Assembly (NCBI GenBank): GCA_902792435.1
Contig: CADAZN010000013.1
Span: 20,241-73,284 of the forward strand
Source of the DNA: an uncultured Bacteroidales bacterium
Lineage (GTDB): Bacteria; Bacteroidota; Bacteroidia; Bacteroidales; Muribaculaceae
Direction: 5' to 3'
Length of the DNA stretch: 53,044 nt
Shown here: in pieces, positions 1-53,044 of the stretch
Position numbering within the stretch: the first letter of the stretch is position 1
How the letters are laid out: the number at the start of each line of letters is the position of its first letter
Program-made: the position numbers and the translations under genes
Notes under the pieces: generated by a model
The model's database searches: none
What the model was told of the DNA's origin: nothing
The model's input: the letters and a program-made list of their open reading frames with translations, nothing else

Positions 1-1812
1 GTTTTGTGGTGTGAAGTTGAAGGTCACAACTTTGCTGCCATGGGCAGGAATCTCGGCCTCGACCACTGTGGTGTATTCGCCGTACTCGTCAATCTGCTCA
101 TTGCTCACATAGAGGAAGAGCTTGCCCGAGAATCGGTCGTCGCTGTTGTTTTGCACAGTGACATGGCATTGCTCGGCAGCGCCCACCCTGTGGTCGCCAG
201 TGAACTCAAAGTTGGTGGAGGTGAGGTCGTTGAGTGGGTGGTCGACCAGTGTTGCCGTGTTGCCACTCACGTTCATCTCAATGTAGTAACGGTCGCTCTC
301 AAGCATTGGAATCCACTCGCTGGTGCCTTGCACTTGGCACACAGGCACAATTTTATAGGTGCCGTCGGGCCACTTGTCGGTAACCGAGATAGTGCTTGAG
401 TAGTAAGTCATGCTTGCAATCATCTCAACGAAATTGTTGTTGCTGTCGTAAAGGGCGATGCCGCGAGCATACTTGGTGCCGTCATCGATATGGTCCTCGG
501 CTGTAACAACCACCTGGCGACGCTTGTAAAGCGAGAAACCATTGCTGCCGCGTTCCAACTCACTGTTGCCTGAGTAGTACATGTTGTAGACGGTGAGCAC
601 ATGATTCACGTCATCGCCTTGTCCGCTGTAGCCAGGAGTGATGCCAATGATGGCGGTCTGGTCGATGTTGTAGCCCTCGGCGCTGGTCGAGGCACCGATG
701 CCGGCAGTATGTGGATTCATGATTGCCAGCTGGAAATATCCATTGCCCAGGCCTCCCCAGCCCCAGTTGATGTGGTAGTAGTCGCCCATCTCATAGCCGT
801 CACACACAAAAGAGTGTCCGCCACCGCTGCCTGCACGGCCGTTGTAAACCATGGGACGGCCAGCAACGAGCTCTTGGTAAACCATGTCTTCCCACGCTTG
901 CTGGTCATAGTCGCTGCGATAAACTAGCTGAGCATTATAGTCAAAGTAATTATTAAATGCTTTAGGAATATAGGGATCGGTGGTGCCCGAAGCGGTGAGG
1001 GCGTAGGTCATGTGGGCAGCATGTCCCACATAGAGCATGAGAGTTGCAACGGCGTCGGTGTAAACCTGGTCCTCGCTGCCGTTGTAGCTATCGAGCATGT
1101 GTGCCCAGTCAAAAGTGGTGACGGGCAGATCTTCGGTGGTCTGGGTGATATACTCTCCCATGTTTCCTGTTCCGTAACCATATTGGTAGCTAGGAATCAC
1201 CTGAGTTGTCTGTGCGGGATAATTGTAGTATTTCATTACCTGCGACATGGCGGTTGCCACGCAGCCAGTGTAGGAGGGCTCATACTCGCCGTCCTCGTTC
1301 TTGACCTGTGGACACTTGTCCCAATAGGGGCGTGCCTGGTCCCACTTGGTGGTGAGCAGTGGAGCTATAGAGTTGCGGGTGTCAATCACATTCTCGCCCT
1401 TGGGAGCGGCTAGTGCGCTTTTGAGTATTGAGGGCTCTACAAGGTCGAGTTGCGAGATTTGCTGAGCATAATCCTCAAGCCAAGCTTTCATGTTGATGGG
1501 AACATTATTGTCGTCGAAGTAACCTTCGTCGCTATAGCCCAAGATGGGATTGATGCGGTCATCGCCTGAGATGATAACAAAACCCTGGTTGTTACCAACG
1601 TTAAATATATAGAAAGCAGCATCGTTGCTAGATGCTTTATGTGTTTTGTTGGCACGCTTAGCCACGTTTAGTTTCAGCTGCTCTTTTTTCTTCTTTAGTA
1701 CAAATTGTGCAGCTTCTTGTTGAGCTTGTTCAATAGTAATTGGCGAAGCGTTAGCAATAAACGCCATGCTCATGCACAACATGAGAATGGCAATAAATTT
1801 GTTGTTTGTCAT
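1..1812 (-). CDS. C10 family (streptopain-like) cysteine protease, C-terminus cut by window edge
   Basis: Secreted papain-fold protease. The reading frame is open to the left edge, so 604 codons are present and the C-terminus is missing. A signal peptide starts at the ATG at 1812 (MTNNKFIAILMLCMSMAFIA). It is followed by a Spi-like inhibitory prodomain (residues about 24-125, including FYIFNVGNNQGFVIISGDDR). The catalytic Cys184 lies in YTGCVATAMSQ and His333 in GGGHSFVCDGY, with INWGWGG after it, the classic C10 arrangement. The region after the protease domain looks like beta-sandwich modules; a T9SS sorting domain may lie beyond the edge (inference). A well-formed promoter lies directly upstream, so it is probably transcribed alone. 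Such enzymes in gut Bacteroidales digest extracellular protein and activate by removing the prodomain. Confidence 0.9.
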   Translation of the reverse strand, partial: MTNNKFIAILMLCMSMAFIANASPITIEQAQQEAAQFVLKKKKEQLKLNVAKRANKTHKASSNDAAFYIFNVGNNQGFVIISGDDRINPILGYSDEGYFDDNNVPINMKAWLEDYAQQISQLDLVEPSILKSALAAPKGENVIDTRNSIAPLLTTKWDQARPYWDKCPQVKNEDGEYEPSYTGCVATAMSQVMKYYNYPAQTTQVIPSYQYGYGTGNMGEYITQTTEDLPVTTFDWAHMLDSYNGSEDQVYTDAVATLMLYVGHAAHMTYALTASGTTDPYIPKAFNNYFDYNAQLVYRSDYDQQAWEDMVYQELVAGRPMVYNGRAGSGGGHSFVCDGYEMGDYYHINWGWGGLGNGYFQLAIMNPHTAGIGASTSAEGYNIDQTAIIGITPGYSGQGDDVNHVLTVYNMYYSGNSELERGSNGFSLYKRRQVVVTAEDHIDDGTKYARGIALYDSNNNFVEMIASMTYYSSTISVTDKWPDGTYKIVPVCQVQGTSEWIPMLESDRYYIEMNVSGNTATLVDHPLNDLTSTNFEFTGDHRVGAAEQCHVTVQNNSDDRFSGKLFLYVSNEQIDEYGEYTTVVEAEIPAHGSKVVTFNFTPQN

Positions 1813-1865
1813 TATTTAAAATGATAAGTTTGGTTTAGTATGTATATTTATGTCTAATGGACGGG

Positions 1866-1897
1866 CAAAAGTAGGTCAATAATAAAGAACACCCAAA
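1866..1897 (-). promoter_or_regulatory. Bacteroidota-type promoter for the C10 protease
   Basis: On the minus strand a TTTG box (1897-1894) is followed by a 20 bp spacer and TACTTTTG (1873-1866). This fits the Bacteroidota sigma-ABfr consensus TTTG-N19/21-TAnnTTTG. It predicts a start near 1860 and a leader of roughly 48 nt. Confidence 0.75.
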
Positions 1898-1920
1898 ATA
1901 ATTCAACGAATTGGGTATAT

Positions 1921-1966
1921 AAAAAAGTCAAAGGCACATTCCTAAGGTTAAAAGGAATGTGCCTTT
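1921..1966 (-). terminator. Intrinsic terminator closing the murein-salvage gene run
   Basis: A perfect 15 bp inverted repeat (1929-1943 and 1952/1953-1966, core AAGGCACATTCC) with a loop of about 9 nt is followed on the minus strand by GAC and six T. It sits just downstream of the SGNH hydrolase stop and separates the long co-directional run from the C10 protease promoter. Confidence 0.85.
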
Positions 1967-1989
1967 GATGATTAGGTGTGGGGAAGGGG

Positions 1990-2661
1990 CTATCGGGTAT
2001 ATTTCCAGATGGCGTCACGCCAAATCAGATATCCAGGGCCCAGCAGGTGCAAGCCATCGTTGGTGAGGTCTTCGCGCAGCTTGCCATTCTTGTCTACGAA
2101 AAGAGGGTAGAGGTTAATCCAAGTCACACCCTGGCGCTTGCATACCTCTTCCATTGCACGGTTTCCGTCGATTACCACCTGCTCGCGACCTTTGAGGAGC
2201 TTCCACATCTGCACGTCGGTGTTAAATGGTAGCATCGACTGCAGATATATCTTGGTGTGTGGACAGCGTTGCTTGATGAGGACAATAAGTTTCTCCATAG
2301 CCCTTCCTATGCTGTCGCCATCAACGCCGTGCGACACATCGTTCACACCACTGAGGATGAAAATCTTGCGTGGCTTTCCCTTGAGGATTGGCTCCATGCG
2401 CTCATAGAGGCCTTGCACTATGTCGCCAATGATGCCGCGGTTCTTCACATGAGGGTTGCGGAGCAGCTCGTTCCACTCGGCACCATCGGTAAGGCTGTTG
2501 CCAAGCATGATGATGTCGCGGCGATGTACGGGCAGGTCGTCGAAGTGGGTAGCACGGCGCACATAGTACTTGTCTTGATTGGCAGTGCGCTCAGGCGCTT
2601 GCGCCTGCACAGCAGTAATTGCTGCGATGACTGCGATTAACAACAATATAGTTCGTTTCAT
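1990..2661 (-). CDS. SGNH/GDSL-family hydrolase, exported
   Basis: 223-residue exported esterase/acetylhydrolase-type protein with a signal peptide (MKRTILLLIAVIAAITAVQA). SGNH blocks seen: block I GNSLTDG with nucleophile Ser56; the Asn block GVND (Asn107); block V DGLH (Asp202, His205). The length and motifs fit the short GDSL family related to sialate O-acetylesterases and platelet-activating-factor acetylhydrolases. It is the last gene of the run, 26 bp after murQ and directly before the terminator. That position suggests removal of O-acetyl groups from murein sugars or glycans before uptake (inference). The substrate cannot be read from sequence; another acylated glycan is equally possible. 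Confidence 0.85.
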   Translation of the reverse strand: MKRTILLLIAVIAAITAVQAQAPERTANQDKYYVRRATHFDDLPVHRRDIIMLGNSLTDGAEWNELLRNPHVKNRGIIGDIVQGLYERMEPILKGKPRKIFILSGVNDVSHGVDGDSIGRAMEKLIVLIKQRCPHTKIYLQSMLPFNTDVQMWKLLKGREQVVIDGNRAMEEVCKRQGVTWINLYPLFVDKNGKLREDLTNDGLHLLGPGYLIWRDAIWKYTR

Positions 2662-2687
2662 AATAAATGTGGTTTGAGGTTACGTTA

Positions 2688-3509
2688 TTATTCGCTTATG
2701 CCACGGTAGGCGTCGCATGCGTTCTTCACGCTGCCGTGAAGTAGTAGCAGTCGCTTTGCCTCGCCGTAGCTGAGGCCAAGTTCGTCGACCACCATGCGTG
2801 TGCCGCGGTCCACGAGTTTCTGATTGGTGAGTTGCATGTTCACCATCTTGTTGCCCTTCACGCGTCCCATCTGAATCATGACGCTAGTTGAAATCATATT
2901 ACAGATGAGTTTTTGGCCTGTTCCGCTCTTCATGCGGCTACTGCCAGTGACGTATTCAGGTCCAACAATCATCTCGATGGGAATCTCGGCAGCCTCGCTG
3001 ATGGGGGCGTCGGGGTTGCTGGTGATGGCAGCGGTGAGGCATCCATGGGCACGGGCGTCGCGCAGGGCACCAATCACATAGGGTGTGGTGCCACTGGCTG
3101 CGATGCCTATAACGGTGTCGTTGCTAGTGATGTTGTGCTCTTGCAGGTCTTTCCAGCCCTGAGCCTCATCGTCCTCGGCGTTTTCCACGGCATTGCGCAA
3201 GGCATAGTCACCTCCAGCAATCAACCCAATAATCCACCCTGGGTCCATGCCGAAGGTGGGGGGTATCTCGCTTGCATCGAGCACACCGAGACGGCCGCTG
3301 GTGCCGGCACCCATGTAGAAGATGCGTCCTCCTCGTTTCATTCTCTTCACTATCTCAGTGACGAGTTTCTCGATTTGTGGAATGGCCTTCTGCACGGCGT
3401 CGGCGACCTTGTGGTCTTCTTGGTTGATCTCGGTCAACAGCTCATGTACGCTCTTCTTCTCTAGGTCGTCATAGAGAGATGGCTGTTCGCTAATTTTAAT
3501 AAAAGCCAT
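2688..3509 (-). CDS. murQ: N-acetylmuramic acid 6-phosphate etherase
   Basis: Cytoplasmic SIS-domain lyase that cleaves the D-lactyl ether of MurNAc-6-phosphate to give GlcNAc-6-phosphate and D-lactate. The family signature is clear: GGRIFYMGAGTSGRLGVLD followed by ASEIPPTFG, with the catalytic Glu81 in that block; a conserved acidic AEDDEAQG segment; the sugar-phosphate loop IAASGTTPYVIGAL; and GSSRMKSGTGQK. At 273 aa it is slightly shorter than the roughly 300 aa E. coli enzyme. It lies directly after the putative MurNAc kinase gene, separated only by a short heptad-repeat spacer. It anchors the murein-salvage interpretation of the whole gene run. Confidence 0.96.
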   Translation of the reverse strand: MAFIKISEQPSLYDDLEKKSVHELLTEINQEDHKVADAVQKAIPQIEKLVTEIVKRMKRGGRIFYMGAGTSGRLGVLDASEIPPTFGMDPGWIIGLIAGGDYALRNAVENAEDDEAQGWKDLQEHNITSNDTVIGIAASGTTPYVIGALRDARAHGCLTAAITSNPDAPISEAAEIPIEMIVGPEYVTGSSRMKSGTGQKLICNMISTSVMIQMGRVKGNKMVNMQLTNQKLVDRGTRMVVDELGLSYGEAKRLLLLHGSVKNACDAYRGISE

Positions 3510-3515
3510 AACTCA

Positions 3516-3550
3516 TTAAGTATTAAGTTATAAGTATTAAATGCTAGGTG
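3516..3550. repeat. Degenerate heptad repeat between murK and murQ
   Basis: Five consecutive 7-mers read TTAAGTA, TTAAGTT, ATAAGTA, TTAAATG, CTAGGTG. The array fills most of the 58 bp spacer between the two genes. Confidence 0.7.
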
Positions 3551-3567
3551 TTTTTTGCTATTCTTAA

Positions 3568-4416
3568 TTAAGCATTGGTAGAGTGATACTTGATGAGGCC
3601 TTCCATTGGAGCTTGAATGATGTTGCCAATGGTGATGCCAAGTTTGCTGGCAGCCTCAATGAGAACGTCCTTCTGGAGCAATGCTATCGAACCCACGAAA
3701 TTGCAAGGAAGTTCCTTGTAGTGTGGATAGTTGGCGACGTTGCGAACGAAGAAATCGGTGAACGAGCGAAGCACGAGAGCATGGATTGATGGCTCGTTGA
3801 TGTTGCGCTCAATGAATGGTGCAAACTGTGCCAAGAATCGGTTGGCGGCAGGTTTGCGATACACACGTTCGATAATGGTGGTTCGGTCAAGGTTATATTC
3901 CTTGAGGAACTTCTCGCACAGGTGCTCGGGAAGTTGTTTCTTGAGCACGTCGCCAACGAGCAATTTGCCCAGCACGGCGCCGCTGCCCTCGTCGCCCAGG
4001 ATGTAGCCAAGAGGCGATACGTTGTCAACAACTTTCTCGCCGTCGTAGTAGCAGCTGTTGCTACCAGTGCCCAGGATACAGGCGATACCAGGCTCGCGTT
4101 GGCACAATGCGCGTGCTGCAGCAAGCAGGTCGGTATCGACTTCAATCTTTGTCACATGTGGCATGTTGCGTTTGAGGGCGTTGATAACCTGATTCTTAAT
4201 CTTGTCGCTGATAATGCCGGCACCATAGTAGTAAATCTCGGTTACCTCATAGCCTTGCAAATTGGGCATGAGTTCGGTCATGATGCATTCGGCCATCTCT
4301 TCCTCGGTCATGAGCAATGCGTTCATGCCTGTGGTGAAAATTTGAGCAACTTTTTTGTTTCCGTTTAGCAGACACCAGTCAATCTTGGTGGAGCCGCTGT
4401 CAGCAATTAAAATCAT
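3568..4416 (-). CDS. murK: BadF/BadG/NAGK-family sugar kinase, probable MurNAc kinase
   Basis: 282-residue ASKHA-fold kinase. The phosphate-1 motif IADSGSTKIDW (Asp6) is intact; probable catalytic Asp96 lies in VDTDLLAAARAL; GTGSN (116-120) and GDEGSG (141-146) form the phosphate-2 region; and FVGSIA is the adenosine motif. The family covers GlcNAc kinase and the MurK GlcNAc/MurNAc kinases. Its place between a NagX/MurT-type membrane protein and murQ matches the order I recall for murTKQ in Tannerella. The likely substrate is therefore free MurNAc, made into MurNAc-6-phosphate for MurQ (inference from context). GlcNAc is the main alternative substrate. A paralogue with an altered ATP motif lies at 19845-20714. 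Confidence 0.85.
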   Translation of the reverse strand: MILIADSGSTKIDWCLLNGNKKVAQIFTTGMNALLMTEEEMAECIMTELMPNLQGYEVTEIYYYGAGIISDKIKNQVINALKRNMPHVTKIEVDTDLLAAARALCQREPGIACILGTGSNSCYYDGEKVVDNVSPLGYILGDEGSGAVLGKLLVGDVLKKQLPEHLCEKFLKEYNLDRTTIIERVYRKPAANRFLAQFAPFIERNINEPSIHALVLRSFTDFFVRNVANYPHYKELPCNFVGSIALLQKDVLIEAASKLGITIGNIIQAPMEGLIKYHSTNA

Positions 4417-4490
4417 AATGTTATATTTTATAGTTTGTTATTGAATTATCGGAATAGGGAATTGTCATCGTGAACGTGAACTGGTTTCTG

Positions 4491-4530
4491 TCCTCTTGTC
4501 CCCTCGTTCTCTTGTCCTCTTGTCCTCTAA
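4491..4530. repeat. Degenerate octad repeat downstream of the NagX/MurT gene
   Basis: Five 8-mers read TCCTCTTG, TCCCCTCG, TTCTCTTG, TCCTCTTG, TCCTCTAA. The array runs into the stop codon (4527-4529) of the upstream gene and lies in the 110 bp spacer before murK. Confidence 0.75.
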
Positions 4531-5684
4531 ATTTTGATATATATTTTCTTCTTATAAAGGATATAGCCAAAGCACCAAGTGATGCACACAAAGATGATGG
4601 CATAGAGGCATGAGGCAGCTTCGGGCGACCAAGTGATGGCCTTGCAGCCGTCGTGGATGAGAGTGTGAATAGTAATTGGGTCACCGTCGGCATTGGTGCC
4701 GAAACGCAATGCACCAAATGTGATGGCTAGAAGTGTGCCAACCAAGTAGCAGAACAATGGGTTGATGCCAAATGACTGGAAGAAGCGGCACCAACGGTTG
4801 TGGCCCTTTATGTCGATAGCATAGATAAGCATAGCCAGGATGCACGAAGCCATACCGCAAGTTATAAGCACATAGCTCGAGGTCCATGCCTTCTTGCTGC
4901 ATGGAATGCCATATTGTAACAACCAGCCCACGAGCAGCATGAGTGAACCCCACACAGCGATTTCGACAATGCGGTCTTGATTCTTGTGCACTGTGTTGAT
5001 GCACTTGCCCACCATGAAGCCAATGAGAACATGGGCGATGCAAGGCAGGGTGCTGAGGATGCCCTCGGGGTCGAGGGCGAGTTTCTCGCCGAATGCCTCC
5101 TCATGATACATGTGGTCCTCGCCAAGCACGGCGCAGTCCACACGCGACAGGATGTTATCAAGCGAGAACTCATAGCCGTTACCCAAGCCTAAAATCAAGG
5201 CATAGGCAATGAGGATAATTCCTATTATCCAGGGGATGAATTTACTCTTGAAAAGCACTGCAATCATCGACCCGAAGAAGTAAACGAGCGCTAAGCGCTG
5301 GAACACGCCCAGGATGCGCAGGTCGCCAAACATCTTGGCAAAGAAGTGCGACTCGGGGTCATAAAGTCCTCTCAGCCACATGCCAAACCACTGCACTACC
5401 CATCCAATGAGGAAGAGGATAATAGTGCGTCGGCATATCTTGAGCATGAGGCTGCCGCTGAGCTTGAAATTAAACTTGCGCAGCGAGAAGAACATCGACA
5501 CACCCATCACAAACATGAAGAACGGGAACACCAAGTCGGTGGGTGTGAGCCCTATCCACTCAGCATGTTCCAGCGGAGCATAAATATTGCTCCACGTTCC
5601 TGGATTGTTGACCAGGAGCATTCCTGCTATTGTGATTCCTCGCAATATGTCAAGCGAGAGTAGTCGTTTTGAATCTTTTGCCAT
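4527..5684 (-). CDS. NagX/MurT-type polytopic membrane protein (heparan-glucosaminide acetyltransferase-like)
   Basis: 385-residue integral membrane protein with about ten hydrophobic segments. The N-terminus LLSLDILRGITIAGMLLVNN followed by a PTDLVFPFFMFVMGVSM segment is the hallmark of the COG4299 family (DUF5009, related to lysosomal HGSNAT). Bacterial members next to amino-sugar genes were named NagX and predicted to transport GlcNAc. I recall the Tannerella MurNAc transporter MurT as belonging here, and the order here (this gene, kinase, murQ) matches murTKQ. The best reading is an inner-membrane MurNAc uptake protein. A trans-membrane acyltransferase acting on amino sugars is the alternative. 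Confidence 0.8.
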   Translation of the reverse strand: MAKDSKRLLSLDILRGITIAGMLLVNNPGTWSNIYAPLEHAEWIGLTPTDLVFPFFMFVMGVSMFFSLRKFNFKLSGSLMLKICRRTIILFLIGWVVQWFGMWLRGLYDPESHFFAKMFGDLRILGVFQRLALVYFFGSMIAVLFKSKFIPWIIGIILIAYALILGLGNGYEFSLDNILSRVDCAVLGEDHMYHEEAFGEKLALDPEGILSTLPCIAHVLIGFMVGKCINTVHKNQDRIVEIAVWGSLMLLVGWLLQYGIPCSKKAWTSSYVLITCGMASCILAMLIYAIDIKGHNRWCRFFQSFGINPLFCYLVGTLLAITFGALRFGTNADGDPITIHTLIHDGCKAITWSPEAASCLYAIIFVCITWCFGYILYKKKIYIKI

Positions 5685-5715
5685 ATATCTTTGTTGAAAA
5701 ATATTAAGAGTTTAT

Positions 5716-8502
5716 CTATTTAACTACTTTACTAACTTCGTCTATCAAGTAGATGAGCGACTGGTAGGGCACACCGCTGTGGGTGCTGAGCCCAATCTCA
5801 CAGGTGCGGCTGTTGCTGAAGCCACGCTTGATGCCTGCTGCTTCGATTTGTGGGCGCAATTTGCGCAGAGCGTAGGCGTTGAGCTCGGGATGAGTGAATC
5901 CCTTGTCGCCAGCAAAGCCGCAGCATCCCACTCCCTCGGGCACTAGCACGCGGGTAGAGCATCGCTTGGCGAGGTCGAGTATCTTGCCATCAATCTTCAT
6001 TAGCTTCGACGAACAAGTAATATGAAGAGCGATGGGCTCATCGGTAGGATTGAACTCCAAGTCTTGCGCCACATAGTCATGAATGAACTCCATAAGTTCC
6101 ATGGGCTTGATTTCTTTCATGTGCTCACGCATGTGGTGCAGGCACGGACTCTGGTCGCACACAATGGGCAAGTTGCCGCCATCGCTAGCTTTGAGCAAAG
6201 CTTTCTCTAGTTCATCGGTCTTTTGCTGGGCAATGTCGGGCATGCCCTTGCTGTTCCAAATCATGCCACAACACAGGTTGCTCATGTTTTCGGGATAGAT
6301 GACTTCCCATCCAGCCTTGTTAAGGAACGCAACAACTTTGTCAACAAGGTCAACCTTCACACCATGCTTGTCACGTCCCAAAGCTTGGTTGAGGCAGCTG
6401 GGGAAGTACACAACTTTTTTGTCGCTTGCAGCTTGCTCCAGAGCCTTCATTTTGTGTGGCTTAGGAGTGGATGGAGTCCACAATGGAGCACCAATCGCAT
6501 GCATAGCTTTGCCCACTGCTTTAACGCCACCATCGCCCAGCACCGATTGTGCAGCACTGGCGACATATAGAAGCGACTTGATACTGTCTTTGGTAACAGC
6601 AAAGTGACGAGCCACTTGACTGCCAATGCTATGGGCTGCAGAGCCTTTACTATGCTGTTCGGCACGAATGTCGTGGGTGAGTTCGCCCACGTTTATGCCC
6701 ATGGGGCATGAGGTGGAGCACAGGCCATCGGCGGCGCAGGTAGCTTCACCATAGTATTTATATTGTTTTTCGAGGCGCTTCAATCGCTCTGGATCTTCGC
6801 CTGTATCTTTTAATCGAGAAATCTCACGCTGCACTATGATGCGCTGGCGCGATGAGAGAGTGAAACCGCTGCTCACGCAGTTAACCTCGCAGAATCCACA
6901 CTCGATGCACTTGTTCACGTTGTCGTTGGTCAAGGGCATGGGTTTGAGGTTCTTGATAAAGCACTCGGGGTCATCATTGAAAATAACGCCAGGATTCAAG
7001 ATTCCATTAGGGTCAAAGAGCTTCTTAACGTCAAGCATCACTTGATAGGCCTTCTCTCCCCATTCTTTCTTCACGAAGGGTGCCATGTTGCGGCCGGTGC
7101 CATGCTCTGCCTTGAGCGAACCGTCATATTTGTCGATAACCAGTTCCACAACGGCGCGCATCAAGTTTTCATAGCGCTTGATTTCTTCCTGGGTGTCAAA
7201 TGACTGTGAAATGATGAAGTGATAGTTGCCCTCAAGGGCATGGCCGTAGATGCAGCTGTCGTCGTAGCCATAGTCCTCAAGCATCTGAGCAAGGTCGACC
7301 GTTGCTTGTGGCAAATCCTCGATATGGAATGCCACATCCTCAATGAGCACTGTGGTGCCAAGTGGACGGGTACCGCCCACACTGGGGAAGATGCCTGATC
7401 GTATCGCCCAATACTTACCATAGACCTTAGGGTCGTCGGTGAAGACGGCAGGCACGTACAGGTGGAACGGCTCAAGGATAGCCATTATTTCATCGATGTT
7501 GCTTTGCAGTTCTTCTTTGCTGTCGGCAAAGGTTTGGATGAGTACCGCAGTAAGGCCTTCGCCTGTGTTATCGTCAACGCTAGCGAGCGATTTCTTGTCG
7601 AGAATCTCGGCGCAGTGTACTGGACCTTTCTTCATTGCCACCACAGCCTCGCACGACTCGCGCATGTCTTGGAAATAGAGCATTGCGCTGGCGCGGTAGG
7701 GGTAGAGGTGTCCGGTTTTCATCGTGAACTCGCTGGCAAAAGCCAATGTTCCCTCGCTACCCACTATCAAGTGAGTAATGATGTCGAATGGGTCAGTATA
7801 TAGTACAAATGGCGAGATGTTCAGGCCTGTCACGTTTTTGATGGAATACTTGCGGCGAATGCGCTCAACAAGCTCTTTGTCGGCCATAACGCGGTCACGA
7901 ATGTCCTCTATGCACTTGATGAATTCGGGATGCGACTGTCTGAAAGCTTCGCGGCTTGCCTCATCGCCAGTGTCAAGCACGGTGCCGTCGGCAAGGACTA
8001 TGCGCATTGACTGCATCATGCGGTCGCTATTGGCGTGGGTGCCACAGCTCATTCCGCTGGCGTTGTTGATAACTATGCCTCCCACCATTGCCGAGTTTTT
8101 GCTGGCAGGGTCGGGAGTGAAAGCGCGGTTGTGTCGCGCAAGAATCTTATCTACCTCACTTCCCACAAGTCCCGGTTGCAGCTTGATGTAGCTGGAGTCG
8201 GGTGCTACCTCATAGCTCTCCCAATTCTTGCCTGCAACGATGAGGATGGAGTCGGTGTTGGTCTGTCCGCTCAGGCTGGTGCCTGCAGCGCGGAATGTCA
8301 CCGGCAGCTGCATCTCATTGGCAATGGCAAGCAGCTGCGCCACTTCTTGCTCATTCTTTGAGCGCACAACTATCTGCGGGATGTTGCGATAGAAGCCAGC
8401 ATCGGTTCCCCACGCTAGGCAGTGCAGGTCATCGGTGTAGATGCGCTCCTTTGGGATAAACTCCGCTATGCGCTTGAGATATGTCTTGTGGTTCTCGTCC
8501 AT
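5716..8502 (-). CDS. FAD-binding and Fe-S oxidoreductase, D-lactate dehydrogenase-like
   Basis: 928-residue fusion of a GlcD/DLD-type flavoprotein with a GlpC-type iron-sulfur module. An FAD_binding_4 domain (residues about 40-210, with TFRAAGTSLSGQ and the GGIVINNASG loop) is followed by the FAD-oxidase C-terminal domain (about 240-500, with EHGTGRNMAPF). Two ferredoxin-type clusters follow (CIECGFCEVNC from Cys532, and CAADGLCSTSCPMG near 589). Two CCG heterodisulfide-reductase-like motifs end it (CCGMIWN near 744, CCGFAGDKG near 860). Such proteins oxidise D-lactate, D-2-hydroxyglutarate or glycolate and pass electrons to the respiratory chain. Sitting in the murQ run, D-lactate freed from MurNAc-6-phosphate is the obvious substrate (inference). 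Confidence 0.9.
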   Translation of the reverse strand: MDENHKTYLKRIAEFIPKERIYTDDLHCLAWGTDAGFYRNIPQIVVRSKNEQEVAQLLAIANEMQLPVTFRAAGTSLSGQTNTDSILIVAGKNWESYEVAPDSSYIKLQPGLVGSEVDKILARHNRAFTPDPASKNSAMVGGIVINNASGMSCGTHANSDRMMQSMRIVLADGTVLDTGDEASREAFRQSHPEFIKCIEDIRDRVMADKELVERIRRKYSIKNVTGLNISPFVLYTDPFDIITHLIVGSEGTLAFASEFTMKTGHLYPYRASAMLYFQDMRESCEAVVAMKKGPVHCAEILDKKSLASVDDNTGEGLTAVLIQTFADSKEELQSNIDEIMAILEPFHLYVPAVFTDDPKVYGKYWAIRSGIFPSVGGTRPLGTTVLIEDVAFHIEDLPQATVDLAQMLEDYGYDDSCIYGHALEGNYHFIISQSFDTQEEIKRYENLMRAVVELVIDKYDGSLKAEHGTGRNMAPFVKKEWGEKAYQVMLDVKKLFDPNGILNPGVIFNDDPECFIKNLKPMPLTNDNVNKCIECGFCEVNCVSSGFTLSSRQRIIVQREISRLKDTGEDPERLKRLEKQYKYYGEATCAADGLCSTSCPMGINVGELTHDIRAEQHSKGSAAHSIGSQVARHFAVTKDSIKSLLYVASAAQSVLGDGGVKAVGKAMHAIGAPLWTPSTPKPHKMKALEQAASDKKVVYFPSCLNQALGRDKHGVKVDLVDKVVAFLNKAGWEVIYPENMSNLCCGMIWNSKGMPDIAQQKTDELEKALLKASDGGNLPIVCDQSPCLHHMREHMKEIKPMELMEFIHDYVAQDLEFNPTDEPIALHITCSSKLMKIDGKILDLAKRCSTRVLVPEGVGCCGFAGDKGFTHPELNAYALRKLRPQIEAAGIKRGFSNSRTCEIGLSTHSGVPYQSLIYLIDEVSKVVK

Positions 8503-8506
8503 TTTT

Positions 8507-8538
8507 TGCTAGATGTTCTATAAATGCTAGATGCTCTA
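8507..8538. repeat. 14 bp direct repeat between namZ and the FAD/Fe-S gene
   Basis: TGCTAGATGTTCTA (8507-8520) and TGCTAGATGCTCTA (8525-8538) differ at one base and have an 18 bp period. They fill the 38 bp spacer between two genes. The CTAG-containing words resemble the repeat at 36751-36787. Confidence 0.65.
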
Positions 8539-8540
8539 GA

Positions 8541-9794
8541 TTAATGATAGAGATAGTATTTTGATGACTTGGCTTTGAAAGCCTCGGTGTCTTTGTTGAA
8601 GTAGTCGACGATATCGGCTACTTTGTAACGTTTGCAGAAAAGCTCGCGAATCTCCTTGGTGCCGCACACCTTGTCAAACATTGCGTAGCGCTTAGGATTC
8701 TGCTCAAAGAGCTCCTGCTTGGGATACATCTCGTGAATCACTTGCAGGAAATAGAACTGGGTGAGTACGAGGTTGGCCTTGTCAAAGTCGGTGATATAAA
8801 TCTGCACACCATGCACTTCCTGCAACGACTTGTCGACTGCCACGCTCAAGGCAAAGAATGGCTTGTAGTTGATGGGGCGGAAATGCATTCCCGGCAGGTT
8901 CAATGCGTTCATGTTCTTGGCGAGCTCCTCGGCATCAATCCATGAGGCGGCAAAGCATTCGAATGGCAGTGTGTAGCCAATGCCGGTGTTGAAAATATAC
9001 AACTCGCCAAGGATGCCACTCACGGGATAGAAAAATGCGTTCTCGGGAGCAGGAATTTGCGGTGATGGCAGCACCCAGGGCATGCCAGTGTCGCGGAACT
9101 TCATGTCGCGAGTCCAGCCCTCCATAGGGATAACTGTAAGTTTGCATTTCTTACCGGTCTTCGACTCCTTGCCTATAATGCCCTCCTCGTTTAGGTACTG
9201 GGCAAGTTCGCCAGGTGTAAGGCCATAAAGGTAGGGTATAGCATATTTGCTAACAAAAGAGAAATAACCAGGCTCTACTAGATTGCCTTCCACTTTATTT
9301 CCACCCAATGGGTTGGGGCGGTCAAGGACCATAAACTCTTTATCATACTTGGCACATGCTTGCATGCATACGCCCATTGTGGCATAGAAAGTGTAGCTGC
9401 GGCATCCTATGTCTTGGATGTCGTATATGAGCACATCGATGTCTTTAAGCATCTCGGCAGTGGGCTCATGGGTCTTGCCATAGAGAGAGTACATTTTCAC
9501 GCCAGTTGCTGGGTCAACAGCATCGGCTACCTTGTCGCCGGCATGAGCATTACCACGCACGCCATGCTCGGGACCAAAAAGAGCGACAAGCTTCACTCCT
9601 TTAGCCTCATTGAGAATATCGACTGTTGATTTAAGGTTATTGTCGATACCGCTGGGGTTGGTTACCAGTCCCACGCGCTTGCCTTGCAGCTCCTTGAAGC
9701 CACCATCGCGCAGCACTTCAATACCAGGCTTAACCACCGCGCTGGCAGCCATAGCCACCACTACAAGAGCCATCAATATAATGTGTCGTTTCAT
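8541..9794 (-). CDS. namZ: DUF1343 exo-beta-N-acetylmuramidase (NamZ family), exported
   Basis: 417-residue exported protein. NamZ enzymes remove terminal MurNAc from the non-reducing end of peptide-free murein chains. Family landmarks seen: RVGLVTNPSGID, FGPEHGVRG (Glu76, His77), YSLYG, DVLIYDIQDIGCRSYTF and VLDRPNPLGG. The chosen ATG (9794) begins a clean signal peptide (MKRHIILMALVVVAMAASA). An in-frame ATG at 9818 would add eight charged residues before it and is less likely. It lies between the AmpG-like permease and the D-lactate-dehydrogenase-like gene and would supply free MurNAc to the kinase-MurQ branch. Confidence 0.92.
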   Translation of the reverse strand: MKRHIILMALVVVAMAASAVVKPGIEVLRDGGFKELQGKRVGLVTNPSGIDNNLKSTVDILNEAKGVKLVALFGPEHGVRGNAHAGDKVADAVDPATGVKMYSLYGKTHEPTAEMLKDIDVLIYDIQDIGCRSYTFYATMGVCMQACAKYDKEFMVLDRPNPLGGNKVEGNLVEPGYFSFVSKYAIPYLYGLTPGELAQYLNEEGIIGKESKTGKKCKLTVIPMEGWTRDMKFRDTGMPWVLPSPQIPAPENAFFYPVSGILGELYIFNTGIGYTLPFECFAASWIDAEELAKNMNALNLPGMHFRPINYKPFFALSVAVDKSLQEVHGVQIYITDFDKANLVLTQFYFLQVIHEMYPKQELFEQNPKRYAMFDKVCGTKEIRELFCKRYKVADIVDYFNKDTEAFKAKSSKYYLYH

Positions 9795-9824
9795 AAATTC
9801 TTTTTTTAAAAACTTCATGTTACT

Positions 9825-11153
9825 TTACTTAAGGCCGTATTCGGGATCAATCTTGCGGTCGGCAAGGAATGTGACTATAATGGTGGCGATGCTACAAGCA
9901 AATGCCATCCAGAAGAATGCCGAGTAGCCCATAGATTCCTGTAAGTAGCCAGCAAACATGCCAGGTATCATCATGCTCAGCGACATAAAGGCTGTACACA
10001 GGGCATAATGTGATGTTTTGAACTCACCTTCTGAGAAGAACATCATATAGAGCATATAGGCAGTGAAACCGAAGCCATAACCAAACTGCTCAATCACAAT
10101 ACAAGTGCTGATGATAAAGAAGTTGGTTGGTTGAGCTATAGATAGGTACACAAAGGTGAGGCAAGGCAAAGTCATGCAAGCTGCCATGAGCCAGATGGCT
10201 TTCTTTAATCCAACCTTTGATGAGAAAATACCGCCGAGGATACCTCCAGCAAGTAATGCAGCCACACCAATAGTGCCATAGGCAAGACCCACGTCTTGTG
10301 TAGTCATTGCCAGACCTCCCTTTTCGGTTGGGTCAAGCATAAAAGGCTTACACATCTTGAGCAGGAAGGCTTCGGGCAGGCGATAGAGCAGCATGAAGAT
10401 GATTGCAATCCACACACCTGGCTTTTTGAAATAGGTCACTATGGTTCGTCCAAACTCCTTCATCACTTGTGAACTGTTGTTCTTCAATGAGCCTTCAAGT
10501 GAGGAACGGTCACTATCAGGACGTGGGATGAAGAATAGATGGTATACATAGAATAAGCACAAGATTGCCGAAGCTATACCCATGGTGATTTTCCATGCTG
10601 CGGGAATCGAAGTCTTTGTCTCAAGATAACCTGCAATCCACACCAGCACACCATTGCCAAAGATGTTAGCAAGGCGATAGAAGGTGGAGCGAACGCCCAC
10701 AAATGCCGACTGGTTTTTTTGAGACAGCGCCAGCATGTAGAAACCATCGGCAGCTATATCGTGTGTTGCCGAGGCAAATGCTGTGATAATAAAGAAGATT
10801 AGCGTTATAGTAAACATGCTCATTGGCGTGTTTCCTGCTTTAATCATTTCTTCTCCCGGTGATGGCATAGTTATGGTGAGCAGGATTAAGGTTGCTGCCA
10901 TAATCATCTGCATCATGACAATCCACCAACGTTTTTTCTTGATGATGTCAACAAAAGGACTCCATAATGGCTTGATAACCCAAGGCAGATAAATGAGACT
11001 GGTAAAGAGTGCCATCTGTCCGTTGGGAACACCCATTTTCTTGAAGAGGATTACCGAAATCTCATTAACAAGAAAATATGGAATACCTTCGATAAAGTAT
11101 AGGGTTGAAACCCATGCCCAAGGGCTTTGTTTGAACTTTGTTAATGCGCTCAT
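9825..11153 (-). CDS. ampG: AmpG-like MFS permease
   Basis: 442-residue major-facilitator protein with about twelve hydrophobic segments. The start SPWAWVSTLYFIEGIPYFLVN and the later ASATHDIAADGFYM block are typical of the AmpG/PAT family. AmpG imports GlcNAc-anhydroMurNAc muropeptides across the inner membrane. The gene is 29 bp from the SpoIID-domain gene upstream and 30 bp from namZ downstream, consistent with co-transcription. In this context it would be the uptake route for disaccharide muropeptides, parallel to the NagX/MurT-type route for free MurNAc. Other muropeptide or peptide-glycan substrates are possible. Confidence 0.88.
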   Translation of the reverse strand: MSALTKFKQSPWAWVSTLYFIEGIPYFLVNEISVILFKKMGVPNGQMALFTSLIYLPWVIKPLWSPFVDIIKKKRWWIVMMQMIMAATLILLTITMPSPGEEMIKAGNTPMSMFTITLIFFIITAFASATHDIAADGFYMLALSQKNQSAFVGVRSTFYRLANIFGNGVLVWIAGYLETKTSIPAAWKITMGIASAILCLFYVYHLFFIPRPDSDRSSLEGSLKNNSSQVMKEFGRTIVTYFKKPGVWIAIIFMLLYRLPEAFLLKMCKPFMLDPTEKGGLAMTTQDVGLAYGTIGVAALLAGGILGGIFSSKVGLKKAIWLMAACMTLPCLTFVYLSIAQPTNFFIISTCIVIEQFGYGFGFTAYMLYMMFFSEGEFKTSHYALCTAFMSLSMMIPGMFAGYLQESMGYSAFFWMAFACSIATIIVTFLADRKIDPEYGLK

Positions 11154-11181
11154 TGTTATAGTGTTTTGATGTGAATGCTAA

Positions 11182-12507
11182 TTAGTAGATGGTTTTGATT
11201 TGTGCGTCGATGAAGTAGTGAAGCAGAATTTGCTGGTAGTCGTAGCCATTAGCGCCCATTACGGCAGCACCAATTTGGCACAATCCCACACCATGGCCCC
11301 ATCCAGCGCCTCGCAGGATGAATTTCTCGGGGAACTCGTCCTCGCCATCATCGATTTTCTCCACAATGAATGCCGAGCTGTAGAGGCATGAGGGCGACAG
11401 AGCATAGCGGATGGAGAGTTCCTTGCCAATGGTCTTGGTCATTTTCTCGCCCACGATACGCAGTTTGTAGAGGCGTCCACTGGTGCCACGTGCTACAGGC
11501 TCAAGGTCGATAATGCGTCCGTAGTCGTCACCAGTGCGCTCCTTGATGAGCTTGCTCAACTCGTCTTGAGTGTACTCCACGCGCCAGCGATAGAAGTCGG
11601 TAGTCTCTTGGTCATAGTCGTTGAGCACCTGCGACAGGATTTCTTTGTCGGTAGTGTTGCAGTGTGCATGTGGCGACGAGAGAATCCAGTCGGCAGCATT
11701 ATCCTCACGAGTGAGGTCGGGGAAATTCATCTCGTCGTCATCGTCGCGACGTGCTACCAAGTAGGGGTGATGCTGGTCTTGCCAGCAGTTCTCGAATTGC
11801 TCATAAACGCCACCGCATGACTTTGAGAAGCGGGCGTCGCACAGCTCGCCTCCATACATAAGCACTTGCCCCCAGGTGGCTTCGATAGCGTGGCGCACTG
11901 CCTCGGTCGAGGCGCGAGTAATGCCTTGATAGCGTTGGCAATGGTCATCGGCGCACACGTCAAAGTTCACGTGGTCGTCTCGGTCCCACCACTTGATTTC
12001 CTCGTCCTCATTACTAGTTTCAAACTCCTGATGCAGTCCTGGCGCTGCTGTTGCTGCAACATTGTCCTTGTGGATTTGCGCCAACAGCCAGCTGCGTGAT
12101 ATCACGGCATGTGCTTTGAGCAACTCGAGCGACGCTGTTGCGCTCATCTCGCTCGAAATCACGCTTAGCAGATATTCCTCTACCGAGAGGATGTTGATGG
12201 TGGTGATGCGGTCATTCTCAACAATTAAGTGCAATGACCCACGGAATGTTTGGTTTTCCTTGCGTTTCCAGTGGAAACTCACCCCAATTGTCACATTCTC
12301 AAGCGTGAACGAGTCGGTGTCCACATTGTTTGGCTCAAAGAGAATGTCGTTATATTTCTTGCCATTCCACTCGACCATGCCGTCAACACAGCGTGCCAGT
12401 TGGTTGCCAGTCACTTTCTCGCCGTCGACACGGTAATCGCCATTGAGCTCAAACTCTACCATAGGCTCATTCATGATGCCTACTTTAACTTGGGGAACTT
12501 GTGCCAT
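11182..12507 (-). CDS. SpoIID/LytB-domain protein without a signal peptide
   Basis: 441-residue protein. SpoIID-family enzymes are lytic transglycosylases acting on murein stripped of stem peptides. The SpoIID core is seen at SVEEYLLSVISSEM (Glu120 at the position of the catalytic Glu), followed by LLKAHAVISRSW. The C-terminal hallmark GAGWGHGVGLCQIGAAVM is also present. The N-terminus (MAQVPQVKVGIMNEPMVEFE) has no hydrophobic export signal, and the upstream gene ends 6 bp away, leaving no room for one. A cytoplasmic location is therefore predicted, which is unusual for a wall-cleaving enzyme. A long insert (about 165-330) carries Cys- and His-bearing segments (CADDHC, CGGVYEQFENC). It lies between ampG and a HIT-like gene. 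Confidence 0.85.
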   Translation of the reverse strand: MAQVPQVKVGIMNEPMVEFELNGDYRVDGEKVTGNQLARCVDGMVEWNGKKYNDILFEPNNVDTDSFTLENVTIGVSFHWKRKENQTFRGSLHLIVENDRITTINILSVEEYLLSVISSEMSATASLELLKAHAVISRSWLLAQIHKDNVAATAAPGLHQEFETSNEDEEIKWWDRDDHVNFDVCADDHCQRYQGITRASTEAVRHAIEATWGQVLMYGGELCDARFSKSCGGVYEQFENCWQDQHHPYLVARRDDDDEMNFPDLTREDNAADWILSSPHAHCNTTDKEILSQVLNDYDQETTDFYRWRVEYTQDELSKLIKERTGDDYGRIIDLEPVARGTSGRLYKLRIVGEKMTKTIGKELSIRYALSPSCLYSSAFIVEKIDDGEDEFPEKFILRGAGWGHGVGLCQIGAAVMGANGYDYQQILLHYFIDAQIKTIY

Positions 12508-12513
12508 AGTGTG

Positions 12514-13473
12514 TTATCTTTTAGAATAGTAATATTGTCTTAATTTCGTTGAAACATCCTCTACATCTTGTGGTGAAAGGCACACGTCCATATAGATGAG
12601 AGTAATGTCATGCAGTGTGAGGTTGTTAAAGTCTTCTTCTCGTGCAATAGCCCACAAGCCGCCCATATCGACCGACGCAGGGCTCAGCACAAACTGATCC
12701 TCACCAGTGCCATAGCAGGCTGGCCGGTGCTTGCGCCGTGGAAACACAGCAATGCACAAAGCGCCACTATTGTGCCAGCACAGGATGTTGATCATTGGTT
12801 CGACGTGCCCATTTTTCACTGGTAACACATCCTGCAGTGAGTTGAACCATTGTTCTCCTAAATCGATACTCATAGTTTCGATATAAAAAACTGGTCGACC
12901 CAATTCGGTTATAACACCAAAAATGCCTCGATTGTTGGCATCAAATAATGCTGTGTTTGCAGTGAAAAGCTCATCGCAAATGGGCAACTCATCGATGCTA
13001 CCGGCTTGGAAATGCATATGGTCAGGAGCCGAAGCTCCGCAACGTGGACCATTGTAGAAAACCACATAACCTGGAAGGTCTTTGGCAAGGTGCATCATGT
13101 CGGTAATGCGACCATCAATGCGTTGTGGTGAATGCTCCAAAGCTGAGATAGTGAGATGCCGTGAGAAGATGGGGTAGGGGTTAACCTGCATTTTGTAACG
13201 TCCTTCCCACATCACAGTTTCCTGTTCCTTGGGCTGGTTCTTGTCGCACAAGAAGCATGGCCTTGCCTTGAGCGAGGCGTAATCAATGTCTGCCGACGAC
13301 GACTTCAATCGCTCAGGATTATACTGCAACACAATTGAAGAATCTCCCAACTCCACAACGCGAGTTGTGACATTGGCGAGGTAGCCATAATTTTTGATTA
13401 CGGCATCCCACTTAGTCAACTGTCGTTGCCAAAGATGGTCGATTTCTTCAATATAGTTGCATGTCATAGGCAT
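12514..13473 (-). CDS. DUF4922 HIT-superfamily protein, phosphorylase/nucleotidyltransferase-like
   Basis: 319-residue cytoplasmic protein. The diagnostic stretch is PDHMHFQAGS, giving an HxHxQ triad (His152, His154, Gln156) like those of GalT, Ap4A phosphorylase and GDP-L-galactose phosphorylase. A CxxC (Cys73, Cys76 in RPCFLCDKNQ) may bind zinc, as in GalT relatives. NPYPIFSRHLTI is the typical strand before the active site. I recognise it as DUF4922 from memory. A nucleotide-sugar or sugar-1-phosphate transfer reaction is likely; the substrate is unknown. It is packed tightly with the SpoIID gene (6 bp) and a glycosyltransferase (4 bp), so the three are probably translated from one message. 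MTC at 13467 is an alternative start. Confidence 0.75.
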   Translation of the reverse strand: MPMTCNYIEEIDHLWQRQLTKWDAVIKNYGYLANVTTRVVELGDSSIVLQYNPERLKSSSADIDYASLKARPCFLCDKNQPKEQETVMWEGRYKMQVNPYPIFSRHLTISALEHSPQRIDGRITDMMHLAKDLPGYVVFYNGPRCGASAPDHMHFQAGSIDELPICDELFTANTALFDANNRGIFGVITELGRPVFYIETMSIDLGEQWFNSLQDVLPVKNGHVEPMINILCWHNSGALCIAVFPRRKHRPACYGTGEDQFVLSPASVDMGGLWAIAREEDFNNLTLHDITLIYMDVCLSPQDVEDVSTKLRQYYYSKR

Positions 13474-13477
13474 AGAC

Positions 13478-14962
13478 TTATTTCTTGTTCAACGCAATGC
13501 GAGCCATGAGCTCCCATGTGCGTATGCGGTCCTTATAAAGGTTGTTATTGTTCATCTTAACAACATCTACATTGGCGTCGCTGTTGTCGTCCCAGCGGCG
13601 GCACATGTACACGGGCTCATACACACGACCTATCTGGTAGGTGCGAGAAATGTTAAGTCCAAGTGCATAGTCCTCGCCGTAGCTCACGTTTGGAAGCATC
13701 ACGTCACGCAACACAGGAGTGTAGAATGCGCGAGGCGCTCCAAGTCCGTTGATGCGCAGAGCGTTGTTGCGGCCATTCTCGGGAGTCCATTCTTTGTGGT
13801 CGATTACGCCGGGAGGAATGGGGTTACAGTGGATATCGGTCATCAAGTAGGTGCCCACAACCATTGCCACATTCTGCTCATAGAAGGCGTTAACCATAGT
13901 CTGAAGAGTGTTCTCGTCCTTGTACATGTCGTCACTGTCGAGTTGAACCACAAACTTGCCTGCCTTTGAGTGATGAGCGGCAAGGTTCCAGTAGCCACCA
14001 ATACCCATGTCATAGTGGTCGGCAATAATGTGAATCAAGCGTGGATCGTTATATTCGGCGATTGCCTCGCGGGTGCCATCGGTCGAGAAGTTGTCAATCA
14101 CCATGAGGTTGAAATTGAAGTTGGTCTTCTGATTCAGAACACTGTCGATGGCGTCGCGAATTGTGCGGATGCGGTTGCGCACGGGAATCATCACTGTTGC
14201 TTCCACCTCAAACTTGTCGTGGTCAAACTCAATGTGCTTGAAGTTGGGAACTTCCTTGCCGTCAACCACCTTGGTGGGAGCCAAGTAACCGCCTATCTCC
14301 TTCAGGTGCTCGGTGCATGCTGCCTCCATCTCAATTTGGCGACCACGGTTGCGTGGGTCTACATAGTCGAAAATCTTCTCGCCACTCTTGCGTGTGTCGA
14401 GCTCGACGTCACTATAGAGATACTCGTTGATGTGAGTGATGGGAGCAAATTGCGATAGCTTGAGGCGCAAGTCATAAAGACCTGCAAACTCATATGTCGA
14501 CTTCATGGCAGCTGCTGCTTTCTTGAAGCACTCACCACAGAACACGAGCACTGAGCCAAAGTCAAAGTCATCGCGCAGAGAGCCCATTTGGTAATCAATC
14601 ACGGGAGCCTTGTCTGCCCCTTTGTCGGTCACATTATAGTGGTCGGCATATACCATACCGCTTTGGGTGTCGGCGAGAATCTTCACGAAGCGATCGATGG
14701 CGTAAGGCGCAAATTTCAGTGTCACATACTTGGTGTAAAGCATTGTCACGCAAGCGTCGCTCTTCTCGGCAATAGCCTTGATAGTGGCGGTAGAGTTAAG
14801 GTTGTTGATCTTAAGCATCTCGCAGCCCTCGATGGTGCCTTGTGCCTCGTCGTTGGCGAGCAAATAGATTTTGTTCACTAATGGATTGGATTTCAATCCA
14901 TCAACTGTAGCCTGTGCCTGCTCGGCGTTGGCAAAGGGGATAAAGCAATTAATCTTTGTCAT
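13478..14962 (-). CDS. Family 2 glycosyltransferase with two GT-A-like halves (paralogue 1)
   Basis: 494-residue protein. The C-terminal half (about 255-490) is a canonical GT2 domain: ATVMIPVRNRIRTIRDAIDS, LMVIDNFSTDGT, VVQLDSDDMY (metal-binding DSDD) and the acceptor-side SYGEDYALGL. The N-terminal half looks like a second, degenerate GT-A fold (CVTMLYTKYVTLKFAPYAID, then SGMVYADHYN and SLRDDFDFGSVLVF). I chose the ATG at 14962 (MTKINCFIPF); the ATG at 14995 would overlap the neighbouring gene. The C-terminus LYKDRIRTWELMARIAL matches the adjacent paralogue. Donor and acceptor are unknown. No signal peptide or membrane anchor is seen. Confidence 0.85.
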   Translation of the reverse strand: MTKINCFIPFANAEQAQATVDGLKSNPLVNKIYLLANDEAQGTIEGCEMLKINNLNSTATIKAIAEKSDACVTMLYTKYVTLKFAPYAIDRFVKILADTQSGMVYADHYNVTDKGADKAPVIDYQMGSLRDDFDFGSVLVFCGECFKKAAAAMKSTYEFAGLYDLRLKLSQFAPITHINEYLYSDVELDTRKSGEKIFDYVDPRNRGRQIEMEAACTEHLKEIGGYLAPTKVVDGKEVPNFKHIEFDHDKFEVEATVMIPVRNRIRTIRDAIDSVLNQKTNFNFNLMVIDNFSTDGTREAIAEYNDPRLIHIIADHYDMGIGGYWNLAAHHSKAGKFVVQLDSDDMYKDENTLQTMVNAFYEQNVAMVVGTYLMTDIHCNPIPPGVIDHKEWTPENGRNNALRINGLGAPRAFYTPVLRDVMLPNVSYGEDYALGLNISRTYQIGRVYEPVYMCRRWDDNSDANVDVVKMNNNNLYKDRIRTWELMARIALNKK

Positions 14963-14981
14963 GATGTTATATGTATTTTGA

Positions 14982-16421
14982 TTATTTATTTTCACATTTC
15001 AGTAGTGCCTTTCGCGCTTGAACTTCCCAAGTGCGAAGTCGGTCTTTATAGATGTTGTTGGCGTTTTCTTGCTCAATGCTGAGGTCGGAATCGGTGTTTT
15101 CGTCGCCACGGCGGGCAAGGGTCATCACGTCCCACACTCTTCCCACGCGATAATGGCGTGAAATCATCAACCCCATGCCATAGTCCTCGCCATAGCTGCT
15201 GCATGGCAGACAAATGCGGCGATAGATAGGGGTGAAGAATGCGCGGGGACCACCAATGCCATTAACCCTTAGCAGGTTGTTTCGGCCATTCTCAAAAGTC
15301 CACTCGCGGTGTGCAATGATGCCTGGAGGCACTTCTTGCAGGTCGTTATTGACAACCTTGTAGCTGCCCACGACCATTGCGGCGTTATCCTCATAAAATT
15401 TGGAAATCATAGTCTCCAAAACATGAGGTGTGGCAAACATATCGTCACTGTCAAGCCCTATCGCAAAGCGTCCGCAGCGCTCATCATAGATGCCGAAGTT
15501 CCAACATCCGCCAATTCCCAAATCACGTCGATTAGGGATGATGTGAATCAAGCGTGGGTCGCTAACAAACTCATCAATAGCCTCACTAGTGCCATCGGTT
15601 GAGTGGTTGTCGATAACAATGAGATTGAATTTGAAAGGCGCATCTTGAGTTAATACACTCTTTATGGCATCGCGAATAACATTCACGCGATTGAGAACAG
15701 GAATAATCACTGAGCACTCAACAGGAAACTCTCCCTCGCTCAAGTCAACGTCTTCATAACGCTTGGGTGGCAGATAGGCACCAATCTTTGTCAAATGCCA
15801 AGTGCACACGGCCTCCATTTCTTTTTGTTTCTCAGCTTCCTTCTCAAGCTGATAGTCAAAGATGCGCTCACCACTGCTGCGCAGGTCGATTTCATCGCAT
15901 GTATAGAGATACTCGGGAATGTGCACAATCTTACCTAATCGCGACAATGCCAGTCGCACAGCATAGAAACCAGCATATTCAAGCTTTTTTAAATCCTGCT
16001 TGATTTCCATGCATGCTTTGAACAAATAGTCGCAATTAATCATTACAACGGGCCCAAAATCGAAGTCATCACGTAGCGAACCTTCTTGGCAGTCAATGAC
16101 AGGATGCTTAACAATCGAGTAGTTAGGCAAGCGATTGTAATGGTCACAATAGACCATAGCAGCATCGGTGTCTTGTGCCACCTTGATCATGCGGCGCAAC
16201 GCCATGTGTCCCATTGCTAAATAATTGACAGGACTCAACACATATATGACATATTTTGAGTTACCACCACTATGGAGGGCTTCATAGCTGTGTAGCCATG
16301 ACATATCATCATGTCGTTGTGGCTCGAACTCAAAATGTGTTCCGAGCAATAAGTCTCCATCACAGGTTGTGATGGTGGCTCCGCGATGGGTGATGAATGG
16401 TATTCGTGATGAATCTTCCAT
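14982..16421 (-). CDS. Family 2 glycosyltransferase with two GT-A-like halves (paralogue 2)
   Basis: 479-residue paralogue of the next gene downstream, from an old tandem duplication. The canonical GT2 domain is C-terminal: CSVIIPVLNRVNVIRDAIKS, LIVIDNHSTDGT, AIGLDSDDMF, SYGEDYGMGL. The N-terminal half has MVYCDHYNRLPNY and SLRDDFDFGPVVM, the same degenerate GT-A features as its partner. Its end (IYKDRLRTWEVQARKAL) aligns with the partner's end. It starts 24 bp after the golvesin-split amidase gene. Linkage to an HIT-like nucleotidyl enzyme suggests the pair consumes a sugar nucleotide made or salvaged by the locus (inference). Confidence 0.85.
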   Translation of the reverse strand: MEDSSRIPFITHRGATITTCDGDLLLGTHFEFEPQRHDDMSWLHSYEALHSGGNSKYVIYVLSPVNYLAMGHMALRRMIKVAQDTDAAMVYCDHYNRLPNYSIVKHPVIDCQEGSLRDDFDFGPVVMINCDYLFKACMEIKQDLKKLEYAGFYAVRLALSRLGKIVHIPEYLYTCDEIDLRSSGERIFDYQLEKEAEKQKEMEAVCTWHLTKIGAYLPPKRYEDVDLSEGEFPVECSVIIPVLNRVNVIRDAIKSVLTQDAPFKFNLIVIDNHSTDGTSEAIDEFVSDPRLIHIIPNRRDLGIGGCWNFGIYDERCGRFAIGLDSDDMFATPHVLETMISKFYEDNAAMVVGSYKVVNNDLQEVPPGIIAHREWTFENGRNNLLRVNGIGGPRAFFTPIYRRICLPCSSYGEDYGMGLMISRHYRVGRVWDVMTLARRGDENTDSDLSIEQENANNIYKDRLRTWEVQARKALLKCENK

Positions 16422-16445
16422 TGTGGATAGTTTGGATTGCAGTTT

Positions 16446-19400
16446 TTATTTGTTCTCGAAGAAGTTGAGCACGCGCTCCATAAATTCGTTGCGCTCGCTA
16501 TCGTTCTTGATGGTTTCAAATGGGAATCCTACTACTACGGTCTTGTAGCCGTTGCGGCTTGATGCGATACCAGCAGGAATGTTGTTCTCGCTGTAGCGCA
16601 AGATAGTTGCTCCCTTATTGTCGCTAGCCTTGATGGCGTCGGGCGACTCTACAGCATAGAAGTCGCTGTTGAGGGTGTTGTGGAATGTGAGCTTGCCCAT
16701 GCCGTCGCTCATCTTGAGCACGGTAGGCACGCTATAGGCCTCGCCGGTGAGGGTGGCGCGACCGTCAACCCATGTGTAACCCATTACATTTTGGGCAAAG
16801 TTCTTTTCGTTGCCTTTGGGATTTTCTTTGTCCCAAATGTCGCTGCCCACATAGGCACCAGTCATCAACACACTTCCGCCATTGCGTGTGAAGTTTGTGA
16901 TAGCGTTCATCATGCCAGGGGTGAATGCCTTGAAGCGAGAGGGCTTGGCTCCGCGGCCAGTAGGAATCTCTTTTTGCTTGCCAAGGATAACGTCTAAAGC
17001 GTAATAATTTGTCAAGTCAACATTGTTGTTGTCGATGGCTTTCACGCTTGAAGACACGAACGAGTAGCCAGCTTCCATAATCGCTTTGCCGTGGATGGCA
17101 GGGTAGTTAAATGTGTTGCCGGCAATGTTCTGAGTCTCATGATTGCTACGGCAGGCACCAAAGCCTGGGGCATCGTCGTCGCGCCATTGCAGGTTGCGGC
17201 GGAACTCAAATTGAGAACCAAGGTAGTTGATTTGCTCCATGTAGGGAACACCATGGTCTTTGCCGTCGTAGAAACCGGCCATCTTGCCGCTGTCAAACCA
17301 GTCAGGACCACTCACGCGGGTAAAACTGTTGACAACCATCACTGTGCCTTTGCTGTTCTTAGCAACTCCCACACTCAAGGTCTCGCTTGGGAAGCTGCGT
17401 CCACCTTCGTTCATAGCTATGATTTTGAAGCTGTGAATCTCATTGTCGGTTATATAGGCCGAGTAGTGAGGCTCGTCAACAATCTCCACCTCTTTGAAAC
17501 CTCCGTCGGTGCCCACTTGTTCGAGCACGATGTATTGCTTAGCTTGTGCGCTTGAGCACAATGGGTCGGTTGTTGGTTCCCAGTTGAGCATGTAAAGGTT
17601 GTCGCTGAGCTTGTTGATGACAAATGAATTAACGGGCAATGGTTGTATCACGCACTCGCGATGGTCGCGCTTGGCGATAAATTTGGCGATACCCTTATAG
17701 ATGGCGCGGCTCACGTCGAAACGGAACTCTGGGTCCAATCCATATTTCATGTCGGCAAAGTTCTGATGTGACAGCAACTCCATGAGCAGTGCGGGAACTT
17801 CAGGTACGCGAGCCTCATAGTAGCTCTTGTCCCACATGCCACGACGAGTCCAGTTGGGCTCATACTTGGCGCGGATGTCGTTCACAACCTCGGTAGAAAC
17901 GATGTTGGCAAACTGTCTTGACAGCTCACGGGGAGTGCCGTTCTCATATTTTCCAAACTGCTTACCGTTCTTGGTTGTGCAGTAGATGAGAAGGGTGCCG
18001 ATGATATCGTCATTCTGGGTGGTGCCAGCATCGGTGTGGAGGCAGAACGATACGTCAACAGGAACTTTAAGGCCTGGCTTGCCGGGCAACACGTCGCTGC
18101 CGCCTGCCAGCCAGTTGACCCACTCACCGCGGCTGCGGTAATCGTCAACGTAGTCGTTGATGCCGTCGCTGGTCGAGTACACCTTGTGAGGAAATCCCGA
18201 CCACTGCAGGAAGTAGCGTGAGCCCAAGTGGAACCAGGGGTGGTCACCGCTGCCCAGATATTGGTAGTCAATACCCTCTTTGCCCAGATATTTCATATCA
18301 TCATTCTTCTCGGCAATAGCAATGTTCTCGGGAGTTGGAAGTGCCACGCGACGCACGATGTTGCCCTTGCCGCCGCCCACCTTGATGGCATCGGCGGTGA
18401 TAACAGCATTCTTTTGGTTGCTGTGGTTGTCAAGTGTCACAACACTCTTGTTCATGCCCTTGGCGAGCTGGAACGAACCTATGTAAACCCACACGCCACC
18501 TGCCATAGATTGGTCAACTACAAACTGACTGCTTCCTTCAAGCGAGTTGACAGTGTAGGTTGCGTCATGTGCGCTGTTGGGGAGTGATTTGTAGCTCACG
18601 TAGATGGCATAGGTGCCTGCCTCGGGCATATCTACGTCCCACGATGCGTGGGCAAGCTTGTTGCGGTCGGTCTCAGTCTCTACCATACGGTAGGAACCTT
18701 CCTCAAAAGGATTCTCAAAGTCTTTATATTCGCTGCGGTTATAAGCAAAACCTTTGCCTTCACCGTTTTTCCATTTCTTCTTTCCGTTGTTCTCGTGATA
18801 ACCTTTTTGGGCATGCCCTCCGTCATTGTCAACCACGGCACCAAAGTTGTGGGTGTCGCGCTCGCGGGCGTCCCAAACATAGGCTCCTGCATTCTCGAGC
18901 ATGGGCATGATGAAGGGAATCATGTAGCTGTGAGTGTACATGTCCTCAACGGTCTGGAACAGGCGGGCACGCTGCCACTCCCAGCGGTTGAGGTAGGGTT
19001 CAAAGTACCAGCCGTGACTGGGCCACACTGCAACAATGTTGCCACTCAAGCCTTTCTTGTATTGACGATTTGCGTCAACAGGGGTGATAAATGAGTTGTG
19101 CTTGCGCTGATAGCTTGCTTCAAAGTCCGAGAAGTAGTTTTCGATATCGTTGCCGGCAATGGTGAGATACACGTTGTGGTTGCCAAAGTCTTCGCCCAGC
19201 ACGCTCTTGATATCGCTCTTTAACTTGGTAACGCTTTCGCGCGTAAAGGGTATGTCGCCAAAGTTCTCACTCAAGTCCACTTTGATGGAGTCGTCTACTA
19301 CTTCAATGGCATTAGCTTTGAGGTTGCCGATGCCCATTTTGTCGGGCAATAGAGAGGCAACAGCTTTTTGTATGCTCTCTTTCTGTGTGTCTTTTATCAC

Positions 19401-19520
19401 TAGAACAGTTTTCTCAATCTCATTATTCTCGATGTCGTTAATCTCAATGTCTTGAGCTGAGAGGGTGTTGCCAATTAAAGATGCAAGGCACGCTAAAAAA
19501 ATCTTTGATATTATTTTCAT
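16446..19520 (-). CDS. Exported amidase_3-type protein split by a golvesin-like domain
   Basis: 1,024-residue exported protein of the kind often labelled 'xanthan lyase/golvesin' in Bacteroidales. It has a signal peptide (MKIISKIFLACLASLIGNTLSA). I read an N-acetylmuramoyl-L-alanine amidase core in two pieces: His169 in VAVWPSHGWYFEP and Glu181 in RWEWQRARL, then His495 in SFCLHTDAG and Glu581 in PALLMELLSHQN. Between them sits a golvesin-type beta domain (about 285-390, with AGTYAIYVSYK and VYIGSFQLAKG). A fibronectin-like module (about 625-710) and a ThuA/glutamine-amidotransferase-like C-terminal part (with SVLMTGAYVGSDIWD) follow. The predicted role is removal of stem peptides from murein outside the cytoplasm. 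It heads the run and has its own upstream AT-rich promoter zone. Confidence 0.8.
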   Translation of the reverse strand: MKIISKIFLACLASLIGNTLSAQDIEINDIENNEIEKTVLVIKDTQKESIQKAVASLLPDKMGIGNLKANAIEVVDDSIKVDLSENFGDIPFTRESVTKLKSDIKSVLGEDFGNHNVYLTIAGNDIENYFSDFEASYQRKHNSFITPVDANRQYKKGLSGNIVAVWPSHGWYFEPYLNRWEWQRARLFQTVEDMYTHSYMIPFIMPMLENAGAYVWDARERDTHNFGAVVDNDGGHAQKGYHENNGKKKWKNGEGKGFAYNRSEYKDFENPFEEGSYRMVETETDRNKLAHASWDVDMPEAGTYAIYVSYKSLPNSAHDATYTVNSLEGSSQFVVDQSMAGGVWVYIGSFQLAKGMNKSVVTLDNHSNQKNAVITADAIKVGGGKGNIVRRVALPTPENIAIAEKNDDMKYLGKEGIDYQYLGSGDHPWFHLGSRYFLQWSGFPHKVYSTSDGINDYVDDYRSRGEWVNWLAGGSDVLPGKPGLKVPVDVSFCLHTDAGTTQNDDIIGTLLIYCTTKNGKQFGKYENGTPRELSRQFANIVSTEVVNDIRAKYEPNWTRRGMWDKSYYEARVPEVPALLMELLSHQNFADMKYGLDPEFRFDVSRAIYKGIAKFIAKRDHRECVIQPLPVNSFVINKLSDNLYMLNWEPTTDPLCSSAQAKQYIVLEQVGTDGGFKEVEIVDEPHYSAYITDNEIHSFKIIAMNEGGRSFPSETLSVGVAKNSKGTVMVVNSFTRVSGPDWFDSGKMAGFYDGKDHGVPYMEQINYLGSQFEFRRNLQWRDDDAPGFGACRSNHETQNIAGNTFNYPAIHGKAIMEAGYSFVSSSVKAIDNNNVDLTNYYALDVILGKQKEIPTGRGAKPSRFKAFTPGMMNAITNFTRNGGSVLMTGAYVGSDIWDKENPKGNEKNFAQNVMGYTWVDGRATLTGEAYSVPTVLKMSDGMGKLTFHNTLNSDFYAVESPDAIKASDNKGATILRYSENNIPAGIASSRNGYKTVVVGFPFETIKNDSERNEFMERVLNFFENK

Positions 19521-19785
19521 GTTGTTAAATTTTTTCTACAAAAACTTTAGTTTACAAAACTACAATAAATAATCCGAATAAAAAACAAAAAAAATGTTCA
19601 TTTTTCATAAAAGCGTTTTATTTATGAATTATAAACATATTTTCAATAAAATATACATTTCGGAGCATGCTTTTATGACAATGAAAGGTGATAAACTATG
19701 ACCTATAAAATTTTGATTTTTGCAATAATATAGATTTTTACCAAGGTGTTTTTTGTGGGATATTTTGAACTATGGTTGAAACCAA
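19521..19785. other. AT-rich gene-free stretch upstream of the murein-salvage run
   Basis: Together with the adjoining terminator this makes about 325 bp without a gene. It holds the candidate promoter at 19555-19589 and a very A/T-rich tract. No open frame, tRNA or strong repeat is seen in it. Confidence 0.6.
19555..19589 (-). promoter_or_regulatory. Candidate promoter of the murein-salvage run
   Basis: TAGTTTTG on the minus strand (19562-19555) matches TAnnTTTG. A TTTG (19589-19586) lies 23 bp upstream, slightly longer than the usual 19-21 bp, so the -33 assignment is uncertain. The start would fall near 19548, about 28 nt before the ATG. Confidence 0.45.
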
Positions 19786-19823
19786 AAATGGGCGCATCTA
19801 ACTCTAACTAGATGCGCCCATTT
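19786..19823 (-). terminator. Intrinsic terminator after the second NAGK-like kinase
   Basis: A perfect 15 bp inverted repeat (19786-19800 and 19809-19823, core GGGCGCATCT) with an 8 nt loop leads on the minus strand into a T-rich tail. It separates the kinase from the golvesin-split amidase gene. Confidence 0.8.
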
Positions 19824-19844
19824 CAATAGCTATTATTTGGAATT

Positions 19845-20714
19845 TTATTTCTCGCTATTCAAACTGATGGAGTGATAAGCCACAAGGCCTGGCATGGAGT
19901 CGCTCACGATTTTCTTCACGTTCATGTTATAGCTATAGGCTACTTGGAGCAGAATCTCGCTGTAGCGAGTGGCTACCGAACCAACGAAACAAATGGGGTA
20001 TTCCTTGTAATCATATTGACACAAGTTGCGATCAAAGAATCGCTTTATCTCGTTGGTAACCAACTCACGAGCATACTCGTTGTCGAGGTGGTCGGCAAGG
20101 AAGAATGAGTAGTTGTGAAGGTTTTGGTTAGCGTTTGAATTGTTGTATACTGAATCCATGATGGTAGCAGGAGTTGCTTTGTTGACAGCATAAAACTCCT
20201 CGATAAGATCGCGGGGAGCAAGATTCTTCAGAACATCGCTCAAGAAGATGCGACCCATCGATGACCCGCTACCCTCGTCACCGAGGATGAAACCGCCGGC
20301 TGTCACACTCTTTGTGATTTTCTCGCCGTCATAGAAGCAAGAGTTGGAACCTGTGCCAAGGATGCATGCCAAGCCAGCATCATGCTGAAGCAAGCCATGA
20401 GCTGCTCCAACAAGGTCACTCTCAACTGTTACAGGGGTTTTGAATTGAGCTACTAACGACAGCTCAACTATCTTTTTGCGTTCAGGTGTAGAGCATCCGG
20501 CGCCATAGAAGAGAACGCGGTCCCAACGGCGTTTGAAAAAGTCGCGAGGGAGCTCTAGTCTTATGATGTGACTGATCTCACGACGAGTCTGGAAATAAGG
20601 ATTAATTCCTGAGATAACAGCATGTGCCACAACGTTGTTGCCATCTATTAAACTCCACTCTGAATGAGTTGACGAACTCTCGGCAATCACTTTGGCAAAT
20701 TGACTTGCGCTCAT
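19845..20714 (-). CDS. NAGK/BadF-family kinase paralogue with altered phosphate-1 motif
   Basis: 289-residue ASKHA-fold protein related to the kinase at 3568-4416. The phosphate-2 loop (GTGSN, about 120-124), GDEGSG (145-150), the catalytic-type Asp100 (VESDLVGAAHGL) and the adenosine motif CFVGSVA are all kept. The phosphate-1 motif reads AESSSTHSEW (11-20) instead of ADSGSTKxxW: Asp to Glu, Gly to Ser, Lys to His. This motif contacts Mg and the ATP phosphates in relatives, so activity may be reduced or the protein may act as a sugar sensor (inference). It is transcribed alone, with a terminator after it and a candidate promoter before it. An active kinase with relaxed motif needs remains possible. 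Confidence 0.82.
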   Translation of the reverse strand: MSASQFAKVIAESSSTHSEWSLIDGNNVVAHAVISGINPYFQTRREISHIIRLELPRDFFKRRWDRVLFYGAGCSTPERKKIVELSLVAQFKTPVTVESDLVGAAHGLLQHDAGLACILGTGSNSCFYDGEKITKSVTAGGFILGDEGSGSSMGRIFLSDVLKNLAPRDLIEEFYAVNKATPATIMDSVYNNSNANQNLHNYSFFLADHLDNEYARELVTNEIKRFFDRNLCQYDYKEYPICFVGSVATRYSEILLQVAYSYNMNVKKIVSDSMPGLVAYHSISLNSEK

Positions 20715-20780
20715 TTACTCTCTTAGTATTTTTATTAAATTATTATGTAAATAAATAAAACGTGGAAGAGATTTCGGCTG

Positions 20781-20839
20781 CAAAATTATAAATTATTATT
20801 ATAATAAAAATATTTTTTGCAAAGTTTAACGCAAAAGTA
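20781..20839 (-). promoter_or_regulatory. Two candidate -7 boxes upstream of the kinase paralogue
   Basis: TAATTTTG (20788-20781) and TACTTTTG (20839-20832) on the minus strand both match TAnnTTTG. Neither has a TTTG box at the expected spacing, so the choice between them is open. Confidence 0.35.
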
Positions 20840-20851
20840 CGCACGTTAACT

Positions 20852-20899
20852 ATTGACTGGAGATTTGGTTAAAAATATTAACTAATATCTCCAGTCAAT
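20852..20899 (-). other. Long hairpin downstream of the T9SS amidase
   Basis: A 13 bp inverted repeat (20852-20864 and 20887-20899, ATTGACTGGAGAT) encloses a second inner stem GTTAA/TTAAC. It lies just past the amidase stop. No T-run follows on the minus strand, so it could be a mRNA-stabilising structure or an operator instead of an intrinsic terminator. Confidence 0.6.
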
Positions 20900-20921
20900 G
20901 TCTACCAATTTTTACTTAAGA

Positions 20922-23516
20922 TTAATGCTTGACTGCAACATGATGACTTGTAACATCATTTCCGGTAAACACCTTTAATATATAATGTCCGTCTTTGATG
21001 TTTTCAACATTAATGTAGTTGCCACCATTGCGCACCACGAGGTTGCCGCTCATGTCGTAGAGCTCAACGCCCTGGATGTAGCCTGGGGCACTAGCCATGA
21101 TGTAGTCACTAGATGGGATTGGGCCCACTTTTACATTGCTCTTGGGGGAGGGTTCAGGCACAGGAGCTAGTTCTGGCTCTTTGCTTGTGCTTCCAAGCAG
21201 GACGTCATAAACGGCTGTGATGTCGGCAGCTGTGATGTTGCCATCGCCATTCATGTCGCCATTCACAATGTGGCTATCATCGTTGTTGAGCAGGAAGTTA
21301 TAAAGCTCGGTGATGTCGGCAGCTGTTACCACGCCGTCACCGTTTACGTCGCCATATACCCACGACTTTTGTCCCTTGAGCAGGTTGTCGAGCTTGATGG
21401 TTGCGCTCCATATTGGCTCGTCTTCGTCACTATCGGTTTCAATCATCACAATTTTGTAAGTCTTATTGGGATTGAGCTGACCTTTGCCGGTGATGTATCG
21501 CCATCCGTGGAAGTCTATTTTACCAAAATCGATGTAAACTATTTCTTGGCTATCATCGGTACTCATCAGGCGCATCTTGAGGTATAAGTTGCTCATGTCA
21601 CCGTTAACATGCAATGAGAGTTCTTCATTGCCATTTATTGTGACATCGTTAAATGATGTGCTGGTGAAACCTGCTGTCAACGATACGGGGTCATTAATCT
21701 TGATTTGCAATGACTTGCTGCCAAATAGGCGGTCGGTTGATGCGGTCAACGCAACTTCGGTATTTGTCGAGACTTCTTCTACCGAGAATTTGCTCGCATC
21801 CTCAAAGCCCTCGATAACAGTGGCATCGGGTTTTTCCTCGCCAGCGTCAACTGCGGTGAACTTGTGAACGATGGTTTCGGGCAGATGGATTCCTGCTGTG
21901 TCATCCATCTCTTTGGCGATAGTGAGGGTGTATTCTTCGCCAGGGGTCATGGTGCTGGCTACAGGAATACGTATGAATCCGAATGGGTCACTAGCCTTGC
22001 CAGTCTTGGTGTTTCGGCGGTTGTAAGTCAGGGCATTGCCGTCTTTGTCGGTCAAGACAATTTTGTCATAGTAGTAGCTGTTGTTGAGCATCGAGTCGGT
22101 ACGCAGCTCAATTGTGGCGTTCTTATAGTGCACGTTGTCACCTTGATGTGGGAAGATGTCAATCACCTCAAGATACTTGCGATAGGTGGTTTTGAACTGC
22201 AAGGTGAAAGGCTCTTGAAGTTTCATGCCGCCGCCATGCTCTGCGGTGGTGTCGAGAGTGACAGTGTAGAGGGTGTTGATATCATAGGCATCTGTTGGCT
22301 CAAACACCAAGCGGTAGTTGCTGTCCTCCCAACGGAAGCTGCCCTCTACTGCGGGCTCAATGTGGAATGCTGCTTCAGTAACCTCGGTGTTCATGTCCCA
22401 GTTAAACTCCAGTACCACTGGTGTGTTGGCTTTGAGTGGGGCATCACCTTCGTGCCACACTGGTGTGTAGTTGATTACCTCGGGTGGGGTCTCGCGCACT
22501 CGAGCCAAGTCGAAGTTGCAGTAGCTCGAGTGGTTGGCTTGGATGGTCACCTCCTTGGTTTGAGAGAAATAGTGCTCTTGCTCTACTTTTATTTTATAGG
22601 TGCCAGGGTCAAGCATTTTGAAGGCATAAATGCCGTTGTACATGTCATCGGTGTAGCAGGTGTCGAGAGGTTCGTCGTTCATGTCCATCAGGATGACTGT
22701 GGCGTTGCTCACAGGCTCTCGGTTGTCGTCGCCAAAAATAATGAAATCGTTAATAACACGAGGCATGCGGTTGTCGCGAATGTTGCCTGCCACGGCTCCC
22801 TTGTCGAAGAACGAGTAACCAAAGTAGTCGTCGGCACCGAGCGAGAAGTTCCAACCTTCCATCCAGCAGTAGTTGTCGTTCATCAAGCGGTAAGTCTCTG
22901 GGATATAATCGTGGAACGATCCTTCGCTGAGCATCGATACAGCATGGTTGCCGCGAAGCACGCCTAGGCCGGCATTGTTCCAATCTGGATAGAAGGTGAA
23001 GTCGCCGGCAATCTGGTAGCTGCTAGTCCACACTGCTGCCTGGTTTTGTTGCAAGCGTTGTACGAGATTAAGTGCAAGAACGTCGCTGTTAGCTACCACA
23101 GGTGAACCCGTAGGCCCTCGATAGAGTGCAAGAATGTGGTTGCGGCGTGCTGGCACGCCAGTAGCGTTGCTGTGGATGGAGTAGAATATGTCGGCACCAC
23201 TGCTGTTGCACAGCGCCACGATTGTAGAGAGTGCTAAGTCGTCCGAAGTTTGATTTGACACACGCGACATACTGGTAGTATAACCCTTGGCCTTGAGGCA
23301 GTTGTTGAGTGCGAAACCTTTCTTGAGGTTGGAGTTCGACTCCCAGTAACCTGCCGTGTCACCTTGGGCAAACGGGTAAATAACCACATTGCGGTCATCG
23401 CTATCGTGACCTCCGTGCCCAGGGTTGATGTATACGTGCGGCATGTAGTTTTTTTCGGCTGCTGCAGTCATGAACACTGCAACAAGCATAAATAATGTAT
23501 ATAAATACTTTTTCAT
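20922..23516 (-). CDS. T9SS-exported N-acetylmuramoyl-L-alanine amidase with dockerin-type repeats
   Basis: 864-residue modular protein. Signal peptide (about 1-20); amidase_3 domain with zinc ligands His34 (INPGHGG), Glu59 (WESNSNL), His115 (YSIHSNA) and catalytic Glu198 (SMLSEGSFHDY); a carboxypeptidase-regulatory-like beta domain (about 250-345); Big_5/Ig-like domains with HEGDAPLKANTPVVLEFN (about 350-550); a beta-sandwich; two dockerin-type EF-hand repeats (GDVNGDGVVTAADITELYN and GDMNGDGNITAADI, about 715-775); and a C-terminal T9SS type A sorting domain (ending HYILKVFTGNDVTSHHVAV). It would cleave the MurNAc-L-Ala bond outside the cell or at its surface, releasing stem peptides. The propeller gene starts 13 bp upstream, so the two are co-transcribed. 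Confidence 0.88.
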   Translation of the reverse strand: MKKYLYTLFMLVAVFMTAAAEKNYMPHVYINPGHGGHDSDDRNVVIYPFAQGDTAGYWESNSNLKKGFALNNCLKAKGYTTSMSRVSNQTSDDLALSTIVALCNSSGADIFYSIHSNATGVPARRNHILALYRGPTGSPVVANSDVLALNLVQRLQQNQAAVWTSSYQIAGDFTFYPDWNNAGLGVLRGNHAVSMLSEGSFHDYIPETYRLMNDNYCWMEGWNFSLGADDYFGYSFFDKGAVAGNIRDNRMPRVINDFIIFGDDNREPVSNATVILMDMNDEPLDTCYTDDMYNGIYAFKMLDPGTYKIKVEQEHYFSQTKEVTIQANHSSYCNFDLARVRETPPEVINYTPVWHEGDAPLKANTPVVLEFNWDMNTEVTEAAFHIEPAVEGSFRWEDSNYRLVFEPTDAYDINTLYTVTLDTTAEHGGGMKLQEPFTLQFKTTYRKYLEVIDIFPHQGDNVHYKNATIELRTDSMLNNSYYYDKIVLTDKDGNALTYNRRNTKTGKASDPFGFIRIPVASTMTPGEEYTLTIAKEMDDTAGIHLPETIVHKFTAVDAGEEKPDATVIEGFEDASKFSVEEVSTNTEVALTASTDRLFGSKSLQIKINDPVSLTAGFTSTSFNDVTINGNEELSLHVNGDMSNLYLKMRLMSTDDSQEIVYIDFGKIDFHGWRYITGKGQLNPNKTYKIVMIETDSDEDEPIWSATIKLDNLLKGQKSWVYGDVNGDGVVTAADITELYNFLLNNDDSHIVNGDMNGDGNITAADITAVYDVLLGSTSKEPELAPVPEPSPKSNVKVGPIPSSDYIMASAPGYIQGVELYDMSGNLVVRNGGNYINVENIKDGHYILKVFTGNDVTSHHVAVKH

Positions 23517-23529
23517 AATCGTTGCGGTG

Positions 23530-24420
23530 TTATTCGTTAATATCTAATGTTATCACAGTGAGGTTGCCATCGATGGTGGTGTAGGCTATCTTGCCGCCGC
23601 CAGCAGTGGGTTGCATGGTCATCGAAGTGCGTGGGGTGAGCTCGTGGCGGAAAGTGCCGTCGGCTTTGAGCAGCAATATCTGCGACGAGGTGAACTGATA
23701 TCCGTCGTCGCTGGTGTTTTGGGCTACGATGTAGTCGTTGTCATACCAGCATGGCATTTCGTAGTTGCCCAACTGAGCGAGAACTTTTCCATTAAGGTCA
23801 GTTACTATTATTCCAGTGCCGGCGGCAAAAAATGCTATCTTGTCGCCACTGGGAGAAACACTTGACCACAAGTAGCCAGCATAGCTCTCAACTGGGGTGT
23901 AGCGGCTTTCTTTGCCATTGATGGTTACAACGAGCTGCGAACCAGTGGTGTAGACGCTAACGCCGCGATTGGCCGAGGTGGTGTAGCTGTGTTTCTCGCC
24001 GTTCATAGCCATGCCTGCGGTGCCGGTCTCAAGGTGCATGGCACCATGTTGAGCTTCAAGAAATATTTCACTGCCATTGCGATTAAGGTCATAGCGACGA
24101 CCTGTGCGGTACACGAGGCGGTCTTTGGCATTTACCTCGCTGGTGATGTAATACACTTTGCCGTCTCGGCTCCATTTAGCATCAATGCCTGCGCCGTTGA
24201 GCTCGCTGATGGTGGTCACCTTGTTGTTGGCAAGGTCAAGCATTTTCAGGCCATGAGCGTCAACATCGCTGTATAGGAGCTTGTCGCCGCCAGAGTTCAG
24301 AATGGGATAGAATGCAGCCTCCACGCCTTTGAGTGGCGAGGTGCGCGATGTCACTTTCACCTGCTGACTGCTGGCTAACAAGGCTCCTAGCCCCATGAGT
24401 AGTAATAATGTTCTTTTCAT
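23530..24420 (-). CDS. Exported TolB/PD40-like beta-propeller protein
   Basis: 296-residue protein with an N-terminal signal (MKRTLLLLMGLGALLASS). It contains repeated propeller blades of the TolB/WD40-like type: FYPILNSGGDKLLYSDVDAH, DAKWSRDGKVYYITSEV, SSVSPSGDKIAFFAAG, PCWYDNDYIVAQN. It shares its promoter with the T9SS amidase gene downstream (13 bp gap). A binding or scaffolding role beside the amidase at the cell surface or in the periplasm is possible; no catalytic residues can be named. No lipobox Cys is present at the signal-peptide end. Confidence 0.7.
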   Translation of the reverse strand: MKRTLLLLMGLGALLASSQQVKVTSRTSPLKGVEAAFYPILNSGGDKLLYSDVDAHGLKMLDLANNKVTTISELNGAGIDAKWSRDGKVYYITSEVNAKDRLVYRTGRRYDLNRNGSEIFLEAQHGAMHLETGTAGMAMNGEKHSYTTSANRGVSVYTTGSQLVVTINGKESRYTPVESYAGYLWSSVSPSGDKIAFFAAGTGIIVTDLNGKVLAQLGNYEMPCWYDNDYIVAQNTSDDGYQFTSSQILLLKADGTFRHELTPRTSMTMQPTAGGGKIAYTTIDGNLTVITLDINE

Positions 24421-24471
24421 TGTGTTTTGGTATATTTGTTATAAGTTTTTGCGTTAAATTGTATCTTTTTG

Positions 24472-24503
24472 CAAAGATAAATGTAAAAAACGAAAAAAAC
24501 AAA
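24472..24503 (-). promoter_or_regulatory. Promoter of the propeller-amidase pair
   Basis: On the minus strand TTTG (24503-24500), a 20 bp spacer and TATCTTTG (24479-24472) form a textbook Bacteroidota promoter. It faces away from the plus-strand promoter at 24581. Confidence 0.85.
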
Positions 24504-24580
24504 TCAATTAATTTATTTCAGCATTTGTCGTTCAATCCGTCATGATGGTAGTTTCTAAACCTACATAGAATTAGATTTTC

Positions 24581-24611
24581 TTTGGTTTTTTCTAAAAAAA
24601 TAGTAACTTTG
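24581..24611 (+). promoter_or_regulatory. Promoter of the dockerin-SUMF1 gene
   Basis: TTTG (24581-24584), a 19 bp spacer and TAACTTTG (24604-24611). The predicted start near 24617 gives a leader of about 39 nt that is rich in A. Confidence 0.85.
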
Positions 24612-24655
24612 TGCTCTTGAAATTGGACATATTAACTAACAATTTATAATTAATT

Positions 24656-25678
24656 ATGAAGAAATTTTTACTTACACTTTTTGCTGTTGTCGCTTGCAGC
24701 GTGGCTGTCAATGCCTCGGTATATGGCGACGTGAACGGTGACGGCGCTGTAACTGTCGCCGATGCTACCGCAATTTACAATTATCTTCTCAGTGAAGACG
24801 AAACCTTCCTTGCCACTTGCGACGTGGATGGTGACGGATTTGTCACTGTTGCCGACATCACAATCATCTACAACGTCATTCTTGGCTCAGAATCGCCAGT
24901 GGAACCACCTGCACCAGTGACCGAGTACACCGTTAATGGTGTGACATTCAAGATGGTGGAAGTTGAAGGTGGCACTTTCATGATGGGAGTTGACCAGCAA
25001 GTGGGATACGCTTATCCAGCCCACGAGGTAACGCTTAGCACCTATAGCATTGGTCAAACCGAAGTCACTCAGGAGTTGTGGGTGGCTGTGATGGGATCAA
25101 ATCCAAGCTACTTCAATGAATATGGAAATGCCGATGTGCACTCTAGTCATAATTCATGGGACGCAGGCATCAATCTCCAGCGACCTGTTGACTATGTGAA
25201 TTATGGCGAATGCTTGGCTTTTTGTGCAAAACTCAATGAGATGACAGGCTTGAACTTCCGCATCCCTACCGAGGCCGAATGGGAGTTTGCCGCACGCGGT
25301 GGAAACCTGACTCATGGTTATGAGTATGCTGGCAGTGAGAACGTCAATGATGTGGCTTGGTGGAAAGAGACTATTCCTTCACCCACATTGTGGACTGATG
25401 GTTGGGGCACTCAGACCGTGGCAACTAAGGCTCCCAACGAACTTGGAATCTATGACATGAGTGGCAACGTTGAGGAATGGTGCTATGACTGGTTTGCCGC
25501 CTATAGTTCTACCGCCGAGCCACTGACCAACCCCACAGGACCAGCAACAGGAACTCAACGCGCTAAGCGTGGTGGCACTTGTACCAACCAATACGCATAT
25601 AGCCTGATAGTGTATTACCGCCAGCCGCAGAACCCAGACGCTCGCGGCAACACTCGTGGCCTGCGTCTCGCTCTGTAG
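24656..25678 (+). CDS. Exported dockerin plus SUMF1/FGE-fold protein
   Basis: 340-residue protein: signal peptide (1-20); two dockerin-type EF-hand repeats (GDVNGDGAVTVADATAIYN and CDVDGDGFVTVADITIIYN, about 24-80); then a SUMF1 domain (VEGGTFMMGVD, IGQTEVTQELWVAVMGSNPS, RIPTEAEWEFAARGG, LGIYDMSGNVEEWCYDW). The C-terminal block reads KRGGTCTNQYAYSLIVYYR; the two cysteines that form the active site of true formylglycine-generating enzymes are not at their expected places. A structural or binding role of the fold is therefore more likely than sulfatase activation. It is monocistronic, with its own promoter and terminator. No sulfatase gene is seen in the window. Confidence 0.85.
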   Translation: MKKFLLTLFAVVACSVAVNASVYGDVNGDGAVTVADATAIYNYLLSEDETFLATCDVDGDGFVTVADITIIYNVILGSESPVEPPAPVTEYTVNGVTFKMVEVEGGTFMMGVDQQVGYAYPAHEVTLSTYSIGQTEVTQELWVAVMGSNPSYFNEYGNADVHSSHNSWDAGINLQRPVDYVNYGECLAFCAKLNEMTGLNFRIPTEAEWEFAARGGNLTHGYEYAGSENVNDVAWWKETIPSPTLWTDGWGTQTVATKAPNELGIYDMSGNVEEWCYDWFAAYSSTAEPLTNPTGPATGTQRAKRGGTCTNQYAYSLIVYYRQPQNPDARGNTRGLRLAL

Positions 25679-25709
25679 GCACAATAATTCGAAATTTATA
25701 ACCTTTTAG

Positions 25710-25749
25710 GAGCCCGCACTGGTCATTTAGCCTGATGCGGGCTCTTTTT
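25710..25749 (+). terminator. Intrinsic terminator after the dockerin-SUMF1 gene
   Basis: A 9 bp GC-rich stem (GAGCCCGCA at 25710-25718 with TGCGGGCTC at 25736-25744) is followed by five T. Confidence 0.85.
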
Positions 25750-25832
25750 GGGTTAATTCTATTATGGAGGTTGCAAAACATTCTTTTGCCCGAAAAAGAG
25801 ATGCTTTTTTTCTCACTTTTGTCAAAAATGAC

Positions 25833-25840
25833 TACTTTTG
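25833..25840 (+). promoter_or_regulatory. -7 box for the outer-membrane barrel gene
   Basis: TACTTTTG matches TAnnTTTG and lies 22 bp before the ATG. Only a T-rich stretch lies at the -33 position, so the upstream box is weak. Confidence 0.5.
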
Positions 25841-25861
25841 TAAACAATTAAAAGTTGAATT

Positions 25862-26479
25862 ATGAAAAAGATTATCTCTGTTTTTTTAGTTGCAGTAATA
25901 GTTCTGTCTTGTGCACCTTGTGCATTGGCACAGGACTTTGACCCTAATGATGAACCGAAGAATGAGTTTGCTATTGGATATGGTGCCATTAGTAATTCTA
26001 ATGTGCTTGATGTTTTTACCGATGTGGTGAGCGCTATCTTTGGGGCTCGTTTTAACAACAAGAAATTCCTGGGTCCATTTTCTGCCGAGTATTTCTATCA
26101 TGTGAGCCCATTGGTAGGTGTGGGTGGAATAACAGTCTTTAACCACCACGCTCAAGATGTGCTGCAGAACGAGCAGGTGACAGGAAAACGAACCAGCAAC
26201 TACTTCACCATTCTGCCTGCAGTGAAGTTCAACTGGCTCAGAAAGCACAAATGGGGAATGTACTCTAAAGTGGGATTAGGTTACACACGTGCCGAGTACA
26301 AAACTACAGGTAAAGACTCTGAGGGAACTTACACTAAGGATTCGTCGGGTGACAACTTCTTTAATTTCCAAGCATCGCTCGTGGGCATCGAGGCTGGTAA
26401 CCGCAATGTACGCGGTTTTGCCGAACTGGGTTTCGGTGAGCAAGGCCTGATTCATGGTGGTATCCGTTTTCGCTTTTGA
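25862..26479 (+). CDS. Outer-membrane beta-barrel-like protein
   Basis: 205-residue exported protein. The signal peptide is MKKIISVFLVAVIVLSCAPC ending at ALA. The mature part consists of alternating amphipathic strands (AEYFYHVSPLVGVGGITVF, YFTILPAVKFNWL, WGMYSKVGLGYTRAEY, VRGFAELGFGEQGLIHGGIR) and ends in an aromatic residue (RFRF), as small outer-membrane barrels do. No specific family is recognised. It is followed after 17 bp by the DUF2284 gene, which may be read through from the same promoter. Confidence 0.7.
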   Translation: MKKIISVFLVAVIVLSCAPCALAQDFDPNDEPKNEFAIGYGAISNSNVLDVFTDVVSAIFGARFNNKKFLGPFSAEYFYHVSPLVGVGGITVFNHHAQDVLQNEQVTGKRTSNYFTILPAVKFNWLRKHKWGMYSKVGLGYTRAEYKTTGKDSEGTYTKDSSGDNFFNFQASLVGIEAGNRNVRGFAELGFGEQGLIHGGIRFRF

Positions 26480-26496
26480 GACAATTGCCAATTAAA

Positions 26497-27060
26497 ATGA
26501 CCGATAAGAATTATGACGCTGAACAGGTGGTTGCGGTAGTTGACCGTGACCGATATGTGAGTGATTTTCGCGATGTGGCAACCTTTGAGGAGTGCTGCCG
26601 AGCATGCCCCAACTATGGTAATCGCTGGGGGTGTCCTCCGTTTGACCATGACACGCTTCAGGACCTGTTGCCCTATGGTAAAGTGATGATTGTGGGCGTG
26701 AAAATCACACCTCACGATACTAGGATGCCTATGGAGCAAGTATATGACTTGATGCGTCCTGAGTTGGAGCGGTTAAACAAGCGACTTCTTGAACTGGAGC
26801 AAGAAACTGGAGGTTTTGCTCTTGGTTTTGTGGGCAAGTGCGAGCGTTGTGGAAATGCTCCATGTGCACGCAAGCAAGGCAAGCCGTGTCGTCATCCCGA
26901 CTTGGTGCGGCCATCGCTCGAGGCTTATGGATTTAATGTGAGCGAGACGGCAAGCAAGTTGCTTGGTATCGACATGGTGTGGAGCCGTGACAAGAACATC
27001 CCACGTTACCTCACGCTCGTCTGCGGCCTCTTCTTCAACGGTGATAACCCTGTGTGGTGA
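26497..27060 (+). CDS. DUF2284 predicted metal-binding protein
   Basis: 187-residue cytoplasmic protein rich in conserved cysteines: CCRACPNYGNRWGCPPF (about 29-46), then CERCGNAPCARKQGKPCRHP (about 107-126), and PSLEAYGFNV. This pattern is the DUF2284 family, thought to bind a metal or Fe-S cluster; the reaction is unknown. I start it at the ATG at 26497; a TTG at 26476 overlaps the stop of the previous gene. ribD begins 29 bp downstream, so the two may be co-transcribed, but no functional link is known to me. Confidence 0.8.
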   Translation: MTDKNYDAEQVVAVVDRDRYVSDFRDVATFEECCRACPNYGNRWGCPPFDHDTLQDLLPYGKVMIVGVKITPHDTRMPMEQVYDLMRPELERLNKRLLELEQETGGFALGFVGKCERCGNAPCARKQGKPCRHPDLVRPSLEAYGFNVSETASKLLGIDMVWSRDKNIPRYLTLVCGLFFNGDNPVW

Positions 27061-27089
27061 TTTAATATAAATGTTAAATAGTGTGCGAA

Positions 27090-28118
27090 ATGACAGTCGA
27101 CGAGAAATACATGCGCCGTGCCTTGAAGCTGGCACAGCAGGGTAGTGGGCACACCTCGCCCAATCCCATGGTTGGCGCTGTGGTAGTTCACGAAGGCAAG
27201 ATAATAGGCGAGGGTTTCCACCGTTGTTGTGGCAAGGCTCACGCCGAGGTTAACGCCATAGCTGCTGTGCAAGATCAATCGCTACTGCCCGAGAGCACAA
27301 TCTATGTCACTCTTGAGCCGTGCTCTCATTATGGCAAAACTCCACCTTGTGCCAATCTGTTGATTAGCAAAGGTATAAAGCGGGTGGTTGTAGGTGTGCT
27401 CGATCCGTTTGAGAAAGTGAGCGGCCGGGGCGTGGCTATGCTGCGCAATGCGGGCATTGAAGTTGAGGTGGGTGTGCTTGAAAAAGAATGCCGTGACCTG
27501 AATCGTCGTTTCTTTACCGCTCACACCACGGGCATGCCCTGGGTTCAGCTAAAGTGGGCACAAAGCTCCGACGGTTACCTCGCTAATGAAGATGGCACTG
27601 TGCGTTTTAGCACTCCTCTTACCTTGTCGCTCGTGCACCGTGAGCGCTCAATGGCCGATGCCATTGTTGTGGGAGCTGGCACTGTGAAAATTGACAATCC
27701 ATCGCTCACTACTCGCCACTGGAGTGGCAACTCGCCCTTGCGAGTGGTGCTCGACCGAAACCTGTCAATACCAAGCAATTGCAAGTTGCTTAATGACGGT
27801 GGTAAAACTTTGATTTATAACGAGAAAAAGGAAGAAATTGAAGGCTGCGTGGAATGGGCAAAACTCGACACCACCGAGCCTGGCTCATGGCTTCGCGACC
27901 TCTATCACCGTGGCATCACTAGCGTGATGGTAGAGGGCGGTGCAAACGTCCTCCAGCAACTGATAGATGCTGGCAAATGGAACGAAATTAGGATAGAAAC
28001 CGCCCCGATGACACTAGGAGGTGGCATCAAAGCTCCTCAAGCGGACACGAGCGAGCCTACCACCCATCAAGAAATAGATGGCAACCTTATAATCACAGTG
28101 CTAAATACTGATAACTGA
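27090..28118 (+). CDS. ribD: Bifunctional riboflavin deaminase/reductase RibD
   Basis: 342-residue enzyme catalysing the second and third steps of riboflavin synthesis: deamination of the pyrimidine and NADPH-dependent reduction of the ribosyl chain. The N-terminal deaminase shows the zinc site HAEVNAI (His51, Glu53) with PCSHYGKTPPC (Cys78, Cys87). The C-terminal reductase half has VQLKWAQSSDGYLA, RSMADAIVVGAGTV and SVMVEGGANVLQQLI. I start at the ATG at 27090; a GTG nine bases earlier is less likely. No FMN riboswitch is seen upstream. The last codons overlap a short ACTGA-type repeat (28100-28120). It converges on the GYF/TPM gene set with 4 bp between stops. Confidence 0.95.
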   Translation: MTVDEKYMRRALKLAQQGSGHTSPNPMVGAVVVHEGKIIGEGFHRCCGKAHAEVNAIAAVQDQSLLPESTIYVTLEPCSHYGKTPPCANLLISKGIKRVVVGVLDPFEKVSGRGVAMLRNAGIEVEVGVLEKECRDLNRRFFTAHTTGMPWVQLKWAQSSDGYLANEDGTVRFSTPLTLSLVHRERSMADAIVVGAGTVKIDNPSLTTRHWSGNSPLRVVLDRNLSIPSNCKLLNDGGKTLIYNEKKEEIEGCVEWAKLDTTEPGSWLRDLYHRGITSVMVEGGANVLQQLIDAGKWNEIRIETAPMTLGGGIKAPQADTSEPTTHQEIDGNLIITVLNTDN

Positions 28119-28122
28119 CATT

Positions 28123-29079
28123 TTACCACTCACCGCCGGCACCGCCGCCACCACTGTCGCCGCCACCCCAGTCCCAGTCGCCATCATCATCGTCGCTACT
28201 GTCCCAATCGCTGGAATCGTAGTAGTCGTCGTCATCATAGTCGTCTATGCTAGAATCATAATAACCTTTATGGCGGTTTCTTTTTGTGATTTTTTGGTTC
28301 AATTTCTTGATATTGATGTTGGCCTTTAGTGTCGGTGAGCTATGGAAGGAATAACCATCAGTCTTGTTTGGCATGAACAGAAGATACCACACTACACCCA
28401 TAAACATCAAGTAGATAATAACATAAGTGATTAGTGTGGAGACACCTTCGGTTAACATATTGGAGCCCAATTGCACCATAATAATCACCGTACCCACTAT
28501 CATGGTCGAGCTCACAAGCCAACCATTAATCCTTGCTAATCGGTCGCTCAATTCACGAGAAGGAGTCCCTTGAGCATAGGAAACTTTGTTCAGGTTCTTA
28601 ATCCTCGTGCCAATGTAAAGGGCAACAAAACACAAGGCAAACCCAATAAGGTCAAAAAATATGTAATAGAACGTGGTTGCTCCTGTTATGCCGAGCAGGA
28701 AGTGCAATGCAACACATACAAGCACAATCCATGTCTCCTTAATCCATGTGGGAGAAGGAAAGTTGTAACGCGTCTTCTCGGGGATTAGTTCTTCTGGTAG
28801 TGGCGGTGGCTCGTTTATAATGTCATTCTCAGCTACTTGCAGCTCTTCTACTTGTTTGCTCAGCTCGGCAATTTCTTTACGAGTCTCCTCTATCTGATGT
28901 TGTAGTGTTACAGTGTTGTTACACAAGGCACTAAGCTCTTTAAGCTGATGTGCAGGCTGCCACGAGTTCATGCCTAGTCGCCACACGAGCGTGTTACCCG
29001 TGACACCATTAGCAATCAGCTCGTTTTCCTTGAAAGGACCGCTTCTTGCACCATTGCTATGTGCTATGTAATAGTCCAT
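28123..29079 (-). CDS. GYF-domain membrane protein with a TPM-type tail (apparent mosaic)
   Basis: 318-residue membrane protein. Order: GYF_2 domain (1-50, DYYIAHSNGARSGPF and VWRLGMNSWQPA); coiled coil (about 57-85); two membrane helices (about 112-156); a cytosolic link with IKNLNKVSYAQGTPSREL; two more helices (about 187-207 and 216-236); an Asp/Tyr/Trp-rich acidic stretch; and a GGGDSGGGGAGGEW end. The first two-thirds resemble the GYF protein at 29950-30765 (IKKLNKISYKKDSVSRL). The last third resembles the TPM protein at 29094-29936 (helix, then FMPxKxDxYS and SPxxxA, then the glycine tail). Function unknown. The ATG at 29079 is chosen because the domain begins there. Confidence 0.75.
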   Translation of the reverse strand: MDYYIAHSNGARSGPFKENELIANGVTGNTLVWRLGMNSWQPAHQLKELSALCNNTVTLQHQIEETRKEIAELSKQVEELQVAENDIINEPPPLPEELIPEKTRYNFPSPTWIKETWIVLVCVALHFLLGITGATTFYYIFFDLIGFALCFVALYIGTRIKNLNKVSYAQGTPSRELSDRLARINGWLVSSTMIVGTVIIMVQLGSNMLTEGVSTLITYVIIYLMFMGVVWYLLFMPNKTDGYSFHSSPTLKANINIKKLNQKITKRNRHKGYYDSSIDDYDDDDYYDSSDWDSSDDDDGDWDWGGGDSGGGGAGGEW

Positions 29080-29093
29080 AATAGAAATTAGGA

Positions 29094-29936
29094 TTACCAC
29101 GATCCTCCTGCACCACCGCCGCCACTAGAGCCACCGCCCCAGCTCCAACTGCTGGAACTGGAGGAGCTGGAACTGCTCCAACTCGAGCCACTGCTTCGGG
29201 AACTGGATGTCCAGCTAGAGCCACCCGACCTCCTCCCCGACGATGAGGAAATTGATGCTGCAATCAGTGGCGATGCCATTATCGAGTACCAGTCCTTTTT
29301 GGTGGGCATGAAGAAGAAATACCAAATCAAGCCGCAAATTAGGATATAAAATATTGAGTAGACAATGGCTGCTATTATGGAATCTTTCTTCTTTTCTTGG
29401 AGGAAATCGGCTACTTCTTGGGGGTATTCGCCTTTCATTGCAGGAACGATGGCATCAACGGCGCGCCTGATGGCGATGCCATATTTTTCCTCTTTGAACG
29501 CGGGAATCATGGAGTCTTCTACTAGCTTATTGCAGAGCAAGTCAGGCAATATGCCCTCGGCACCATAGCCAGTGTGGATGCGCACCTGTCCTTTGCTTCC
29601 CTCTTGCTTGGGCTTAACCAGAATCAAGACACCATTATTGAGCTTTTTGTCACCGATTCCCCACTTTTCAAATACTTCTTGACAATAATCAAACTTGTCC
29701 ATTCCGTCGAGCGACTCCACGGTGAGTATCACCACCTGCGTCTTGTTGTAAACGTATAGGTTTTTGAGCGAGTCGTTGATAATTGCGAGGCTGGCGCTGT
29801 CAATCACATGGGCGTAGTCATAGACGAGTTCGTTGGCATTGGCTGGTCGAGGTGGAACGTCGGCATTAACCGTCATGACAGCCATCAGCATCACAAATAC
29901 CAGTGCAAAATATCTTGTTTTCAATAACTTTTCCAT
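29094..29936 (-). CDS. TPM-domain (YgcG-type) membrane protein with Ser/Gly-rich tail
   Basis: 280-residue protein. A signal peptide or N-terminal anchor (MEKLLKTRYFALVFVMLMAV) is followed by a TPM domain (about 30-165: LVYDYAHVIDSASLAIIND, TQVVILTVESLDG, NNGVLILVKPK, IHTGYGAEGILPDLLC), a membrane helix (about 190-212, ending FFFMPTKKD), a serine-rich stretch and GGGSSGGGGAGGSW at the end. TPM proteins face the periplasm or lumen and take part in envelope maintenance or membrane-protein repair in relatives; the role here is unknown. The ATG at 29936 starts the signal; a start at 29990 would overlap the neighbour. Gaps of 13-14 bp to both neighbours show one transcription unit. Confidence 0.82.
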   Translation of the reverse strand: MEKLLKTRYFALVFVMLMAVMTVNADVPPRPANANELVYDYAHVIDSASLAIINDSLKNLYVYNKTQVVILTVESLDGMDKFDYCQEVFEKWGIGDKKLNNGVLILVKPKQEGSKGQVRIHTGYGAEGILPDLLCNKLVEDSMIPAFKEEKYGIAIRRAVDAIVPAMKGEYPQEVADFLQEKKKDSIIAAIVYSIFYILICGLIWYFFFMPTKKDWYSIMASPLIAASISSSSGRRSGGSSWTSSSRSSGSSWSSSSSSSSSSWSWGGGSSGGGGAGGSW

Positions 29937-29949
29937 AGTGCGATGAGGG

Positions 29950-30765
29950 TTAGCTAGAATAAACATAATAAGCCGATTGAACAAGGACAATTAGGAAGCC
30001 TATCGCAGCTGTGGCACTCACAAAGAGTCCATTGAAATAACCTAGTTTCTCGGCCTTGAGGCGCGACACGCTGTCTTTCTTATAGGAAATTTTGTTTAAC
30101 TTCTTGATATTCACGCCAATGATGATGCCAGTGATGCTCAGCACTGCTCCAATGGCATCAAGACAGAGATAAGTGTGGCTTGGATTGTCGCTCCAGAACT
30201 CTATTAATGCATGGATAATGACAAACGCAAGCAGCCATATCGACTCATTGCACCAGTCGGCAACTGGGTGGTCATATTTTGTCTTCTTTTTGCTTTTGGT
30301 TGCCTCTTTCTTTGCTTTGGTTTCTACCGTTTTTTTCTGTTCTTTTTTCTCGACAACACTTTTGGTTTGGCCCTCAGCTAGTTTTTGAGTTTTCCTTTGC
30401 TCGAGAACCTTCTTCAACTCTTCCTTCTTGTGGTTAAGTTGATCTAATTGCTTCTGCATCTCAATCTCTTGGCTGGCAACTTGCTGCACTGGTTGCTGCT
30501 GCGCTGTTTGAGATTGCACTGGTTGCTGCACGGTTTGCTGCTGCACGGGCTGTATGGTTGCGCTTGAGGGACCTAGCACCACCTCCATAGGAGGGGGCAC
30601 GTTGTCGATGATGTCGGCGAGATCGGGCAGCATTTTTGCAGGAGTCCAAGCAGGCAATCCTTCCCTCCACACCATTGTGTTGAGGTCAAGGCCGTTGGCA
30701 ATCAACGCGTCTTTATTGAAAGGGCCCTGATACTTGCCATCGTTTTTTGAAATATAGTAAACCAT
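29950..30765 (-). CDS. GYF-domain membrane protein
   Basis: 271-residue protein. A GYF_2 domain (1-52: VYYISKNDGKYQGPF, MVWREGLPAWTPAKML) binds proline-rich peptides in relatives. It is followed by PPPMEVV, a Gln/Val-rich low-complexity segment (about 72-100), a Lys/Glu-rich coiled coil (about 102-165), and three membrane helices (about 172-190, 197-220, 243-268). The link IKKLNKISYKKDSVSRLKAEK recurs in the mosaic gene two positions downstream. It is the first gene of the trio and has a good promoter. The arrangement suggests a membrane complex with the TPM protein (inference); no biochemical role can be assigned. Confidence 0.75.
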   Translation of the reverse strand: MVYYISKNDGKYQGPFNKDALIANGLDLNTMVWREGLPAWTPAKMLPDLADIIDNVPPPMEVVLGPSSATIQPVQQQTVQQPVQSQTAQQQPVQQVASQEIEMQKQLDQLNHKKEELKKVLEQRKTQKLAEGQTKSVVEKKEQKKTVETKAKKEATKSKKKTKYDHPVADWCNESIWLLAFVIIHALIEFWSDNPSHTYLCLDAIGAVLSITGIIIGVNIKKLNKISYKKDSVSRLKAEKLGYFNGLFVSATAAIGFLIVLVQSAYYVYSS

Positions 30766-30785
30766 AGGTTGTGTTTATTTTTTCA

Positions 30786-30816
30786 CAAAGATAGTGAGTT
30801 TTATTAGAGTTTCAAT
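30786..30816 (-). promoter_or_regulatory. Promoter of the GYF/TPM trio
   Basis: On the minus strand ATTG (30816-30813, three of four consensus bases), a 19 bp spacer and TATCTTTG (30793-30786). The start would be near 30780, about 15 nt before the ATG. Confidence 0.65.
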
Positions 30817-31017
30817 ATAAAAACGCGAAAAGTTACACTTGTGAGTGTTGCTAGTGCGTTAAAAAGGTGTAAAAAACGGGAATTTGCCTTTTAATATCTT
30901 AATTAATATATGTTCATTAATGTATTAATATTAATTTTACACCGTGAAAATAGGGCATTTTCTTGTCTGATTTTTTTTAATTGAACGAATTGTGCCCTGT
31001 TTTTTACTTTTTTGTTG

Positions 31018-31025
31018 TAACTTTG
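31018..31025 (+). promoter_or_regulatory. -7 box for the lipoprotein gene
   Basis: TAACTTTG matches TAnnTTTG 23 bp before the ATG at 31049. No TTTG is found at 19-21 bp upstream. The position argues against a start at the TTG at 30992. Confidence 0.55.
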
Positions 31026-31048
31026 CAAGTTGTTTTTTTAAAAAGAAA

Positions 31049-32542
31049 ATGAGAAAATATTTATCAATATATCTGTCTATTGCTTTGACGGTGGCTTTGT
31101 GCCTCATGTCATGCAGCAAAGACAAGGATTCCTCTACTCCCGATGTACAATATGACGTGTACTCAACTACGAGCACGCTGGTATCAACTTTTGCACTTAA
31201 GCCTAACACCAAGATTCTTGCTAATCTCGACTCGGTGAAGTTCACCATCGACCAGGAACGGGGAGTGATATATAATGCCGACTCGCTGCCACGAGGCACA
31301 CGCATTAATGCTCTGCTTGTTCAGCTCACATGTGCAAGCACTGTTGCTACTAAGCAGTTTGTGATAAAGAATGGTGAGCATCTCGGTGACACCACCATCA
31401 CTTACAACTCATCGAGGAACGACTCTATCGACTTCACCGGCGATGTAACACTGCGCATCACTTCGGGTGACAAGGAGCACGTGCGTGACTACAAGGTCAA
31501 GGTCAACGTTCACAAGCAGAACGTCGACACTATCACATGGAACACTAGCCGACGTCGCGACCTTCCTAATGTGGAATCAACACTCAAAGCTTCTAAAACT
31601 GTCGTTCAAAATGACGACTTCCTGTGCCTTGTCGACGACAACGGCACCTATGTGCTAAGCCAAAGTTCAGATCCTCGGGCAGGAACTTGGAACAAGAAGG
31701 TGTTGACGCTGCCCTTCACTCCACAAGTCAATAGCTTTACAGCTACCGAAGACGAGCTCTTCCTGCTCGATGTTAATGGGCAGCTATTTAAGAGTGAAGA
31801 CATGGGAACAAATTGGCTTGACTGCGCTGTCGCTTGGCGTTCAATAATTGGTGCTTATGGCGACAGATTGCTTGGTGTAGCACAAGACGCTGACGGCAAT
31901 TTCGTTCATGCCGAGTATGTTCAAGGTGTGAGTCTCCTTGGCGATGAGATTGAAGGCAACTTCCCTATCGAGGGAATGAGTGCATTGGTGATGGCCAACA
32001 ATCAGTGGACATCTTCACAGCAAGCTATGTTTGTAGGTGGTGTGTTGCCCGATGGAACTCTAATCAATTGGGTGTGGGGATTTGACGGAAAAAACTGGGC
32101 TCCTATCAACAACGACGAAGTGTTGCCCAAGGTTCGCGAAGCTGCATTCTTCCCTTACTACACCATGGTTAAGCGTGCTACAGGTGCCACCTACGACAAG
32201 AGGGTGTCATGGCTGGTTATGGGTGGCAAGTTGAGTGATGGAAGTCTCAACACCATAAGCTACATCTCGCGCAACCAGGGCATCAACTGGAAAGTGGGAG
32301 AAATGGGCGTTCAGCAGCCTGATCACATGCCAGCGTTCTATGGCGCGCAAGTCTACACCTATGATCGCATGCAAAACGCTAACCATGTGCTCATGGCCTA
32401 TAACCCTGGCCAGGTGACTCCCGTTACCGAGTGGAATTGCCCCTACATCTACCTCTTTGGTGGATATAGCATTGCTGATACTCCTCTCAACAGCATTTGG
32501 GAAGGCGTGCTCACAGGATTGACATTCAAACCAGTGTTCTAA
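31049..32542 (+). CDS. Propeller-like lipoprotein of Bacteroidales type (DUF6242-like)
   Basis: 497-residue lipoprotein. The signal MRKYLSIYLSIALTVALCLMSC has a lipobox LMSC, followed by SKDKD. An N-terminal beta domain (about 30-165, with TRINALLVQLTCASTVATKQF) precedes a propeller-like region with sialidase/BNR-type blades (ELFLLDVNGQLFKSEDMGTNW, GDRLLGVAQDADGNFVHAEY, YISRNQGINWKVGEMG) and ends YLFGGYSIADTPLNSIWEG. The DUF6242 label is from memory. No catalytic residues are evident; a surface or periplasmic binding role is likely. It precedes the porG-like gene by 92 bp on the same strand. Confidence 0.75.
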   Translation: MRKYLSIYLSIALTVALCLMSCSKDKDSSTPDVQYDVYSTTSTLVSTFALKPNTKILANLDSVKFTIDQERGVIYNADSLPRGTRINALLVQLTCASTVATKQFVIKNGEHLGDTTITYNSSRNDSIDFTGDVTLRITSGDKEHVRDYKVKVNVHKQNVDTITWNTSRRRDLPNVESTLKASKTVVQNDDFLCLVDDNGTYVLSQSSDPRAGTWNKKVLTLPFTPQVNSFTATEDELFLLDVNGQLFKSEDMGTNWLDCAVAWRSIIGAYGDRLLGVAQDADGNFVHAEYVQGVSLLGDEIEGNFPIEGMSALVMANNQWTSSQQAMFVGGVLPDGTLINWVWGFDGKNWAPINNDEVLPKVREAAFFPYYTMVKRATGATYDKRVSWLVMGGKLSDGSLNTISYISRNQGINWKVGEMGVQQPDHMPAFYGAQVYTYDRMQNANHVLMAYNPGQVTPVTEWNCPYIYLFGGYSIADTPLNSIWEGVLTGLTFKPVF

Positions 32543-32634
32543 AAATCTTTAATAAATGGCTAGTTGCTTGTTTCAAATATACTTTTTGGCGGCATGATTG
32601 CGTTTTCTTTAATACACTAATTCCATAGAAGAAT

Positions 32635-33306
32635 ATGATGATAAAGAAACTCGCAATACTGACAATTGTCACAATGGCTGCATTCACGTGCATGGGCCAG
32701 GAGTACCGATATGAGATTGGACCTGCTATCGGTATCACTGGTTATTTGGGCGATGTCAATACTGCCAATATGTATAAGATGCCTCGAGTGGCTGGTGGTG
32801 GAATTTTCCGCTATAATCTCAACACTCGTTGGGCTATCAAGGGCAACTTGCTATATGTGGGACTCGCTGGCGACAGCAAGAACATCGAGTCACAGTTTCC
32901 ACATGGAGAGCAGTACAAGTTCTCGGCACATGTGATAGATTTGGGTGGGCAGGTTGAGTTCAACTTCTTCCACTTTGGAGAAGGCGCCAAGTATAAGAAC
33001 TACAAGCGCATCACCCCCTACATGGTAGCTGGACTTGGCATGGAGCTCTCATTTGCTGGTGGTAAAACCAGTTTTGGAGCGGTGCTACCTCTTGGCGCTG
33101 GTGTTAAATATCGCTTGAAGGAGCGATTGAACATAGGCTTTGAGTTTACCATGCGCAAGAGTTTCAGCGACAAGGTTGACGGTATTACCGACCTTTATGG
33201 CTACAATCATGGCTTCGCCAAGAACACCGATTGGTACTCGGTGGGTATGTTCACCATAACCTATGAGTTCAGCAAGCGATGCGTGAAGTGCCACTACATT
33301 GAGTAA
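32635..33306 (+). CDS. PorG-like (DUF6089) outer-membrane barrel protein
   Basis: 223-residue exported protein: signal peptide (MIKKLAILTIVTMAAFTC), then barrel strands (YEIGPAIGITGYLGDVNTAN, GGGIFRYNLNTRWAIKGNLL, VEFNFFHFG, ITPYMVAGLGMEL, LPLGAGVKYRL, LNIGFEFTMRKSFSDKVDGI) and a Cys-containing end (KRCVKCHYIE). The length, the GYLGD start and the position directly before uppS and bamA fit the PorG family, an outer-membrane component of the T9SS in Bacteroidota. That agrees with a T9SS sorting domain on the amidase at 20922. Two adjacent ATGs (32635, 32638) are equally possible starts. Confidence 0.8.
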   Translation: MMIKKLAILTIVTMAAFTCMGQEYRYEIGPAIGITGYLGDVNTANMYKMPRVAGGGIFRYNLNTRWAIKGNLLYVGLAGDSKNIESQFPHGEQYKFSAHVIDLGGQVEFNFFHFGEGAKYKNYKRITPYMVAGLGMELSFAGGKTSFGAVLPLGAGVKYRLKERLNIGFEFTMRKSFSDKVDGITDLYGYNHGFAKNTDWYSVGMFTITYEFSKRCVKCHYIE

Positions 33307-33340
33307 GAAATTATTAAAAACACGATTATAACTAAACATA

Positions 33341-34096
33341 ATGTCTTGGATTGAGAAAATAGACCGCGAGAGGCTGCCACGCCACATTGCCATCATTATG
33401 GACGGCAACGGGCGATGGGCCAAGCAGCATGGGTTCATGCGCTCTATAGGCCATGAGAATGGTGTAACCACAGTGCGCAAAATAACCGAGATTGCTAGTG
33501 AGCTTGGAATTGGATACCTCACGTTGTATACTTTCTCGACCGAGAACTGGAATCGACCTAAAGACGAGGTTGACGCTTTGATGAACCTCGTTGTTGTGGC
33601 TATCGAGCAGCAAACGCCCGATCTCATCAAGAACAATGTGCGACTCACTGCGATTGGCGACCTTGAGAGGATGCCACAGTTTGCGCGTGAGCGACTCAAC
33701 AAGTGCATGAGCGACACATCTCACTGCACTGGACTTGTTTTATGCCTGGCGCTAAGCTACTCGGCAAGGTGGGAAATTGTGGAGGCCACCCGCAAGTTGG
33801 CGCAAAGAGCGGTTAGCGGCGAATTGAATCCCGACGATATTAACGACGAGATTTTTGCAAGCGCTCTTGCCACTTCTCACATGCCCGACCCCGACTTGCT
33901 GATAAGAACTGCCGGCGACGAGCGCATCAGCAACTTCCTCCTGTGGCAAATTGCTTATAGTGAGCTGTACTTCACTCCAAAATTTTGGCCCGACTTCACA
34001 AAGGAGGATTTTTGCGAGGCAATAGTGCACTATCAACAGCGGGAGCGTCGCTTTGGTAAGACCAGTGAACAAATTAACGAAAACGAACAAAATTGA
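33341..34096 (+). CDS. uppS: Isoprenyl (undecaprenyl) diphosphate synthase
   Basis: 251-residue cis-prenyltransferase making undecaprenyl diphosphate, the lipid carrier for murein and surface glycans. Hallmarks: [15 protein letters not shown] with catalytic Asp21; [41 protein letters not shown]; and [19 protein letters not shown] followed by AYSELYF. The gene lies 34 bp after the porG-like gene and its stop is 4 bp before the bamA start, so it is part of the envelope-assembly operon. Confidence 0.96.
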
Positions 34097-34100
34097 CACT

Positions 34101-36746
34101 ATGCGATATATTAAGCACATAATTCTGTTTCTATCTATCTTTATTTTAGGTTCATCATGGGCTGTCGCTCAGGAATCCTATACTGTTAATGATACCATCT
34201 ACAACCCAAAGATGGTGTTTAATGGTTCGCCAACTAAGTATGAGATTGCCGGTATCAAGGTAACTGGTGTTGAAAATTACGAGGACTACATCGTCATTGG
34301 ATACACCGGACTCGCAGTAGGGCAACGAGTAGAGATTCCTGGTGATGAGATTAAGAATGCTGCCAAGAGACTTTGGCATCAAGCAATTTTCTCTAAAGTT
34401 CAGATTAAAGTGGAGAAAATCTATGGCGACAAGGCATGGCTTGAGCTAGTTCTGCGTCAGCAGCCTCGCATCTCTAAGGTCAACTATCTGGGAATGAAGA
34501 AAGGTGAGCAGAAGGATATCAGCGAGCGACTTGGCAACCTCGTGGGAAGCCAAATCACTCCTAATATTGCTAGTCGCATAGAGCAGATTATCGAGAAATA
34601 TTATGCTGCTAAGGGATTTGAGAAGGCCACTTGTGAGGTAAAGCAGCAAGATGACCTTAGTAAGCAAAACGAGGTGATTGTTGATATCGTTGTCGACAAG
34701 CACGAGAAAATTAATGTGCACAAGATTTACATCGAGGGCAACGAGGTGATGAGCGACTCCAAGATAAAGCGCGCTATGAAGAAAACCAATGAGAGTGGTA
34801 TTCTTAACGTGCTTAAGTGGTTCAGCCAAAAGAAGTTTGTGCGTTCCGACTTTGAGGAAGATAAGCAGCGCATTATCGACAAGTACAACGAGAAAGGCTA
34901 TCGCGACGCGGTAATTGTGTGGGATAGCGTTGCTAACTATGATGATAAGCATGTTGATATTTACCTCAAGATTGATGAGGGTAAAAAGTATTACATCTCT
35001 AATGTGTCATGGGTTGGTAACACTGTTTATCCCACTGCAACTCTCAACGAATTGCTTGGCATTGAGAAAGGTGATGTCTACAATCAAAAACTGCTCAACA
35101 AGCGCACAACCGAGGACGATGATGCCGTGGCCAACCTCTATATGAACAACGGTTACCTCTTCTTCCAGATTATTCCAACTGAGACCCGCATCGAGGGCGA
35201 CTCAATCGACCTCGAGATGAGAATCTATGAGGGCAAGCAGGCACGCATCAACAAGGTTGTGATTAATGGTAATGACCGCCTCTATGAGAAGGTAGTGCGC
35301 CGTGAGCTGCGTGTGCGTCCAGGTGAGTTGTTCAGCAAGGAAGACTTGGTGCGTTCGGCACGTGAGATTGCTCAAACTGGTCACTTCGACCCTGAGAAGA
35401 TGGACATTCGCCCCGAGCCTAACGAGGAGGACGGAACTGTTGATATCATTCTCAATCTCGAGTCTAAGGCTAATGACCAAATCGAGATATCGGCCGGTTG
35501 GGGACAAGCGGGTGTGATTGGTAAAGTGACGTTGAAGTTTACCAACTTCTCTATCAAGAACCTGTTCCATCCGTCGTCCTACAAGGGTATCATCCCGCAA
35601 GGTGATGGACAAACATTCTCGATTAGTGCACAGACCAATGCCAAGTACTATCAGGCCTACAGCCTCTCGTTTGTAGATCCATGGTTTGGTGGCAAGCGTC
35701 CTAACACGTTGTCGGTATCGGCATTCTATAGCCGCACCACAGGTATCAACTCATCATTCTATAACAGCCAGTATCAGAATTACTACCTCAACACCATGTA
35801 CAATGGCATGTACAATGGCTATAATAATTACTATGGCAATTATGGTAATAACTACTATGAGAACGCCTACGACCCAGGCAAATACTTGCAAATGGCAGGT
35901 ATTACCGTGGGATTTGGTAAGCGACTCAAATGGCCCGACGACTACTTCACTCTCATGGCCGACTTGAGTTATCAGTGGTACAGCCTAAAGAACTGGGAGT
36001 ACATGTACTACATGAAGAATGGTGTAAGTAATTCTATTGTGCTTGGTCTCACCTTGTCGCGCAATAGTATCGACAACCCATTATACACTCGTCGTGGTAG
36101 TTCGTTCACATTGTCATTCCATGCCACTCCTCCTGCCAGTCTCTTTGGCAAGAAAGATTGGAAGGCTCTGAGCGAATCTAACACCGAGGCTTCAAAGAGA
36201 GACCTTTATCGTTGGATTGAGTACTGGAAACTGAAATTCCAGGCTAAGACCTATACTCCTCTCACCGATCCTAACGGACGATGGACCCTCGTGCTCATGA
36301 CACGTGCCGACGTTGGTTTGCTCGGTAGTTGGAACCGCCACATTAAGTCTCCATTCGAGACATTCTATGTGGGTGGCGATGGTATGAGTGGTAGCTACAC
36401 CTATGCAACCGAGACTATTGCTTTGCGTGGTTATGAGAACGGTGCATTCACTCCTTATGGACAGGAAGGTTATGCCTACGCACGCTATGTGATGGAGCTC
36501 CACTTCCCGCTCATGCTCTCTAACAGCGCTACAATCTATCCACTAGTCTTTGCCGAGGCGGGTAATGCATGGACTACTGTCAAGAAGTTCAACCCATTCG
36601 ACCTTAAGCGTTCGGTGGGTGTGGGTGCACGCATCTACTTGCCAATGATTGGTATGATGGGTATTGACTGGGGCTATGGTTTCGACAAGGTTTATGGCAA
36701 CAAGGGTGGTAGCAACTTCCACTTCGTTCTCGGTCAAGAGTTCTAA
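34101..36746 (+). CDS. bamA: Outer-membrane protein assembly factor BamA
   Basis: 881-residue Omp85 protein that inserts beta-barrel proteins into the outer membrane. A signal peptide (MRYIKHIILFLSIFILGSSWAVA) is followed by five POTRA domains (about 45-450; for example ITPNIASRIEQIIEKYYAAKGF, RINKVVINGNDRLYEKVVRR) and a 16-strand barrel. The barrel has the RGY-type element (ETIALRGYENGAFTP) and the final strand FHFVLGQEF ending in Phe. An Asn/Tyr-rich insertion (about 550-595) occurs in the first part of the barrel. The ATG at 34101 begins the signal; an upstream ATG at 34053 lies inside uppS. It sits downstream of uppS and upstream of ompH genes. Confidence 0.96.
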   Translation: MRYIKHIILFLSIFILGSSWAVAQESYTVNDTIYNPKMVFNGSPTKYEIAGIKVTGVENYEDYIVIGYTGLAVGQRVEIPGDEIKNAAKRLWHQAIFSKVQIKVEKIYGDKAWLELVLRQQPRISKVNYLGMKKGEQKDISERLGNLVGSQITPNIASRIEQIIEKYYAAKGFEKATCEVKQQDDLSKQNEVIVDIVVDKHEKINVHKIYIEGNEVMSDSKIKRAMKKTNESGILNVLKWFSQKKFVRSDFEEDKQRIIDKYNEKGYRDAVIVWDSVANYDDKHVDIYLKIDEGKKYYISNVSWVGNTVYPTATLNELLGIEKGDVYNQKLLNKRTTEDDDAVANLYMNNGYLFFQIIPTETRIEGDSIDLEMRIYEGKQARINKVVINGNDRLYEKVVRRELRVRPGELFSKEDLVRSAREIAQTGHFDPEKMDIRPEPNEEDGTVDIILNLESKANDQIEISAGWGQAGVIGKVTLKFTNFSIKNLFHPSSYKGIIPQGDGQTFSISAQTNAKYYQAYSLSFVDPWFGGKRPNTLSVSAFYSRTTGINSSFYNSQYQNYYLNTMYNGMYNGYNNYYGNYGNNYYENAYDPGKYLQMAGITVGFGKRLKWPDDYFTLMADLSYQWYSLKNWEYMYYMKNGVSNSIVLGLTLSRNSIDNPLYTRRGSSFTLSFHATPPASLFGKKDWKALSESNTEASKRDLYRWIEYWKLKFQAKTYTPLTDPNGRWTLVLMTRADVGLLGSWNRHIKSPFETFYVGGDGMSGSYTYATETIALRGYENGAFTPYGQEGYAYARYVMELHFPLMLSNSATIYPLVFAEAGNAWTTVKKFNPFDLKRSVGVGARIYLPMIGMMGIDWGYGFDKVYGNKGGSNFHFVLGQEF

Positions 36747-36750
36747 GCCA

Positions 36751-36787
36751 ACTAGATGTTTTACTAGTGAGTCTAGAGCTTCTAGAC
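36751..36787. repeat. CTAG-rich degenerate repeat after bamA
   Basis: The word CTAG occurs four times (36752, 36764, 36773, 36782) in 37 bp, with units ACTAGAT, ACTAGTG, GTCTAGA and TCTAGAC. The last two form a 7 bp inverted repeat with a 3 nt loop. Confidence 0.6.
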
Positions 36788-36862
36788 AAAACTGAAATTA
36801 AACTTTTAAGTTAAAAAATAGTCAAAACAAGCGAATATTAACAAAACAATATAGAAAACAAT

Positions 36863-37378
36863 ATGAAGAAGTTTGCTTTATTATTCGTGGCTTTAGTTGC
36901 CTGTATGGCAACAGCCAGTGCACAGAAGTTTGCTCTTGTAGATATGGAATATATCCTCAAGAACATACCAGCCTATGAAATGGCTAATGAACAATTGAAT
37001 CAGGTGTCACAGCGTTGGCAACGTGAGGTTGACGAGCTGAAGAAGGCTGCCGACACCATGTATAAGAACTATCAGAGCGACATGGTATTCCTCACCGATG
37101 ACCAAAAGAAGAAGAAAGAGGAAGAAATCGTAGCCAAGGAGAAAGAGGCTTCACAGCTCAAATACAAGTACTTTGGACCACAAGGTGAGCTCTTCAAGAA
37201 ACGTCAGTCGCTCATGAAACCAATCCAGGACGACATCTACGCTGCTGTTAAAAAGGTAAGTGAGGAGCGTGGTTTGCAGGTAATCTTTGACCGAGCTTCT
37301 TCGCAGAGCATAGTTTTTGCGTCACCTAACATCGACATCAGCAATCAGGTACTCGAGAAACTCGGATACTCCAAGTAA
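36863..37378 (+). CDS. OmpH/Skp-family periplasmic chaperone (copy 1)
   Basis: 171-residue protein: signal peptide (MKKFALLFVALVACMATASA), then the OmpH start QKFALVDMEYILKNIP, a long charged coiled coil (about 45-110, QRWQREVDELKKAADTMY, KKKKEEEIVAKEKEA) and the C-terminal strand IFDRASSQSIVFA. Skp-type chaperones hold unfolded outer-membrane proteins on the way to BamA, whose gene lies 116 bp upstream. It is the first of three consecutive ompH-type genes and the only one with the DRASSQSIVFASPNID ending. Confidence 0.92.
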   Translation: MKKFALLFVALVACMATASAQKFALVDMEYILKNIPAYEMANEQLNQVSQRWQREVDELKKAADTMYKNYQSDMVFLTDDQKKKKEEEIVAKEKEASQLKYKYFGPQGELFKKRQSLMKPIQDDIYAAVKKVSEERGLQVIFDRASSQSIVFASPNIDISNQVLEKLGYSK

Positions 37379-37423
37379 AAAGATTAAGTAGGCTAGTGGA
37401 TAATAAACTACTATAATAACTTA

Positions 37424-37458
37424 ACTTTCCACTCTCTACTCTTAACTCTCAACCGAAT
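37424..37458. repeat. Heptad repeat between ompH copies 1 and 2
   Basis: Five 7-mers read ACTTTCC, ACTCTCT, ACTCTTA, ACTCTCA, ACCGAAT. They lie in the middle of the 113 bp spacer. Confidence 0.75.
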
Positions 37459-37491
37459 TAATAATTTTATTAAATAACCAATTAATTGATT

Positions 37492-37995
37492 ATGTTTAAG
37501 AAAATCTTACTCGCAGTTCTCGTAGCTGCTCCTATGTGCCTTAGTGCACAAACTCTCAAGTTTGGTACTGTTAATCCTACCGAAATTTTTAATGTTATGC
37601 CCGATGTGGCTACTGCCAATAATACCCTCAAGCAAGTGCAGGAAAAATATGAGGCCCAAGCTAAGCCTTTGCAGGAAGAGCTCCAAAAGAAGCAGGCCGA
37701 AATCGAGACTCTTGCTAAGAACAAGGCTCCCGAGGCTACTCTCGAAGCTAAGCAGAAAGAGTTTGAGGACCTTTACACTCGCTATCAAACCTTCATGCAA
37801 ACTGCTCAGCAGGATATGCAGAAGCAGCAGGAGACTTTGCTTGCTCCCATCCAGCAAAAGCTCGTTAACGCCATTCAGGCTGTAGGTGCCGAGGGTGGTT
37901 ATGCAGGTATTATTGACGCTGCAACTCTCCTTTACAAGGGCAACAACATCGAGGATGTTTCTGCCAAAGTTAAGGCTAAATTGGGTATTAAATAA
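37492..37995 (+). CDS. OmpH/Skp-family periplasmic chaperone (copy 2)
   Basis: 167-residue protein: signal peptide (MFKKILLAVLVAAPMCLSA), OmpH start LKFGTVNPTEIFNVMPD, a Lys/Glu/Gln-rich coiled coil (about 40-115, EAQAKPLQEELQKKQAEIET) and a C-terminal EGGYAGIIDAATLLYKG strand. The ATG at 37492 starts the signal; a TTG two codons earlier is unlikely. A strong terminator follows the stop, so copies 1 and 2 close the operon. It is closer to copy 3 in its IDA/IDV ending than to copy 1. Confidence 0.92.
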   Translation: MFKKILLAVLVAAPMCLSAQTLKFGTVNPTEIFNVMPDVATANNTLKQVQEKYEAQAKPLQEELQKKQAEIETLAKNKAPEATLEAKQKEFEDLYTRYQTFMQTAQQDMQKQQETLLAPIQQKLVNAIQAVGAEGGYAGIIDAATLLYKGNNIEDVSAKVKAKLGIK

Positions 37996-38018
37996 TTGAT
38001 ATCGATAATAATGAATTA

Positions 38019-38057
38019 AAGGTCTTAGGTGTTATATCACACCAAGACCTTTTTTTT
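38019..38057 (+). terminator. Intrinsic terminator after ompH copy 2
   Basis: The stem AAGGTCTT-A-GGTGT with ACACC-AAGACCTT is followed by a run of eight T (38050-38057). It ends the porG-uppS-bamA-ompH unit. Confidence 0.88.
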
Positions 38058-38091
38058 CGATTAAATAGTCTGATACCACGCAAAAATGTGC

Positions 38092-38099
38092 TATCTTTG
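38092..38099 (+). promoter_or_regulatory. -7 box for ompH copy 3
   Basis: TATCTTTG lies 31 bp before the ATG at 38131. No TTTG is seen at the right upstream spacing. It directly follows the terminator, so copy 3 appears independently expressed. Confidence 0.6.
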
Positions 38100-38130
38100 C
38101 CATTGTGATAATTATTAAAACAAAGTAACA

Positions 38131-38643
38131 ATGAATATAAAACGATTTTTAATGTTGGCATTAGTGGTTGTCCCACTCATGTCAATTGCGCAAGTGAAGA
38201 TCGCTACTGTTGATGTCCAGGCGATTTTTAATGATATGCCCGAGGCCAAGCAGGCCAATGAGTTGCTTAATACTACATCTCAAAAATTTAAAGCCGAATA
38301 TGAGATGATGCAAAAGGAGTTCAATAAGAAATATGCGGCTTTTCAATCATTGGTAGCTAGTGACGATACTCCCGAAACAATTCGAGACAGGAGAATTAGG
38401 GAGATTCAAGACAGCGACAGCAAGATTGGTGCTTTCTTGGAGCAAACTAACACATTGTTGCTAAAACAAAAACAGGAGCTGGAGAAACCCATTTATGACA
38501 AAATCGCACAAGCAATTAAAACTGTGGGTGATGAAGGTGGATACACCTATATAATAGATGTGTCAAAAACTCCCGTAGCTTATTCAGGGCCACAAGCCAT
38601 TGATGTGACAAGCGCGGTAAGAAAACTCCTGGGGCTGAACTAA
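38131..38643 (+). CDS. OmpH/Skp-family periplasmic chaperone (copy 3)
   Basis: 170-residue protein: signal peptide (MNIKRFLMLALVVVPLMSIA), OmpH start VKIATVDVQAIFNDMPEA, coiled coil (about 45-120, QKFKAEYEMMQKEFNKKYAA, QTNTLLLKQKQELEKPIY), and a C-terminal EGGYTYIIDVSKTPVAYSG. It is set apart from copies 1 and 2 by a terminator and its own -7 box, which suggests it is regulated differently. The role is the same in outline (holding outer-membrane proteins); client specificity cannot be read from sequence. Confidence 0.92.
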   Translation: MNIKRFLMLALVVVPLMSIAQVKIATVDVQAIFNDMPEAKQANELLNTTSQKFKAEYEMMQKEFNKKYAAFQSLVASDDTPETIRDRRIREIQDSDSKIGAFLEQTNTLLLKQKQELEKPIYDKIAQAIKTVGDEGGYTYIIDVSKTPVAYSGPQAIDVTSAVRKLLGLN

Positions 38644-38673
38644 TAAAAGTATTGTTATCAGCAACACCCTATC

Positions 38674-38713
38674 CACTCCTAGTCACTCTTAGCTATTCCC
38701 ATCCTATCCAGCC
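38674..38713. repeat. Degenerate 10-mer repeat before vsr
   Basis: Four units read CACTCCTAGT, CACTCTTAGC, TATTCCCATC, CTATCCAGCC, ending directly at the vsr ATG (38714). Confidence 0.5.
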
Positions 38714-39202
38714 ATGCCCGACACTATGACACCCGAGCAACGCCATCGTTGCATGAGTAACATTGGTAGCAAGAATACCAAGCCCGAAATGATTGTGCGC
38801 CGATGGCTTTGGAGGCAAGGATTCAGGTATCGTTTGAACGTTAAGCGACTCCCGGGTACTCCCGACATAGTAATCCCTAAGTTAAGCACAGTGATTTTTG
38901 TCAACGGATGCTTTTGGCATGCCCATCAAGGTTGTGACAAATATCGAGTGCCGTCAACCAATGTGAGTTTTTGGGAGGAGAAGTTCAAGCGCAATCGCGA
39001 GCGTGATGCCCGCAACTATAACTCACTTCACAAGATGGGATGGTATGTGCTTGTTGTTTGGGAATGTCAGCTCGACAAGTCTCACAGGCACGACACTTTG
39101 ATAGCACTTTCTCGACGCTTGAGTCAGATATTTCTCTCCACTCACAACGTTAAAGTCTATACACAATCATCCGAAGAACTACCGCTGGCGGCTGAGCCCT
39201 AA
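38714..39202 (+). CDS. vsr: Very short patch repair endonuclease
   Basis: 162-residue Vsr protein, which nicks DNA 5' of the T in T:G mismatches produced by deamination of 5-methylcytosine. Motifs: MTPEQRHRCMSNIGSKNTKP; RLPGTPDIV with Asp51; FVNGCFWHAHQGC with His69 and His71; and FWEEKFKRNRERD. These residue numbers match those I recall for the E. coli enzyme. vsr genes normally accompany a C5-cytosine methyltransferase, but none is seen in this window. The ATG at 38714 or the fifth codon (MTPEQ) can be the start. Confidence 0.95.
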   Translation: MPDTMTPEQRHRCMSNIGSKNTKPEMIVRRWLWRQGFRYRLNVKRLPGTPDIVIPKLSTVIFVNGCFWHAHQGCDKYRVPSTNVSFWEEKFKRNRERDARNYNSLHKMGWYVLVVWECQLDKSHRHDTLIALSRRLSQIFLSTHNVKVYTQSSEELPLAAEP

Positions 39203-39220
39203 GTTCGGTAAGAGATAAAC

Positions 39221-39250
39221 AAAAAGGCGAGTCATCTAAATGGCTCGCCT
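39221..39250 (-). terminator. Intrinsic terminator after the first MltD-like gene
   Basis: The stem AGGCGAGTCAT with ATGGCTCGCCT (39225-39250, one G-U pair) is followed on the minus strand by five T. It lies between convergent vsr and the LysM gene and may also stop vsr transcripts weakly. Confidence 0.8.
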
Positions 39251-39272
39251 AAATTGTTATTTGTTTAGAATA

Positions 39273-41756
39273 TTATTTCTTCTTTGTTGATTTTGCTGGC
39301 TTTGCAGGTTGTACAGGAGCGTTATTCTTTGCAGGCTGCTTAGGCTGAGCATGTTGTTTACCTTGTTGCTTGGGTTGCTGAGCAGCTTGTTGCTTGACCT
39401 GTTGCTTAGGTTGCTGAGCAGCATGTTGCTTACCCTGTTGGGGGGCGGCAGCTTTTCCCTTTGTTGGGATGACGATGTTGGAGCCAATGCGGATGTTGTC
39501 ATTGGTCAATCCGTTGGCACGCTTGATGTCCTCAACGCTCACGCCATATTGCTTTGCCAACTTGGTGAGGTTTTGTCCTTCGGCTACAGTGTGCTTTGTT
39601 GTGGCGGGTTGAGGTGCAGGTTTTTGAGCATGCTGCTTATCTTGTTGCTTGCCATGTTGCTGTGCCTGCTGTTTGCCTTGCTGTTGAGCCTGTTGCTTGC
39701 CCTGATGTTTGTCTTGATGTTTGTCCTGATGCTTGTCTTGTTGCTGAGCTTGCTGCTTGTGGTCATTAGCATGCTGTGGGATAATGGTTCTTCCCTTAGC
39801 ATCTTTCTTGGGGATAAGGATATTGGAGCCAATGCGAATGTTGTCATTGGTCAATCCGTTGGCACGCTTGATGTCCTCAACGCTCACGCCATATTGATTG
39901 GCCAGCTTGGTGAGGTTTTGGCCCTCTTTAACAGTGAGCTTGATTGGTTGCTCGGCCTCACGTCTCTTGCGCTCCTCTTCTTCTTTGCGCTTCTTCTCGG
40001 CCTCTTCTTTGCGTTTCTTCTCGGCAGCTTCTTCTCGGCGTTTCTTCTCGGCCTCTAGTTTGCGTTTCTTTTCGGCCTCTTCTTTTTTCTTCTTTTTCAG
40101 AGCTGCGGCTTCTTCATCTCTTTTCTTTTTTTCGGCTAGCTCTCTTTCTTGATTCTTGTTGTTTTGTGGTTGTGGCACATAGGTTTGCGCGCTATTGTCG
40201 GCCTTGCGTCTCTCAGGAACGCCACGCTGATCAGATCCACTGTGACCGCTATATGTGCTGGTGTTGGTCGTGGTGCTCTTTTTGCTTGAAGAACTGCTGC
40301 TTGATGAGCTGCTTGATGATGTGTTGCTTGGGGTAGAGCTGTAGCGGTTGCTCGAGGCGTTGTAGTTGCTTGAACTTGAGCTCGAGCTACGATTGTTGTT
40401 ATTGCTTCGGCTATTGTTCGATGCAACGTATCCACCGTCTTTAGTCTTGATTGTTAGAATTCTTCCAGGCTCAACTTCATCATCCCACCTCAAGTTGTTG
40501 AGTGATCTCAAATCTTGAATTTTCATGCCATAACGATTGGCAATGTCTTCCAAGTCTTCGCCCTCGGTAACTTCATGGAATGAGATACCTTTCTTTGCGT
40601 TCTCATCAATGTCATCATCTCCCACGATTCTCTTGATATCACCAGGTTGAACTTCTACTCGGCGAGCAAACTCGTTTTGATGGTACTTAACAATCTTCTC
40701 TTCGGCCATTTTATAGCTGTTGATTTGGCCTTTGGGAAGTGTAAGGGGATAGGGGTGAATGTTGCCAGGTATCACATCGTCGCGATACTGTGGGTTAAGG
40801 AGCCTAATCTCATCGAGAGGTATATCAAGATATTGTGAAATTTGGTGAATGCTCACTCGGTCGTTAACATCAACGCTGGCAACCGATAATGGGCGCTTAG
40901 TGAACACAGGAGTGATGCCATGCTTGCCATAGTAGTTCATCGCATAGCAAGCTCCGATGAATGCTGGAACATAACCACGAGTGTCCTTTGGAAGGAATTT
41001 GTAGATATCCCAAAATTCGGGCGACTTGATGCCCTGGTTCTGAGCACGCCTGATAGCTTTTTCTACATTCCCCATTCCACAGTTAAAGGCGGCAAGAACC
41101 ATCAGCCAGTCTTTCTTGTAAGAGTTGTCACTAAGCCTTCTCAAGAATTGTGCGGCTTTCTCGGTTGATTTGTAGGGGTCGCGGCGCTCATCAACAAGAG
41201 AGTTTACTTCCAAGCCATTGCCTTTGGCGGGAAGAATCATAAATTGCCACAATCCTGCTGCGCCCGATGGTGCAACAGCGTTTGGATCAAGAGCTGAGCA
41301 TGCCACAGGTATGTATATGAAGCCTTTTGGGAGCCCTTGTTTGTTCATTTCACGCTCAAAGATTGGTCTATAGTAGCTCCACAATCCTAGCATTTGGGCA
41401 ACCTGCGTGCGATTCTTAACTACATAACGTTCAATGTAAGCCTTTACAACGGGGTTAAAAGCCATGTTGATGCCATACTTGTTTGACAAGTCGCGAAGGC
41501 GGTCCTTATAATCCCTGTCACTGGCTTCAATGCTTTTATCACGGTTGTTTCGGTCGTTATATTCATTGACGTTAGTGAAGGTCTGAAGGTACCAGTTCTT
41601 TGTCAGCTCTCTTGTGTTGGCATCAACACCAGCAGGGAAAACGATAGAACGGTCCATCAGGTTTTCTTTGTTGTTGTACTTATCTTCGGCAGCCTGGCTG
41701 TTAACCCAAGTGGTCAACAGTGCCATAGATGCCAAAAGTAGGTGTTTATAATTCAT
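39273..41756 (-). CDS. MltD-like SLT-fold protein with three LysM domains, catalytic Glu replaced by Cys
   Basis: 827-residue exported protein. Signal peptide from the ATG at 41756 (MNYKHLLLASMALLTTWVNS). An SLT/MltD-like domain (about 105-330) contains GFIYIPVACSALDPNAVAPS then AAGLWQFM. The catalytic Glu of the family (IIES in the neighbour at 41831) is Cys153 here. LysM domains: about 395-440 (EVTEGEDLEDIANRYGMK), about 610-655 and about 725-775 (both with NQYGVSVEDIK- or KQYGVSVEDIK-type cores). Between them lie Ser/Asn-rich, Lys/Glu-rich and Gln/Lys/His-rich low-complexity linkers. The tail is basic and Gln/Pro-rich. Predicted to bind murein; cleavage is doubtful. It is 74 bp downstream of its paralogue. 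Confidence 0.88.
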   Translation of the reverse strand: MNYKHLLLASMALLTTWVNSQAAEDKYNNKENLMDRSIVFPAGVDANTRELTKNWYLQTFTNVNEYNDRNNRDKSIEASDRDYKDRLRDLSNKYGINMAFNPVVKAYIERYVVKNRTQVAQMLGLWSYYRPIFEREMNKQGLPKGFIYIPVACSALDPNAVAPSGAAGLWQFMILPAKGNGLEVNSLVDERRDPYKSTEKAAQFLRRLSDNSYKKDWLMVLAAFNCGMGNVEKAIRRAQNQGIKSPEFWDIYKFLPKDTRGYVPAFIGACYAMNYYGKHGITPVFTKRPLSVASVDVNDRVSIHQISQYLDIPLDEIRLLNPQYRDDVIPGNIHPYPLTLPKGQINSYKMAEEKIVKYHQNEFARRVEVQPGDIKRIVGDDDIDENAKKGISFHEVTEGEDLEDIANRYGMKIQDLRSLNNLRWDDEVEPGRILTIKTKDGGYVASNNSRSNNNNRSSSSSSSNYNASSNRYSSTPSNTSSSSSSSSSSSSKKSTTTNTSTYSGHSGSDQRGVPERRKADNSAQTYVPQPQNNKNQERELAEKKKRDEEAAALKKKKKEEAEKKRKLEAEKKRREEAAEKKRKEEAEKKRKEEEERKRREAEQPIKLTVKEGQNLTKLANQYGVSVEDIKRANGLTNDNIRIGSNILIPKKDAKGRTIIPQHANDHKQQAQQQDKHQDKHQDKHQGKQQAQQQGKQQAQQHGKQQDKQHAQKPAPQPATTKHTVAEGQNLTKLAKQYGVSVEDIKRANGLTNDNIRIGSNIVIPTKGKAAAPQQGKQHAAQQPKQQVKQQAAQQPKQQGKQHAQPKQPAKNNAPVQPAKPAKSTKKK
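39481..39896. repeat. Intragenic duplication of a LysM-coding segment
   Basis: Bases 39481-39551 recur at 39826-39896 (offset 345 bp, in frame) with a single mismatch near 39492/39837. They encode the two near-identical C-terminal LysM cores. The span given covers both copies and the linker between them. Confidence 0.8.
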
Positions 41757-41830
41757 AACTTTTATATAGTTTGTTCTCATTAATATCTTTCGTGTGTATT
41801 AGGTAACAAAATATCGCAGGTCAAAGTGTT

Positions 41831-44035
41831 TTATTTCTTTCCCTTCTTGGGGATTTTCAACGTTTGACCGGCTCTGATATTGTCGTTCTTCAAGCCATTT
41901 GCGCGTTTGATTTCATCAACGCTAACGCCATATTGTTTTGCAAGCTTGGTGAGGTTGCTTCCGTCCTTCACCACATGCGATGTGGGTTTGGCTGCTTCTG
42001 CTCTTCTGCGCTCTTCTTCTTTACGCTTATTTTCGGCCTCTTCTTTACGTTTTTTCTCAGCCTCTTCTTTGCGTTTCTTCTCGGCAGCCTTTTCTTTTTC
42101 TTTCTTTTTCTTTAACGCAAGCTCTTGTTCTTTCTTCTTCTTTTTTTCTGCCTCTAATTTGCGTTTTTTCTCGGCTTCTTCTTTTTGTTTTTTTATGGCA
42201 GCATAGTCAATGTCACTATCTTGTTTGCTTTCATCTTGATCGCTATATGAACGGGTGTTATTGTTGCTGCGTGTACTATAGTCATCACGCACTTCTTTTG
42301 TGCTCTTGCTACTGCTGCCACTCATTCTCTTTACATTGCTGACGTCATAATATTTGTATCGGTCGCTGTAGCTATTATTGTCGTTGTCATCGGTCTCATC
42401 CTCATTATCGTTAGAGTCGTCATTGTCGGTCTCTACATGGTTTGGGCCATAGCTGTAGCCGTCATTGTTGTAGCTGCCGTTATTGTTGCGGTTGTTGCTT
42501 CGTTGTGGAACAGGATTATCTTCCTTTGCTTTGCGTCGTTGTTGAATGGGTACATATCTTGAGTCACGTCCACTGTGCCCATTGTTGTTGTAGCTATATC
42601 CGCCGGTGTTTTCTCTTCCTGTGCTATAGTTTGAGCTGGTTCTTCTTGTGTTATAATCGTCACTGTTGTTTCGACCATTGTCGTCGTTTGAGTTGTTATA
42701 ATAACGATAATCATCTTCGTCATCATAACCACTATTATTTGTGTTTCCTGTAGAACTTAAGTTTCTAGAAACAAATAGTATCTTGCCGGGCTTTACTTCA
42801 TTTGATTTCAACTCATTAAGGAGTATGAGGTCTTCTACGGTCATACCATACATTCTGGCAACATCTTCAAGGGTCTCGCCATCCTTGACCGTGTACATTT
42901 CGCTATGTTGGTAGTCATAATCCTTGAACTTGTTTCTGTCTATCTCTTGTTCTTTTCCTTTATTATCATTATCTACATCAATCGTGCTTTCTTTGATTTT
43001 TCCTTCGTTCTTGATATAGCTGTAGATGTGCTGATTGGGAAGAGCCAGAACATAGGGGTGAACGTTGCCTGGAATTACCTCGTTGCGATACTGTGGATTA
43101 AGGATTCTGATTTCCTCAACAGGAATGTTCAGGGTTTGTGCTATTTGCCTGAAGTTTACTCGCTTGCTCACCATCACGGTATCGATGATAAGTGGCTTGG
43201 TCTTAGTGGGGGTGATTCCGTGCTCCTTGTAATAGTGCATTACATAGTTGGCAGCGATGAATGCTGGCACATAACCACGAGTCTCCTTGGGCAGATAGTT
43301 ATAGATTTCCCAGAAGTCGGCGTTGTCGTTACCAGTGCGCTTGATGGCCTTGTTAACGTTGCCAGGACCGCAGTTGTAGGCGGCGATACAAAGCGACCAG
43401 TCGTGATAGGTGCTGTAGAGTTTCTTGAAGAACAATGCAGCCTTTTCGCTCGAGGCATAAGGGTCACGACGCTCGTCCACCATGTTTGAAACCTCCATAC
43501 CATGGCCCTTGGCGGTTGATGGCATGAACTGCCACAAGCCTCCAGCTCCTGCTGGCGACACGGCGTTGGGGTTAAGCGCACTCTCGATAATGGGAATGTA
43601 TTTGAGCTCCAGTGGCATTTGGTGCCTCTCAAGGGCAGCCTCAAATATTGGCATGTAATAAGGGCTCATGCCCAGCAGCTGTGATACCAGTGAGCGGCCT
43701 TTAACGACATAACGCTCAATGTAGCTTTTCACAATCTGATTGAATGGCATCTCGATTGTGGTGGGGAGTTTCTGAAGTCGTTCTTTATACACTGCATCGC
43801 TCACGCTACCATAGTTATGGTTATCGCTCGGCTCGATGGGTGAGTTAGTCTCGTGATACATGTTATACCACTCTTTCAACATGTCGTTCTGGCTGTTGAA
43901 ACTGGGAGGGTATTGTATGTCGTTATCGGTAATCGACTCTTTTAATGACAGCACGTTCTTCTTTTTGGTATCGGCCAATGATGAAGACGTGATTGTCAGT
44001 AATGCTAAAACTACTAATAATAGACGATATTTCAT
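41831..44035 (-). CDS. MltD-like membrane-murein lytic transglycosylase with LysM domains
   Basis: 734-residue exported protein. Signal peptide (MKYRLLLVVLALLTITSSSLA); the ATG at 44041 two codons earlier is also possible. The SLT domain (about 105-310) has the intact catalytic motif YIPIIESALNPNA then AGGLWQFMPSTAKG (Glu151), and AAYNCGPGNVNKAI. LysM domains are at about 388-435 (YTVKDGETLEDVARMYGMT) and at the C-terminus (VVKDGSNLTKLAKQYG). A long Asn/Asp/Tyr/Ser-rich linker and a Lys/Glu-rich coiled stretch separate them. It cleaves murein with 1,6-anhydro product formation, which would feed AmpG-type recycling. The order parB, DUF5683, this gene is common in Bacteroidota as I recall. Confidence 0.92.
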   Translation of the reverse strand: MKYRLLLVVLALLTITSSSLADTKKKNVLSLKESITDNDIQYPPSFNSQNDMLKEWYNMYHETNSPIEPSDNHNYGSVSDAVYKERLQKLPTTIEMPFNQIVKSYIERYVVKGRSLVSQLLGMSPYYMPIFEAALERHQMPLELKYIPIIESALNPNAVSPAGAGGLWQFMPSTAKGHGMEVSNMVDERRDPYASSEKAALFFKKLYSTYHDWSLCIAAYNCGPGNVNKAIKRTGNDNADFWEIYNYLPKETRGYVPAFIAANYVMHYYKEHGITPTKTKPLIIDTVMVSKRVNFRQIAQTLNIPVEEIRILNPQYRNEVIPGNVHPYVLALPNQHIYSYIKNEGKIKESTIDVDNDNKGKEQEIDRNKFKDYDYQHSEMYTVKDGETLEDVARMYGMTVEDLILLNELKSNEVKPGKILFVSRNLSSTGNTNNSGYDDEDDYRYYNNSNDDNGRNNSDDYNTRRTSSNYSTGRENTGGYSYNNNGHSGRDSRYVPIQQRRKAKEDNPVPQRSNNRNNNGSYNNDGYSYGPNHVETDNDDSNDNEDETDDNDNNSYSDRYKYYDVSNVKRMSGSSSKSTKEVRDDYSTRSNNNTRSYSDQDESKQDSDIDYAAIKKQKEEAEKKRKLEAEKKKKKEQELALKKKKEKEKAAEKKRKEEAEKKRKEEAENKRKEEERRRAEAAKPTSHVVKDGSNLTKLAKQYGVSVDEIKRANGLKNDNIRAGQTLKIPKKGKK

Positions 44036-44069
44036 AAACATATATTTTTTTCAAAAATTAAAGTCGATG

Positions 44070-44738
44070 TTAGAAATCAAAAGAGCACCCGAGTCCTATG
44101 CTAGGAAGCCGTGACACCTGGCTGTCAATCACTGTTGGACCCCAGCGCATCGACAGGTCGGGACTTACGTCAAAATGCATCATCGAGGCATCAACATAGG
44201 CGTCAATCACGTTTAGCAAGTAAACGGCCGCAATGCCAATGATGCATATGTCGCGGTAGCGGCGATAGTAGTCCTTGCGGTTCCTCAACGTTGTGGTGAG
44301 CCACGTTTTGTCAAGGTCGCTCTCCTTAACGGTGGGAGGATAGAAATCCATGTAGCTGCGAGTGTTGGGATCGTTGTCGGTGATGTCGCGGTAGGCCTTA
44401 GAATAATCGTTTAGCATACGGTTGTTCCAACTGGTGCCGTAGGTGAGGCCAACAAACGCACCAATCACGATGGGGAGCTTCCAGTAATGACGGTTGTAAA
44501 TCTGTCCCAAGCCAGGGCACAAGGCCGAAAGCCACATCGCTCTCATAGGGTTGGGGTTGAATTTCAGCTCTTGAGAGATGCTTTTGCTTGGTTCGGCAAC
44601 TTTGCCCGTGAGTAGCGCAGTGCTGTCGTTAAGGATGATGGTGTCGGTGTTTTGCTCTATGATTTCGGGGCTATTGCTTTGCGCTCTAGAAACAAAAGTA
44701 CACAGTGTGCACAAAAGCATTATTGCTATTGAGCGCAT
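44070..44738 (-). CDS. DUF5683 membrane protein
   Basis: 222-residue protein: signal or anchor from the ATG at 44738 (MRSIAIMLLCTLCTFVSRA), then the DUF5683 region (PNPMRAMWLSALCPGLGQIY, HYWKLPIVIGAFVGLTYG, YSKAYRDI) with about three hydrophobic segments and YLLNVIDAYVDASM. The family is Bacteroidota-specific and usually lies between parB and a LysM transglycosylase gene, as here. Function unknown; a link between chromosome segregation and wall turnover has context support only. Confidence 0.82.
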   Translation of the reverse strand: MRSIAIMLLCTLCTFVSRAQSNSPEIIEQNTDTIILNDSTALLTGKVAEPSKSISQELKFNPNPMRAMWLSALCPGLGQIYNRHYWKLPIVIGAFVGLTYGTSWNNRMLNDYSKAYRDITDNDPNTRSYMDFYPPTVKESDLDKTWLTTTLRNRKDYYRRYRDICIIGIAAVYLLNVIDAYVDASMMHFDVSPDLSMRWGPTVIDSQVSRLPSIGLGCSFDF

Positions 44739-44828
44739 CGTCGTGTGTAATGTTGTTCTAAATAGTGTCACTAGAGTTTAAAGCTTTGTTTTTTAGAGCT
44801 CAATGCCCCTAACTAATTATTTATTATA

Positions 44829-45704
44829 TTATTTTAAACGATCAAAAAGAGTGATTATTCTGTCAAGGTCATTTTCGTTGTTGAACGAGAATGTTATTTT
44901 TCCTTTACCCGAGGTGTTGCATGAGAGCTTCACAGGAACTCCAAATGCTTTTGACAGATGTTTTGTGAGAATGTCGAAATCGTTGTTGCTGCGGTGGCTC
45001 GGGCTCTTGGCGCCAGCATTATCACGTTCTTTGTTATTCTCTTGCCATTCCTTGGCAAGTTGCTCCACTTGCCTCACACTTAAACCTTTTTTAAGGGTCT
45101 CGTTATATAATTTTAACTGTAAGGCTGGGTCGTTTACCGATAGCAGTGCTCGTGCATGACCCATGTCAAGGCGTTTGTCTTGGAGGCCAAGCTGTATCTC
45201 GGCGGGCAACTTGAGCAGGCGCAGGAAGTTGGCGATGGTGGTGCGTTTCTTGCCTATTCGCTGGCTAAGTTGCTCCTGGGTGAGATTATATTGCTCAATG
45301 AGTTTCTTGAATGTGAGTGCTATCTCAATTGCGTTTAAATCCTCACGCTGTATGTTCTCGATGAGGGCCATCTCGGTGAGCTCGGTATCGTCGGCCTCGC
45401 GTATGTAGGCTGGCACCGACTGAAGGCCTACCTGCTTGGCAGCACGGTAGCGGCGCTCTCCCGAGATAATTTGGTAGCGACCATCACCGCTCTTCCTTAG
45501 CGTGAGGGGCTGGATTATGCCCACCTCACTAATTGACGCGGCAAGCTCGTCAAGCGCCTCCTGGTTGAAGGTGCTGCGAGGTTGGTCGGGGTTTGGTGTT
45601 ATAAGGGAGATCTCGATTTCGCTAATTTGGGATGAGCCGTTTGTTTGGATATCATCCATCGAAATCAGCGAGTCAAGCCCTCGCCCTAATGCGTTTCGCT
45701 TCAT
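44829..45704 (-). CDS. parB: Chromosome partitioning protein ParB
   Basis: 291-residue CTP-dependent DNA clamp that loads at parS. N-terminus MKRNALGRGLDSLI (ParA-contact box); ParB/Srx domain (about 28-120) with QPRSTFNQEALDELAASI and the CTP motif ISGERRYRAAK; helix-turn-helix (about 140-200, LTQEQLSQRIGKKRTTIANF); C-terminal dimer domain ending LDRIITLFDRLK. parA usually lies immediately upstream, but here the upstream neighbour is a DUF486 gene and parB has its own promoter. No parS site was recognised by eye. Confidence 0.95.
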   Translation of the reverse strand: MKRNALGRGLDSLISMDDIQTNGSSQISEIEISLITPNPDQPRSTFNQEALDELAASISEVGIIQPLTLRKSGDGRYQIISGERRYRAAKQVGLQSVPAYIREADDTELTEMALIENIQREDLNAIEIALTFKKLIEQYNLTQEQLSQRIGKKRTTIANFLRLLKLPAEIQLGLQDKRLDMGHARALLSVNDPALQLKLYNETLKKGLSVRQVEQLAKEWQENNKERDNAGAKSPSHRSNNDFDILTKHLSKAFGVPVKLSCNTSGKGKITFSFNNENDLDRIITLFDRLK

Positions 45705-45745
45705 ATACTTTGTGTTACTGTCGTTCTAAAAATTATTTCAGCTTG

Positions 45746-45776
45746 CAAAGGTACAAAAAAATGATGAGAAATCAAC
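45746..45776 (-). promoter_or_regulatory. Promoter of parB-DUF5683-mltD
   Basis: On the minus strand GTTG (45776-45773, three of four bases), a 19 bp spacer and TACCTTTG (45753-45746). The start would fall near 45740. Confidence 0.7.
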
Positions 45777-45890
45777 TTTATTTTAGAACATTAACAACAT
45801 GGAATAAGTTTTAAGTATTCGATTATATAATATTATTTTATATATAAACTATCATTTTTAGGTGTGTTTGCATGGGAGTAAAAGGCGGCT

Positions 45891-46280
45891 TCAATCCACT
45901 TCCATGAATGCAAAGTAAACGGCTATTACTAGAAATGCAAACGAAACATAGTGGTTCCATTGCAGCGACTCATTACTGAAAAATAGTTTCACAAATATTA
46001 TGAAAATGGTGAGAGTGATGACCTCTTGCATCACTTTGAGTTGCATCAGTGAGAATGGGCCACCATTTTCAGCAAAACCTATACGGTTGGCTGGGACCAT
46101 CAGCATGTATTCAAAGAACGCGATGCCCCAAGAAAATAAAATTACAACTATCAACGGCCAATGAGCTGATATGCCCATTTGTTGGAGTTTCAAGTGACCA
46201 TACCAAGCAAAAGTCATCACAATATTGCTCAATAACAGTAGGCCAATTGTTATTAATATTGCCCAGTTCATATGTCTCAT
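45891..46280 (-). CDS. DUF486 small membrane protein (DMT superfamily)
   Basis: 129-residue protein with four hydrophobic helices: WAILITIGLLLLSNIVMTFA; WPLIVVILFSWGIAFFEYML; an amphipathic part with VPANRIGFAENGGPFSLMQLKVMQEVITL; IFIIFVKLFF; and YVSFAFLVIAVYFAFM. TFAWYGHLK and the FSWGIAFFEYxxxVPANR block identify DUF486, a small-multidrug-resistance-like family with no known substrate. ATGs at 46280 and 46271 are both plausible starts. It is monocistronic and divergent from the HAD gene. Confidence 0.88.
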   Translation of the reverse strand: MRHMNWAILITIGLLLLSNIVMTFAWYGHLKLQQMGISAHWPLIVVILFSWGIAFFEYMLMVPANRIGFAENGGPFSLMQLKVMQEVITLTIFIIFVKLFFSNESLQWNHYVSFAFLVIAVYFAFMEVD

Positions 46281-46307
46281 CCTATTTTGGTTTTACAAAA
46301 ACGGCTG

Positions 46308-46315
46308 CAAAATTA
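46308..46315 (-). promoter_or_regulatory. -7 box for the DUF486 gene
   Basis: TAATTTTG on the minus strand, 27 bp before the ATG. A TTTG is 23 bp upstream (46342-46339), slightly too far for a confident pair. Confidence 0.45.
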
Positions 46316-46399
46316 CGCTTTTTTCTCTTAACAGCACTCAAAATCAATAGGAAATTACAAAAATCATCATTTGCTGGGGCGCTTAACACAAAAAAGTTG

Positions 46400-46407
46400 T
46401 AAATTTG
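46400..46407 (+). promoter_or_regulatory. -7 box for the HAD phosphatase gene
   Basis: TAAATTTG lies 8 bp before the ATG at 46416, so the message would be almost leaderless. This supports the 46416 start over the upstream frame extension to 46371. Confidence 0.5.
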
Positions 46408-46415
46408 CACTTACT

Positions 46416-47117
46416 ATGAATGGCATTACTACGGTTTTTCTCGACATCGACGACACACTATGGTGGTTCTCACGGAATAGCGAGCTGGCTCTCGCGTCAA
46501 CTTTTAAATTGATGGGATGCGCCGAATGGTGTCGCGATTACGACGCGTTTCACGACCACTATGAGCACTTCAACCATGAGCTGTGGCAACTCTACAATAA
46601 GGGCGAGGTTGAGAAGGAGGTGCTCGAGGTGCTACGATTTGAGAAGGCTTTGGAGGCCAGCAAGTATTGTTGTGACGATATCGACGAACTGGCTTCGGCG
46701 ATGAACACGTGCTACCTCAACCAGCTCGTGCGCCATCACAACCTAATGCCTGGTGCTGTCGAGCTACTGCAATACCTTCACAACAAGGGATATGAGCTCA
46801 ACGTGATAAGCAATGGTTTCAAGGGGGTGCAGGAGCGCAAGCTCGAAGCTGGCGGCATGAACCGCTACATCAAGCATGTTATCCTGAGCGAGGATTGCGG
46901 CATCACCAAACCCCGTCCGGGCATCTACGACTACGCCATGCAAGTTTGCGGTGCCAAACCTTCTAGCATTGTGATGATAGGCGATGACCCCACAACCGAT
47001 ATTGCAGGCGCATTGAATGCTGGATGGCGTACCATCTATTTCAACACTCGCGGCATCGATTGCCCCGAAGCTCACCACACAGTCTCCTCCCTCCTCTCAA
47101 TAAAAGATTTGTTGTAA
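46416..47117 (+). CDS. HAD-superfamily hydrolase, YjjG-type nucleotidase-like
   Basis: 233-residue cytoplasmic phosphatase. HAD motifs: I FLDIDDTLWWF (Asp nucleophile), II VISNGFKGVQERKLE, III Lys in GITKPRPGIYDYA, IV MIGDDPTTDIAGALNAGW. A helical cap (about 20-105) lies between motifs I and II, as in subfamily IA. The pattern resembles YjjG-type noncanonical pyrimidine nucleotidases; another small phosphorylated metabolite is possible. It is followed by a heptad repeat and then the DUF59 gene. Confidence 0.88.
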   Translation: MNGITTVFLDIDDTLWWFSRNSELALASTFKLMGCAEWCRDYDAFHDHYEHFNHELWQLYNKGEVEKEVLEVLRFEKALEASKYCCDDIDELASAMNTCYLNQLVRHHNLMPGAVELLQYLHNKGYELNVISNGFKGVQERKLEAGGMNRYIKHVILSEDCGITKPRPGIYDYAMQVCGAKPSSIVMIGDDPTTDIAGALNAGWRTIYFNTRGIDCPEAHHTVSSLLSIKDLL

Positions 47118-47121
47118 AAAA

Positions 47122-47150
47122 ACTGAAAAACTAAAAACTAATAACTACCT
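47122..47150. repeat. Heptad repeat overlapping the DUF59 promoter box
   Basis: Units read ACTGAAAA, ACTAAAA, ACTAATA, ACTACCT. The last unit is part of the TACCTTTG box at 47146-47153. Confidence 0.7.
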
Positions 47151-47153
47151 TTG
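47146..47153 (+). promoter_or_regulatory. -7 box for the DUF59-lpxH pair
   Basis: TACCTTTG matches TAnnTTTG, 70 bp before the ATG at 47224. No TTTG lies at 19-21 bp upstream; that position is filled by the ACT-type repeat. Confidence 0.5.
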
Positions 47154-47223
47154 CACCCAGAAAAATGAGGCACAATCTCTCTACGCGCCTCAAAACGATC
47201 AACGAATAACGACCAACTACAAT

Positions 47224-47550
47224 ATGGAACAAGAACAGAAACTCAAACTCGAGGAACAAATCATAACAATGCTCAGGACGGTGTTTGACCCTGAAATCCC
47301 CGTCAATGTCTATAGCCTTGGATTGGTCTATAAGATTGACCTTCAGGATGATGGTAGTGTGAATATTGACATGACGCTCACAGCACCTAACTGCCCAATG
47401 GCCGACTTCATCTTTGAGGACGTGCGGCAAAAGGTGGAGAGCATCGACGGTATCACTTCTTGCAATGTCAACTTGGTTTATGAGCCAGAGTGGGACGTGA
47501 GAATGATGAGCGATGAGGCAAAGTTGGAGCTCGGGTTTGACCTTGACTGA
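47224..47550 (+). CDS. DUF59/MIP18-family Fe-S cluster assembly factor
   Basis: 108-residue cytoplasmic protein. The family signature is seen: MLRTVFDPEIPVNVYSLGLV, then VNIDMTLTAPNCPMADFI with the reactive-type Cys, and VNLVYEPEWDVRMMSDEAK. SufT/PaaD-like members help load Fe-S clusters onto client enzymes. No other suf gene is nearby. It is followed after 10 bp by lpxH. It has no signal peptide or membrane segment. Confidence 0.9.
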   Translation: MEQEQKLKLEEQIITMLRTVFDPEIPVNVYSLGLVYKIDLQDDGSVNIDMTLTAPNCPMADFIFEDVRQKVESIDGITSCNVNLVYEPEWDVRMMSDEAKLELGFDLD

Positions 47551-47560
47551 TACTGCCATC

Positions 47561-48313
47561 GTGAAAAAAGTTTATTTCATATCCGACGCACATCTTGGTG
47601 CACGTTACATCACCAACAAGCGCGAGCATGAGATGCGCTTGGTGAATTTCCTCGATTCCATCAAGGACGATGCTGCCGAGGTTTATCTGCTTGGCGATAT
47701 TCTCGACTATTGGTATGAGTACAAGAATGTGGTGCCTCGGGGACACATCAGGTTCCTCGGAAAACTCGCCCAACTCGCCGACAGTGGAGTGAAAATAAGC
47801 TGGTTCACTGGCAATCATGACGTGTGGCTTTTCGACTATCTCGCCACCGAGGTTGGTCTCAAGGTTTTCAAAGGAAGCACGCAGCTTGAGATAATGGGAC
47901 AGCAGTTCTTGCTGTCGCATGGTGATGATGTGGGATATCAAAAACCGATGTATCGATTCACACGATGGTGTTTCTACAATCCTGTGTGTCAGTGGCTTTA
48001 TGCTGGTCTTCATCCGCGCTTAACTTATCCTATCGCCACAGGCTGGTCGCAACAAAACAGAATCACTCGTTCCAAAGAGGAAGAAGACCGCGTCAAGGAG
48101 GTGTGCTGCGACAGGCTTAAGGAATTCAGCACACAATATGCCGTTGCTCATCCACAGGTGAAGCACTTCGTCTTTGGACACATTCATTTGGCGAGGCAGC
48201 TTCAGCTTGACGGCAACCGCACGATGACTCTTCTCGGTGATTGGATCGACCAGTTTACCTATGCTACCTTCGACGGCACACTTGTCGAGCTTCACAAGTT
48301 GGAAGAGAAATAA
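47561..48313 (+). CDS. lpxH: UDP-2,3-diacylglucosamine diphosphatase
   Basis: 250-residue metallophosphoesterase of lipid A synthesis, giving lipid X from UDP-2,3-diacylglucosamine. Metal motifs: YFISDAHLG; LLGDILDYW; TGNHD; LLSHGDDVG; FGHIHLARQL. I chose the GTG at 47561 (VKKVYFISDAHLG), 10 bp after the previous stop. An ATG at 47513 would add 16 residues without family similarity and overlap the DUF59 gene by 38 bp. It lies at the membrane face, away from other lpx genes. Confidence 0.88.
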   Translation: MKKVYFISDAHLGARYITNKREHEMRLVNFLDSIKDDAAEVYLLGDILDYWYEYKNVVPRGHIRFLGKLAQLADSGVKISWFTGNHDVWLFDYLATEVGLKVFKGSTQLEIMGQQFLLSHGDDVGYQKPMYRFTRWCFYNPVCQWLYAGLHPRLTYPIATGWSQQNRITRSKEEEDRVKEVCCDRLKEFSTQYAVAHPQVKHFVFGHIHLARQLQLDGNRTMTLLGDWIDQFTYATFDGTLVELHKLEEK

Positions 48314-48372
48314 TGTCATTTTTATCACTATTGATAATCAACACTTTGTAATTATGTTTTAATTTTTCTGCT

Positions 48373-48404
48373 CAAAAATTATGCATTATCCAAAAATTAT
48401 GCAT
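48373..48404. repeat. Pair of 14 bp direct repeats over a promoter
   Basis: CAAAAATTATGCAT occurs at 48373-48386 and 48391-48404, an exact match with an 18 bp period. Each copy contains the palindrome ATGCAT. The pair covers the -33 to -7 interval of the promoter at 48404, the place for an operator. Confidence 0.7.
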
Positions 48405-48411
48405 ACCTTTG
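48404..48411 (+). promoter_or_regulatory. -7 box of a candidate small RNA
   Basis: TACCTTTG followed by CATCG, a typical Bacteroidota -7 box, with no gene start nearby. No TTTG at the usual upstream spacing; the direct repeats occupy that space. Confidence 0.55.
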
Positions 48412-48417
48412 CATCGA

Positions 48418-48488
48418 AAATTATAAAACACAAGGTCATTGAAGAATATTTTGAGCTTTCCGTCCAGAATCGGGGTCTGGATTTTTTT
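48418..48488 (+). ncRNA. Candidate small RNA or leader RNA of about 70 nt
   Basis: Bounded by the -7 box at 48404-48411 and an intrinsic terminator at 48463-48488. No convincing coding frame lies within; a 63-codon frame that crosses the terminator has no family similarity or signal. GGTCAT at 48434-48439 could pair with ATGACC at 48495-48500 beyond the terminator, so an attenuator-like switch is also possible. This is not a family I recognise. Confidence 0.45.
48463..48488 (+). terminator. Intrinsic terminator or attenuator
   Basis: The stem TCCAGA with TCTGGA (7 nt loop) is followed by seven T (48482-48488). Confidence 0.7.
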
Positions 48489-48728
48489 AGAACCATGACC
48501 GCAATCGTTTGCATCATTTTTTGCAAAATTGTGATTCTCGATACAAAAGCTCCAATTATTTGGATTGCATAACTACTATAACTTTCTAATTTAGTAAAAA
48601 TGCGACAAAAACACTAGAGACTCAACCGGTCTTTATTAGCATTTTAATTGAAAGCACATATTGCATTTATTATAAACCTCAAAACATTCTTTTATTACCT
48701 TACATTAAATTATTACCTATTGAATGCT
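48489..48728. other. Gene-free stretch between two terminators
   Basis: Part of a 526 bp gap between lpxH and the esterase gene. It contains a bulged stem (CAAT-CG-TTTGCA with TGCAAAATTG, about 48503-48530) and then AT-rich sequence. No coding frame, tRNA or further promoter is convincing. Confidence 0.5.
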
Positions 48729-48768
48729 TAGCAAGGATTATTTGACGAAAATAATCCTTGCTATTTTT
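48729..48768 (+). terminator. Strong intrinsic terminator with no gene before it
   Basis: A perfect 15 bp stem (TAGCAAGGATTATTT at 48729-48743 with its complement at 48749-48763), a 5 nt loop and five T. The nearest plus-strand gene ends 415 bp upstream, so it probably ends a non-coding transcript or the lpxH message tail. Confidence 0.85.
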
Positions 48769-48805
48769 CTGCACACTCCTTATCAATCCCTCCAGAAAAA
48801 AGCAT

Positions 48806-48813
48806 TAACTTTG
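48806..48813 (+). promoter_or_regulatory. -7 box for the esterase gene
   Basis: TAACTTTG lies 26 bp before the ATG at 48840. The -33 position has no TTTG. Confidence 0.55.
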
Positions 48814-48839
48814 CACAGCTATAAATAACTAATGAAATC

Positions 48840-50225
48840 ATGAAACGTCGATTGTTTATTATGTCGCTGGCTGTGATTGTTTTAAGCATTGCCGCCAGCG
48901 CACATGAAATAATAAAAGGCACACTCAAGGCCAAGTTGTATTATCCTGGCACTGAGCGCGAAATTCAGGTCTACGTGCCTGATGCCTATGATGCGAGTTC
49001 TCCTGCGTGCCTCTATGTGGGGCTTGACGGAATTCTGTGTAACGCTCCCAATGTGATGGACAGTCTCATCGCTGCTGGCAAGATGCCAGTGACTATTGGT
49101 GTGTTTATTCAGCCAGGAGTGATAAGGGACAAGGACGGCAATGTGCTGCGCTATAACCGCAGCAACGAGTTTGACATGACAACTTGCACGTTTGTATCCT
49201 TCATTGAGAAAGAGGTGCTGCCTTGGGTGGAGAGCCTCACCACTGCCCGTGGGCTCCCTATTAAGCTTTCGCATCGCGGGGCCGATGGCATGATTTTCGG
49301 CCTGAGCAGTGGCGGAATAGCAGCATTCACGGCGGCTTGGCACCGCCCAGAATCGTTCAGCCGAGTTTTCAGCGGCGTAGGCACCTTTGTGGCGATGCGT
49401 GGCGGCAACGACCTCCAGGCTATAGTCCGCAAGAGTGAACCTCGCCCCTTGCGCATCTTCCTGCAAGACGGCACCAACGATGTGTGGAACCCACTCTTCG
49501 GCCATTGGTACGAGGGCAACCGCATACTCGCCTCAGCGCTCGACTTCGCTGGCTACGATGCCCGCTACGACTGGAGCGACTGCTACCACGGAGTGAAGCG
49601 CGCCACCGAGATTTTCCCCGAAGTGATGGAATGGATGTGGCAAGGCTGGCCCGAAGCTCCAAAGTGCGGTAAGACGCAGAACAACCTGCTCGACACCATG
49701 CTTGTGGATGATAGCGAATGGAAACAAGAAATAATCTCGGCCGATAGCATTGACAACACAATCAACGATGTGTGCGCGCATTACCCTGGATTGCCCATTG
49801 TAGTTCGCCCTAATGAGAAATCCAACTGCTTGTTGCAAATCATTATAGACAGCAATGGAAACGAGTCCTACGCTCAACCGTTCTATTGGCTCCACAGCTA
49901 CGACAACTCTCAATTGGTCATCAAGGCAATAACCTTTGATGGCGCTGGGAACCTGTGGGTTGTCACTAATGCAGGGATTCAAATTTGTGATCAAAACGGT
50001 CGAGTGAGAGGGATATTGATGCTTCCACCATCTATTCTGCAATGGTTGTATTATATTAATAGCATTACCGTGAATGATGATAGTGTGGAGCTTGTGACAA
50101 ATGGATTTGAGTTTAGTAGTTATTATCCACCTCGACCAACAGGAGGAAGGACAAAGTTTACTCGCAAACTTCATGTGACTGCTCCTAAGCCAGGCGACAC
50201 TCCCAAGAGCCAAGGGCAAGGATAA
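48840..50225 (+). CDS. Exported alpha/beta-hydrolase esterase (CE1/Fes-like) with C-terminal beta domain
   Basis: 461-residue exported protein: signal peptide (MKRRLFIMSLAVIVLSIAASA), then an esterase domain (about 25-275). The nucleophile motif is GLSSGG (Ser in IFGLSSGGIAAFTA), the acid is in FLQDGTNDVW, and the His in DCYHGVKRA; early strands read REIQVYVPDAYDA and CLYVGLDG. This is the CE1/Fes-type layout found in feruloyl- or acetyl-xylan esterases and siderophore esterases. The C-terminal part (about 290-445) resembles an SMP30/gluconolactonase-like propeller piece (VIKAITFDGAGNLWVVTNAG). The end is Pro/Gly/Gln-rich. It has its own promoter. The substrate is unknown. Confidence 0.8.
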   Translation: MKRRLFIMSLAVIVLSIAASAHEIIKGTLKAKLYYPGTEREIQVYVPDAYDASSPACLYVGLDGILCNAPNVMDSLIAAGKMPVTIGVFIQPGVIRDKDGNVLRYNRSNEFDMTTCTFVSFIEKEVLPWVESLTTARGLPIKLSHRGADGMIFGLSSGGIAAFTAAWHRPESFSRVFSGVGTFVAMRGGNDLQAIVRKSEPRPLRIFLQDGTNDVWNPLFGHWYEGNRILASALDFAGYDARYDWSDCYHGVKRATEIFPEVMEWMWQGWPEAPKCGKTQNNLLDTMLVDDSEWKQEIISADSIDNTINDVCAHYPGLPIVVRPNEKSNCLLQIIIDSNGNESYAQPFYWLHSYDNSQLVIKAITFDGAGNLWVVTNAGIQICDQNGRVRGILMLPPSILQWLYYINSITVNDDSVELVTNGFEFSSYYPPRPTGGRTKFTRKLHVTAPKPGDTPKSQGQG

Positions 50226-50256
50226 CCCCAATGCAAAATTCAAAATCTCTTCATCC

Positions 50257-50291
50257 AACTGAAAACTGAGAACTGATTACTGAAAACTGAC
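50257..50291. repeat. AACTGAN heptad repeat between the esterase and MATE genes
   Basis: Five 7-mers read AACTGAA, AACTGAG, AACTGAT, TACTGAA, AACTGAC. They occupy most of the 75 bp spacer and end 9 bp before the MATE ATG. Confidence 0.85.
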
Positions 50292-50300
50292 TAAACCCCG

Positions 50301-51662
50301 ATGCACAACAACAGTCCAGCACAGCATGCTAAATTTGTGAAGTTGACCACCCAGCCAGTAGGCAGGTTGGTCACTGGGCTTGCTGTGCCTGCCATGGTGA
50401 GTATGCTCGTGACTGGCATCTACAACCTCGTCGACACGTTCTTTGTTGGGCAGATTAACACCCAGAGCGTGGCGGCGCTTGGCATCGTGTTCTCCTACAT
50501 GTCGATAGTGCAGAGCATCGCCTTCTTCTTTGGGCAGGGTGCAGGCAACTACATTTCACGAATGCTCGGCCATGAGGACAGCCACAACGCTGGCGTGATG
50601 GCTTCGGTTGGACTTGTGTCGACGTGGCTCACGGGTGCTGTGATAGCAACCATAGGCTTTGTGTTTATGCAGCCAGTGTTGCGCTTCTTTGGCTCGACTG
50701 AAACCATTCTGCCTTACGCTTGCGACTATTTCACCTTTATACTGCTTGGCACGCCGTTCATCATGAGCTGTTTCACGCTCAACAACCTGATGCGCCATCA
50801 GGGCAATGCTATGCTGTCGATGCTTGGCATCATGACGGGTGTGGCACTCAACGTGATTCTCGACCCCATCTTCATCTTCGGCCTTGGGCTTGGCGTGAAA
50901 GGTGCCGGCATGGCAACGGCATTGTCGCAAGTGGTGAGCTTCACTCTCATGCTCATGCTCTCGGGCAAGAGGGGAGGGGTGCCAATTCGTCTCTCGCAGT
51001 TCAAACCCTCGATGCAGCGTTACCGCGACATAGCAGCGGGAGGATTGCCCTCGCTGGCTCGTCAGTCGATGATGGGCATCGCCGCCCTTATCCTTAATCA
51101 TGTGGCGGGTCTCTATGGCGACTCGGCTATCGCCAGTTTCTCGGTGGTAAGCCGCATCACCATGCTTGCCAGCGCTGCGATGATTGGTTACGGACAGGGA
51201 TTCCAGCCGGTGTGCGGCTTCAATTATGGCGCGGGCAAGTTCGACCGTGTGCGCGCCGCTTTCATCCACAGCTGCAAGGTGTCGACCATCTACTGCACGA
51301 TTCTTGCTGTGGTGGGATTTATCTTTGCTCGCCAGCTGGTGTCTCTCTTTGTCGAGAGTGATCCAGAGGTGAGCCGCATGGGTACTGAGATATTGCGTTA
51401 CCAGTGCCTCTCTTTCCCACTAACTGGTTTTGTGGTTATGGTGAACATGTACTTGCAGAACATCCGCCGTACAGTTCCCGCCGTCATCATTGCCATGGCG
51501 CGTCAGGGCATTTTCCTCATCCCGGCATTGTTCTTGGGCAACCTGATATTCGGATTCTTGGGCGTTGAGATAGCTCAGGCGGTAGCCGACACTGCATCTT
51601 TCCTTCTTGCAATCCCTCTCGGTATCAAGACTCTAAACGCCATGGGCAAAGTAAAAGGATAG
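50301..51662 (+). CDS. MATE-family efflux transporter
   Basis: 453-residue inner-membrane exporter with about twelve helices in two MatE repeats. The first starts VGRLVTGLAVPAMVSMLVTG with YNLVDTFFVGQ, the second AAGGLPSLARQSMMGIAALI. The conserved QGFQPVCGFNYGAGKFDRV is diagnostic. The closest type seems to be MepA-like transporters that expel cationic drugs by Na+ or H+ exchange; the actual substrate is not evident. No transcription regulator is adjacent. It converges on glyA. Confidence 0.93.
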   Translation: MHNNSPAQHAKFVKLTTQPVGRLVTGLAVPAMVSMLVTGIYNLVDTFFVGQINTQSVAALGIVFSYMSIVQSIAFFFGQGAGNYISRMLGHEDSHNAGVMASVGLVSTWLTGAVIATIGFVFMQPVLRFFGSTETILPYACDYFTFILLGTPFIMSCFTLNNLMRHQGNAMLSMLGIMTGVALNVILDPIFIFGLGLGVKGAGMATALSQVVSFTLMLMLSGKRGGVPIRLSQFKPSMQRYRDIAAGGLPSLARQSMMGIAALILNHVAGLYGDSAIASFSVVSRITMLASAAMIGYGQGFQPVCGFNYGAGKFDRVRAAFIHSCKVSTIYCTILAVVGFIFARQLVSLFVESDPEVSRMGTEILRYQCLSFPLTGFVVMVNMYLQNIRRTVPAVIIAMARQGIFLIPALFLGNLIFGFLGVEIAQAVADTASFLLAIPLGIKTLNAMGKVKG

Positions 51663-51689
51663 TATAATAATCAATTGTGGATTAAGCAT

Positions 51690-51722
51690 AAAAAAAGGAG
51701 GGCGCCATTGCGGTGCCCTCCT
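51690..51722 (-). terminator. Intrinsic terminator of glyA
   Basis: The stem AGGAGGGCGCC with GGTGCCCTCCT (51696-51722, one G-U pair, 5 nt loop) is followed on the minus strand by a run of T. It lies between convergent glyA and the MATE gene. Confidence 0.88.
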
Positions 51723-51747
51723 AATGTTATCGATGTGTGATCGACGA

Positions 51748-53028
51748 TTACCAAGCAAACATTGGGAAGTCCTTCATCATCATGTTCACTTTCTCGCGAA
51801 CCATGGTGATGGTAGCTTCATCCTCTGGCTTTTGGAGAACGGTGTCGATGAGCTCAACGATCTCGCCCATCATGTCTTCCTTAGCACCACGGGTAGTGAT
51901 GGCTGGAGTACCCAGGCGGATACCTGAGGTCTGGAAGGCGCTGCGGTCGTCGAATGGCACCATGTTCTTGTTGACGGTGATGTCGGCAGCAACGAGAGCG
52001 TTCTCGGCAACCTTACCGGTCAAGTCGGGATACTTGGGACGAAGGTCGAGAAGGATGCAGTGGTTGTCGGTACCGCCACTGGCAATCTTGTAACCCTTGT
52101 CGAGCAGAGCCTTAGCCATTGCTTGAGCGTTGGCCTTAACTTGCTGCTGATAAGCCTTGAACTCGGGCTGCAATGCCTCGCCAAAGGCTACTGCCTTAGC
52201 TGCGATAACGTGCTCGAGTGGGCCGCCCTGAACGCCGGGGAACACTGCTGAGTCGAGCAGTGACGACATCTTGCGAACTACGCCCTTCTTGGTGGTCTTG
52301 CCCCAAGGATTGTCGAAATCTTTGCCCATCAAGATGATGCCACCACGTGGACCACGCAGGGTCTTGTGAGTTGTACTGGTAACGATGTGAGCCCACTTCA
52401 ATGGGTTGTTGAGCAATCCGGCAGCGATAAGGCCTGCAGGGTGAGCCATGTCGATCATAAGGATAGCACCCACCTTGTCGGCAATCTTGCGCATGCGCTC
52501 GTAGTCCCACTCGCGGCTGTAGGCGCTGGCGCCACCCACGATGAGCTTGGGCTGCTCGCGCAGAGCTACCTCCTCCATCATGTCGTAGTCAACGATGTTG
52601 GTGTCGGGGGTAACGTTATATTCGCACTGATGGAACACAAGGCCCGAGAAGTTAACTGGGCTTCCGTGTGACAGGTGACCGCCATGAGCAAGGTTAAGAC
52701 CCATGAACTTGTCGCCGGGTTTCAGGCATGCCATGAAGACTGCCATGTTGGCCTGTGCGCCACTGTGGGGCTGCACGTTGGCATACTCGGCGCCAAAGAG
52801 CTGCTTGATGCGCTCCTGAGCCAGAGTCTCGGCCTCATCTACCACTTGGCAACCGCCATAGTAGCGGTGGCCAGGATAACCCTCGGCATACTTGTTTGTC
52901 AGGCAGCTACCCATAGCTTGCATAACCTGATCACTTACGAAATTTTCACTGGCAATGAGCTCAATGCCACGTTGTTGACGCAGGTGTTCACGCTCGATGA
53001 TGCTGAACAATAAATCGTCTCTCTTCAT
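51748..53028 (-). CDS. glyA: Serine hydroxymethyltransferase
   Basis: 426-residue PLP enzyme converting serine and tetrahydrofolate to glycine and 5,10-methylene-THF. Motifs: [48 protein letters not shown]; and the PLP-lysine motif [14 protein letters not shown] (Lys near 240). The C-terminal [14 protein letters not shown] is present. Full length; the start at 53028 ([20 protein letters not shown]) fits the family. The upstream promoter would lie beyond the window. Confidence 0.98.
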
Positions 53029-53044
53029 CTTTTAAGAATAATGT

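Follow-up and report, generated by a model that had tools for sequence, protein, structure and literature searches.

The window, a stretch of 53,044 nucleotides from an uncultured Bacteroidales bacterium, contains in its ORF list a locus of twelve genes, all on the minus strand between positions 19520 and 1990. A further co-directional gene, coding for a kinase, lies 324 bp upstream of the first of them. In the order of transcription, the features are:

19845..20714, minus strand: K1058-type N-acetylhexosamine kinase (best PDB matches 8ow7, E 5.5e-99, and 8oqk, 2e-98)
16446..19520, minus strand: exported amidase-like protein (Golvesin_C; Amidase_3 below cut-off; hydrophobic N-terminus)
14982..16421, minus strand: GTa, GT2 family, paralogue of GTb (RRG where GTb has RRW)
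13478..14995, minus strand: GTb, tandem GT-A protein of the GT2 family, without signal peptide (PF00535; LDSDD, GED and CRRW motifs)
12514..13473, minus strand: DUF4922 protein, HIT/GalT-Ap4A-phosphorylase-like (PF16269, E 1.4e-60; HxHxQ)
11182..12507, minus strand: SpoIID/LytB protein, here called type A, without signal peptide (PF08486, E 8.6e-24; TIGR02669 above cut-off)
9825..11153, minus strand: AmpG-like muropeptide permease, MFS (TIGR00901 182.7 bits, below the curated cut-off of 350)
8541..9818, minus strand: NamZ exo-N-acetylmuramidase, exported (PF07075 and PF20732 both above cut-off; hydrophobic N-terminus)
5716..8502, minus strand: FAD/4Fe-4S oxidase, proposed D-lactate dehydrogenase (family match; putative substrate)
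4527..5684, minus strand: MurT-type MurNAc transporter, NagX-like (NagX model 126.6 bits, below the cut-off of 480)
3568..4416, minus strand: MurK MurNAc kinase (BadF-type domain sub-threshold; best PDB matches 8oqw, E 4e-93, and 8ow9, 1e-92)
2688..3509, minus strand: MurQ MurNAc-6-phosphate etherase (SIS and GKRP domains)
1990..2661, minus strand: exported SGNH hydrolase, final gene of the run (PF13472)
1921..1968, minus strand: intrinsic terminator (perfect 16-bp hairpin and T-run)

Calculated from the ORF ends, the twelve genes are separated by 24, -14, 4, 6, 28, 6, 38, 31, 110, 58 and 26 bp, and the terminator hairpin lies 21 bases beyond the final stop (-25.8 kcal/mol, z -9.15). This tight spacing, together with the terminator, provides the clues to co-transcription. 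The ORFs, domains and hairpin confirm the original prediction of a terminated one-strand locus of twelve genes with gaps of at most 110 bp, and a chance run of genes is excluded by the conserved gene order in relatives. A generic terminator scanner retrieved 11 terminators in the window, against 19.2 expected by chance, and did not list the operon-end hairpin because its loop of 9 exceeds the scanner limit of 8. The Rfam search and the tRNA scan of the window gave no hits.

This locus is the peptidoglycan-salvage operon of Bacteroidales that has been described in Tannerella forsythia. In T. forsythia ATCC 43037 (L109), the order is the amidase-like gene (AMI), GT2, DUF4922, SpoIID, AmpG, NamZ, MurT, MurK and MurQ, and the window has the same nine genes in this order on one strand, with a K1058-type kinase upstream in both. 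The window differs by the additional presence of GTa, the FAD/Fe-S oxidase and the SGNH hydrolase, and by its co-directional K1058-type kinase, whose T. forsythia homologue (55% identical) is on the opposite strand. According to the published work, the T. forsythia operon (Tanf_08345-08385) is a nine-gene single transcript under GppX, whose AmpG, MurT, MurK and MurQ were tested or characterised. Since our locus is a fuller version of this ampG-murTKQ operon, neither its interpretation as a salvage system nor either of the two uptake routes is new. Indeed, murein salvage via free MurNAc and muropeptide uptake, as originally predicted, is supported here and was already published for the orthologous operon (PMC5388701 and PMC7670621). 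The neighbourhood comparison of related loci further established that the cluster is conserved beyond the source genome, which removes one of the two grounds on which the original prediction would have been refuted.

The similarity to T. forsythia extends to the individual proteins, the MurQ-like protein being 75% identical to the product of the MurQ-position gene of L109, the NagX-like protein 50% to that of the MurT-position gene and the AmpG-like protein 49% to the AmpG-position copy, which has been reported to be functional. The names MurT and AmpG are therefore based on this similarity and not on the family models, whose cut-offs were not reached (126.6/480 and 182.7/350 bits). The amidase-like protein is 43% identical to its counterpart, annotated as "xanthane lyase" (Tanf_08345). 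The nearest solved structures of both kinases of the window are those of MurK and K1058 (8OW9 is MurK with MurNAc and 8OW7 is K1058 with MurNAc, according to PMC10465942), and the upstream K1058-type kinase probably belongs to the salvage system. The SGNH gene is present in 17 and the oxidase gene in 19 of the 80 related loci; a role of the oxidase as D-lactate outlet, also part of the original prediction, is plausible from its family match.

The new part of the locus is GT2-DUF4922-SpoIID, which constitutes one conserved module beside AmpG. In the related loci, where labelling covered the window's own genes only, the module adjoins AmpG in 73 out of 80. The two GT2s of the window are paralogues and the conserved core includes only one of them, GTa being the best label in only 2/80 named loci. 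Two or three parts of the module share one reading frame in 24 of the 80 named loci, and in six of these GT2, DUF4922 and SpoIID are all joined, in frames from 1260 aa (Leyella lascolaii, L149) to 1298 aa that come from two named isolates and four MAGs; fusion was also found in 5/29 DUF4922 loci of the order sample. Assembly errors were rejected as the source of these fusions, because several named isolates, and MAGs as well, repeatedly show them, and because the fused frame of G280 lies on a single 3.29-Mb contig. The T. forsythia paper lists two "gtf" genes, the second of which (Tanf_08355) corresponds to the DUF4922 gene in L109; of the three module genes, the published figure legend labels one as a glycosyltransferase and another as an amidase enhancer. 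Our searches of open PMC papers retrieved no paper on the module beyond those on T. forsythia.

The DUF4922 protein has both the motif and the fold of HIT/GalT-type nucleotidyl transferases/phosphorylases. H152, H154 and Q156 are invariant in all 16 aligned sequences, and the structural model (pLDDT 90.1) matches Apa2 with TM 0.56-0.65. The protein thus shares the fold and the HxHxQ motif of Apa2, GalT and GDP-hexose phosphorylases, at 12-21% identity among the ten best structural matches. In plants, the DUF4922 superfamily is named in one group of GGP proteins (PMC9871823).

For GTb (model pLDDT 87.6), the best PDB match is the chondroitin polymerase 2z86 (E 2.6e-20, whole-chain TM 0.40). K4CP and heparosan synthase 2 are the nearest folds and share its tandem GT-A layout; identity is 11-14% and whole-chain TM 0.31-0.40, so that the GTb domains match these enzymes singly rather than as a whole. 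In addition, by our reading of the motifs, the N-terminal half of GTb lacks the usual nucleotide-binding start, in contrast to both enzymes. The intact motifs and the similarity to these polysaccharide polymerases could indicate a GT2 working forwards, in which case the module would make or modify a glycan (or glycosylate a protein or lipid) from murein sugars, with DUF4922 making or recycling the nucleotide sugar and SpoIID trimming or cyclising the product in the cytosol. A 2017 paper, following earlier work, also describes the T. forsythia operon as related to glycosylation. Nevertheless, the module adjoins AmpG in most loci, as described above, and a forward reading alone does not explain the AnmK pattern presented below; we consider this explanation unlikely.

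The type-A SpoIID scores above the cut-offs of TIGR02669 (166.2 vs 83.3 bits) and PF08486 (84.4 vs 23), while the sporulation equivalog TIGR02870 remains below its own (110.4 vs 234.75). E120 and GAGWGHGVGLCQ are invariant in 18/18 aligned sequences and were also aligned to 4rwr; the conserved glutamate and GHGVG are presumably the catalytic motifs. The protein resembles the SpoIID of spore formers (PDB 4rwr, 5i1t, 5txu) in its domain and conserved motifs, including the SEM glutamate and GHGVG, and differs from it by the absence of a signal peptide, a longer middle region with an invariant CADDHCQRYQG, and the fusion to DUF4922 and GT2. A hydrophobic N-terminus was found in 0/30 type-A frames vs 4/5 type-B frames scored, the fifth type-B frame (L080) having a hydropathy of 2.20, slightly below the threshold of 2.3. 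In this type-A count the first start codon was chosen mechanically, and the first 40 residues of the four fusions (L057, L061, L062, L067) and of some other frames that begin well before SpoIID (e.g. L041, L046, L064) are not SpoIID's own. An exported SpoIID with a misplaced start codon is opposed by the fusions and by the open frame of 443 aa, which leaves no room for a signal peptide before the ORF of 441 aa. With no hydrophobic N-terminus among the 30 frames, and being fused to signal-less proteins, the protein does not qualify as an exported lytic transglycosylase, and judging from its sequence it apparently works in the cytosol.

Among 119 genomes of the order, DUF4922 is present in 30, all of which have type-A SpoIID and an AmpG-like gene, the latter being found in 14 of the 89 others. 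AnmK displays the opposite pattern (4/30 vs 78/89), and no AnmK match was retrieved from the window's genome, which is 93% complete. In a larger sample of 392 genomes, AnmK occurs in 12 of the 102 with DUF4922 vs 239 of the 290 without, and 51 have neither; G151 was omitted from this DUF4922 count (E 3e-5, the others being 4e-36 or better). Weak PF16269 matches may be other GalT-like proteins, because the model also responds to the Lactococcus and Synechococcus controls. DUF4922 and AnmK are not strictly exclusive and the replacement is not strict, since these 12 genomes, as well as the control Bacteroides ihuae, carry both.

Most DUF4922 genomes belong to one clade, and the AnmK anti-correlation could reflect shared ancestry only, the module being an ordinary component of murein recycling whose role is unrelated, for instance the clearing of cytosolic glycan side products. 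In agreement with this explanation, the independent-pairs test for DUF4922 and AnmK was not significant (200 pairings; mean of 0.0 pairs the same way, 1.7 opposite and 4.3 without difference; median p 0.5). The within-family effect is weak (MH odds ratio 0.17 over seven informative families; p 0.06 by chi-square and 0.028 by one-sided permutation), but its direction is anti in five families, tied in two and opposite in none. Against shared ancestry, when dependent change was tested by likelihood on a 114-genome rpoB tree, the LRT was 22.0 (p 2e-4) for DUF4922-AnmK, with fitted AnmK loss rates of 7.06 with and 0.23 without DUF4922, and 38.6 (p 9e-8) for DUF4922-AmpG; these values come from one gene tree without bootstrap, the root states were weighted equally and the search was limited, and two rates of the AmpG fit ended at the upper bound. 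This tree excludes G039, G041, G071, G075 and G080 (no rpoB match or only a scrap) and includes partial sequences from G062, G042, G086, G118 and G097. Phylogeny is thus a partial confounder of the correlation with AnmK, and we assign a low probability to shared ancestry as its whole explanation.

The AnmK step could also be performed by the K1058-type kinase, which has the same broad kinase fold as AnmK, or by another enzyme, GT2-DUF4922-SpoIID then having a different role in murein metabolism. An orthologue lies just upstream of the locus in the window, and K1058 is described in PMC10465942 as binding MurNAc with poor turnover, its natural substrate not being known. However, a K1058-type gene is within reach in only 10/80 module loci (the others may have one elsewhere or past contig ends), and we find this option quite improbable.

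Compared with the E. coli AmpG-NagZ-AnmK-MurQ recycling pathway, the window's genome shares the AmpG-type import and the MurQ end step, and has three other enzymes in place of AnmK and a GH3 protein lacking an export signal. All four of its GH3 proteins carry export signals, as judged by eye, and thus no cytosolic GH3 NagZ was seen; this search covered the GH3 family. NagZ-like GH3 proteins were found in 21 of 24 genomes (12 with and 12 without DUF4922), those missing it (G008, G017, G037) all being DUF4922-positive. By the hydropathy rule, an export signal is present in 9/10 GH3 proteins of DUF4922-positive and 12/13 of DUF4922-negative genomes (exceptions G021 and G033). Having no cytosolic GH3 NagZ was therefore rejected as a mark of DUF4922 genomes, as genomes without DUF4922 export theirs too.

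On balance, we lean towards the view that this is the known salvage operon, whose GT2-DUF4922-SpoIID acts as one cytosolic complex or fused protein that processes the disaccharides imported by AmpG and takes the place of AnmK. This proposal draws on the conservation and fusion of the module, the lack of signal peptides, the intact catalytic motifs, the co-occurrence with AmpG and the anti-correlation with AnmK, all of which were observed; the chemistry is conjectural. The exported amidase and NamZ would cut murein outside the cytosol; MurT would take in MurNAc, and AmpG the GlcNAc-(anhydro)MurNAc disaccharides. MurK and MurQ would then convert MurNAc into GlcNAc-6-phosphate and D-lactate, the latter being oxidised by the FAD/Fe-S oxidase. 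For the module, we infer the following steps with low confidence in their detail. SpoIID would open the 1,6-anhydro ring, in a lytic transglycosylation running backwards with water or a sugar as acceptor, and the GT2 in reverse would use UDP to break the GlcNAc-beta-1,4 bond and yield UDP-GlcNAc. Phosphorolysis by DUF4922 (UDP-GlcNAc and phosphate giving GlcNAc-1-phosphate) would pull the GT2 reaction, and GlcNAc would thereby be split off without a cytosolic NagZ. The stronger version, a new fused cytosolic enzyme that replaces both NagZ and AnmK, with reverse glycosyl transfer and phosphorolysis releasing GlcNAc-1-phosphate and a backward-working intracellular SpoIID opening the anhydro ring, appears doubtful to us. 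The original prediction considered the GT2, DUF4922 and SpoIID genes as an undescribed branch; this was its most valuable remark, but the three genes have the look of a processing step in the cytosol that belongs to the salvage pathway itself and not to a side branch.

According to PMC7670621, T. forsythia grows on GlcNAc-anhMurNAc and has no predicted AnmK, and the authors state that the route "remains to be explored". Growth on free anhMurNAc is only poor, and the cell extract makes 8.6x more GlcNAc-MurNAc than GlcNAc-anhMurNAc (PMC7670621), which means that the module may use the anhydro form to a minor extent only. For those working on T. forsythia, the handling of anhydroMurNAc without AnmK and the fate of AmpG-imported fragments are unexplained, and three genes of the same operon may provide the answer as a concrete and directly testable set of enzymes. 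If our proposal holds, roughly one in four genomes sampled from the order (the 102 of 392 with DUF4922) would possess an AnmK-independent cell-wall recycling route, and the SpoIID domain would have an unusual cytosolic use. The signal-less SpoIID, the fusions in relatives and the anti-correlation with AnmK had been missed by the original prediction. Relatives of the module are also found in other classes of the phylum.

Family searches place the genes of the locus, in order, as a Golvesin_C protein with a sub-threshold Amidase_3 match, two GT2 glycosyltransferases (GTa and GTb), a DUF4922 protein, a SpoIID protein, an AmpG-like MFS permease, NamZ, an FAD/4Fe-4S oxidase, a NagX-like membrane protein, a BadF-type kinase (sub-threshold), a MurQ-like SIS protein and an SGNH hydrolase. 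As originally described, these twelve genes form a single run on the minus strand, from 19520 to 1990. No two neighbours are more than 110 bp apart, and the run is closed by a terminator whose perfect 16-bp hairpin leads into a T-run (1968-1921). The genome is 2.96 Mb in size and 93% complete; among titled relatives, the one closest to its SpoIID comes from a Muribaculaceae MAG (92% identity). The next co-directional gene upstream of the run is:

19845-20714, minus strand, kinase whose closest solved structure is K1058 of T. forsythia

Further upstream and also co-directional, a second exported amidase (20922-23516; Amidase_3 with Big_5, dockerin and secretion-tail domains) is labelled in five of 80 related titled loci. 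Elsewhere, positions 1-1812 hold the start of a large exported protein, presumably resembling C10-type cysteine peptidases, which runs past the window edge, and 39273-44041 hold two adjacent proteins that we take to resemble LysM-bearing lytic transglycosylases (MltD-like).

The same gene order is found in T. forsythia ATCC 43037, with identities to the window of 43% (AMI-like), 63% (GT2), 40% (DUF4922), 62% (SpoIID), 49% (AmpG), 54% (NamZ), 50% (MurT), 54% (MurK) and 75% (MurQ). The K1058-type kinase lies upstream there too, but on the other strand. This nine-gene run corresponds to Tanf_08345-08385, published as a single transcript whose legend lists a xanthane lyase, two "gtf", lytB, ampG, ybbC and then murTKQ. 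Since this operon is already published (PMC5388701, PMC7670621), neither the murein-salvage reading nor the pair of uptake routes is new, and the locus in the window is an expanded form of a known operon. The second "gtf", Tanf_08355 (assigned by order; 9048-9983 of the T. forsythia locus), is a DUF4922 protein and not a GT2 (PF16269, E 1.8e-64). In a search of mainly open papers, DUF4922 was named in two, both on plant GDP-L-galactose phosphorylase (one is PMC9871823). For SpoIID in Bacteroidetes and the Tanf genes, the paper on the T. forsythia operon is apparently the only one in the mainly open literature searched to deal with the GT2-DUF4922-SpoIID module, which may be described elsewhere.

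Conservation of the cluster outside this genome had been proposed as a check, and gene neighbourhoods in three locus sets, labelled by matches to the window's own proteins only, show it: parts of the module and AmpG recur together in other genomes. Among 80 titled loci chosen for their top SpoIID matches, a set biased towards close relatives and in which contig ends cut many loci, we found AmpG in 73, DUF4922 in 69, GT2 in 68, NamZ in 45, MurK in 35, MurT in 31 and MurQ in 30; 19 had the oxidase and 17 had SGNH. An even draw over the order gave 29 DUF4922 loci, with GT2 in 24, SpoIID in 20 and AmpG in 21 (counted from locus maps). Around 17 hand-picked DUF4922 loci from other classes of the phylum, GT2 was nearby in 13, type-A SpoIID (window-like, lacking a signal peptide) in six, AmpG in six and NamZ in three. 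Core parts are fused in a single frame in 24 of the 80 titled loci (12 DUF4922-SpoIID, five GT2-DUF4922, six triple, one cut by a contig end) and in 5/29 of the even draw; the six complete triple frames measure 1260-1298 aa. Two further triple fusions (L337 and L338) came from genomes chosen for long frames, and the Leyella lascolaii fusion protein carries the Pfam domains of all three parts, each over cut-off. Some Prevotella-group loci (L140, L165, L167) have a type-A SpoIID next to an AmpG that is more divergent (31-40% identity), with no GT2 or DUF4922 within reach. Most genes of the nearest related locus (L092) are 84-97% identical to those of the window, but its DUF4922 only 52% and its AmpG about 45%, as would be seen if recombination had replaced both genes in one of the lineages.

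The SpoIID motifs are intact: the SSEM glutamate and GWGHGVGLCQ are invariant (18/18 aligned sequences) and line up with those of solved SpoIIDs. HxHxQ is kept in 16/16 aligned DUF4922 sequences. The DUF4922 model (pLDDT 90.1) is nearest to yeast Ap4A phosphorylase (TM 0.56-0.65), with GalT-type enzymes next. The GT2 model (pLDDT 87.6) has the element order of a tandem GT-A; its nearest folds are chondroitin polymerase and heparosan synthase 2, at low whole-chain TM (0.31-0.40). GTa (14982-16421) has ARRG where GTb has the CRRW motif, and its activity may be lost or changed.

The conserved core of the window SpoIID begins almost at its start (open frame of 443 codons, ORF of 441 residues). By a simple hydropathy rule, a hydrophobic N-terminus was found in 0/30 type-A frames, seven of which are fusions or begin upstream of SpoIID, and in four of five distant type-B SpoIIDs (23-26% identity), the fifth falling just short. 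The corresponding counts were 0/29 for DUF4922 and 1/25 for GT2. Because type-A SpoIIDs are fused to such signal-less partners, their location would be the cytosol. The GT2-DUF4922-SpoIID core is a widespread, repeatedly fused, apparently cytosolic putative enzyme module.

DUF4922 occurs in 30 of 119 genomes of the order, all 30 with a type-A SpoIID, which one further genome has without DUF4922 (G086). The association with AmpG is strong: an AmpG-like gene is present in 30/30 DUF4922 genomes vs 14/89 others, none reaching the curated AmpG cut-off. AnmK, found in 82/119 genomes, is present in 4/30 with DUF4922 and 78/89 without. Across 392 genomes, 12 have both DUF4922 and AnmK, 90 DUF4922 only, 239 AnmK only and 51 neither; the control Bacteroides ihuae has DUF4922, SpoIID, AmpG and AnmK. 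The rpoB tree groups most DUF4922 genomes in a single clade. On this tree, an independent-pairs test of DUF4922 against AnmK was not significant, and a likelihood test of dependent change gave p 2e-4 for AnmK and 9e-8 for AmpG; within families, the odds ratio for AnmK was 0.17 (p between 0.03 and 0.06). The DUF4922-AnmK anti-correlation is therefore suggestive, not proven. In many relatives AmpG measures about 545-646 aa (e.g., L040:12037-13914) and contains, at profile position 166/167, a long insert that the window's 442-aa copy does not have; a Pfam scan of one long AmpG returned nothing besides MFS and BT1.

T. forsythia grows on GlcNAc-anhydroMurNAc and has no predicted AnmK (PMC7670621). 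All four GH3 proteins of the window's genome carry export signals (judged by eye) and AnmK is absent, so that the disaccharide, once imported, apparently encounters no cytosolic GH3 NagZ and no AnmK. Relatives with and without the module likewise have GH3 proteins with export signals, and the need for a cytosolic step therefore arises from AmpG import. The module is the operon's only apparently cytosolic carbohydrate enzyme set besides the kinases and MurQ, and is a good candidate for the missing step stated in the T. forsythia literature. In the chemistry that we propose, GT2 would run in reverse on the β-1,4-GlcNAc bond of the imported disaccharide, DUF4922 would carry out phosphorolysis and SpoIID would open the anhydro ring. 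The stereochemistry of an inverting GT2 suits such a bond and glycosyltransferases such as sucrose synthase are reversible, with both of which the proposed chemistry would be compatible.
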